A DNA stretch of 26,423 nt. It comes from a virus. A model generated the notes under the pieces. It worked only from the letters and a program-made list of their open reading frames with translations. It ran no database searches and was not told where the DNA came from. Below are positions 1 through 26,423 of the stretch, piece after piece (position 1 is the stretch's first letter; the number at the start of each line of letters is the position of its first letter). The stretch is taken from IMG/VR virus record IMGVR_UViG_3300025107_000011, positions 1 through 26,423 of that record; one strand, written 5' to 3'. Both the position numbers and the translations under genes were made by a program.

Positions 1-40
1 ATATTCTGTCCGCGGCCAGTAGTAAGACGGGATATTTCAC
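1..40 (-). CDS. possible Rz1-type outer-membrane spanin, N-terminus only
   Basis: A GTG codon at 40-38 is preceded at six bases by a strong GAGGAGG ribosome site (47-53). It opens a frame embedded in the Rz gene but shifted from it. The first residues read MKYPVLLLAA, a basic then hydrophobic start like a lipoprotein signal peptide. Rz1 lipoproteins are commonly encoded out of frame within Rz and join it to span the periplasm at lysis. The lipobox cysteine is not seen because the window ends. The last bases are also part of an odd inverted repeat, so the sequence at the edge may be unreliable. Inference from position and signal only. Confidence 0.35.
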   Translation of the reverse strand, partial: MKYPVLLLAADRI

Positions 41-299
41 GGGATACCTCCTCAGATTTTTGATTAAGATCGTCTTCAGTTTTGGATAGGCGCGCGGACA
101 GAATATCGCCCCGGTCCTGAGCAGATTGCAGGCGTTTGCGCGCAGCGGATTCGGTCGCCGCAATTGCTTCGGCTTGCGCCGCCTTCATCCCGGATATTTC
201 AGCCCGATAATGCTGGCGGGTGTAGTCCCAGCCTCCCGCCGCACCGAGTGTAAAGGCGAAGATAAAGAAGATGGATAGCCCGGTTATAAGGCGGATCAT
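1..299 (-). CDS. Rz-like inner-membrane spanin (partial, runs off the left edge)
   Basis: Third gene of the minus-strand lysis cassette. The ATG at 299 overlaps the transglycosylase stop as ATGA, which suggests coupled translation. The 99 visible residues start MIRLITGLSIFFIFAFTLGA, a single N-terminal membrane anchor. A highly charged, alanine-rich helical stretch follows, with AEAIAATESAARKRLQSAQD around residues 42-61 and a likely coiled coil further on. This is the layout of Rz i-spanins, which reach from the inner membrane into the periplasm and, with Rz1, fuse the membranes in the last step of lysis. No family motif beyond this architecture is visible. The call rests on architecture and on location behind holin and endolysin genes. 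The C-terminus is outside the window. Confidence 0.75.
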   Translation of the reverse strand, partial: MIRLITGLSIFFIFAFTLGAAGGWDYTRQHYRAEISGMKAAQAEAIAATESAARKRLQSAQDRGDILSARLSKTEDDLNQKSEEVSREISRLTTGRGQN

Positions 300-1057
300 G
301 TTGCCATCCCGCGACCCCAGACCAGATAGCGCGGCTGCAATACCACCATGATGCGGCGCGGATAGCCCAGATTTTCAGGGCAGAAAGCCATACTGCGCGG
401 GTGATAGTTTGCGGTGCGCAATGCATGCCCGCATGCCCGGTCAACTGCCGTATGACTGAGCGCCGGGCGCACCGTTGCCGCCTCGCGCTGCCAATGTCCC
501 AGCCCTCCGTTGTAAGAGCGCAACGCCGCCCATAGCCGATCAGACTCAGAGTCACCGGCTACCCGGTCATACAGCCACTTGTCGTAGGTCACCAGTGCGC
601 GCAATGCCCAGGTAGGATTTTGCGGCGTACCGATAGCCAGCTCCGGGAATTTCTGCTGCATCCAGCTCGCCGTGGCCGGCATGAACTGCGTCATCCCTAC
701 CGCACCGACCTGGCTGACTGCAGCAGGATTCCAGCCGCTCTCCTGGTGCACCTGGGCGGCGAACACTGCAATCGGCGCATTCAGCCCCCATGTGGCATGG
801 GCGACACGGGTCAGATCGGCGCGGTATTTCGTTGCCGCTGGCGGGATCGGTTCGGCCACAGCAAAGCCGATATAGCTCCAGAACAGCAGCGACAGCACGC
901 CCGCCAGCCACCAATTAAAACGGCTATTGGGTTGATCCAGTTGCGTGGCAATGGCGTTGTTCGGGCTGGATTCAGTTGCAAATTCGTAAGCCTTAATAGG
1001 CTTCCCGGTAGCTTTGCAATGAGAGTACATCCGGCGCCGATGGCGAGGGTCTTTCAT
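296..1057 (-). CDS. membrane-anchored lytic transglycosylase (phage endolysin, SLT fold)
   Basis: Phage muramidase-type endolysin, expected to cleave peptidoglycan between MurNAc and GlcNAc. The 253-residue protein has a basic N-terminus (residues 1-45) and one membrane segment at about 49-68 (WWLAGVLSLLFWSYIGFAVA). The soluble-lytic-transglycosylase domain begins near residue 75. Family signatures are visible: HQESGWNP with the probable catalytic glutamate E106, VGAVGMTQFMPAT at 117-129, and ALRSYNGG at 178-185. The uncleaved N-terminal anchor suggests a signal-anchor-release endolysin that could export without holin-made holes; this is inferred. The ATG is four bases past the holin stop, and the stop overlaps the Rz start. 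The late promoter-like element upstream of the holin probably drives all three. Confidence 0.9.
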   Translation of the reverse strand: MKDPRHRRRMYSHCKATGKPIKAYEFATESSPNNAIATQLDQPNSRFNWWLAGVLSLLFWSYIGFAVAEPIPPAATKYRADLTRVAHATWGLNAPIAVFAAQVHQESGWNPAAVSQVGAVGMTQFMPATASWMQQKFPELAIGTPQNPTWALRALVTYDKWLYDRVAGDSESDRLWAALRSYNGGLGHWQREAATVRPALSHTAVDRACGHALRTANYHPRSMAFCPENLGYPRRIMVVLQPRYLVWGRGMAT

Positions 1058-1059
1058 GG

Positions 1060-1344
1060 TTAAGCCCCCAGGCCCATCGCAATCATTGCAGCGGCCACAA
1101 TAATGGCACGGCGCAACAACGCGGCAGCAAAGGCGATTTCGTAAGCGGAGTGTTTCGGCATAAATTCATCTGGCGAAGCATAGGGAAACAGCGAGCGATC
1201 CAGCCAATATCCAGCCACACCGGCTATTGTCACCAGCGATAGCTTGTACAGGGTGACAGGCAGCTGTTGCGGGGCGAGCAGGTAGATCAAAATCAACAGC
1301 AGGATGGTGGCGATTTGCCAGGCGAACAGGCGCGGGATTTTCAT
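1060..1344 (-). CDS. putative holin, three membrane segments
   Basis: A 94-residue hydrophobic protein with three likely membrane helices, at about residues 8-26, 30-48 and 72-93, separated by a short charged loop (DRSLFPYASPDEFMPKHS). This matches class I holins, which form inner-membrane lesions at a programmed time and trigger lysis. The ATG at 1344 follows a GGAG ribosome site by seven bases. It is the first gene of the lysis operon, with the transglycosylase four bases downstream and the spanin after it. It lies 63 bases from the palindrome at 1408-1419, the same layout seen before three other phage genes, so late-phase control is likely. Assigned by topology and neighbours; no diagnostic holin motif exists to confirm it. 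Confidence 0.75.
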   Translation of the reverse strand: MKIPRLFAWQIATILLLILIYLLAPQQLPVTLYKLSLVTIAGVAGYWLDRSLFPYASPDEFMPKHSAYEIAFAAALLRRAIIVAAAMIAMGLGA

Positions 1345-1372
1345 GGGTAGGCTCCAATGGGTTAAGGAGGTT

Positions 1373-1422
1373 GGAGCTTACGTGCGCGCGAGGTTTTGGA
1401 TTAGACGGGAAACGTTTCCAGC
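1373..1422 (-). promoter_or_regulatory. late promoter-like element 1 (lysis operon)
   Basis: Reading on the minus strand, the palindrome GGAAACGTTTCC (1408-1419) is followed by CCTCGCGCGCACG (1393-1381) and TAAGCTCC (1380-1373). The TAAG ends exactly 31 bases past the palindrome, as at the third copy. There are 63 bases between the palindrome and the holin ATG. The same palindrome precedes three other operons at 60-62 bases. The likely role is an activator-dependent late promoter for lysis genes, analogous to Mu Plys. No good sigma70 -35 hexamer is visible and the putative -10 is poor, which fits dependence on an activator. The rest of 1345-1547 holds no gene I can support. Confidence 0.7.
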
Positions 1423-1547
1423 GTATTGAGCGAGACAGGATTTAGCGAGTATGCGTCCAGCCCCGGTGTGTCGAGTGAAACCACTTTCAAAAGATACGTT
1501 CACCCTGCGATATCACCAGGGCTCAACAATACTTAAATGGAGAACGG

Positions 1548-1787
1548 ATGCGACCAGTAATGACACTGAAAAACCTGTTCATCGCAGTGTTCGTTCTGCC
1601 ATTGCGGATCAGCCTGTTTTTACTGTTATGGGCGATTGAGTGCGTCGGGGATTATTTGGCTTACCTTGTGGAACTGATCCCAGGTCTTGAACCAGATCAG
1701 AAGTATGAGGCACTTCGTGCCAACAAAAGGCGGCAGCAGGTGATTGACGGCATGGGCAAGTTGGCAACCAAGAGGAATTCATCATGA
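1548..1787 (+). CDS. small membrane protein, unrecognised
   Basis: A 79-residue frame starting at an ATG with a GGAG site five to six bases upstream. Residues 8-31 (LKNLFIAVFVLPLRISLFLLLWAI) form a probable membrane segment. The C-terminal half is polar and basic, ending KLATKRNSS. I do not recognise the family. It stands alone on the plus strand between the minus-strand lysis operon and minus-strand accessory genes, and its stop lies six bases from the convergent stop of the zinc-ribbon gene. It could be a prophage accessory (moron) gene, for example one altering the host envelope. The evidence is only a ribosome site, hydrophobic pattern and neat fit, so it may be spurious. A second ATG at 1560 is a possible start but lacks a ribosome site. 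Confidence 0.45.
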   Translation: MRPVMTLKNLFIAVFVLPLRISLFLLLWAIECVGDYLAYLVELIPGLEPDQKYEALRANKRRQQVIDGMGKLATKRNSS

Positions 1788-1792
1788 AAGGC

Positions 1793-2335
1793 CTAGTAAT
1801 CATCAAACCCGCGCCGCGAACTGCTTATCGTCATTACCGCTGGGCCATCGCTTGGCGTATAGACAATCAGCGCCGACTTGCAGCGTTGACAGACAAACTG
1901 ACGATGGTTGTGCGAATGCCACTGGGCGAACTGAAAGATGGACTTATTTCCCGCTTCGTAACATTGACAGCAGAACCATGTATTCGAGTTCACGGCTGGT
2001 GCTGTGTGCGGGTCAACCGGCTTTACAACATAGGCAAACGCACCCGCAGCCACCTCGGTAAGCGCGTACTGTTCGCCCTCCATGCGCCATTCGACAAGAC
2101 GGGCAATCTCTTTCACGGATTTGGCATGTTCCTGTTGCAGCAAAGAATTTTCGCGCATCAACGAGGCCTGCTCCGTCTGGAGCTTAAGTATCAAATTTTG
2201 AGCCGCAATCAAATCATCTGTCGCTTTTATTAAGACTGCATTCACCGCTTCGTAGGTTTTTGCATCGAGCGCGGTTTTGAGCATCTCTTTAATTGTTTTG
2301 ACGCTGGACGCAGCGGCCATCAATTCACTCAGCAT
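1793..2335 (-). CDS. coiled-coil protein with C-terminal zinc ribbon
   Basis: A 180-residue protein. The first 85 residues are helical with a coiled-coil stretch (LILKLQTEQASLMRENSLLQ, 48-67). The C-terminal part carries C122-x2-C125 (a CCQC cluster) and C149-x2-C152 (CQRC), a four-cysteine zinc ribbon with about 23 residues between knuckles. I recall this type, with N-terminal helices, a central segment around GAFAYVVKP and a terminal ribbon, as a common small prophage-associated protein of unknown function. It lies on the minus strand downstream of the repressor pair, so it may be expressed from the lysogen. This would suit an accessory or host-modifying role, but that is inference. An overlapping plus-strand frame at 1784-2233 is judged a shadow. 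Confidence 0.75.
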   Translation of the reverse strand: MLSELMAAASSVKTIKEMLKTALDAKTYEAVNAVLIKATDDLIAAQNLILKLQTEQASLMRENSLLQQEHAKSVKEIARLVEWRMEGEQYALTEVAAGAFAYVVKPVDPHTAPAVNSNTWFCCQCYEAGNKSIFQFAQWHSHNHRQFVCQRCKSALIVYTPSDGPAVMTISSSRRGFDDY

Positions 2336-2391
2336 TTCTTATCCCATCCAGTTTTTGTTCGTTCATTTTGGCTTTCTTTCATTTACGCGGA

Positions 2392-3021
2392 TTAAGGTAG
2401 GAGTAAGGTATAGCTTCGCCCCTTTTTTTCTCGGAGAACATCGCCGATTTCAGCACCGTAATACATGGCATAGCGGAACTGCTCGGCGTTGAATTGCGGA
2501 AACTGTTTAGATAGTGTGCTTTGAACGATGCCGGGATTAGCTGCTATCACAGGTAAGGCTTCGCGCATCACATCAGCGTACAGCGGATCATCTCGCGTGA
2601 ATGCGACCATCAATTCTTTGAATAGCTCAGGGATTGGTGGTGGCGCGTTTTCTTCTCTAACTTTATAAGACAGCTCATGCAGGTTTGTGCGCGCTTCGTT
2701 GTAATCTTTTTCTCGCCAAAGCCTGGCAATTTCATCAATCTGATTTATCCAAAAATCGTCGAAGTATTTTCCGGTTGCTATTTCATTTGCTTTGGCGCGA
2801 AGCCGTGAAGCCAGAATGGCATCCTCTGGCGTTGGCTTCCAGAAACGTGCCATTGCACGTAGCAGCCCTGGTGCAGTTTGACTGGTTGAACTGATCTTTC
2901 CATGTGTCAGATATTGACCGTAACACGATTCGATACGTTGCCGCTCTGCATCGGTGAAGGCGGACAGCCACCAACCTTCCAAGTGGAAGTAGGTAATCAA
3001 GCCGCCGATCTGATACTTCAT
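2392..3021 (-). CDS. unrecognised 209-residue protein coupled to the repressor
   Basis: I do not recognise this family. The ATG at 3021 overlaps the stop of the XRE repressor (ATGA), so the two are almost certainly co-translated. The protein is mostly helical with many charged residues. The last 50 residues (PGIVQSTLSKQFP, then a helix with YAMYYGAEIGDVLREKKGRS) have the rhythm of a helix-turn-helix followed by a wing, so a DNA-binding end is possible; this is pattern-based only. No HExxH metalloprotease motif is present, so it is not an ImmA-type antirepressor. Base composition is more AT-rich than the early and late operons, which suggests a recently exchanged immunity module. It could modulate the repressor, or be a defence or superinfection gene expressed in the lysogen. 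Confidence 0.7.
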   Translation of the reverse strand: MKYQIGGLITYFHLEGWWLSAFTDAERQRIESCYGQYLTHGKISSTSQTAPGLLRAMARFWKPTPEDAILASRLRAKANEIATGKYFDDFWINQIDEIARLWREKDYNEARTNLHELSYKVREENAPPPIPELFKELMVAFTRDDPLYADVMREALPVIAANPGIVQSTLSKQFPQFNAEQFRYAMYYGAEIGDVLREKKGRSYTLLLP

Positions 3022-3338
3022 TTTTTAACTGTCGCTGCCAACAAAGCCTCTACGCCAAGTTGAACATCTGGATGACTTGATCGGAAATTAGAGAGCAGTG
3101 CAATTTCGCGCAGGCTAATTGAGACATCAAGTCGATTGGCACCAGCAAGTATTGTAGGTATGTCAAATCCAGCATTTTTTAAGGCTATCAACACATCCCC
3201 GCCTGGCATCGCGCCGCGTTCGTATTTGCCCCACATCTCACGGCTAACCCCAGCAGCAATACCAGCCTCTGCTTGGCTTAATTTCAAGCGTTTCCGCTCC
3301 AGCTTTAATCTTTCTGAAAAAAGAGAATCTGAATTCAT
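3018..3338 (-). CDS. XRE/Cro-type phage repressor
   Basis: A 106-residue DNA-binding protein, probably the lysogeny repressor. The helix-turn-helix is at about residues 20-41 (LSQAEAGIAAGVSREMWGKY, with ERG following), typical of the lambda cI/Cro class. The C-terminal half is a short helical region rather than a peptidase domain, so RecA-stimulated self-cleavage is not expected. I chose the ATG at 3338 because AAGGGG lies five bases before it; the longer frame from 3398 would run through the operator and lacks a site. It is divergent from the early operon, and the palindrome at 3358-3369 between them is the obvious operator. The 209-residue gene is translationally coupled downstream. Unlike Mu c repressor, it belongs to the XRE class. 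Confidence 0.88.
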   Translation of the reverse strand: MNSDSLFSERLKLERKRLKLSQAEAGIAAGVSREMWGKYERGAMPGGDVLIALKNAGFDIPTILAGANRLDVSISLREIALLSNFRSSHPDVQLGVEALLAATVKK

Positions 3339-3347
3339 AAAAACCCC

Positions 3348-3376
3348 TTGACTTAGAGAACTATAGTTCCCATAAT
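3348..3376 (+). promoter_or_regulatory. early promoter with palindromic operator in the spacer
   Basis: TTGACT (3348-3353) and CATAAT (3371-3376) are separated by exactly 17 bases, a good sigma70 promoter pointing into the early operon with the first ATG 34 bases beyond. Within the spacer lies the perfect 12-bp palindrome GAACTATAGTTC (3358-3369), so a bound repressor dimer would block RNA polymerase. The same palindrome lies 20-31 bases upstream of the repressor ATG at 3338, which allows autoregulation. A minus-strand repressor promoter should also lie here, but I see only weak candidate hexamers. The binding protein is inferred to be the adjacent XRE repressor, possibly competing with the gp16-type protein encoded just downstream. 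Confidence 0.8.
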
Positions 3377-3410
3377 TAACCACCTTAAACAACTTCAACG
3401 GAGATTAACA

Positions 3411-3605
3411 ATGAACCTCGATCAAGTAAAGAAACGCTTTGAGCGTGAAGGAAAAACCTATAGCGGCTGGGCGCGTGAAAACGGCTTCAGTCCGGCAACG
3501 GTCATCGCCGTCGTGAATGGCACAAACAAGGGGCGGCGTGGTGCGGCACATGAAGTGGCTGTCAAGCTCGGCCTGAAGAATCAAAACGAAGCACCTGCAC
3601 GCTAA
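3411..3605 (+). CDS. BcepMu gp16-type small DNA-binding protein (first early gene)
   Basis: A 64-residue basic protein, first in the early operon, with GGAG about six bases before the ATG. A helix-turn-helix is predicted over residues 16-38 (SGWARENGFSPATVIAVVNG). It is followed by the family tail GRRGAAHEVAVKLGLK, which I recognise from the phage-associated BcepMu gp16 family. Its place immediately after the early promoter is that of Ner in Mu, a small protein that turns down early and repressor transcription. That role is inferred from position. The tail recurs in a second gene at 4311-4538, so the phage has two paralogues flanking the KilA-N gene. The first would be expected to bind near 3348-3376. 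Confidence 0.78.
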   Translation: MNLDQVKKRFEREGKTYSGWARENGFSPATVIAVVNGTNKGRRGAAHEVAVKLGLKNQNEAPAR

Positions 3606-3615
3606 GGAGATGACC

Positions 3616-4314
3616 ATGAACCACCTAATTATCGCCGACGACCTGATCCATCAAGACACCGAAGGCCGCTATTGCCTGAACGACCTGCACCTCGCCGCAG
3701 GTGGTGAAAAACGCCACCAGCCGTCTAACTTTATGCGCCTCGACTCAACCATCGCGCTGGTCGCAGAAATAGAGTGTTCCTCAGAAGTGAGGAGCGGCAG
3801 CTCAGATGTGAGCCTTGCTTTTTCAACAGTTCGTGGCAAACACCAAGGCACCTACGTCTGCAAGGAACTGGTTTACGCTTACGCCATGTGGATCAGCCCG
3901 AAGTTCCACCTGCAAGTGATCCGCGCTTATGACGCGCTGGTCACCGGACGGCCCAACGCCGCTCCGATGGATGTGCTGGAACAGGTACTGGTGCGCGTTG
4001 ACCGGCTGTGCGGCGTGGTAGAAAAACTGATCGAAACGCTACCCGCCATTCTTGCATCACAGCGGCCCAAGGTACACCGCCAGCCGATCTACGAAGATGA
4101 CCTGCCCACGATACATGCGATGCGCGAACAAGGAGCCACCCTGCCGGAGATCGCCCGCGCCACAGGTTTCGGCCAGACCATGCTGTATCACGTGTTGAAA
4201 GGCGAATACACCATCGCTCTTGATGGTCGCCTCAAGCGTGTTGCTGGTACCAATGACAAGGTTTCCGCAATCGTGCGCCAGGAAGGTCGGACTGAAGTGG
4301 CGGTGTCAGCATGA
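3616..4314 (+). CDS. KilA-N domain protein with C-terminal helix-turn-helix
   Basis: A 232-residue protein. The KilA-N domain covers about residues 15-110: YCLNDLHLAAGGEKRHQPSN, then FMRLDST, then GTYVCKELVYAYAMWISPKF and LQVIRAYD. These are family hallmarks of a DNA-binding module common in phage antirepressors and regulators. Residues near 163-197 (DLPTIHAMREQGATLPEIAR and GFGQTMLYHVLKG) form a resolvase-like helix-turn-helix. The ribosome site AAGGAG at 3604-3609 overlaps an earlier ATG at 3610, so I place the start at 3616, giving correct spacing. The stop overlaps the next start as ATGA. It lies between two gp16-type genes in the early operon and is probably a regulator or antirepressor. 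Its target is not known from sequence. Confidence 0.85.
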   Translation: MNHLIIADDLIHQDTEGRYCLNDLHLAAGGEKRHQPSNFMRLDSTIALVAEIECSSEVRSGSSDVSLAFSTVRGKHQGTYVCKELVYAYAMWISPKFHLQVIRAYDALVTGRPNAAPMDVLEQVLVRVDRLCGVVEKLIETLPAILASQRPKVHRQPIYEDDLPTIHAMREQGATLPEIARATGFGQTMLYHVLKGEYTIALDGRLKRVAGTNDKVSAIVRQEGRTEVAVSA

Positions 4315-4538
4315 ATAACACAGAGACAAGACCGACCAAGGAAGCCATTGACAAGAAACGCGTCGAGCTTGCAGCGCGCGGCGTCAATCTGCGCGAGATG
4401 TGCGATGCCGCCGGTGTGAGCTACCAAGCCTGCCGCGAGGTGTTGTGCGGAAAAGCTACAGGTCGCCGTGGCAATTCCCATAAAGCCGCCGTGTTCCTGG
4501 GCCTCAAGGCTGACCCTGACAAATTATCTGCTCAATAA
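4311..4538 (+). CDS. second BcepMu gp16-type DNA-binding protein
   Basis: A 75-residue protein whose ATG overlaps the KilA-N stop. The centre (REMCDAAGVSYQACREVLCG, residues 30-49) is a predicted helix-turn-helix. The tail GRRGNSHKAAVFLGLK matches the tail of the gene at 3411-3605 and the BcepMu gp16 family. Outside these motifs the two proteins have diverged strongly, with different N-terminal extensions, so they probably recognise different DNA sites or partners. It may act as a Ner- or Cro-like regulator in the early-to-middle switch; this is inferred. A small gap with AAAGGA precedes the next gene at 4551. Confidence 0.75.
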   Translation: MNNTETRPTKEAIDKKRVELAARGVNLREMCDAAGVSYQACREVLCGKATGRRGNSHKAAVFLGLKADPDKLSAQ

Positions 4539-4550
4539 AAAGGAAACATC

Positions 4551-5666
4551 ATGGCTAATGAAACTACTCACGAAGATGATCCGATAGATCTGCTGGGTGA
4601 AGACTCCGAAACCAACAATATGAACCAGCGGCTGACTGTGATGACTACGGATGCAAATAGCAAAAGTATGACTGCTAGCGAGGACACAAATGCGCTTATT
4701 TATCAGCGTGTCGGGCGCAAGGTAGTGCATGACATGTATTCAAAAATTGGTAACGTAACCAATTTACTAGACCTTCAAAAAATCAAGGAATCTAAGCAAT
4801 ACAAGGGTTTTACAGGATTTGTTGACGGAAAACAGGTAATCATTACCACTTGGAACGATTACTGTAAGTTGATTGAAGGTCGTTCTCGTGAATCCATAGA
4901 TTTGGATTTACAAAATCTAGAAAAGCTCGGCCCTGAATTATTTGAGGCTATGGGGCGCGTCGGGTTAGGCCCTGCCACCATGCGCACTATCCGCCAGCTG
5001 CCGGAAGATGATCGGGCCGTGATTGAACAAGCTGCACAGGCCAACAGCAAGGATGAGATCGTCGATTTGATCGATGGGCTGGTCACCAAGCACACCCGTG
5101 AAAAATCCTCTCTGCATGAAGAAATCAAAGAACTGGGCGAGACGATAGGAAACCACCAGAAGCAGTACGACAAGCTCAGCACCGAGCATGAAAACGTGTC
5201 CCGCGAATATAACCGCCTGACCCGCACAAAGAAGCCCGGCGAATCGACTTACAACGCCCGCACCTTTGAGGTTCGCCATGAATCAGCCGCGCTGGAATAT
5301 GGCTCACGCATCCATGTCGACGCGCTGGAAGTGATGTTCGATGCAGTATTGGGCGAAGACGCTCCTGCACAAGAAAGAGAATTGCAACTCCATGCACTGG
5401 GCCTGGCTGCTGGCGCGCTGTATGCCCGCGCAGAATCGTTATATGCCCGGCTGAAAGACGAGCTTGACGACTTAATGCCGATTCAGCCCTCCAGCAAATA
5501 CATGCTGCATGACGATGAACGCAGCCGCCTGGATGCCAGTGTCTCCATGATCGATGTCAACTTTCACCGCAAAAAAGGCGCGCGTGAATACGAGCGAAAT
5601 GAAGATGCGCCGGTTGGGCGTGGGCGCCCAAAGGGAAGTAAAAACAAGGATAAAGAGGCAGAGTAA
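4551..5666 (+). CDS. coiled-coil protein with AT-hook-like tail, upstream of transposase
   Basis: A 371-residue protein of a type seen in transposable phages but without a function I can name. Residues 70-160 form a compact region (KGFTGFVDGKQVIITTWNDY, then GRVGLGPATMRTIRQLPEDD). Residues 180-225 are a strong coiled coil (KSSLHEEIKELGETIGNHQK). Residues 245-310 are helical. The C-terminus, about 355-366 (VGRGRPKGSKNK), is an AT-hook-like motif that inserts into the minor groove of AT-rich DNA. Its place directly before the transposase, with stop and ATG overlapping by one base (TAATG), suggests a role in DNA transactions such as transposition or replication. The first 120 codons are visibly more AT-rich than the rest, so a recombination joint inside the gene is possible. 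Confidence 0.7.
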   Translation: MANETTHEDDPIDLLGEDSETNNMNQRLTVMTTDANSKSMTASEDTNALIYQRVGRKVVHDMYSKIGNVTNLLDLQKIKESKQYKGFTGFVDGKQVIITTWNDYCKLIEGRSRESIDLDLQNLEKLGPELFEAMGRVGLGPATMRTIRQLPEDDRAVIEQAAQANSKDEIVDLIDGLVTKHTREKSSLHEEIKELGETIGNHQKQYDKLSTEHENVSREYNRLTRTKKPGESTYNARTFEVRHESAALEYGSRIHVDALEVMFDAVLGEDAPAQERELQLHALGLAAGALYARAESLYARLKDELDDLMPIQPSSKYMLHDDERSRLDASVSMIDVNFHRKKGAREYERNEDAPVGRGRPKGSKNKDKEAE

Positions 5667-7348
5667 TGAGCGCGCTCAAATTGCCAAGAGGTATCGTCGT
5701 GAGCCAGCTAACCGAACTTCACCCTGCGCGTCCTGCCTTGCGTGCTGAAATCATCCCGCTCAATGCGCACAAGAAGTCGCTGTTTGAACGTTCGGATGCG
5801 GCTAAAAAACAGACTGCGCTTGACTGGGAGACGGTCGTGCTGGCCGTGAACCGAATCAAGGGAAGTGGCAGTACGACGCAGGCGGTACGACTGTTACTGA
5901 ACTATGCAATCGATGGCGATCTTGAGCCGCATGTATCCCGCGCCTTTTATGCCGTCGCGGTCGGTAAGAACAAGAAGATCGGTCGCTTACCGACCCGTGC
6001 CACCATCTTTGAAAAGCTGGCTTCCTACAAGGAGTCAGGTTTAGACGGCTTGATCAAGGAGCACAGAGGCCGTGTGCGGATTGAGGGCGGCTGGGAAGGT
6101 TTAGCACTGGAACTGTTCAGCCAGCCGAGCAAGCCGGACATATCGGCGGTGCATCGTGTGCTGGTCGAGGTGCAGGGGATGAATTGCAGTTACGACCAGG
6201 TGCGCGCTTATCTGAACGGGTTACCGTCCATGCTGGGTCGGATGAGTCCTGCCCGTATCGGCAAGAACCTCTACCGGCTGACCGAGAAGGCGTACATCCG
6301 CCGCTCGACTGAAAACGCGCTACCCGGCGATGTGTATGTCGCGGACGGTTATCGCGCCGACGTGTATCTGGCACATCCGCTCACAGGCGACATCTACCGC
6401 CCTGAATTGTCGGTGGCGATGGATTTACGCAGCCGCTTTATCGTGGGCTGGCGCGCAGATGAACATGAAGGTGCCTTTGCGGTACAGGGCATGTGGGCTG
6501 AGGCGTTTGCGCGCTGGAACCATGTACCGCCGTTCCTGTATGTGGATAACGGCAGCGGCTACAAGAACTCGTTCGTCGATGACGACGTGACCGGATTTTA
6601 TGCCCGTGTCGGCGTGCAGCAGGTGATTCACTCCATTCCCGGCAACCCGCACGGCAAAGGCTGGATTGAGCAGTTCTTCCGCATCATGAAAGATGATTTT
6701 CTACGCATGTGGATGCCGGCTTTCTACTGCGGTGGCGGCATGGCAGATGAGGTGCGCAACAAAGTGGTGCGCGAAGTGAAGGCCGGCCGCCTGACGCCGC
6801 CGACACTGGCACAGTTTGTCGCTGCGTTTAACGATTGGTTGAGCCGTTACCACACTCGCCCTCACCCGGAAGACAAGCGCGTGACGCGAGGTGAGTTGTG
6901 GGCAGGCCTTGAGCCGATCCCGCCGCATGCCACCGTACAGGAAATGAAGCGCGAACAGGTGCGGCTCACGGTACGCCGTGCCAGCCTCAAGCATTACAAG
7001 CGTGAATACGGACACGCCGACTTGCATGCCTACAACGGGCAGCTGGTGGTGCTGGAATACGACCTGATGGATGACCGTATTGCTGTGATACGTGCGCTGG
7101 ACGGCAAGTGGATCTGCGATGCGAATCTGATCAAGTCTATCGATGCCGTCGTGCCGAATCGACTGGAAGAAAAACGCTTGCTGCGCAAGGAGACGGCCAT
7201 CAAACGGTTACAGAAAAAGATTGATGAACAAACGGCGCGCGGCGGATTGCTGATTGATGCCGAAGCTATCGCACAAGGCGCTTTGGAGGGCGATTACACA
7301 CTGATTGAAGAACAGGACGCACCGATTAACTTGCTTGATTTTGACTAA
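5666..7348 (+). CDS. A: Mu A-like DDE transposase
   Basis: Catalyses end cleavage and strand transfer for phage integration and replicative transposition. The protein has 560 residues; Mu A has 663. N-terminal residues 45-210 hold helix-turn-helix DNA-binding segments (for example LPTRATIFEKLASYKESGLD). The RNase H-like integrase core follows, with the catalytic triad visible as D227 (VYVADGYRADV), D294 (LYVDNGSGYKN) and E335 (GNPHGKGWIEQFFR), so 40 residues separate the second D and E. A Mu-type C-terminal beta region around 430-500 and a basic, helical tail follow; the tail probably contacts the ATPase. It overlaps the preceding gene by one base and is followed 11 bases later by the MuB-type ATPase. 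No transposase-binding end repeats were found in this window. Confidence 0.95.
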   Translation: MSALKLPRGIVVSQLTELHPARPALRAEIIPLNAHKKSLFERSDAAKKQTALDWETVVLAVNRIKGSGSTTQAVRLLLNYAIDGDLEPHVSRAFYAVAVGKNKKIGRLPTRATIFEKLASYKESGLDGLIKEHRGRVRIEGGWEGLALELFSQPSKPDISAVHRVLVEVQGMNCSYDQVRAYLNGLPSMLGRMSPARIGKNLYRLTEKAYIRRSTENALPGDVYVADGYRADVYLAHPLTGDIYRPELSVAMDLRSRFIVGWRADEHEGAFAVQGMWAEAFARWNHVPPFLYVDNGSGYKNSFVDDDVTGFYARVGVQQVIHSIPGNPHGKGWIEQFFRIMKDDFLRMWMPAFYCGGGMADEVRNKVVREVKAGRLTPPTLAQFVAAFNDWLSRYHTRPHPEDKRVTRGELWAGLEPIPPHATVQEMKREQVRLTVRRASLKHYKREYGHADLHAYNGQLVVLEYDLMDDRIAVIRALDGKWICDANLIKSIDAVVPNRLEEKRLLRKETAIKRLQKKIDEQTARGGLLIDAEAIAQGALEGDYTLIEEQDAPINLLDFD

Positions 7349-7359
7349 GGGGAAACAAG

Positions 7360-8325
7360 ATGGAAAAGCAAATAACCCAGTGGCCGGGCCACTACACCGG
7401 CGAAGACATTACGCTGATTACGCATATTCTGGGCTGGATGGAACAGCGCAACTATACCCAGGCCGCGCTGGCCAGACTGGCGCGCATCAGCGCCAGCAGC
7501 CTGAATCAAATCCTCAAGGGCAACTATGCGGTCAGCCCGACCAAGCTGCTGACCTCCGTCGAATCGGCGATTCGTCATGCAGATGAGACCTGTGCGGATG
7601 TGGTGATGGCGGTAGAGACCAGCGTCTACAAGCTGGCGATCACCTGCTGCACGATGGCGCGCCGTTATCGTAATTTCGGGGTGTTGAGCGGCTTTGTCGG
7701 CACAGGCAAAACCTTTGCTATCAAGCATTACACCGCGATGAATCCGAATACCTATCTGATCGAAGCCACGCCGACCATGACGCCGAACAGCCTGATTAAG
7801 CTGCTGGCGAAGATGATCGCAGGCGTCGACGGCAAGGGCAGCATCAACGACAAGTTTCAGGCCGTGGTGGATTCGTTGCGGAATACCGACAGCCTGCTGA
7901 TCGTGGATGAAGCCGAAACCCTCACACCCAACCAGCTGCACACCTTGCGCCGTCTGCGCGATCTGGCCAACGTCGGTATCTTGCTGTGCGGTACCGAACA
8001 CCTGTCCGGGCTGATCAAGCCCGAGCATGGACAGTTCGACCAGATCCGCAGCCGCACCGGATTCTGGCCGCCTACTGTCACCGCCATCAGCGAAGAGGAT
8101 GCCGCTGCCCTGGTGCAATCCGGCTTCGGCGCGGAAGAGGTGTCGGACGAAGTCGTGAAGCGTCTGTACCAGTATTGCAAGGGCAGCGCGCGGATGCTGG
8201 TGGAAGGATTGATCGCGGGTATACAGGCCTTCCGCAAAGGCCGTGCGCTGGATGTGAAACTGGTCGACGCCACAGCCGTTCAGATCTTGTGCCTGAAGCC
8301 GATTTCAGATTTGAGGAGAGCGTGA
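7360..8325 (+). CDS. B: MuB-like AAA ATPase, transposition target-selector
   Basis: Partner of the transposase: in Mu, B binds target DNA in an ATP-dependent filament, activates A and confers target immunity. The 321-residue protein has an N-terminal helix-turn-helix at about 31-55 (YTQAALARLARISASSLNQI), then an AAA ATPase domain. The Walker A motif is GFVGTGKT at 111-118 and Walker B is LLIVDEAE at 179-186. A sensor-like stretch GILLCGTEHL follows near 215. The architecture of HTH followed by AAA matches Mu B, which has 312 residues. The ATG is preceded by a GGGGAAAC site. The next gene starts one base after the stop, so the operon continues. Confidence 0.93.
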   Translation: MEKQITQWPGHYTGEDITLITHILGWMEQRNYTQAALARLARISASSLNQILKGNYAVSPTKLLTSVESAIRHADETCADVVMAVETSVYKLAITCCTMARRYRNFGVLSGFVGTGKTFAIKHYTAMNPNTYLIEATPTMTPNSLIKLLAKMIAGVDGKGSINDKFQAVVDSLRNTDSLLIVDEAETLTPNQLHTLRRLRDLANVGILLCGTEHLSGLIKPEHGQFDQIRSRTGFWPPTVTAISEEDAAALVQSGFGAEEVSDEVVKRLYQYCKGSARMLVEGLIAGIQAFRKGRALDVKLVDATAVQILCLKPISDLRRA

Positions 8326-8326
8326 A

Positions 8327-8536
8327 ATGAATAGCAAAATCTGGCGTGATGCCATCCGTCCCTATCAAACGAAAATCAGGAATTTACGCATCCTGGTCTG
8401 TGTGCTGCTGTTGCTCGGCATCTATGGGCTGATGGGACGCTGGGATCGCGCCGCTCAGGAGAGTTCTGCTATGGAATTTCGAGTTCCGTCCCAACAAGGC
8501 TTCATCGGCAACGCAGCGCGCAAGGGGGTGTTGTGA
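8327..8536 (+). CDS. small membrane protein of the early operon
   Basis: A 69-residue protein with a basic N-terminus and one membrane segment at about residues 20-37 (RILVCVLLLLGIYGLMG). A short polar tail follows. The ATG comes one base after the ATPase stop, preceded by a GAGGAGAG site within the ATPase gene. The stop overlaps the next start (GTGA). I do not recognise the family. Its place among early transposition genes suggests a host-interaction function, but nothing in the sequence specifies it. Gene status rests on tight packing, ribosome site and clear hydrophobic segment. Confidence 0.65.
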   Translation: MNSKIWRDAIRPYQTKIRNLRILVCVLLLLGIYGLMGRWDRAAQESSAMEFRVPSQQGFIGNAARKGVL

Positions 8537-8757
8537 GTACAAATAACCTTTGTTCAGTCACCAGCCAGAAGCAATTCGACATGGCTGTAAAACTGGCCTG
8601 TCTTGCTACCGAGCTGGACGAGACAAAAAATGGATTCAAGCTTTACATGAAAATTATGTCAGCTCGTTGTGTGGCATACCTGCACCTGCTGGCGCAGGTA
8701 CTGGCCGGTGAACGTGTCGGCGAGATTTATGCGCCGGATGAAGAGGAGGCAGTGTAA
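8533..8757 (+). CDS. unrecognised small early protein
   Basis: A 74-residue protein starting at GTG 8533 with AAGGGGG six to seven bases before it, overlapping the previous stop as GTGA. It is predicted helical, with an acidic C-terminus ending PDEEEAV. No motif is recognised. The stop codon shares its last base with the next ATG (TAATG at 8755-8759), so translation is probably coupled on both sides. Function unknown. Confidence 0.65.
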   Translation: MSTNNLCSVTSQKQFDMAVKLACLATELDETKNGFKLYMKIMSARCVAYLHLLAQVLAGERVGEIYAPDEEEAV

Positions 8758-9239
8758 TGCGTACCCGTTGCCCGGCTTGCGGCGCGACCCTGTCGCTGGA
8801 TGCTCTGCTCGCACATGAAGGTGCGCGTGAGGCGGTGACGACCGTGTTCAAACTGTCCGGGACAACAGGTGCCGCCGTGGTGCGCTATCTCGCGCTGTTC
8901 CGTCCTGAGACACGCGAACTGACGATGGACCGCGTGGCGAAGATTCTGGGCGAGTTCATTCCAGACTTGCAGGTACAGCGCATCAGCCGCGATGGACAGG
9001 TGTACGAAGCGCCGCTTGAAGCGTGGATCTGGGGCATCGAACAGACGCTGCTGGCGCGCGATGCGGGAAGGCTGAAGACACCGCTCAAGGGGCATGGCTG
9101 GTTGTATGAGGTGATCAGCCGCTACCGCCCTGTCTCCGGACAAGTTGCCGGCAACGGCACGGCGTTGACCACCGGCAACAAGCAGGCATCGCGGACGTTG
9201 GCCGGGATTGCCGCACTGGAGGAATTTAAACGTGGCTGA
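8757..9239 (+). CDS. conserved phage protein with N-terminal CPAC zinc knuckle
   Basis: A 160-residue protein that opens RTRCPACGATLSLDALLAHE, one CxxC knuckle at C5 and C8. A helical domain follows with YLALFRPETRELTMDRVAKI at about 42-61. The same opening layout (short CxxC, then SLDALL, then LFRP) is one I recall from small early or replication-region proteins in prophages of Proteobacteria, whose biochemical role is undefined. Only two cysteines form the knuckle, so any zinc site would need a second pair of ligands or a dimer. The start is GAGGAGG-preceded and overlaps the previous stop by one base. The stop overlaps the next gene by eight bases. Confidence 0.7.
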   Translation: MRTRCPACGATLSLDALLAHEGAREAVTTVFKLSGTTGAAVVRYLALFRPETRELTMDRVAKILGEFIPDLQVQRISRDGQVYEAPLEAWIWGIEQTLLARDAGRLKTPLKGHGWLYEVISRYRPVSGQVAGNGTALTTGNKQASRTLAGIAALEEFKRG

Positions 9240-9597
9240 TACCCAATGGCTGCGTGTAGCCATCATCAGCGGATTGCAAAAGCTGCTGGCGTTACGGCTG
9301 ATCGGTACGCCGCCTGAGGATGCGATTGTCGGCACGGCCACCGTATGGCTGGAGGCGATGGAGAATGCGCCGATCCGGTGGCACGAGCAGCTTGACCAGG
9401 CGCGGGTGCAGCGGGCATTCAAAACGCTATTCAGGATTTGCGACCACTGGCCGGCACCTAGGTTATTCCTGGACAACCTGGGCAACCGTGACCCGCCACT
9501 GGCCTTAGAGAACCATATCACCGCAGCACAGCAACAAGCGAACCGCGCCCGAATCCGGGCAATTGTAGAAACATTAAAACAAGGAGCAACACCATGA
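9232..9597 (+). CDS. unrecognised early protein, helical
   Basis: A 121-residue protein. I chose GTG 9232 because GGAGG lies at 9218-9222, ten bases upstream; the more distant in-frame TTG at 9208 has no site. The sequence is helical (LRVAIISGLQKLLALRL, then EDAIVGTATVWLEAME), with a short tail rich in glutamine and arginine. No family is recognised. Position suggests a role in the early/middle program. The stop overlaps the ATG of the HU-like gene (ATGA). Confidence 0.65.
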   Translation: MADTQWLRVAIISGLQKLLALRLIGTPPEDAIVGTATVWLEAMENAPIRWHEQLDQARVQRAFKTLFRICDHWPAPRLFLDNLGNRDPPLALENHITAAQQQANRARIRAIVETLKQGATP

Positions 9598-9875
9598 ACC
9601 AGGCAGAACTGATCCAAGCAATCAATGCAAAAGGTATCTCGAAGAGTATTTCTCAACCAGTACTTGAAGCTCTAGCGCTAGTAATTAAAACTGAATTGCA
9701 GAAAGGCGGCGATGTGACGCTGCCCGGCATCGGCAAGCTGACTGTCGAAACCCGTTCCGCCCGCACTGGCCGCAATCCTAAGACCGGTGCAGAGATCGCC
9801 ATTGCAGAAAAGCGCGTGCCAAAGTTCAGCGCGTCCAAGGCGTTGAAAGACGCAGTGGCGTTGAGCAACGGCTAA
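9594..9875 (+). CDS. phage-encoded HU-like DNA-bending protein
   Basis: A 93-residue member of the HU/IHF family. The dimer-forming helices are at 1-37. The hallmark beta-arm has GDVTLPGIGKLTVETRSART followed by GRNPKTGAEI at 59-68, where the RNP-type arm tip inserts into the minor groove. It ends with KFSASKALKDAV, the usual C-terminal helix. It would bend DNA and could help assemble the transposase-end complex, since Mu uses host HU and IHF; the link to transposition is inferred from operon position. An AAGGAG site lies before the ATG. The first 40 codons are more AT-rich than the rest. Downstream is a C/G-rich palindrome that may shape the transcript. Confidence 0.92.
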   Translation: MNQAELIQAINAKGISKSISQPVLEALALVIKTELQKGGDVTLPGIGKLTVETRSARTGRNPKTGAEIAIAEKRVPKFSASKALKDAVALSNG

Positions 9876-9880
9876 GCGAA

Positions 9881-9922
9881 TCTCCCTATCCCCACCCTAG
9901 CCCTCCCCTTGAAGGGGAGGGG
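9881..9922. repeat. C/G-rich extragenic palindrome
   Basis: A pyrimidine-rich run of C-blocks (9881-9908) is followed by a near-perfect palindrome, CCCTCCCCTT (9901-9910) and AAGGGGAGGG (9912-9921) around one central base. It is the only sizeable spacer in the early operon (66 bases). The layout, several CCCTA-like blocks then a C/G hairpin, resembles repetitive extragenic elements scattered in many bacterial chromosomes, so it may be host-derived. It lacks a T tract, so it is not a convincing intrinsic terminator. It could attenuate or stabilise the message. Confidence 0.6.
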
Positions 9923-9941
9923 ACAACTGAAAGGAATCACC

Positions 9942-10562
9942 ATGAACCCAGAAAAAATTATCCCGGCAGGCTACAAGGAGGACGCTGCAGGCCGCCTCAT
10001 TCCTCTGGAACATATCAAGCCTATCGATCTGGCCCGCGATGACCTGGTGCGCGAGATCGTTACTTCAGCCCGCTACCTGTCTGAAGGCATCGCCAAGTTC
10101 AAAGCGCAGACCTTCGGCGACATCGCGGCGTTTGTCGAGATGAGCGGCGAGGAATACGGCGTCAAGGTCGGCGGCAAAAAAGGCAATGTGACCCTGACTA
10201 GCTTTGACGGACGCTACAAGATACAGCGCGCCATCTCGGATCACATCAGCTTCGACGAGCGTTTGCAGGCGGCTAAAGCCCTGATCGATGAGTGTTTGAA
10301 TGACTGGTCTGAAACCAGCGATCCGAAGATCAAGATGCTGGTCAACGACGCCTTCCAAGTCGACAAGGAAGGCACAATCAACACCAGCCGCGTGCTGCGC
10401 CTGCGCAAGATGGATATCCGCGACGAACGCTGGATGAAAGCGATGCAGGCGATTGCCGATGCAGTGACGGTGATCGGCAGCAGCACCTATCTGCGCGTGT
10501 ATGAGCGCGTCGGCGATACCGACCAATACCAGCCGATTCCGCTGGACGTGGCACGGGGTTAG
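9942..10562 (+). CDS. DUF3164-type phage protein
   Basis: A 206-residue protein recognised as the DUF3164 family found in the early/middle region of Mu-like phages. Function is undefined. Visible features are GYKEDAAGRLIPLEHIKPID at 7-26, a helical segment with RYLSEGIAKFKAQTFGDIAA around 44-63, then YGVKVGGKKGNVTLTSFDGR near 75-94 and a terminal domain with RVLRLRKMDIRDERWMKAMQ. The basic central segment suggests nucleic-acid contact, but this is inference. I chose ATG 9942 after GAAAGGA; the in-frame TTG at 9909 lies inside the palindrome. It ends two bases before the GemA start. Confidence 0.82.
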   Translation: MNPEKIIPAGYKEDAAGRLIPLEHIKPIDLARDDLVREIVTSARYLSEGIAKFKAQTFGDIAAFVEMSGEEYGVKVGGKKGNVTLTSFDGRYKIQRAISDHISFDERLQAAKALIDECLNDWSETSDPKIKMLVNDAFQVDKEGTINTSRVLRLRKMDIRDERWMKAMQAIADAVTVIGSSTYLRVYERVGDTDQYQPIPLDVARG

Positions 10563-10564
10563 TC

Positions 10565-11020
10565 ATGAGCGACCTGTCCCGTCACTACATTCAGCTGATC
10601 GGTATCGCCAAGAGCTGGGCGCTCAAGAATATGCCCGGCTGGAGCGATGAGACGCATCAGGATTTACTGATGCGTCATGGCGCGGTGCGCAGGGCAGGCC
10701 GTGTCTCCTCAAAATCACTTAACGTGCCGCAGCTGGGCGCGGTGCTGGATGACTATGAGCGGCGCGGCTGGCCGCGCGTCAAACAGTACGCGGCTAAAGG
10801 TTCTATCAAGCCTAAGCCGATTCCGCCACGTATCTCCCAGCTGGTAAAGCTGTGGGGCAAGCTGGGACTGGCCGGCAAGGTGACGACGGCAACCCGTCCC
10901 GCCTTGCTGGCCTGGTGCGCACGCCAGACTGCGCATGAGGTAGCGGATCTGGACAGTCTGAGCGTTGAGGAATGCCAGAACCTGATTGAAGCCATGAAGA
11001 GCTGGCTGGGTCGCGCCTGA
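10565..11020 (+). CDS. gemA: GemA-like regulatory protein (Mu gp16 family)
   Basis: A 151-residue protein of the GemA/DUF1018 family. In Mu, GemA acts with Mor in the early-to-middle transition and modulates host gene expression and DNA supercoiling. The N-terminus has YIQLIGIAKSWALKNMPGWS, with the typical pattern of short helix, conserved tryptophan and DETHQDLL. A basic linker (KPKPIPPRISQL) leads to the C-terminal domain with KLWGKLGLAGKVTTATRPAL. It lies directly before the Mor-type gene, two bases apart, exactly as in Mu. The ATG lies two bases after the DUF3164 stop. Confidence 0.85.
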   Translation: MSDLSRHYIQLIGIAKSWALKNMPGWSDETHQDLLMRHGAVRRAGRVSSKSLNVPQLGAVLDDYERRGWPRVKQYAAKGSIKPKPIPPRISQLVKLWGKLGLAGKVTTATRPALLAWCARQTAHEVADLDSLSVEECQNLIEAMKSWLGRA

Positions 11021-11021
11021 A

Positions 11022-11438
11022 ATGAACACGCCCGATCACAGCTTTGATTATCCGTCGGTGGATGAAGCGCTGTTGCGCTCGTTCCCGCCGGTGCTGCACG
11101 CTGTGGTGCGGGCGTTGGGCTATACCCGTGCGCGGGACTTTTTACATCTGCAAGGTGGCGTCAATGTCTCCATCCCGAAGCATCATAGCCAGACATTGGG
11201 TTTGCAGCCGGATGAACTGAACCGTCTGCGCCACAGCCTAGCGGCTCACCTGGATGCCAATGGGCGGGTCACGCTGCCCAAGGCGGACAAACTCATCATC
11301 CGTGTGCGGGATACGCAGATCCGCCAAGAAAAGCAGCACTCCAGCATCCGCCTGCTGGCGCGCCAGCATAGTCTGAGTTCCAGGCAGATTCAGAACATCT
11401 GTCGGGAAGGCGACGACCGTCAGCTGGATTTATTCTGA
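11022..11438 (+). CDS. mor: Mor/C-type transcription activator
   Basis: A 138-residue protein of the Mor/C family, dimeric activators of Mu middle (Mor) and late (C) promoters. The N-terminal half is a likely dimerisation domain (YPSVDEALLRSFPPVLHAVV). The C-terminal helix-turn-helix spans about 105-128 (LLARQHSLSSRQIQNI) and ends with a short tail DDRQLDLF. The region LQGGVNVSIPKHHSQTLGLQ is typical of Mor. It lies one base after gemA. No other Mor/C gene is seen, so it may serve both middle and late roles. It is followed by a 220-base spacer with the second palindromic late element, which makes it the best candidate to bind the GGAAACGTTTCC sites; this is inference. Confidence 0.85.
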   Translation: MNTPDHSFDYPSVDEALLRSFPPVLHAVVRALGYTRARDFLHLQGGVNVSIPKHHSQTLGLQPDELNRLRHSLAAHLDANGRVTLPKADKLIIRVRDTQIRQEKQHSSIRLLARQHSLSSRQIQNICREGDDRQLDLF

Positions 11439-11586
11439 CTTTGACCTCAAAGCGGGTTCAGTAATAGCGCTAATCGCCTTCGAAAAACGCCTTCTCTCGT
11501 TTAAATGATTTTCAGCAATACCGATGTAGCCTGCCGCATTAACAAGCCCTTCCAGCCCCTCACAGCCGCTTTCGTCCTGACCATCG

Positions 11587-11638
11587 GGAAACGTTTCCAG
11601 CGGTGTCACAAAACCCCCGTCACGCGAAGATGCACTCC
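11587..11638 (+). promoter_or_regulatory. late promoter-like element 2 (head operon)
   Basis: The palindrome GGAAACGTTTCC (11587-11598) is followed by AGCGG and, 31 bases past the palindrome, an AAG ending at 11629 within CACGCGAAG. A CTCC follows at 11635-11638. Sixty bases separate the palindrome from the protease ATG at 11659. This is the position of Mu late promoter PI, which precedes gene I. I see no -35 hexamer and only a poor -10, consistent with an activator-dependent promoter. The spacer 11439-11586 contains no gene I can support. Confidence 0.75.
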
Positions 11639-11658
11639 ACTTACTCAGGAGCTGCACG

Positions 11659-12666
11659 ATGCATCACCCAGCCAAACCCAAAACCGCCTGCGCCGCACTG
11701 ACCTTTGAAATTACTCAGGGGGCGGACGGTGTCGCCACCGATGCGCACCTGCTGCCGGTTGGTCCATTCCGTTCGACGGATGTGCGTCCGGTGGATTGCG
11801 CCGCCTGGCAACTGGATGCAGCGATTGCGGCGCGCGTCATTGCACGTGCCGCCGGACTCAAGAATGACTTCCTGATCGATTACGAACACCAGAGCCTGCG
11901 CGCTGCACAGAACGGCAAGCCCGTGCCTGCTGCCGGTTGGTTCAAGGGCTCCAATCTGCAATGGCGCGATCCGTCGACAGATTCGGGACAAGCCGGGCTG
12001 TTCGCTACCGGCATCCGCTGGGTGGACGAAGCCAAACAAATGATTGCCGAACTGAAGTATCGCTACATCAGCGCGGTTTTTTTCTACAACCCGGCAACCG
12101 GTGAGGTGATGGAGATCGTTTCCGTCGCACTGACCAATACGCCGGGGGTGGACGGACTGGAGGCACTTGCTGCCCTGGCTCGTGACCTGTCTGTTTATAA
12201 CCCCGAAGAAGGAGATGTCGAGATGGAAAAGAAGCTTGCGGAACTCACCGCTCAAAATAACGGCTTGTCTACGCAGATGGCCGCGCTGACTACGGCGAAC
12301 ACTGGCCTGACCAGTCAGCTGGCGGCATTGACTGCCGAGCGTGACGGATTGTCCGCCAAGGTTGCGGCGGCTGAAACAGAAAAAGTCGCTGCCGCGCTGG
12401 CCGCCGAAAAAACACAGCACGCCGCGCTGATGACAGCGGCTTTAACAGGCGGCCGTTTGACCCCTGCGCAAAAACCCTGGGCAGAAAAGCAAAGCTTTGC
12501 CGCGCTGACCGAGTACCTGGATGTAACCAGTCCGCTGACGATGTTGACCAAACAAGCCGGTGAGCATGAGGCAGCTGGCGCACAGGGCTTGAGTGAAGTC
12601 GAGCTGGCGATGTGTACCCGGCTGGGCGTAACGCCGGAAGCGTTCAAGCTGAACAAGGGCAAGTAG
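11659..12666 (+). CDS. I: Mu gpI-like prohead protease with fused scaffold
   Basis: First gene of the head operon. In Mu, gpI is a protease that matures the capsid and its C-terminal part forms the scaffold. The 335-residue protein carries the family signature DYEHQSLRAAQNGKPVPAAG (residues 74-93, histidine 77 probably catalytic), GLFATGIRWVDEA near 113-125, and SAVFFYNPATGEVMEIVSVA at 138-157. Residues 189-260 are an alanine-rich coiled coil with repeated LTAQ/LTTAN/LTAER heptads. An internal ATG at 12223 with its own strong ribosome site marks the scaffold product. The ATG follows CAGGAGC by about eight bases. No terminase, portal or minor head gene precedes it, unlike Mu. Confidence 0.92.
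   Translation: MHHPAKPKTACAALTFEITQGADGVATDAHLLPVGPFRSTDVRPVDCAAWQLDAAIAARVIARAAGLKNDFLIDYEHQSLRAAQNGKPVPAAGWFKGSNLQWRDPSTDSGQAGLFATGIRWVDEAKQMIAELKYRYISAVFFYNPATGEVMEIVSVALTNTPGVDGLEALAALARDLSVYNPEEGDVEMEKKLAELTAQNNGLSTQMAALTTANTGLTSQLAALTAERDGLSAKVAAAETEKVAAALAAEKTQHAALMTAALTGGRLTPAQKPWAEKQSFAALTEYLDVTSPLTMLTKQAGEHEAAGAQGLSEVELAMCTRLGVTPEAFKLNKGK
12223..12666 (+). CDS. Z: internal in-frame scaffold protein (Mu gpZ type)
   Basis: The ATG at 12223 is codon 189 of the protease gene and in frame. AAGGAG at 12209-12214 lies eight bases upstream, far better than expected by chance inside a gene. The 147-residue product starts MEKKLAELTAQNNGLSTQMA, a long coiled coil, and ends with a basic helix (AFKLNKGK) suited to bind the head protein. 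In Mu, gpZ is made in this way from the same gene and acts as the internal scaffold that is removed during maturation. Assigned from the ribosome site and analogy. Confidence 0.78.
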   Translation: MEKKLAELTAQNNGLSTQMAALTTANTGLTSQLAALTAERDGLSAKVAAAETEKVAAALAAEKTQHAALMTAALTGGRLTPAQKPWAEKQSFAALTEYLDVTSPLTMLTKQAGEHEAAGAQGLSEVELAMCTRLGVTPEAFKLNKGK

Positions 12667-12725
12667 GCGGCTTGTCGGTCACCTGTATTTCCAACCCATA
12701 TTTCAATTCAACAGGATAAAAAACC

Positions 12726-13628
12726 ATGTTAACCGCCGCGCAGATTGCAGCACTACACACCACGCTCAAGGCAAGATTCAATGCAGGTCTTGCCGCCTCA
12801 CCGGACAACTGGAAGAAAGTCGCCAAGCTGATCAACAGCGACGGAAAATCCAATACCTACGCCTGGCTGTCGCAGTTCCCCGCATTCCGCGAATGGGTCG
12901 GTGCGCGTTTGCATAAGAACTTGTCGGAAAAAGCGTACACCGTCGTGAACCGGAAGTTTGAGAGCACCATTGATGTGCTGCGTACCGACATCGAAGACGA
13001 TAATTTCAGTCAGTACGGCGGTATTGCCGAGAGTTTCGGCCAGTCTGTCGTGGATATGAAGAACGACTTGATTTTCCAAGCGCTGCAAGCAGGTTTCACC
13101 AGTCTGTGCTACGACGATCAATTTTTCTTCGACGTCGATCACCCGACGGCGGCAAACGAAGACGGCACGGGCGCAATTACGGTGCAAAGCAACGTGCAGG
13201 CGGGTTTGCTTGAGCCCTGGGTGTTACTTTGTACCGAGCGCGCACCGAGCGCGATCTATCTGCAGGAGCGCATCGCGGCGCAGTTTGAATCGCTCACCAG
13301 CACGAATACCACGCAAGTGTTCGAACAAGACTCGTATGCCTTCGGCGGCCGCTGGCGCGGTGCGGCGGCGTATGGCTTCTGGCAGTGCGCGTTTGGCTCA
13401 AAGGCCGCACTGGATGCGACAAACTTCAATGCGGCTTACACCGCGATGATGAAGTTCAAAGGGGACGGCAATCGCAAACTGGGCATCACGCCAGATCTGC
13501 TGGTCGTCGGCCCCGACAACCAGGCGGCAGCTGAAGCGTTGCTCAAGGCGGCTCAAAGCGCCAACGGCGCTTCAAACATCAACTACAACAAGGTGAAGTT
13601 GCTGGTTACGCCCTGGTTAGGTCTGTAA
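12726..13628 (+). CDS. T: major head (capsid) protein, Mu gpT-like
   Basis: A 300-residue protein recognised as Mu gpT, the icosahedral shell subunit. Characteristic segments are the start LTAAQIAALHTTLKARFNAG, WKKVAKLINSDGKSNTYAWL (29-48), the WVGARLHKNLSEKAYTVVNR region around 57-76, FESTIDVLRTDIEDDNFSQY and YDDQFFFDVDHPTA near 129-142. It lies 59 bases after the protease-scaffold gene, as in Mu. The ribosome site is weak (GGATAAAAAACC) compared with the expected high expression, which may instead be set by mRNA level. Confidence 0.94.
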   Translation: MLTAAQIAALHTTLKARFNAGLAASPDNWKKVAKLINSDGKSNTYAWLSQFPAFREWVGARLHKNLSEKAYTVVNRKFESTIDVLRTDIEDDNFSQYGGIAESFGQSVVDMKNDLIFQALQAGFTSLCYDDQFFFDVDHPTAANEDGTGAITVQSNVQAGLLEPWVLLCTERAPSAIYLQERIAAQFESLTSTNTTQVFEQDSYAFGGRWRGAAAYGFWQCAFGSKAALDATNFNAAYTAMMKFKGDGNRKLGITPDLLVVGPDNQAAAEALLKAAQSANGASNINYNKVKLLVTPWLGL

Positions 13629-13694
13629 CAAACGACTCTCGACACAGGGGGCGGCATGCCGTTCCCCTGCTTGATAACGCAAAAGAGGTAAGCG

Positions 13695-14132
13695 ATGAAA
13701 AAATTATATATCCGCATTATGGTTGGTCTGGTAATGGCCCGCCATTTCCGTTGTGGCACCGAGTTTTCCGGCAAATGGAAGACGGTCGATGCCGATGCCG
13801 CCACCGAAACAAGTTACCGCGAAGATCAGTGTCTGGAAGTCTCCGAAATCAAGCCGCTGGATTTCGTTGATCCGGACGCCGCTGCCGCCGAAGCTCAAGC
13901 AACTGCTGATGCTCTGGCATCTTCCCAAGTTATTGCTCCGACTGATCCCGCCGTGCGCGCAGAGGCTATCAAGGTCGCCATCGCCCAGCTGGATGTAGGC
14001 AATGCCTCGTTGTGGACTGGCAACAACGTACCGAAGGTCGAGGCGATCATTGCGATCACTGGCTGGCCAGTTTCTGCGGCTGAGCGCGATGTAGTTTTCA
14101 ATGAAATCGTCGTTCAAGGTGTTGCCGAATAA
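13695..14132 (+). CDS. Mu gp35-like / HI1506-like head-region protein
   Basis: A 145-residue protein between the major head protein and gp36, where Mu carries gp35. The N-terminal part (MKKLYIRIMVGLVMARHFRC, then FSGKWKTVDADA) and the C-terminal 50 residues (VRAEAIKVAIAQLDVGNASL, followed by KVEAIIAITGWPVSA) resemble the two-part proteins of Mu-like phages such as FluMu. The C-terminal module has the LD...W...PKV.AI......S..ER pattern of a small helical domain, often seen in these connector proteins. A linker of alanine-rich residues lies between. The ATG follows AGAGGTAAGC. The stop overlaps the gp36 start. Function is probably in head completion or decoration; uncertain. Confidence 0.65.
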   Translation: MKKLYIRIMVGLVMARHFRCGTEFSGKWKTVDADAATETSYREDQCLEVSEIKPLDFVDPDAAAAEAQATADALASSQVIAPTDPAVRAEAIKVAIAQLDVGNASLWTGNNVPKVEAIIAITGWPVSAAERDVVFNEIVVQGVAE

Positions 14133-14629
14133 TGGGCTTCGCCACCCGATCTGATTTGCTGGCGCGATCCAATGCCCGTCGTCTGGCCCAGCTGGCTGTT
14201 CCTACCGACGTGGCGATGTTGCCGGATCATGCCTTGCGTGCCGCAATCGAGGGGGGAGTACTCACGGGCTACACCGCAGATGAGCAGGCTGTCATTGCAC
14301 AGGCTTTGCACGCGATTGACACGGCACTGACCGATGCGGACGAACTGGTAGTGAGCTTCGGTATTCCGGCAATCGTTCGCACGCCGTTGCTGGCGCGGCT
14401 GGCATCCACCATTGCGCTGTTCTACTTACAGGGCGGCGAGCGCATGACGGAACCGGTGCAGAAGGCGTATGACGCGGCGGTAGAGACGTTCCGTCAACAT
14501 GCCAATGGCAAGCTGAATCTGCTTCCACCTTTGCCGACCGATCCGGTGCTGGTCGATGGTGGTGCAGAGATTGCATCCAGTCCAGGTCGTTATGTGGCAT
14601 CGGCAGGATCAACAGGGAACGGCTGGTGA
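14132..14629 (+). CDS. Mu gp36-like head-tail connector (DUF1320)
   Basis: A 165-residue protein matching the DUF1320/gp36 family of head-tail joining proteins in Mu-like phages. It begins FATRSDLLARSNARRLAQLA, the usual helical opening. A middle segment with ALHAIDTALTDADELVVSFG precedes RTPLLARLASTIALFYLQGG at about 88-107, and the tail is rich in proline. It overlaps the preceding stop (TAATG) and its own stop is overlapped by the GTG of gp37 (GTGA), so the head-tail genes are coupled. It probably acts as an adaptor below the portal. Confidence 0.86.
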   Translation: MGFATRSDLLARSNARRLAQLAVPTDVAMLPDHALRAAIEGGVLTGYTADEQAVIAQALHAIDTALTDADELVVSFGIPAIVRTPLLARLASTIALFYLQGGERMTEPVQKAYDAAVETFRQHANGKLNLLPPLPTDPVLVDGGAEIASSPGRYVASAGSTGNGW

Positions 14630-15108
14630 TTTCGCTCACTCCGCTGATCTTGCACCTGACGCCGAAACCGGTTGGCTTTGACGGGATTTGGTTCAGGCAA
14701 GTGGCGGGTGCTGCGGAATATGCCAGGTTAAACCGCGACGCGTTGCCGTTGCCTGCTGCCTGGGTAGTACGCGCCGGCGACAAGGTGCGCCATGCGGGTA
14801 TCGGGCTGGAAGATACGGACTTTGTGTTTGATGTGGTGATCGCAATTGAAAACGTGCGCACGCATACCCAGGGCGACACTGATGATGAGCTGCTGAAGTA
14901 TCGCCGGGCCGTGAAGAGTTTGCTGCTGGGCTGGGAGATTGAGCAGGATGTACGCCCGATCAAGTGGGATGGCGGGCAGATTCTTGAATACACCGATGGC
15001 GATATTTACTGGCGTGACCGTTATGAATTCACCGCTTTGATTAGCAATTATTTAGCCGACCCCGTTCCGGCTTACAACGGGCTAACTTTAACAGGAGGCA
15101 GATTATGA
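14626..15108 (+). CDS. Mu gp37-like tail-completion protein (DUF1834)
   Basis: A 160-residue protein in the position of Mu gp37. The GTG start at 14626 overlaps the previous stop. Features are PLILHLTPKPVGFDGIWFRQ, then LPLPAAWVVRAGDKVR at about 41-56, VFDVVIAIENVRTHTQGDTD near 67-86 and ILEYTDGDIYWRDRYEFTAL near 119-138. This fits DUF1834/gp37-type proteins, thought to be tail terminators that cap the tube before head attachment. The stop is overlapped by the sheath ATG, whose site AGGAGG is inside this gene. Confidence 0.86.
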   Translation: MISLTPLILHLTPKPVGFDGIWFRQVAGAAEYARLNRDALPLPAAWVVRAGDKVRHAGIGLEDTDFVFDVVIAIENVRTHTQGDTDDELLKYRRAVKSLLLGWEIEQDVRPIKWDGGQILEYTDGDIYWRDRYEFTALISNYLADPVPAYNGLTLTGGRL

Positions 15109-16568
15109 TTTCGTTTCAAAACATTCCACCCGCACTGCGTTATCCCGGTGCCTACGTCGAAATCGACGGCTCTATGGCGGGTCTGGGCGGCGATATTCCC
15201 GGCGTGTTGCTGGTCGGGCAAAAGTTACCTGTCGGCACGGCACCCGCCGGCACCATCGTTCGCTTGTCGAGCGTGGCAGATGCCATCGCCAAAGCAGGTG
15301 CCGGGTCGATGCTGGCCAACATGGCCGCACGCTACCGCGCGATTGATCCGGTGCTGGATATTTACATGTTGCCCTATGCCGATAATGTGGCCGGGGTAGC
15401 CGCTGCCGGCACGATTACGGTAATAGCCGCGCCTGCCGCTAGCGGCACGTTGGCTCTGTACATCGCGGGTGTCCTGGTGAATGTGGGCATCACATCAGGC
15501 GCGACACCCGCCGCCGTGGCCACGGCGATTGCTGCGGCTATCACCGCAAGCGGTAGCGCTGTGATGGTGACAGCGGCAGCGGTCGCAACTGTCGTTACAC
15601 TGACCTCGATACACAAGGGCAGTTGCGGAAACGACATCGATCTGCGCACCAGCATCTATGGCGAGCCGACCCCGGCAGGCCTAGGGTTGTCGATTGTTGC
15701 GATGACCGGCGGCGCGGGAGACCCGGTGCCGGGCGATCTGCATCAGATCATCGGGCAAAACTGGTATCGCTATGTGGCGCTCGGCATCAACGATGCCGCC
15801 ACGCTGGCCGCCTGGGCAGCTGAGAGCAAAGTGCGCTACCTGCCGCCGATTCAGGCCGGATTCCGCGCCTTCACCGCATTTCGCGGCGACTATGCCAGTG
15901 CAGCAACATTCGGTCTCACCAAGAACTACGAGCATATTTCTGCGCTGTCGTTATTCGTCAATCCGACCTCGCCCTGGGAAGCAGCCGCGATGGTATGCGC
16001 CGCCGCCGCGCCGCGTCTGTACAACAACCCGGTGGAATCGCTGGAAGGCGTTCCCTTGCCTGGCATGATCGGGCTGGCCTATCACGACTGGACGAACGCC
16101 AACAGCCTGCTGTTTAAGGGCATGAGCGTGATGCAGGTGGCGAAGGATGGTTCGTGCAGTATCAAGCGGCTGGTCTCGATGTACCAGTATCGGCCTGATG
16201 GCAGTGCCGATGATTCGTATCTGGACATCAACGCCGCAGAGGTGATGGAACGCATCCGCTATGAGCAACGCATCGGAGCTATCAAGCAGTTCACCGGCAC
16301 GGCAGCGGCGAAGAGCAACGAAGGATACCGCCCCGGCTTGCGCATCACTACCGTGGATGACGTGCGCTCCTATCTGCTGACGTTGTACAAGCTAAAACTG
16401 ATGCAGGAGTTCGGCTGGGTACAGGAATACGAGTTCTATAAAACGAAGCTGGTGGTCGAACAGGATCCGACTAACCCGAGCCGCTTCAATTATCTGGATA
16501 CGCCGGTGGTGTTGTCGCCGTTCTACATCCTGGCAGGCCGCAGCCAGTTCAGAAAGACAGCGGCATAG
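15105..16568 (+). CDS. L: contractile tail sheath protein, Mu gpL-like
   Basis: A 487-residue sheath subunit. The N-terminus (FQNIPPALRYPGAYVEIDGS) and DIPGVLLVGQKLPVGTA are typical of Mu-type sheath proteins. A central variable insertion, residues 95-200, is rich in alanine, glycine and threonine. The conserved C-terminal region includes LPGMIGLAYHDWTNANSLLF, then a segment with the conserved RLVSMYQYRPDGSADDSYLD near 354-373, and DDVRSYLLTLYKLKLM. The C-terminus ends RSQFRKTAA. The sheath surrounds the tube and contracts on infection. AGGAGG lies 8 bases upstream of the ATG. The tube gene begins 58 bases further on. Confidence 0.95.
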   Translation: MISFQNIPPALRYPGAYVEIDGSMAGLGGDIPGVLLVGQKLPVGTAPAGTIVRLSSVADAIAKAGAGSMLANMAARYRAIDPVLDIYMLPYADNVAGVAAAGTITVIAAPAASGTLALYIAGVLVNVGITSGATPAAVATAIAAAITASGSAVMVTAAAVATVVTLTSIHKGSCGNDIDLRTSIYGEPTPAGLGLSIVAMTGGAGDPVPGDLHQIIGQNWYRYVALGINDAATLAAWAAESKVRYLPPIQAGFRAFTAFRGDYASAATFGLTKNYEHISALSLFVNPTSPWEAAAMVCAAAAPRLYNNPVESLEGVPLPGMIGLAYHDWTNANSLLFKGMSVMQVAKDGSCSIKRLVSMYQYRPDGSADDSYLDINAAEVMERIRYEQRIGAIKQFTGTAAAKSNEGYRPGLRITTVDDVRSYLLTLYKLKLMQEFGWVQEYEFYKTKLVVEQDPTNPSRFNYLDTPVVLSPFYILAGRSQFRKTAA

Positions 16569-16626
16569 GTAGGGTTCCAACCCAACCATATCTGGCGATT
16601 AAAACGTATTCACAGGAGATTTAAAC

Positions 16627-16986
16627 ATGCAACTCAATAATATCCGCACCGTTTCGGTGCCTTCAATCGGTAAGCTGCAACTGGCCGATAAACCGGGTAC
16701 GTTTACGCCGAGCGGTGTGAAGCGCGACCACAAGGGCGGCCGCCTCGCCGAAGACGGCGGTTATACCGAAACGGGTACGCCTGCCAAACTGGAGTTGTCC
16801 ATCAACCTGCATGGCGGCGTGGACGTATCGGCTTTGAATAACATCAAGGATGAAACGGTCACGGTGCGACTGGCCGACGGACATGTACATCATCTGCCGA
16901 TGGCCTTTGTCACCGAGCCGATTGGCGTGGGCGACGGCGAAAGCAAGCTGACCATCATGGCTAACATTTCTGAACAAATTTCGTAG
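16627..16986 (+). CDS. M: tail tube protein, Mu gpM-like
   Basis: A 119-residue protein forming the inner tube through which DNA passes. Recognised by gene order after the sheath and by the family pattern: TVSVPSIGKLQLADKPGTFT at 9-28, a glycine-rich loop (HKGGRLAEDGGYTETG), then PAKLELSINLHGGVDVSALN and GDGESKLTIMANISEQIS at the end. The size fits Mu gpM (118 residues as I recall). An AGGAGA site precedes the ATG. It ends eight bases before the tail chaperone gene. Confidence 0.92.
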   Translation: MQLNNIRTVSVPSIGKLQLADKPGTFTPSGVKRDHKGGRLAEDGGYTETGTPAKLELSINLHGGVDVSALNNIKDETVTVRLADGHVHHLPMAFVTEPIGVGDGESKLTIMANISEQIS

Positions 16987-16994
16987 GAACGACG

Positions 16995-17264
16995 ATGAAA
17001 ACCTTGACGCTTAAACACCCGATAATCGTCGGTAAAACGACGATTGAAGAACTGAAATTCCGCGACCACGCGACTGCAGATGACCTGCTGGCCTTTGATG
17101 AGCGTGGTGCCAACCGTCAGACCATCGTGCTGATCGCCAACCTGACCGGCACCGACGAAGAACTGATTAAAAAACTGCATGTCACGGACTATCGTGCTGC
17201 CGATGCCATCGCCTCAGAGTTGATCAAGCCTGAGGCTGACGAAAAAAACGCGCCCGGGTCCTGA
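16995..17264 (+). CDS. tail assembly chaperone, zero-frame product (Mu gp41-like)
   Basis: An 89-residue protein between tube and tape-measure genes, the position of tail-assembly chaperones (lambda G, Mu gp41). It has LKHPIIVGKTTIEELKFRDH at 6-25 and DDLLAFDERGANRQTIVLIA near 28-47, typical of Mu gp41. These proteins bind the tape measure and keep it soluble while the tube grows. The gene contains A_AAA_AAC at 17243-17249 near its end, which yields a longer product. The zero frame stops at TGA 17262-17264 after DEKNAPGS. Confidence 0.9.
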   Translation: MKTLTLKHPIIVGKTTIEELKFRDHATADDLLAFDERGANRQTIVLIANLTGTDEELIKKLHVTDYRAADAIASELIKPEADEKNAPGS

Positions 17265-17389
17265 CCGCCTGTGCCCTCGTAGCCCGAGGGCTGCATCAGG
17301 ACTTGCGCTATGTAAAATCGCTGCCCCTGGCTGAGTTGTTTATATGGGCGAAGATAGCGGCGGCGATGGAACAAAGGAAGTTTGATTGA
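16995..17389 (+). CDS. frameshifted tail assembly chaperone (about 131 residues)
   Basis: A -1 slip at 17243-17249 joins 85 codons of the chaperone to a second frame that stays open to TGA 17387-17389. The extension reads RARVLTACALVARGLHQDLR and then VKSLPLAELFIWAKIAAAM, followed by a short basic end. The W, A and AM pattern is the usual C-terminal domain of gpGT-type extensions, which contacts the tape measure. The extension has no start codon or ribosome site of its own, and the frame has no other explanation. In Mu the equivalent overlap uses a different (-2) shift as I recall. Joining must be proven by protein or ribosome data. Confidence 0.85.
17243..17249 (+). other. programmed -1 ribosomal frameshift site
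   Basis: In the zero frame the codons read GAA AAA AAC, making the canonical X_XXY_YYZ heptamer A_AAA_AAC. It is 12 bases before the zero-frame stop codon (TGA 17262). The -1 frame continues for 46 codons. A 7-bp stem with five-base loop, GCCCTCG and CGAGGGC (17273-17291), lies 23 bases downstream. The spacer is longer than the usual 5-9 bases, so its stimulating role is uncertain. Confidence 0.9.
17273..17291 (+). other. possible frameshift-stimulating stem-loop
   Basis: GCCCTCG (17273-17279) pairs perfectly with CGAGGGC (17285-17291) around loop TAGCC. It lies downstream of the slippery heptamer, inside the frameshifted extension. There is no T run after it, so it is not a terminator. The role as a stimulator is inference. 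Confidence 0.45.
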
Positions 17390-17426
17390 TAGATGGGCGG
17401 CCAGTTGGTCGCCTTTTTTCATGCCC

Positions 17427-17476
17427 GCTGGAAACGTTTCCAGCCTGAACCCGCCTCGCGCGCACGCGTAAGCTCC
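17427..17476 (+). promoter_or_regulatory. late promoter-like element 3 (tape measure and tail genes)
   Basis: An 18-bp perfect palindrome, GCTGGAAACGTTTCCAGC (17427-17444), is followed by CCTCGCGCGCACG (17454-17466), CG, and TAAGCTCC (17469-17476). The TAAG ends 31 bases past the GGAAACGTTTCC core, as in elements 1 and 2. The tape-measure ATG follows 62 bases after the core. The CCTCGCGCGCACG and TAAGCTCC blocks are shared with element 1 on the opposite strand. It lies in the only true gap (17390-17503) within the tail genes, where a fresh promoter makes sense. Confidence 0.75.
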
Positions 17477-17503
17477 GGACATCCCCCAGTCCTGGAGTCG
17501 TTC

Positions 17504-19576
17504 ATGTCTCAATCCGCCGTTAATGTTGAATTAGCCCTGCGCCTGAAAGACGGCGCAACAGCCGGGCTAAAGTCCGTCACGCAGGCCGCCGTGCAGTCTT
17601 CCGAGAAGACTTCGGCGGCGGCTGTTTCTGCTGCAACCAAGTCCACCAAGGCCGCTGAAGCGTCTGCCAGCAAGTCCGTGGCGGCGATACAAAAGCAGCA
17701 CGACAGCCATATCCAGCTGTATCGGGAGATTGCTTCCGCCCGTGAGCGTCTGGGCGTGCGCTCTGAGCAGGTGATCCGCGATGAGATTCATAAAACAGAA
17801 TCCGCCTACCAGCAGCTTGCGCGTGCCGGCGTGTCCAGTGCGCGTGATCTGGCCCGCGCCCAGGATGCGAGCATCGCCAAGGTGCGGGAATTGCGGCTGG
17901 AGATGGGGGAATTGACCAAGGCGCAACGTCTGCTGCAAGCGGGTCAAGTCGGTGCGGCTGTCACCGCTGGTGCTGTGGTGACAAAGTCGGTTATCGCTAA
18001 CCCGGTCAGGTCTTATGCCGACCTCGAAACTGCTCAGGCCGACTTGAAGATCGCCTTGATGAGCAAGGGCGGGAAAGTATCGGACGCTTATGGCGAAATA
18101 ATGAAGCAAGCGACCGAGCTGGGCAATAAATTACCCGGCTCTACCAAAGATTTCGTCGCGGCGGCGTCTGCCCTGAAAGAACAGGGTATGACGGAACGCG
18201 CGATCACCGGCGGCGGGCTGACAGCATCGGCAAATTTCGGCGTGCTGGCCAACATGGATCAATACCAGTCGGCTACTACTATTGCCAAGATGCGCGAGGC
18301 CTATGGGTTGGGTGCCGATGAATTGCCCGAGATGGCTAACATCATGCAAAAGGCGCGTTATGGCTATGGCATTAGCCCGGATGATTTCAGGGGTGTGGCC
18401 CAGTATGCCGCACCAACTTACAACACACTCGGCTTGACGGGCGCGGATAACGCTAAAAAATTGCTTGCTGTACAGGGTATGGCAGCGGGTGTAGGTCTGG
18501 AAAATACCTCATTCGGCACTAACTTTGCCATGATGCTGCAACGCACTGCGACTATTGATTCACATGTTGGCGAGAATGGCAAGGAAGCCAAAGAGGTGCG
18601 CCAAATACTGGCCGAGTTCGGTATCAAAATGAATTTCTTCAGCAAGCAGGGGAAATTCGCCGGAATCGAGAACATGTTCGCGCAGCTCGAAAAACTCAAG
18701 CCGTTGAGCGATCAGGACAGGATCAGAGTACTGACCAAGATGTTTGGTACCGAAGCGGCTCGGCCTGCTTCTATCATGGTTGAAAAAGGCGGGGTGGCTG
18801 GATTTAAAGAATCATTGGGCAAGCTGGAAAGCCAAGCCGACATGGAAGATCGCATTCGCACGAAAACAAGCACGCTCAGTTCCAAGGGAGAATCATTATC
18901 CGGTACTTGGGAAAACACCAAAGCCAGCGCTGCCAAGGGAATTGGTGAAATGCTGAAAGGCGTGACGGATGGCGTCAATGTGCTCTTGGGCGATTACATT
19001 CAGCCGACTGTCGATAAAAACCCTGGACTCGGGACTGGCGCAATTGCCGGTACGGCTGCCGGGCTGGGATTGGCGACTACGGCCAGTTCGTTGATGGCGC
19101 TGCGGGCAATGATGGGTACGCAAACCGGGCTGCGCATGCTTTCTTCGATTCCCGGCATCACGGCAGTTGCAAATGTCGCCAGCCGATTGCCGGTGGTGCC
19201 TAAAGGAGCCGGGTTGTTCGGTCTCGCCGCCACTGCCGGTGGTGCTGTGCTGTCTTCGGTGGCAGGGGAGGATTCGGTCGCCGCGCGATATGGTTCAGCC
19301 GCGCTGACTGGCGCAGGGCTCGGCGCGACCGTCGGCAGCCTCTTGCCCGGCATCGGGACTGTCGTTGGTGGCGCGATTGGCGGGGTCGGCGGATTGATTG
19401 TCCAGGGCGTCACCGAGGCTTTTAAGTCAGCGCCAGAGCCGAAGCCAACTGAGGTGAACGCGAATCTGACTGTTGGTCTCGCTCCCGGCTTGGTTTTAGT
19501 AGGACAGAAAACGAGTACCACGAGCGGCAATGTGCAGATGCACACCGGTAACTTGTGGCATGGAGCGCCGAGATGA
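17504..19576 (+). CDS. tail tape measure protein
   Basis: A 690-residue protein setting tail length, by its place after the chaperone and by its content. The N-terminal 150 residues are helical with alanine-rich coiled coil (SATKSTKAAEASASKSV). The central region contains ADLETAQADLKIALM and FVAAASALKEQGMTERAITG, typical of TP901-type tape measures. Residues near 500-650 are hydrophobic, glycine- and alanine-rich helices (GTGAIAGTAAGLGLATTASS) that may insert into the host membrane. The ATG at 17504 has a CTGGAG site seven bases upstream. The 37 codons before it are in frame but cross the palindrome, so I exclude them. At roughly 1.5 Angstrom per residue, a tail near 100 nm is expected. Confidence 0.9.
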   Translation: MSQSAVNVELALRLKDGATAGLKSVTQAAVQSSEKTSAAAVSAATKSTKAAEASASKSVAAIQKQHDSHIQLYREIASARERLGVRSEQVIRDEIHKTESAYQQLARAGVSSARDLARAQDASIAKVRELRLEMGELTKAQRLLQAGQVGAAVTAGAVVTKSVIANPVRSYADLETAQADLKIALMSKGGKVSDAYGEIMKQATELGNKLPGSTKDFVAAASALKEQGMTERAITGGGLTASANFGVLANMDQYQSATTIAKMREAYGLGADELPEMANIMQKARYGYGISPDDFRGVAQYAAPTYNTLGLTGADNAKKLLAVQGMAAGVGLENTSFGTNFAMMLQRTATIDSHVGENGKEAKEVRQILAEFGIKMNFFSKQGKFAGIENMFAQLEKLKPLSDQDRIRVLTKMFGTEAARPASIMVEKGGVAGFKESLGKLESQADMEDRIRTKTSTLSSKGESLSGTWENTKASAAKGIGEMLKGVTDGVNVLLGDYIQPTVDKNPGLGTGAIAGTAAGLGLATTASSLMALRAMMGTQTGLRMLSSIPGITAVANVASRLPVVPKGAGLFGLAATAGGAVLSSVAGEDSVAARYGSAALTGAGLGATVGSLLPGIGTVVGGAIGGVGGLIVQGVTEAFKSAPEPKPTEVNANLTVGLAPGLVLVGQKTSTTSGNVQMHTGNLWHGAPR

Positions 19577-20757
19577 TCGCCGCTCCTGCTCTGCCGGGCT
19601 GGGCGCAGCGCATGACCACCGCCTGGTTCAAGGACGACAAGCTCAGTTTTCTGACTGAAAGCCACGACACCAAGGGCGGTCGCCGTCTGGCGATACATGA
19701 GTTCCCCGGCGCTGAAGAACCGGTGGTGGAAGACCTGGGCGGCAAGGCGGGCGAATTCCACCTGAACGCCTATTTCATCGGCCCCGATTACGACCTGTTC
19801 CGCGACAAGTTTTTACTGGCGCTGAATACGCCGGGCGCAGACTGGTTGATGCACCCGTGGCGCGGTCTGCTGTGGGTGCGCGCACATAACTGGTCGGTGC
19901 ACGAGAGTAACGACAAGGGCGGCTATTGCGCGATCAGCGTGGACTTCGTGCCGGGCGGGATGGTGCAAACCATGCTGGTGGATCGCACCGATATGGCCAT
20001 CGCTCGCTTCTCGAAGTTTTCTGATGAATCAGATATGGCCTTTGCGCCGAATCCGATGAATGCGAGCGATTTTGCCAAGTTTCTTGCCGCTGTTTCGGCG
20101 CAGCTCGACAAGTTGCGCGACGTGCTTGCGATGGCGCAATTGCCTTTGACAATGCTGCACCAGGTGATGGGTGTAATTCAGGGGATCAAAGGCGATCTGG
20201 CCACGTTGATGGCCTTGCCGGGCGCTTATGCGGCGGCTCTAAACTCGCTGTCTGGCATGTTGGGGCTCGGCTTGGACTCCGTGGCCACGGATGTGGCGGA
20301 CGTGGCTCGCCCCCGTCTGGTTGCCGCCTTAACAAAGCAGGCAGCCAGCGCACTTCCTGTAGCAGGTTTGCTGGATTATTCGCCCGCGCTGCTCGCTACC
20401 ATCGCCAGCGAGGCCGCATTACGCAGCCGGTTGCTGGTGGTGGCAGCGTTGCAGGCGGCCTTGGCAGATTATCGTGAAGCCTGGGTGCGCGATGCTGCAC
20501 TGGCGAGTGTGGTGACGGCGATCGATGCGCTGCTGCCCGCGATGTCCGACCCTGTCTTCCAGGCGGCTGTATCGGCGCGCACGGCGTTGATCGATGCACT
20601 AATGGCGCAGAACCTTGTCCCGTCGAATTTCCGGGATGTTGTGAACGCCACGCCGGCCACGGTGCTGGCGCATCGCATGGGAATTGATGAAGCGGTGTTC
20701 CTGGCGCAAAACAAACCGCGCCATCCATTATTTGTGCGGGAGCGTGTCTATGATTAA
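19573..20757 (+). CDS. N: DNA circulation protein, Mu gpN-like
   Basis: A 394-residue protein of the Mu N family, a baseplate hub-linked protein with an N-terminal domain named for DNA circularisation. The start is ATG 19573, overlapping the tape-measure stop (ATGA) with GGAG eight bases upstream; an in-frame GTG lies at 19555. The conserved N-terminal domain shows WFKDDKLSFLTESHDTKGGR at 18-37, VEDLGGKAGEFHLNAYFIGP near 52-71 and HPWRGLLWVRAHNWSVHESN near 94-113. The rest, from residue 130 on, is a long helical, alanine-rich domain. It overlaps the next gene by eight bases. Confidence 0.9.
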   Translation: MIAAPALPGWAQRMTTAWFKDDKLSFLTESHDTKGGRRLAIHEFPGAEEPVVEDLGGKAGEFHLNAYFIGPDYDLFRDKFLLALNTPGADWLMHPWRGLLWVRAHNWSVHESNDKGGYCAISVDFVPGGMVQTMLVDRTDMAIARFSKFSDESDMAFAPNPMNASDFAKFLAAVSAQLDKLRDVLAMAQLPLTMLHQVMGVIQGIKGDLATLMALPGAYAAALNSLSGMLGLGLDSVATDVADVARPRLVAALTKQAASALPVAGLLDYSPALLATIASEAALRSRLLVVAALQAALADYREAWVRDAALASVVTAIDALLPAMSDPVFQAAVSARTALIDALMAQNLVPSNFRDVVNATPATVLAHRMGIDEAVFLAQNKPRHPLFVRERVYD

Positions 20758-21796
20758 CCAGGATATTCCCTCCACGGTAGAACTGCGCTTCGACGGGGTA
20801 CGTTACGGTTTTTGGCAGAATGTGGAGATCCACGAATCGATTGACGATCTATGTTCCTCAGTGCGCTTGTCGCTGAGCGGCGACGGCACGGGGACTTCAT
20901 TGCCGCTGACCGTAAATACCGTCGTCACAGTGTGGGTGGATGGTCATCTGGCCGCTACCGTCCGCCCGGACAGTTACCCTCGCCGGATGGACAGCAAGAG
21001 CCATACCATCAGTTTTGACGGGCGTAGCCTGGCGCGTGAGCTGGTCGATTGCCAATATTCGAAAACGCTTTCCGGGCTGAAATTGGGCGAGCTTGTAAAG
21101 CGCATTTGTGAGCCGTTTAAAGTGCCTGTGACAATCGTTGGAGAAACCGCCGTGGTGCCGCATTTTGCGATGCAATGCGAGATGCCCGCCAACGCGCTGA
21201 TCAATGCGGCCAGAGCGGCAAACCTGATGCTGTATGCCACTCCGAATGGAGGATTGATTTTGACTCCTCCGGGCAAGGATGCGCCGGTGGCCACGTTGAT
21301 ATATGGCGAGCATTTCAAGAGTTACGGCATCGTTGAGGATTTCAGACAGCGCTACTCAGACTATGTGGTAAAGGGCTTTGACTATGAAGGCGGGAATGCG
21401 CTCAAAGGATCGGTCAAGGATATTGGAATCAGTTATTTTCGCCCGATGCACATCGTGGCGGACAAGCAGGGCGGTGGATTGGGCGGGTTGAAACGCCGTG
21501 CCGAACTGGAACATAACCGCAGGCTGGCCAGAGCCTTTCGTATCGATTTTACGCTGTGCGGATATCAACACGCGACGGGCTTGTGGGCAGTGAATAAGCA
21601 GGTGCGCGTGGTGATCCCGCACGAGGGGATTGATAGCGTGTTTTTGATCGGAGACCGGACATTCTCGCGCGACGAAAACGGCGGTAGCGTGACCCATTTA
21701 CAGGTGATGCCTCGCGATGCGTTTATCGGCGAAGAAAAGTTAAAACGTAAGCACAAAGCGGGTAGCCGAGCCGCTGCGCCAGGAGCGACAAAATGA
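20750..21796 (+). CDS. P: baseplate hub protein, Mu gpP/gp44-like
   Basis: A 348-residue protein in the place of Mu P (gp44), the trimeric hub that links tube and spike, similar to T4 gp27. I place the start at ATG 20750 with GGGAGCG before it. Features are STVELRFDGVRYGFWQNVEI at 8-27, SISFDG-type strands (SHTISFDGRSLARELVDCQY, residues about 85-104), LKLGELVKRICEPFKVPVTI, and QRYSDYVVKGFDYEGGN. A late segment RRAELEHNRRLARAFRIDFT matches the P family. A basic tail (KLKRKHKAGSRAA) ends the protein. The spike gene overlaps by four bases. Confidence 0.92.
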   Translation: MINQDIPSTVELRFDGVRYGFWQNVEIHESIDDLCSSVRLSLSGDGTGTSLPLTVNTVVTVWVDGHLAATVRPDSYPRRMDSKSHTISFDGRSLARELVDCQYSKTLSGLKLGELVKRICEPFKVPVTIVGETAVVPHFAMQCEMPANALINAARAANLMLYATPNGGLILTPPGKDAPVATLIYGEHFKSYGIVEDFRQRYSDYVVKGFDYEGGNALKGSVKDIGISYFRPMHIVADKQGGGLGGLKRRAELEHNRRLARAFRIDFTLCGYQHATGLWAVNKQVRVVIPHEGIDSVFLIGDRTFSRDENGGSVTHLQVMPRDAFIGEEKLKRKHKAGSRAAAPGATK

Positions 21797-22314
21797 CCGC
21801 AAGCAGTCAAGTTTGGCATCGTTTACAACTGCTCAGCGCTCAGGGAAAAGTCACGTTAGTCGGCGCGGATAAAGTGCAGGTGCAAGTCCTGGATGAAGAG
21901 ACGCTGGAAAATATCGACCGGGTCGAGCCTTATGGATTCAGTTCTCGCCCCAAACCCGGCAGCCGCGCTTATCTGGAATTCCCTGGCGGTGATCGTTCAT
22001 ACGGCGTGGCTCTCGTCATCGGTGACAAGCGCTATCAGATGGATTTAGCAGAGGGCGAAGTGGCGTTGCATGACGACGAAGGCAATCACGTCCTGATGAA
22101 GTGCGGCGGGATCATTGAGGCGAAGGCTGCGACAAAAGTAATCGCTCAGACGCCGATGTTCGAGACCAGCGGAGATGCGAAGATCGGCGGCAAGTTGGTT
22201 GTACTCGGCGGCCTTGAGATTACCGGCACGGCAACAGCCAATGGCAAGAATATCAGCGAGAGCCATACCCACACCAGCACCTTGCCTGGCACGCCTACTT
22301 CGGGAGTAAATTGA
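21793..22314 (+). CDS. baseplate spike protein, Mu gp45-like
   Basis: A 173-residue protein forming the membrane-piercing tail spike. The N-terminal part is an OB-like domain (KVTLVGADKVQVQVLDEETL). The remainder forms the repeated-strand pattern of a trimeric beta-helix (IEAKAATKVIAQTPMFETSG, then GGKLVVLGGLEITGTATANG). The C-terminal tip has H158-T-H160 in SHTHTS, the iron-binding HxH seen at the apex of Mu and P2 spikes. The ATG overlaps the P stop (ATGA) after a GGAG site. This is gene V in function. Confidence 0.93.
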   Translation: MTASSQVWHRLQLLSAQGKVTLVGADKVQVQVLDEETLENIDRVEPYGFSSRPKPGSRAYLEFPGGDRSYGVALVIGDKRYQMDLAEGEVALHDDEGNHVLMKCGGIIEAKAATKVIAQTPMFETSGDAKIGGKLVVLGGLEITGTATANGKNISESHTHTSTLPGTPTSGVN

Positions 22315-22315
22315 T

Positions 22316-22723
22316 ATGTTGAAACTGGTGCAAATTGATAATGGCGTGTTTGATCTGGAGTTCGATGATCCCGCACTGGCCGATGCGGATGCGGATGCGG
22401 CGGTCGCCACGCTGGTATATGCGGCGCTGTTTACCGATGCCGAAGCCCCCGTTAGCCGTGTCGCAGACCGTTACGAGCGGCGTGGCTGGTGGGATGATCC
22501 AAAGGCCGGCAGCGGTTTGTGGCATGTACGCCGCCAGGCATTAGGCAGTGCGGCCCGGCGTGAGACGCTGGATTTGGTGCGCATGGCATTGGTCAGCCAT
22601 GCCCCGGCTCTGTCTGATGTAGTTGTCACCGAGACGGGGGTAGCTGGAAACGTTTCCAGCGTTATTCTGGAAATACGCGCGAAGCATAATGGCCGCCAAT
22701 TCGCAATGAGTGTGCCGCTGTGA
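22316..22723 (+). CDS. baseplate protein, Mu gp46-like (gpW equivalent)
   Basis: A 135-residue GP46-family baseplate wedge protein between spike and J genes. Recognisable parts are the acidic N-terminus (FDLEFDDPALADADADA), then RVADRYERRGWWDDPKAGSG near 48-67, WHVRRQALGSAARRETLDLV near 69-88, and a final beta region (VILEIRAKHNGRQFAMSVPL). It begins one base after the spike stop. The gene also carries the fourth palindromic element (22643-22660), which translates as VAGNVSS here, so DNA and protein needs share this stretch. Its stop overlaps the J start (GTGA). Confidence 0.9.
   Translation: MLKLVQIDNGVFDLEFDDPALADADADAAVATLVYAALFTDAEAPVSRVADRYERRGWWDDPKAGSGLWHVRRQALGSAARRETLDLVRMALVSHAPALSDVVVTETGVAGNVSSVILEIRAKHNGRQFAMSVPL
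22643..22684 (+). promoter_or_regulatory. late promoter-like element 4, inside gp46 (baseplate J and fibres)
   Basis: The 18-bp palindrome GCTGGAAACGTTTCCAGC (22643-22660) is followed by an ACGCGCGAAG block ending at 22684, 27 bases past the core rather than 31. The GTG of the J gene lies 62 bases past the core, the same distance as at the other copies. CATAAT (22685-22690) follows and could be the -10, which would shift the start slightly. It lies in coding sequence, yet the palindrome is kept perfectly over 18 bases, which suggests selection at DNA level. It would drive J and the fibre genes late, analogous to Mu PP. Confidence 0.65.
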
Positions 22724-23766
22724 TCCCTTACGCAAGACCTACCTACCTTGAGCTTAAATCCCGCATCGAAGCCGACCTGGCGGCGATGCCAGCGGTATTG
22801 CGCACGCCGTTAGCGGCAGCCTGGGCGCGTGCTTGCAACGGCCAGCATGGTTATCTGGACTGGATCGACGCGCAGTGCTCGCCGCTCACCTGCGAGCTGG
22901 AACGGCTGTATGACTGGGCCATGCTCTACGGCGTGGGCCGGTTGACGGCGTTAGCTGCGACTGGTGTGGCGCTCGCTACCGGCAATGCCGGGACGATCAT
23001 TCTTGCGGGTACTCTTTTACGCGGAGCCAATGGCCTCGACTACAAGGTGCTTGCTGCGGTGGTGTTGGGCGCAGGCTCTACCCCTGTTTCAGTTCGTTGC
23101 ACGACGACGGGCTTATCCAGCAATTTAATCGCAGGCCAGACGTTAGCACTGGTTGATCCAGTTCCTGGCTGTGCAGGCACGCTGACTACTGACGTTGCAG
23201 GACTTAACGGCGGCGCAGACGATGAACTGGTGGATGATTGGCGCATGCGGGTGGCGGATGAATGGCGGACGGTAGTGACATTCGGCGCTCGCTCCGGTAA
23301 ACCGGACGATTATCGTTTCTGGGCAAAAAAAGCTCATCCGTCTATAACCTCCGCTTTGGTGCAGTTGCACACATTGGGCCTCGGTACGGTGGTGGTGCGC
23401 CCGATTTGCAATGGACTGGCCAACAGGTTGCCGACTCAGGCCGTATTGGATGCAGTAGCCGCCTTCCTGGTCAGCATCGCACCAGGAACAGCTGACTGGC
23501 GCGTCACAGCACCTCTGGTGCGGACAGTATCGGTATCTATCCACTTATTCCCTGGCAGTGATACTGCGCAAAACCGTGCAGCGATTAGCAGCGCACTCGC
23601 ACTCCTGGCATTCGCGAAAACCAGCGAAACAGCCGTGCTGTTGCTGGCTGAAATTGACGCGGCGATTGCCAGCGTAACGACACAATACACACGGGTATCG
23701 CCAGTTGCGGACACCGCTGTTGCCGCTGGCGAAGTGTTGGTGCTTAACCCGATTATTTTGGTATAG
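22720..23766 (+). CDS. baseplate J-like protein, Mu gp47
   Basis: A 348-residue baseplate wedge protein of the J family, which forms the hexagonal baseplate rim. It begins IPYARPTYLELKSRIEADLA, the typical N-terminus. The middle contains GTLLRGANGLDYKVLAAVVL and an alternating strand pattern up to DVAGLNGGADDELVDDWRMR near 162-181, which is the family hallmark. The GTG at 22720 overlaps the gp46 stop and has no strong ribosome site, so it may be translated by coupling. The next gene starts two bases after the stop. Confidence 0.93.
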   Translation: MIPYARPTYLELKSRIEADLAAMPAVLRTPLAAAWARACNGQHGYLDWIDAQCSPLTCELERLYDWAMLYGVGRLTALAATGVALATGNAGTIILAGTLLRGANGLDYKVLAAVVLGAGSTPVSVRCTTTGLSSNLIAGQTLALVDPVPGCAGTLTTDVAGLNGGADDELVDDWRMRVADEWRTVVTFGARSGKPDDYRFWAKKAHPSITSALVQLHTLGLGTVVVRPICNGLANRLPTQAVLDAVAAFLVSIAPGTADWRVTAPLVRTVSVSIHLFPGSDTAQNRAAISSALALLAFAKTSETAVLLLAEIDAAIASVTTQYTRVSPVADTAVAAGEVLVLNPIILV

Positions 23767-23768
23767 CC

Positions 23769-24341
23769 ATGCAAATCCAGAATCATACCTCTCGCGAATT
23801 TGCCGATGCACTGCATGCCCTGTTGCCACTTGGTGCTGCGTGGGAATGGCCTCAAGGCGGTACTGGCGACCAACTATTGCTCGGTACAGCCCTGGAACTG
23901 GCGCGTGTGGATGGCGAAACGCAAACAGTGCTGGATGCAGCGATTGAAGCGCACCGTCCTAAATACAACAGCTGGCACATCAGCCAGTACCGGCGCGTAG
24001 CTGTGGAGGCGATTGCGGGTGTGGCGGAAACAATGCCGCGCCGCACCTTTGCCGTCGGCAGCAAGGTGGGAGCCAGGCTATGGAGCGCTGCAGCGCCTGG
24101 GCTGACTTTTACAGTGCCGCTGTTGCTGGTAGATCATCTGGTCGGGCCGTTCCGGGTAGGCAGCCATGCCGGTGACCGGTTATGGGGATCGCGCAGTCGT
24201 TATGTGCTGCGTGTGCGCTATTACCGCTCAGTCGTAAATCCACAGCCTCTCTGGGATGCTCTCGCGGCATTCAAGCAGGCTCACGTATTTTTATGGTTTG
24301 AAGACATCACAGGAACAGGAGGAAGCTATGGACAGAATTAA
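23769..24341 (+). CDS. tail protein, Mu gp48-like (DUF2313)
   Basis: A 190-residue protein of the gp48/DUF2313 family, which links baseplate and tail fibres. It starts with REFADALHALLPLGAAWEWP at about 9-28, and TALELARVDGETQTVLDAAI near 41-60. A segment WHISQYRRVAVEAIAGVAET and, at the C-terminus, RYVLRVRYYRSVVNPQPLWD and a helix with HVFLWFED. These are as expected for the family. It begins two bases after J and is overlapped at the end by the next gene, whose AGGAGG site is inside it. Confidence 0.88.
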   Translation: MQIQNHTSREFADALHALLPLGAAWEWPQGGTGDQLLLGTALELARVDGETQTVLDAAIEAHRPKYNSWHISQYRRVAVEAIAGVAETMPRRTFAVGSKVGARLWSAAAPGLTFTVPLLLVDHLVGPFRVGSHAGDRLWGSRSRYVLRVRYYRSVVNPQPLWDALAAFKQAHVFLWFEDITGTGGSYGQN

Positions 24342-24564
24342 CGGAGCGGGTCACGTAAATCACTTATTCGTCGCGGAAAATGCAGCGACGAGTCAGCCAC
24401 CAACCGAGATTACGGCGGAATGGCTGAACACAATTCAGGAGGAATTGGCCAATCTGGCGGAAGCAGGTGGAGTTGTTTTATCTGCAGGAAATAGAGCGCA
24501 GGTTTTGCAGGGATTGATGAATATGTTTGCGCCTAAAAACATGGATTTCGGCAGCCTGCCATGA
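24328..24564 (+). CDS. short tail-fibre-region protein
   Basis: A 78-residue protein starting at ATG 24328 with an ideal AGGAGGAAGCT site. It reads DRINGAGHVNHLFVAENAAT then TEITAEWLNTIQEELANLAE. This combination, an N-terminal attachment phrase followed by a helix with W and QEE, is common at the N-termini of Mu- and P2-like tail fibres. Here it stands alone as a small protein. It may be an adaptor that attaches fibres to the baseplate, or a remnant of a longer fibre. It overlaps the preceding and following genes by 14 and four bases. Confidence 0.7.
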   Translation: MDRINGAGHVNHLFVAENAATSQPPTEITAEWLNTIQEELANLAEAGGVVLSAGNRAQVLQGLMNMFAPKNMDFGSLP

Positions 24565-24881
24565 AATCGATTGGCCCATTCAAGAGGGGCAACACGTTTA
24601 GCCTAGCTTGCACCTGGAAGGATGGCGGCGTGCCAACTTCAGTGTCGGGGTTGACGATCACATCACAGCTCCGCGCACAGGGGACGCTTAATCTTGTGGC
24701 GACACTGGCAGTACTGGTTAGCGATCAGGTTATCTCCCCAGGCATATTCGCGCTGATTTCCGGTGACACTAAATTATGGCCCGTCGGCACGATGGTGTGC
24801 GACATCGTGATTACCCAAGGCGATATTGTCCGCTCATCTGAATCATTCTGGGTAACGGTGGCTGAGGGCGTAACCAGATGA
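24561..24881 (+). CDS. unrecognised beta-rich fibre-region protein
   Basis: A 106-residue protein predicted mainly beta-stranded (SIGPFKRGNTFSLACTWKDG, then VSGLTITSQLRAQG). It has an immunoglobulin-like rhythm of alternating hydrophobic residues. Proteins of this size and place occur in Mu-like phages between gp48-type and fibre genes, but I cannot name the function. The ATG overlaps the previous stop (ATGA). It overlaps the collagen-like gene by four bases. Confidence 0.65.
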   Translation: MKSIGPFKRGNTFSLACTWKDGGVPTSVSGLTITSQLRAQGTLNLVATLAVLVSDQVISPGIFALISGDTKLWPVGTMVCDIVITQGDIVRSSESFWVTVAEGVTR

Positions 24882-25108
24882 TCACGCCAGGACCGAGCAT
24901 TGAGATCGTCTTCCAGCCTCAATTTTCGGTGGGGATGATAGTACCAACGGCCCCCAACGTAAGTATTTCAACCCCAGCCCCGGTGTTGATTGAAGTAGGG
25001 ATCGCCCCGATCGGGCCGCGCGGATTACCTGGCGGTCAAGGTGCGCAAGGAATTCAGGGGCCACCCGTTGATACCAATTCACTCACGCTCGATGGTGGTT
25101 ATTTTTAA
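24878..25108 (+). CDS. small protein with short collagen-like repeat
   Basis: A 76-residue protein. Residues 1-47 are beta-rich and proline-containing. Residues 48-65 (GPRGLPGGQGAQGIQGPP) are six consecutive G-X-Y triplets, a short collagen-like segment often used as a trimerising stalk in phage fibres. It ends LTLDGGYF. The fibre gene that follows ends with the similar IDGGTF, so this may be a shared end module. ATG overlaps the previous stop. Likely a structural fibre component or a remnant of a longer fibre gene; inferred. Confidence 0.7.
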   Translation: MITPGPSIEIVFQPQFSVGMIVPTAPNVSISTPAPVLIEVGIAPIGPRGLPGGQGAQGIQGPPVDTNSLTLDGGYF

Positions 25109-25123
25109 TTAGGAGAAATTTGA

Positions 25124-26317
25124 ATGCCCAATACAATACAGATAAAACGCAGTGCTACAACCGCCACACCGCCATCACTGGCAGTTGGCGAGGTGGCGTG
25201 GTCGGAGGCATCACAAAACCTGTTCATCGGCGAATCTGGTGCTGTAGTTAAGGCCATTGCCGGAGCAGGCACTTTTGCCCGCAAGGCGGATACGATCGCA
25301 ATCACAGGCGATGCAACCGGCACCGGTACGCTGTTCAGCGGCATTGCAATCACGTTTGTTAATACTGGCGTGGTTGCAGGTTCCTACGCCAAGGTTACTG
25401 TTGACGCAAAGGGACGTGTGACAGCAGGAGGGTCGCTGGCCGCTGCCGACATCCCCTCACTTGACTGGAGCAAGCTCACCACCGGAAAACCCACCACGAT
25501 GGCGGGATACGGCATCACTGATTACCTGCAACTGGGCGCAACTGCCGGAGCCGCGCTGGCTGCAGCAGGATCTGCCGGTGTGGCTACCACGGCGGCAAAA
25601 TCGGACCACGTACACGCGTACCCGAGTGCGGCTCAAGTCGGCGCCGTGTCCACCAGCCAGATCGGCGCAGCCAGCGGTGTTGCCTCGCTGGGGGCTGACG
25701 GGAAGGTGCCGTCAGCGCAGCTGCCCGCGTCGACGGTGGGCGGGTTGAATTACCAGGGCACGTGGAATGCCAGCACTAATACGCCGACGATCATTGCCGC
25801 CGCAGCTGGCAATAAAGGCTATTACTACAAAGTCAGCGTAGCGGGTGCCACCGTTGTGGACACCATCAGTGACTGGATGATCGGCGACTGGATCGTCAGT
25901 AACGGCACCACCTGGGACAAGGTAGACAACACCGAATCCGTCTCCAGTGTCAACGGATCAACAGGCGCGGTAGTGGTCAGCACCATCACCGGAAATGCGG
26001 GATCAGCCACCGTTCTGCAAACCGCACGCAGTATCGGCCATAGCGGAGACGTTACCGGCTCCGCCATATTCGACGGCTCTGCCAACATCTCTATTGCCAT
26101 GACGTTATCCGCTACAGCCGTGGTGGCGGGCGCGTATGGCTCAGGCACGGCAATACCGACCTTTACCGTGGATGGCAAAGGCCGCTTGACTACTGCGGGT
26201 TCGGTTGCCATCACGCCCGCCTGGGCGAATATCACAGGCAAACCAACAACGCTGGCCGGCTACGGTATCAGCGATGCTTTGTCATCGAGCGCGGCTATTG
26301 ACGGCGGGACGTTCTAG
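25124..26317 (+). CDS. tail fibre protein with duplicated module
   Basis: A 397-residue fibre. The N-terminus (IQIKRSATTATPPSLAVGEV) is a short strand module shared with the next gene. Residues 83-134 and 333-384 repeat: VVAGSYAKVTVDAKGRVT matches FTVDGKGRLTTAGSV, and GKPTTMAGYGITDYL matches GKPTTLAGYGISDAL. The repeats have the DGKGR and KPTTLAGYGI phrases of long tail-fibre repeats. Between them are AASGVASLGADGKVPSAQLP and a tryptophan-rich stretch (WNASTNTPT, WMIGDWIVSNGTTWDKV), common in fibre shafts. It is probably the receptor-binding fibre shaft, or one of two subunits. AGGAG lies about eight to nine bases before the ATG. Confidence 0.85.
   Translation: MPNTIQIKRSATTATPPSLAVGEVAWSEASQNLFIGESGAVVKAIAGAGTFARKADTIAITGDATGTGTLFSGIAITFVNTGVVAGSYAKVTVDAKGRVTAGGSLAAADIPSLDWSKLTTGKPTTMAGYGITDYLQLGATAGAALAAAGSAGVATTAAKSDHVHAYPSAAQVGAVSTSQIGAASGVASLGADGKVPSAQLPASTVGGLNYQGTWNASTNTPTIIAAAAGNKGYYYKVSVAGATVVDTISDWMIGDWIVSNGTTWDKVDNTESVSSVNGSTGAVVVSTITGNAGSATVLQTARSIGHSGDVTGSAIFDGSANISIAMTLSATAVVAGAYGSGTAIPTFTVDGKGRLTTAGSVAITPAWANITGKPTTLAGYGISDALSSSAAIDGGTF
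25370..25525 (+). repeat. tail-fibre repeat unit A
   Basis: Residues 83-134 of the fibre, from VVAGSYAK through GKPTTMAGYGITDYL. The second copy is at 26120-26275. The strongest identity is in the GKPTT-AGYGI phrase, where nucleotides have diverged more than protein. It is a shaft repeat, not a mobile repeat. Confidence 0.75.
26120..26275 (+). repeat. tail-fibre repeat unit B
   Basis: Residues 333-384 of the fibre, from VVAGAYGSGT through GKPTTLAGYGISDAL, matching unit A. Unit B has a few extra residues before the TVDGKGR phrase. Confidence 0.75.
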
Positions 26318-26319
26318 CC

Positions 26320-26423
26320 ATGAATGTGATCCAGATGCGGCGCAGTGCCACAGCTGGCATCGTGCCGACTGCTGCACAACTGGCATCAGGCGAGCTGGCG
26401 TTAAACGTGGCAGATGGCCTGAT
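26320..26423 (+). CDS. second tail fibre gene, N-terminus only (partial)
   Basis: The ATG at 26320 is two bases after the first fibre's stop. Thirty-four codons are visible: NVIQMRRSATAGIVPTAAQL and then ASGELALNVADGL. It is clearly paralogous to the start of the preceding fibre (NTIQIKRSATTATPPSLAVG), with the pattern IQ-RSAT, a PT/PS phrase and GELA/GEVA. So two fibre genes lie in tandem, perhaps a duplication or a host-range cassette. The rest lies beyond the window. Confidence 0.75.
   Translation, partial: MNVIQMRRSATAGIVPTAAQLASGELALNVADGL

Follow-up and report, generated by a model that had tools for sequence, protein, structure and literature searches.

A putative late regulon of a Mu-like phage with four palindromic sites, a single Mor-family gene, and predicted leader hairpins

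In phage Mu, Mor binds a site made of two 5-bp repeats and a G/C-rich 6-bp spacer, centered at -43.5, and serves one middle promoter (PMC4390567). The Mu late promoters use C, not Mor (PMC4390567, PMC4461284), and RNA polymerase complexes of the Mor/C family have recently been solved (9l0x and 9l0y). In phage T4, e, soc, 49, and I-TevI have leader hairpins whose 5' arm contains a late promoter; in early read-through RNA, these hairpins mask the ribosome-binding site (PMC3014915, PMC2988022). Outside coliphage Mu, late control has so far mostly been guessed from gene names. No description of Mor sites in other Mu-like phages was found in the open-access literature, subscription genome papers being outside the scope, and the paper on Burkholderia phage KS10 does not describe the KS10 palindrome (PMC2628397). 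Here, a 26,423-nt stretch of DNA from a Mu-like phage (the window) was analyzed. Its genome is missing a part on the left, and the phage also encodes a helix-turn-helix (HTH) repressor at 3018-3398.

Palindromic sites and promoter geometry

The original prediction had placed the 12-mer GGAAACGTTTCC before the holin, protease I, tape measure, and baseplate J genes, at 63, 60, 62, and 62 bases from the start codons. An exact search of the window returned these four copies and no fifth (Table 1), and the recomputed distances were the same. The chance expectation, given originally as about 0.002 per strand, is about 0.0016 in 26,423 bp; since the 12-mer is its own reverse complement, the two strands are not independent. 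The full site is longer, an 18-bp palindrome, GCTGGAAACGTTTCCAGC, which is complete in the 17430 and 22646 copies and present on one side only in the holin and protease I copies. The 18-mer was present in 25 stretches of IMG/VR versus roughly 1 by our own chance estimate, and most of these belonged to Mu-like loci in which it preceded one of the same four genes. The 12-mer was absent from the open-access papers searched (subscription papers were outside the scope).

Relatives were found in IMG/VR through the head protein and through a Mor alignment; the window Mor as a single-sequence query found no relative there. For the test set, 38 loci were picked by capsid or Mor protein and not by motif. 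The pattern xGAAAYRTTTCx was seen 61 times in these loci versus 1.2 expected, and 56 of the 61 sites preceded the same four genes, which satisfied the check proposed originally, namely, that the palindrome should occupy the same positions in relatives. Exactly four copies of KGAAAYRTTTCM per record were found in the window and six relatives. Among the sites, the dyad center varied (CG, CA, TG, or TA) and many variants had the symmetry broken on one side. The GAAA/TTTC core was invariant, with the caveat that the search pattern itself demanded it. The J site, which lies within W, uses the rare codons GGA (6%), GTT (15%), and TCC (17%). The regulon was recognized in dozens of beta- and gammaproteobacterial phages and prophages, whose hosts are as diverse as Thiobacillus and Methylomonas.

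A -10-like hexamer (NANNNT) was located exactly 27 bp past the 12-mer in 57 of 58 nonredundant sites (36/37 in the motif-independent loci and 50/51 with J sites excluded), and the best offset in shuffled controls reached 11 at most. The common register noted originally for three copies was retained. For the J copy, GAAG at 27 bases was rejected: CATAAT, which had been missed, begins at exactly the same 27-bp distance from the 12-mer as TAAGCT, GAAGAT, and TAAGCT at the other sites, so all four hexamers are in register. As a caveat, the J hexamer (CAYAAT) doubles as codons for a conserved His-Asn of W. No -35 element was found at the sites (2.3/6 matches at the proper position and no TTGACA at the right distance). 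A search for a UP-element-like A/T stretch gave only a mild rise, to 52-54% A+T against a background of 41%, in the segment 21-30 bp before the core, and no such element is claimed.

Assuming that the hexamer spans -12 to -7, the center of the 18-bp dyad was computed at about -45.5. The original prediction had given a center near -44, and the value for Mu Mor is -43.5; the Mor/C-type position predicted originally is supported by the comparative data. Both features of a Mor/C promoter, a dyad near -43.5 replacing the -35 element and a fixed distance to the -10 element, were met (center about -45.5; 57/58 sites).

Table 1. Coordinates of the putative operators, predicted promoter and leader elements, and associated genes in the window
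Feature	Position	Strand	Evidence
Putative holin/lysis promoter operator, GCTGGAAACGTTTCCCGT	1405..1422 (core 1408-1419)	-	Exact match; same place in seven relatives
Predicted holin promoter -10 element, TAAGCT	1375..1380	-	27 bp past 12-mer
Predicted holin leader hairpin	1347..1381	-	-10.6 kcal/mol, z -5.1, 0/200 shuffles
Holin (PF13272), lysis operon gene 1	1060..1344	-	Family match
Mor-family activator, last gene of early operon	11022..11438	+	PF08765 above cut-off; phrog_836; proposed binder of all four operators
Putative protease I/head promoter operator	11584..11601 (core 11587-11598)	+	Exact 12-mer; kept in relatives
Predicted protease I promoter -10 element, GAAGAT	11626..11631	+	27 bp past 12-mer
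Predicted protease I leader hairpin; bases just 3' of -10 pair SD AGGAG	11631..11656	+	-9.0 kcal/mol, z -2.2
Mu-like protease/scaffold I (PF10123)	11659..12666	+	Family match
Putative tape-measure promoter operator, perfect 18-bp palindrome	17427..17444 (core 17430-17441)	+	Exact match; kept in relatives
Predicted tape-measure promoter -10 element, TAAGCT	17469..17474	+	27 bp past 12-mer
Predicted tape-measure leader hairpin; -10 region pairs SD GGAG	17472..17498	+	-13.0 kcal/mol, z -3.3
Tail tape measure protein	17504..19576	+	Family match
Putative baseplate J promoter operator, perfect 18-bp palindrome within W CDS	22643..22660 (core 22646-22657)	+	Exact match; kept in relatives
Predicted J promoter -10 element, CATAAT, within W	22685..22690	+	27 bp past 12-mer
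Baseplate J, GTG start	22720..23766	+	Family match

Predicted leader hairpins over the Shine-Dalgarno sequences

At holin, I, and tape measure, folding placed the -10 region and the Shine-Dalgarno (SD) sequence in the two arms of one hairpin, an element that is new here and was unnoticed in the original prediction. At holin, the -10 region forms the 5' arm, the SD sequence GGAG lies in the 3' arm, and the hairpin should arise in read-through RNA alone. The I hairpin of the window was weaker, and J had none. In read-through RNA, the mean unpaired probability of the SD sequence was 0.00 for tape measure, 0.03 for holin, and 0.08 for I, versus 0.33, 0.21, and 0.30, respectively, without the 5' arm; in 287 other genes used as a control, the average was 0.38, and only 4% were at ≤0.05. 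For several I leaders, leaving out the 5' arm did not open the structure fully. The arms covary (AAGCTCC/GGAGCTT, AAACTCC/GGAGTTT, and AACCTCC/GGAGGTT), and the same hairpin form was found at KS10 hol, KS10 W, and TJ1 hol (Curvibacter phage TJ1). In a lock of the T4 type, the SD sequence or AUG must be paired in transcripts begun at upstream promoters and in no others, which is fulfilled here by folding prediction and not by measurement. The three leader hairpins seem to block translation until the late promoter fires, an effect inferred from the predicted folds.

The leader hairpins could instead be mere intrinsic terminators of the upstream operon without any SD lock, which we consider unlikely but not negligible. 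In most relatives, a T-run (7.4 T in 10 nt) comes after the tape-measure stem, but the holin and I leaders keep the stem without such a run (2.9 T in 10 nt for holin and 2.5 for I), and the window's own tape-measure leader also lacks one and has a separate terminator upstream. Termination and the SD lock may both operate at tape measure.

The Mor-family protein as candidate activator

The window Mor matched PF08765 over residues 81-132 (28.4 bits; cut-off, 24.9) and the late activator family phrog_836 (1e-17). Its C-terminal HTH aligned with Mu C (hhalign probability, 92; E, 5e-7). In structure comparison, Mu C (9l0x; VIA-align Z, 7.2) and Mu Mor (1rr7; Z, 6.5) ranked 1 and 3, but these matches were moderate, over the C-terminal 48-49 residues only and with unrelated HTH proteins scoring nearly as high; Foldseek alone gave no significant match. 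By these comparisons, Mu C would be the nearest relative of the window Mor with a solved structure. The gene is the nearest to the first site, that before protease I, and ends the early operon. One Mor-family gene per genome was present in 15 records of the window's group, and no second, C-like family member was detected in them, although a strongly diverged C could escape detection. In the three-tier Mu cascade, C has its own gene within a middle operon that Mor drives; this arrangement was not seen here.

Different palindromes preceded the corresponding genes in TJ1, KS10, and B23, which have different Mor proteins, with GAA-N4-TTC in common. The -10 element was at 26 bp in B23 (3/3 sites) and at 25 bp in TJ1 and KS10 (7/7 sites), where the center falls at -43.5 as for Mu Mor (PMC4390567). 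A de novo palindrome search of Pseudomonas phage MP22 and Mu gave no convincing repeated site. Mor is linked to the four sites only by genome position, family, and covariation among a few Mor groups, from which its binding is inferred without binding data.

An unrecognized phage activator other than Mor might bind the sites, although we think this improbable. Mor binding has not been shown, Mu itself uses C rather than Mor at its late promoters (PMC4390567, PMC4461284), and the left part of the genome is incomplete. However, no second Mor/C-family gene was present in the 15 records, operator sequence and spacing differ where Mor proteins differ, and the Mor gene, last in the early operon, lies closest to the first site.

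Even less credible is a role in repression, in which the lysogeny repressor or a host regulator of the LacI type would bind the palindromes and silence late genes in the lysogen. The core AAACGTTT with its CG dyad resembles LacI-family operators, and an HTH repressor is encoded. However, an exact search of the window found no copy in the control region between repressor and ner, where a repressor would be expected to have one, and a fixed position 27 bp upstream of a -10 element without a -35 element fits an activator better. The varying dyad center also speaks against this reading, and a shared host regulator is unlikely because the relatives live in many hosts. That the palindromes are RNA hairpins, terminators, or recombination or packaging sites is scarcely tenable, and the RNA element and terminator readings were rejected: the 18-mer could form a 7-bp RNA stem and its four copies are dispersed, but no T-run follows, variants are often asymmetric around a core that is invariant as in a protein site (within the limits of the search pattern), and the J copy lies in coding DNA, all in exact register with the downstream -10 element.

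Proposed mechanism and comparison with known systems

A late regulon with a Mor/C-type activator, as predicted originally for a Mu-like phage, is supported by the comparative data, because the same four genes are preceded by sites in relatives, the -10 element is fixed at 27 bp, there is no -35 element, and each genome has one Mor gene; Mor binding is still an inference. It is very likely, in our judgment, that the four palindromes are the operators of four late promoters served by one Mor activator, with SD-locking hairpins at three. The sequences document the sites and where they lie in relatives, their constant spacing, the presence of only one Mor gene, and the covariation of the arms; binding, transcript starts, and the effect on translation are inferred from these, in the absence of binding or transcript data.

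In the proposed mechanism, Mor, made last from the early operon, would bind as a dimer to each palindrome about 45.5 bp before the transcription start, replace the absent -35 element, and recruit the sigma-70 RNA polymerase of the host to the poor -10 element (NANNNT). Dimer binding and sigma-70 activation are inferred without biochemistry. This single activator would directly turn on the operons for lysis, head, tail, and baseplate, without a further activator of the Mu C kind. The holin, I, and tape measure promoters would be embedded in the hairpin, with the -10 region as the 5' arm and the SD sequence in the 3' arm. Read-through RNA from upstream would fold and hide the SD sequence, and RNA from the late promoter would start inside the hairpin, lack the 5' arm, and be translatable.

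With fair confidence, this may hold for a broad Mu-like group with a single Mor-type activator and a readable operator code (a GAA-N4-TTC core, clade-specific flanks, and 25-, 26-, or 27-bp spacing), in which late promoters lie within SD-locking stems and the -10 region acts both as promoter and as anti-SD arm gating holin, protease, and tape measure translation. The operator, promoter geometry, and probable activator are now defined across dozens of phages and prophages, which makes the regulon predictable from sequence. As operator and spacing change by clade with the Mor sequence, a natural data set for the Mor/C recognition code is available. The hairpin layer would explain how holin stays silent in read-through RNA until late in a temperate transposing phage.

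As with Mu Mor at Pm, a dyad takes the place of the -35 element before a plain -10 element, and the Mor-family protein comes from the last early gene, the centers being -43.5 in Mu and about -45.5 here. Unlike at Pm, a single sequence, not related to the Mu site, is shared by four late promoters. Mu C (Plys, PI, PP, and Pmom) likewise drives more than one late operon, those of lysis and protease I among them, but no separate C gene was detected in the window's group, and the window operators are nearly identical to each other. The likeness of the targets to Mu Plys, PI, and PP claimed originally holds for lysis and protease I and is loose for PP: the other two Mu promoters precede P and mom, whereas those of the window precede tape measure and J. 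The regulon seems to be a variant of the Mu Mor/C cascade with one activator only, and no separate middle tier or C gene is apparent. KS10 and TJ1 have their genomes laid out in the same way, with one Mor gene recognized by annotation or synteny. Palindromes precede their holin, I, and tail genes, the distance to the -10 element is fixed, and holin has a leader hairpin, but their palindrome is of the type TGGTGAA-N4-TTCACCA with 25-bp spacing. The hairpins follow the same promoter-in-5'-arm logic as the leaders of T4 e, soc, 49, and I-TevI, which T4 reached independently; in the window, unlike in that unrelated phage with its different promoter type, the -10 element itself lies in or beside the arm, and the device is predicted at three of the four late promoters.

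Probable operator in the window and in relatives

The palindrome GGAAACGTTTCC occurred in the window in exactly four copies, and these stood at the distances to the start codons of the holin (minus strand), protease/scaffold (I), tape-measure, and baseplate (J) genes that had originally been predicted. No further place with fewer than two mismatches was found in the window. The conserved site was the 18-bp GCTGGAAACGTTTCCAGC, which was perfect at two of the copies. For J, the original prediction had chosen a different downstream element; the hexamer listed here instead puts all four sites (4/4) in register.

Positions and properties of the features
Feature	Position	Bases to start codon	Hexamer 27 bases past 12-mer	Leader fold (kcal/mol)	z
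Mor gene	11022-11438
Holin operator (minus strand)		63	TAAGCT	-10.6	-5.1
I operator		60	GAAGAT	-9.0	-2.2
Terminator-like hairpin plus T-run	17395-17414
Tape-measure operator (perfect 18-mer)	17430	62	TAAGCT	-13.0	-3.3
J operator (perfect 18-mer)	22646	62	CATAAT
J operator plus -10, within W	22643-22690
Collagen-like protein	24878-25108
Short-leader sites, locus L068 (B23/TJ1/KS10)	10242-10300; 17837-17895
Short-leader sites, locus L070 (B23/TJ1/KS10)	18569; 25571
Short-leader site, locus L069 (B23/TJ1/KS10)	18126

The terminator-like hairpin lies directly upstream of the tape-measure operator; thus, the tape-measure promoter probably opens a new transcription unit. The window starts inside a spanin-like gene. 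The terminase, portal, and F genes were absent from it and, by comparison with Burkholderia phage KS10, where they lie on the minus strand past the lysis genes, are expected left of position 1. Therefore, the 26.4 kb of the window cover only part of a genome of about 35 kb. At its other features, a small protein with collagen-like Gly-x-x repeats adjoins the tail fiber gene.

When IMG/VR was scanned for the exact 18-mer, 25 stretches were obtained, with about 1 expected by chance (a rough estimate). Placement of the window proteins on these stretches identified mostly Mu-like loci, with the palindrome directly ahead of the holin, I, or tape-measure gene or within gene W before J. Since the scan was blind to genes, this agreement with gene positions is independent. 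For the reverse test, loci were chosen by the major head protein, or by Mor alignment in bacterial genomes, and the motif was ignored. In these 38 loci (636 kb), xGAAAYRTTTCx was seen 61 times, whereas a first-order Markov model predicts 1.2. The same four genes were preceded by 56 of the 61 matches, and 2 of the remaining 5 lay at a locus edge where holin was expected. Thus, the palindrome holds the same positions in relatives, where its absence would have refuted the original prediction. Six relatives carried exactly four copies per record, as in the window. In some relatives (G024, G027, and G028), sites were degenerate or fewer. Hosts included Thiobacillus, Ralstonia, Ferriphaselus, Gallionella, Herbaspirillum, Rhodoferax, Azoarcus, and Methylomonas.

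Two IMG/VR stretches with the 18-mer, L015 (54.7 kb) and L019 (12.4 kb), had no homologue of the window genes. Two others, L020 and L024, belong to an unrelated virus record (IMGVR_UViG_3300047300_000852, 58 kb) with 21 copies of GGAAACGTTTCC along its length, most of them TGGAAACGTTTCCA; a search of this record for a Mor gene found none. It is a separate system of many operators, perhaps stoperator-like, with almost the same palindrome.

Anatomy of the predicted promoters and putative activator

Removal of redundancy left 58 of the 89 oriented sites. The search pattern itself dictated GAAA and TTTC; the center was any pyrimidine-purine step, and the flanks preferred GC(T/G)G and C(A/C)GC. The distance from the 12-mer to a -10-like hexamer, NANNNT (second base A, sixth base T), was exactly 27 bp in 57 of 58 sites; the next-best offset gave 8 sites, and shuffled sequences gave at most 11 at any offset. 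The count was 36/37 in motif-independent loci only and 50/51 without the J sites, which were dropped because CAYAAT at J also codes for the conserved His-Asn of W. No -35 element was present at the operator sites. Taking this hexamer as -12 to -7 puts the center of the dyad at -45.5. We infer that transcription starts about 6 to 8 bp past the hexamer.

The J operator and its -10 overlap the conserved W residues Gly-Asn-Val-Ser and His-Asn. The operator codons for Gly-Asn-Val-Ser include the rare GGA, GTT, and TCC (usage 6, 15, and 17%), and the same holds for loci picked without the motif; therefore, the DNA, and not the peptide alone, is conserved. Judged from sequence, coding and regulatory constraints overlap at this site.

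The putative activator belongs to the Mor family (PF08765, over its cut-off; phrog_836), and its gene follows GemA as the last of the early operon, ahead of I. A second Mor-family gene was sought in relatives and not found; each has one. The C-terminal half of the window Mor matched Mu C (hhalign probability 92, E 5e-7), and Mu C (9l0x) and Mu Mor (1rr7) were among the best matches to its predicted structure, at a moderate level. Binding of Mor to the palindromes is inferred, with no binding data.

More distant phages served as a comparative test. In Curvibacter phage TJ1 and in KS10, whose Mor recognition helix differs from that of the window, palindromes of the TGGTGAA-N4-TTCACCA type precede the holin, I, and tail genes. 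There, NANNNT at 25 bp in 7/7 sites (offsets counted by eye) places the center at -43.5, the same as for Mor on Mu Pm (PMC4390567). In Alteromonadaceae phage B23, three late genes carry CCTGAA-N4-TTCAGG, and the hexamer follows at 26 bp (also counted by eye). GAA-N4-TTC is common to the three palindrome types, and all these Mor proteins keep a recognition-helix arginine (R121 in the window), whereas Mu Mor and Mu C lack a corresponding one. Our guess is that R121 reads the invariant G of the operator. In some B23, TJ1, and KS10 late genes, the ATG is only 6 to 7 bases past the predicted -10, and their mRNAs may be leaderless; if so in KS10, the annotated start of gp28 (protease) is too early.

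Leader hairpins and comparison with known systems

From the -10 onward, bases were complementary to the Shine-Dalgarno (SD) sequence of the following gene. The tape-measure leaders had the arms AAGCTCC...GGAGCTT or AAACTCC...GGAGTTT; holin leaders had AACCTCC...GGAGGTT and others, and I leaders had GCTCC...GGAGC or CCTC...GAGG. The mean longest stem was 8.4 bp for tape measure and 7.9 bp for holin versus 3.9 in shuffles; arm variants covaried, and stem length dropped when arms were swapped between loci. Folding of the window's J leader was not special. In predicted read-through RNA, entering from upstream, the mean probability that the SD is unpaired was 0.00 (tape measure), 0.03 (holin), and 0.08 (I), versus 0.33, 0.21, and 0.30 when the RNA was made to begin seven bases downstream of the -10. 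The mean for 287 other genes of these phages was 0.38, and only 4% were as closed.

The expected transcription start is downstream of the 5' arm, so only read-through RNA would contain this arm, and its pairing with the SD there would lower translation; RNA from the late promoter would start past the arm and leave the SD unpaired. This lowering of translation is inferred. The stretch from Mor to I showed no terminator, nor did the one from the lysogeny genes to holin on the minus strand. Without a lock, protease and holin might therefore be made from early or lysogenic transcripts, so such a device makes sense here. In most relatives a T-run follows the tape-measure stem, which may act as a terminator too. 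The same device, in unrelated sequence, was found at KS10 holin, KS10 W, and TJ1 holin.

In the open-access literature (subscription papers were outside the search), we found no description of this operator, of its conservation across a large group, of a layout with four sites and a single activator but no C, or of the combination of these features. Each part is of a known type, Mor/C-type activation as in Mu and promoter-in-hairpin locks as in T4; the window-type leader hairpins follow the logic of the locks of T4 gene e, soc, 49, and I-TevI (PMC3014915, PMC2988022).

What the first reader, a model, noticed from the sequence alone, without database searches (positions are those of the whole stretch)
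1373..17476. Elements 1 and 3 share a second conserved block and fixed spacing on opposite strands
On the minus strand element 1 has CCTCGCGCGCACG then TAAGCTCC; element 3 has the same CCTCGCGCGCACG, a CG insertion, then TAAGCTCC. The first block slides by two bases, but TAAG stays 31 bases from the palindrome in both. That suggests the palindrome-to-TAAG distance is under selection (helical phasing between activator and polymerase), while the GC block is less constrained or a spreading copy. It also argues for one element having been copied by inversion.
Basis: seen in the sequence. Interest (0 to 1): 0.7.

Follow-up and report, generated by a model that had tools for sequence, protein, structure and literature searches.

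The report
Phage late promoters inside RNA hairpins
The repeated palindromes are switches that turn on a Mu-like phage's late genes, set at an exact distance from where transcription starts, and most of these switches also form one half of an RNA hairpin that probably silences the same genes when they are transcribed by accident from further upstream.

Summary
GGAAACGTTTCC occurs four times in this Mu-like phage contig, before the lysis, head-protease, tape-measure and baseplate-J genes. "TAAG" is the start of a -10 hexamer. In 93 of 94 non-redundant elements from related phages an xAxxxT hexamer sits exactly 27 nt after the palindrome; the exception is 28 nt. Mu's four C-dependent promoters also share one spacing, so these are Mor/C-type late promoters, a known kind. 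The GC block is a lysis-promoter feature (10 of 11 lysis elements); copying by inversion is not needed.

The unexpected part: TAAGCTCC is also the 5' arm of a hairpin whose 3' arm holds the Shine-Dalgarno sequence (SD). This recurs with compensatory changes at lysis and tape-measure promoters and, by swap tests, at head promoters, but not at J. Most of the 5' arm lies upstream of the predicted start, so the hairpin should form only in read-through RNA: predicted SD accessibility rises from 0.00-0.11 to 0.28-0.39 in RNA starting at +1. At tape-measure genes it is usually also a terminator. It works like the T4 lysozyme leader; Mu Plys and PI look alike. Function is inferred, untested.

The parts
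1408..1419 (-). Palindrome of the lysis promoter (element 1), proposed Mor/C-type activator site
   Evidence: conserved at lysis promoters of relatives
1375..1380 (-). -10 hexamer TAAGCT of the lysis promoter, 27 nt after the palindrome
1351..1377 (-). Hairpin GCTCCAA (1371-1377) with TTGGAGC (1351-1357, contains the SD of the holin gene, start codon 1344); predicted transcription start about 1368
   Evidence: fold; covariation in relatives
1381..1394 (-). CG-rich spacer block typical of lysis promoters
11587..11598 (+). Palindrome of the head (gene I) promoter, element 2
11626..11631 (+). -10 hexamer GAAGAT of the head promoter
11631..11656 (+). Hairpin 11631-11638 with 11648-11656 (contains the SD of gene I, start codon 11659)
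   Evidence: swap test
17430..17441 (+). Palindrome of the tape-measure promoter (element 3)
17469..17474 (+). -10 hexamer TAAGCT of the tape-measure promoter
17472..17498 (+). Hairpin GCTCCGGAC (17472-17480) with GTCC-T-GGAGT (17489-17498, contains the SD, start codon 17504); predicted start 17481; the T-run of relatives is missing here
   Evidence: covariation; T-run counts
22646..22657 (+). Palindrome of the J promoter (element 4), inside the gp46-like coding sequence
22685..22690 (+). -10 hexamer CATAAT of the J promoter; no SD hairpin in this class
11022..11438 (+). Mor/C-family activator gene, proposed to bind the palindromes
   Evidence: PF08765 28.4 bits against cut-off 24.9; phrog_836 late transcriptional activator

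Best explanation
The four elements are the activator-dependent late promoters of a Mu-like phage. The phage's single Mor/C-family protein binds the palindrome (inferred) and positions RNA polymerase on a -10 hexamer exactly 27 nt downstream (spacing shown by comparison). Three of the four promoters carry a second layer: from about the -10 hexamer to position -1, the promoter DNA also encodes the 5' arm of an RNA hairpin whose 3' arm contains the SD of the first gene. RNA that reads in from upstream (repressor side, early or middle genes, or the preceding tail operon) carries both arms, so translation of holin, protease or tape measure is blocked; at the tape measure of most relatives a T-run makes the hairpin a transcription terminator as well. 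RNA started by the late promoter lacks the 5' arm, so the SD is free. Shown by computation: conserved position, covariation, predicted accessibility switch. Inferred: start sites, the binding protein, and the effect in cells.
For: Spacing 27 nt in 93 of 94; about four sites per complete relative, 16 of 26 contigs over 33 kb with exactly four; all 67 loci with a Mor hit have the palindrome at most three mismatches away. Hairpin: own against exchanged arms, 0, 0 and 2 of 10000 permutations for head, tape measure and lysis, 1653 for J; covariation 0 of 500 shuffles at tape measure and lysis; the base at -9 inside the -10 hexamer covaries with the SD side (GC 18, AU 8, GU 3 of 30). SD access in read-through and +1 RNA: 0.11/0.39, 0.00/0.35, 0.04/0.28, J 0.28/0.29, control genes 0.39; the change falls between -8 and -1. 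Mu Plys and PI show the same layout. T4 gene e is a proven precedent.
Against: No start site, binding or expression data. RNAalifold found no common stem in head elements. With contiguous helices only, lysis is weaker (325 of 10000) and J nears significance (652 of 10000). In the window, RNA starting at -3 instead of +1 would stay mostly closed at lysis and head (0.07, 0.09). At head elements the gain rests on a modest absolute access (0.39). The conserved hexamer at J overlaps conserved codons. Sharing of CTCC/GGAG alone gives some pairing in exchanged arms.
Confidence: 0.75

Rival explanations
1. The hairpins are ordinary intrinsic terminators of the upstream operon, packed against the next promoter for compactness; SD pairing is a side effect.
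For: Tape-measure hairpins are followed by T4 or more in 28 of 31.
Against: Head 0 of 36 and TTTTT after lysis stems only 2 of 11, and the window's own tape-measure copy lacks the T-run, yet the SD pairing is kept.
Confidence: 0.2
2. Transcription starts further upstream, so the hairpin stays in late mRNA and works there, as a 5' stabiliser or a translational control.
For: Start sites are not mapped.
Against: The hexamer has A-11/T-7 in 93 of 94, also at J where no hairpin exists; the predicted +1 is A or G in 61 of 94 and -1 a pyrimidine in 82 of 94; pairing reaches into the hexamer itself.
Confidence: 0.1
3. The palindrome binds a host regulator rather than the phage Mor/C protein.
For: No binding data; palindromes with a CG centre resemble LacI-family operators (recalled, not tested).
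Against: Sites track the phage's Mor gene in 67 of 67 loci with a hit and are absent in 6 of 8 without (confounded by relatedness); they sit at late operons in phages of many hosts.
Confidence: 0.1
4. One reading: element 3 is a recent inverted copy of element 1.
For: Exact 13-mer plus TAAGCTCC shared by elements 1 and 3.
Against: The block belongs to lysis promoters across the group; the L039 lysis spacer ends like the window's tape-measure spacer; downstream arms differ.
Confidence: 0.1

Closest known systems
Phage Mu C-dependent late promoters (Plys, PI, PP, Pmom) and the Mor-dependent Pm
   Same: Mor/C-family activator, dyad upstream of a -10 element, one fixed spacing in all four promoters, set before lysis and gene I
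   Different: Different palindrome (GGAAAYRTTTCC instead of a TTAT/ATAA dyad), centre 33.5 instead of 31.5 nt before the hexamer; one PF08765 gene instead of two; promoters at tape measure and J instead of P and mom
T4 gene e (also soc, 49, I-TevI) read-through-silenced leaders (PMC3014915, section 29 read)
   Same: SD or start codon hidden in upstream-started RNA; the late promoter lies over the 5' strand of the hairpin
   Different: Here a sigma70-like -10 with a Mor/C site, three operons per genome, and a terminator form at the tape measure; no experiment yet
IS10 and IS50 transposase leaders (recalled, not read)
   Same: Read-through RNA hides the transposase ribosome site; own-promoter RNA does not
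   Different: Insertion sequences, not late phage operons; no activator site

Membership tests
Mu-type Mor/C-activated late promoter | Genome encodes a Mor/C-family activator | tested here: met
   PF08765 above cut-off in the window; 29 of 43 homologues match PF08765 at E 0.001; Mu C in the PDB at E 0.016; Foldseek to C and Mor weak, E 0.8 and 1.6
Mu-type Mor/C-activated late promoter | Dyad at fixed distance upstream of a -10 element at late operons | tested here: met
   27 nt in 93 of 94; Mu fixed too, but with a distance 2 nt shorter
Mu-type Mor/C-activated late promoter | Activator binds the dyad and is required for transcription | not testable with these tools
   co-occurrence only
T4 gene e-type read-through-silenced leader | SD or start codon paired in upstream-started RNA | tested here: met
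   predicted; covariation
T4 gene e-type read-through-silenced leader | Late promoter lies over the 5' strand of the hairpin, so its own RNA lacks that strand | tested here: inconclusive
   promoter position by conservation and accessibility scan; start sites not mapped
T4 gene e-type read-through-silenced leader | Translation measured low in long RNA and high in short RNA | not testable with these tools
   needs reporters
T4 gene e-type read-through-silenced leader | T4 late promoter TATAAATA | tested here: not met
   hexamers TAAGCT, GAAGAT, CATAAT with an upstream palindrome; so it works like this family but is not a T4 member
Intrinsic terminator | Stem followed by a T-run | tested here: inconclusive
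   tape measure 28 of 31, head 0 of 36, lysis 2 of 11 with TTTTT; absent in the window's own tape-measure copy

The most novel reading that the evidence does not exclude
Late promoters of Mu-family phages are generally written into the 5' arm of an RNA lock: the same bases that polymerase melts at -12 to -1 hide the ribosome site, or terminate transcription, in any RNA that runs in from upstream. Late timing would then have a second, RNA-level layer, present also at Mu Plys and PI, that the Mu papers seen here do not mention.
Probability: 0.55. Interest if true: 0.75.

Novelty: new variant of a known kind. Interest (0 to 1): 0.62.

Why it matters
Temperate phages must keep holin and protease silent in a lysogen and early in infection although transcription leaks in from neighbours. 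Here promoter and RNA silencer share the same bases, so one short element gives both activation and leak protection, repeated across operons and hosts. If Mu itself does this, a textbook phage has an untested layer of late-gene control that simple reporter pairs can check. The element also marks late operons when annotating Mu-like prophages.

Tried and rejected
Copying of element 1 into element 3: rejected because relatives carry the block at lysis promoters. TAAG as the selected word: rejected. RNAalifold on head elements found no pairs; I report this as a failure and rely on swap tests there. A search for relatives with the single Mor protein found none in viral contigs and one weak phage hit; head-protein searches worked instead. 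Literature: ten searches; none listed a paper whose title or abstract start describes such hairpins at Mu-type late promoters, but subscription papers (for example the original Mu promoter mapping) are not held. Eight other Mu-like phage records at gene I: Shewanella MuM16-1 and Mannheimia 3927AP2 look similar by eye, the other six are unclear; no formal test was made.

Rows dropped: head L059 and L075; tape measure L097, L113, L056, L085; lysis L145; nine of 16 J elements without a usable SD or start. One search uses only sites with a recognised downstream gene: 163 labelled sites, 94 after removing those 75% or more identical; 25 unlabelled sites and 2 sites labelled by the head protein were left out. 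Alignments A2-A4 hold 34 of 36 head, 30 of 31 tape-measure and 10 of 11 lysis elements.
Full report
What the window is. The window is a whole viral contig of 26,423 bases. It encodes a Mu-like phage: transposase (phrog_310), GemA, a Mor/C-family activator (11022-11438), Mu-like protease I, tape measure, baseplate J, and a leftward lysis operon with holin and a transglycosylase.

The observation. GGAAACGTTTCC occurs four times: 1408, 11587, 17430, 22646. The sites lie before holin (minus strand), gene I, tape measure and J. The 13-mer and TAAGCTCC of the finding are real. After 27 nt the four elements read TAAGCT, GAAGAT, TAAGCT, CATAAT.

Spacing. Relatives were found through the major head protein, with further contig stretches; the final set has 127 loci with the window. 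94 non-redundant elements remained after removing those 75% or more identical: head 36, tape measure 31, J 16, lysis 11. 93 have xAxxxT exactly 27 nt after the palindrome; L013 has it at 28. The best other spacing gives 17 of 94. A at -11 and T at -7 are each present in 93 of 94. Elements were chosen by palindrome (at most one mismatch) and downstream gene, not by hexamer. Head loci with two mismatches in the palindrome keep the spacing in 5 of 5. Mu's four late promoters also have one dyad-to-hexamer spacing. So the fixed spacing is the known architecture of C-type late promoters in a new branch.

Number of sites. Of 26 related contigs over 33 kb searched whole, 16 have exactly four sites at one mismatch or less; the range is 1 to 5; the reversed pattern gives 0 or 1.

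Activator. Of 14 records searched with PF08765, Mu has two genes, eight have one, and five have none at the threshold. Among 75 loci with gene I and 700 nt upstream, all 67 with a Mor hit have the palindrome (at most three mismatches); of 8 without a hit, 6 lack it and 2 have it. This is confounded by relatedness. A profile of 43 homologues finds Mu C in the PDB weakly (E 0.016); the predicted model (mean pLDDT 82) matches C and Mor only weakly.

GC block. CGCGCG lies in the spacer of 10 of 11 lysis, 5 of 31 tape-measure, 3 of 36 head and 1 of 16 J elements. It is therefore a lysis-promoter feature, shared by some tape-measure promoters. In some lysis elements the outer stem reaches into it (for example L144, L095, L069).

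The hairpin. In the window GCTCCAA pairs with TTGGAGC (lysis), TGCA and CTCC with GGAG and TGCA (head), and GCTCC and GGAC with GTCC and GGAGT (tape measure); the 3' arm holds the SD each time. Swap test: mean duplex energy of own arms against arms exchanged between phages is -9.3 against -6.1 (head), -15.4 against -12.6 (tape measure), -11.6 against -7.7 (lysis) and -8.1 against -7.7 (J); permutations reaching the own value are 0, 0, 2 and 1653 of 10000. With contiguous helices only they are 0, 0, 325 and 652 of 10000. On alignments, the tape-measure stem has 97.4% of cells paired and covariation 0.280 against 0.163 shuffled (0 of 500); lysis has 88.6% and 0.451 against 0.230 (0 of 500). The pair at -9, inside the -10 hexamer, is GC in 18, AU in 8 and GU in 3 of 30 tape-measure sequences. 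For head elements RNAalifold found nothing, except in a 7-sequence subset.

What it should do. Predicted SD unpaired probability in read-through RNA and in RNA from +1: head 0.11 and 0.39 (higher in 32 of 34), tape measure 0.00 and 0.35 (27 of 27), lysis 0.04 and 0.28 (10 of 10), J 0.28 and 0.29 (3 of 7). Control genes of the same phages average 0.39 (97 sequences). Moving the 5' end of the RNA shows the change between -8 and -1. So RNA from the promoter behaves like that of an ordinary gene, while RNA from upstream does not. A T-run follows the tape-measure hairpin in 28 of 31 and the head hairpin in 0 of 36. The exact start matters: in the window, RNA starting at -3 stays mostly closed at lysis and head (0.07 and 0.09).

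Mu. At Plys, GCCATC lies just after the -10 hexamer and pairs with GATGGC over the lys start codon. At PI, CTGCTC pairs with GAGCAG just before the SD. Relatives with different bases keep the layout, for example L150 PI (ATGGTCCG with CGGACCAT over the start codon) and L153 Plys. Predicted access of the start region, read-through against +1: Mu Plys 0.38 and 0.64, Mu PI 0.35 and 0.50, L150 PI 0.31 and 0.53, L153 Plys 0.26 and 0.51; L150 Plys is weaker, 0.49 and 0.60. Mu Pmom goes the other way (0.85 and 0.46). I could not place the start of L151 lys or of gene I in L153 and L154 with confidence.

Precedent. The review PMC3014915, section 29 read in full, describes the same logic for T4 gene e and names soc, 49 and I-TevI. 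For PMC4461284 I read the introduction and passages; for PMC4390567 and PMC4378225 passages; for PMC9239132 passages and the outline with abstract. None of these passages mentions such a hairpin at Mu-type late promoters. That is a statement about those passages and the ten searches listed in Tried and rejected only.

Judgement. The hairpin overlapping the promoter is the surprising part: a new variant of a known control principle, well supported by comparison and untested at the bench.

Noticed in passing
window 1408-1459; L039, L046, L130, L131, L134, L044, L045, L140: Lysis palindromes often have an xAxxxT hexamer at 27 nt on both sides (6 of 15 holin-labelled sites, against 1 of 65 head, 2 of 50 tape-measure and 2 of 33 J sites), with a start codon and SD following on the other side in several. 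They may be divergent late promoters.
   Followed up: partly
window 22646-22690: The J promoter lies inside the coding sequence of the gp46-like gene (22316-22723), so palindrome and -10 hexamer also encode protein; the conservation there may be partly codon-driven.
   Followed up: no
L127 (phage Mu) 35734-35780: Mu Pmom/com shows a long stem GCGAATTGAT/ATCAATTCGC around the com ribosome site whose 5' arm begins at the predicted start, the opposite arrangement: the site is less accessible in RNA from +1.
   Followed up: no
L158 (Shewanella phage MuM16-1) about 215-251: A terminator-like hairpin with a T-run ends right at the gene I start codon, with CATCAT just before its 5' arm, so the terminator form may also occur at head genes in other Mu-like phages.
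   Followed up: no
window 3-3398: The lysis operon lies at the left end and runs leftward on the same strand as a repressor-like HTH gene (3018-3398), unlike Mu; read-through from the repressor side could reach the holin in a lysogen.
   Followed up: no
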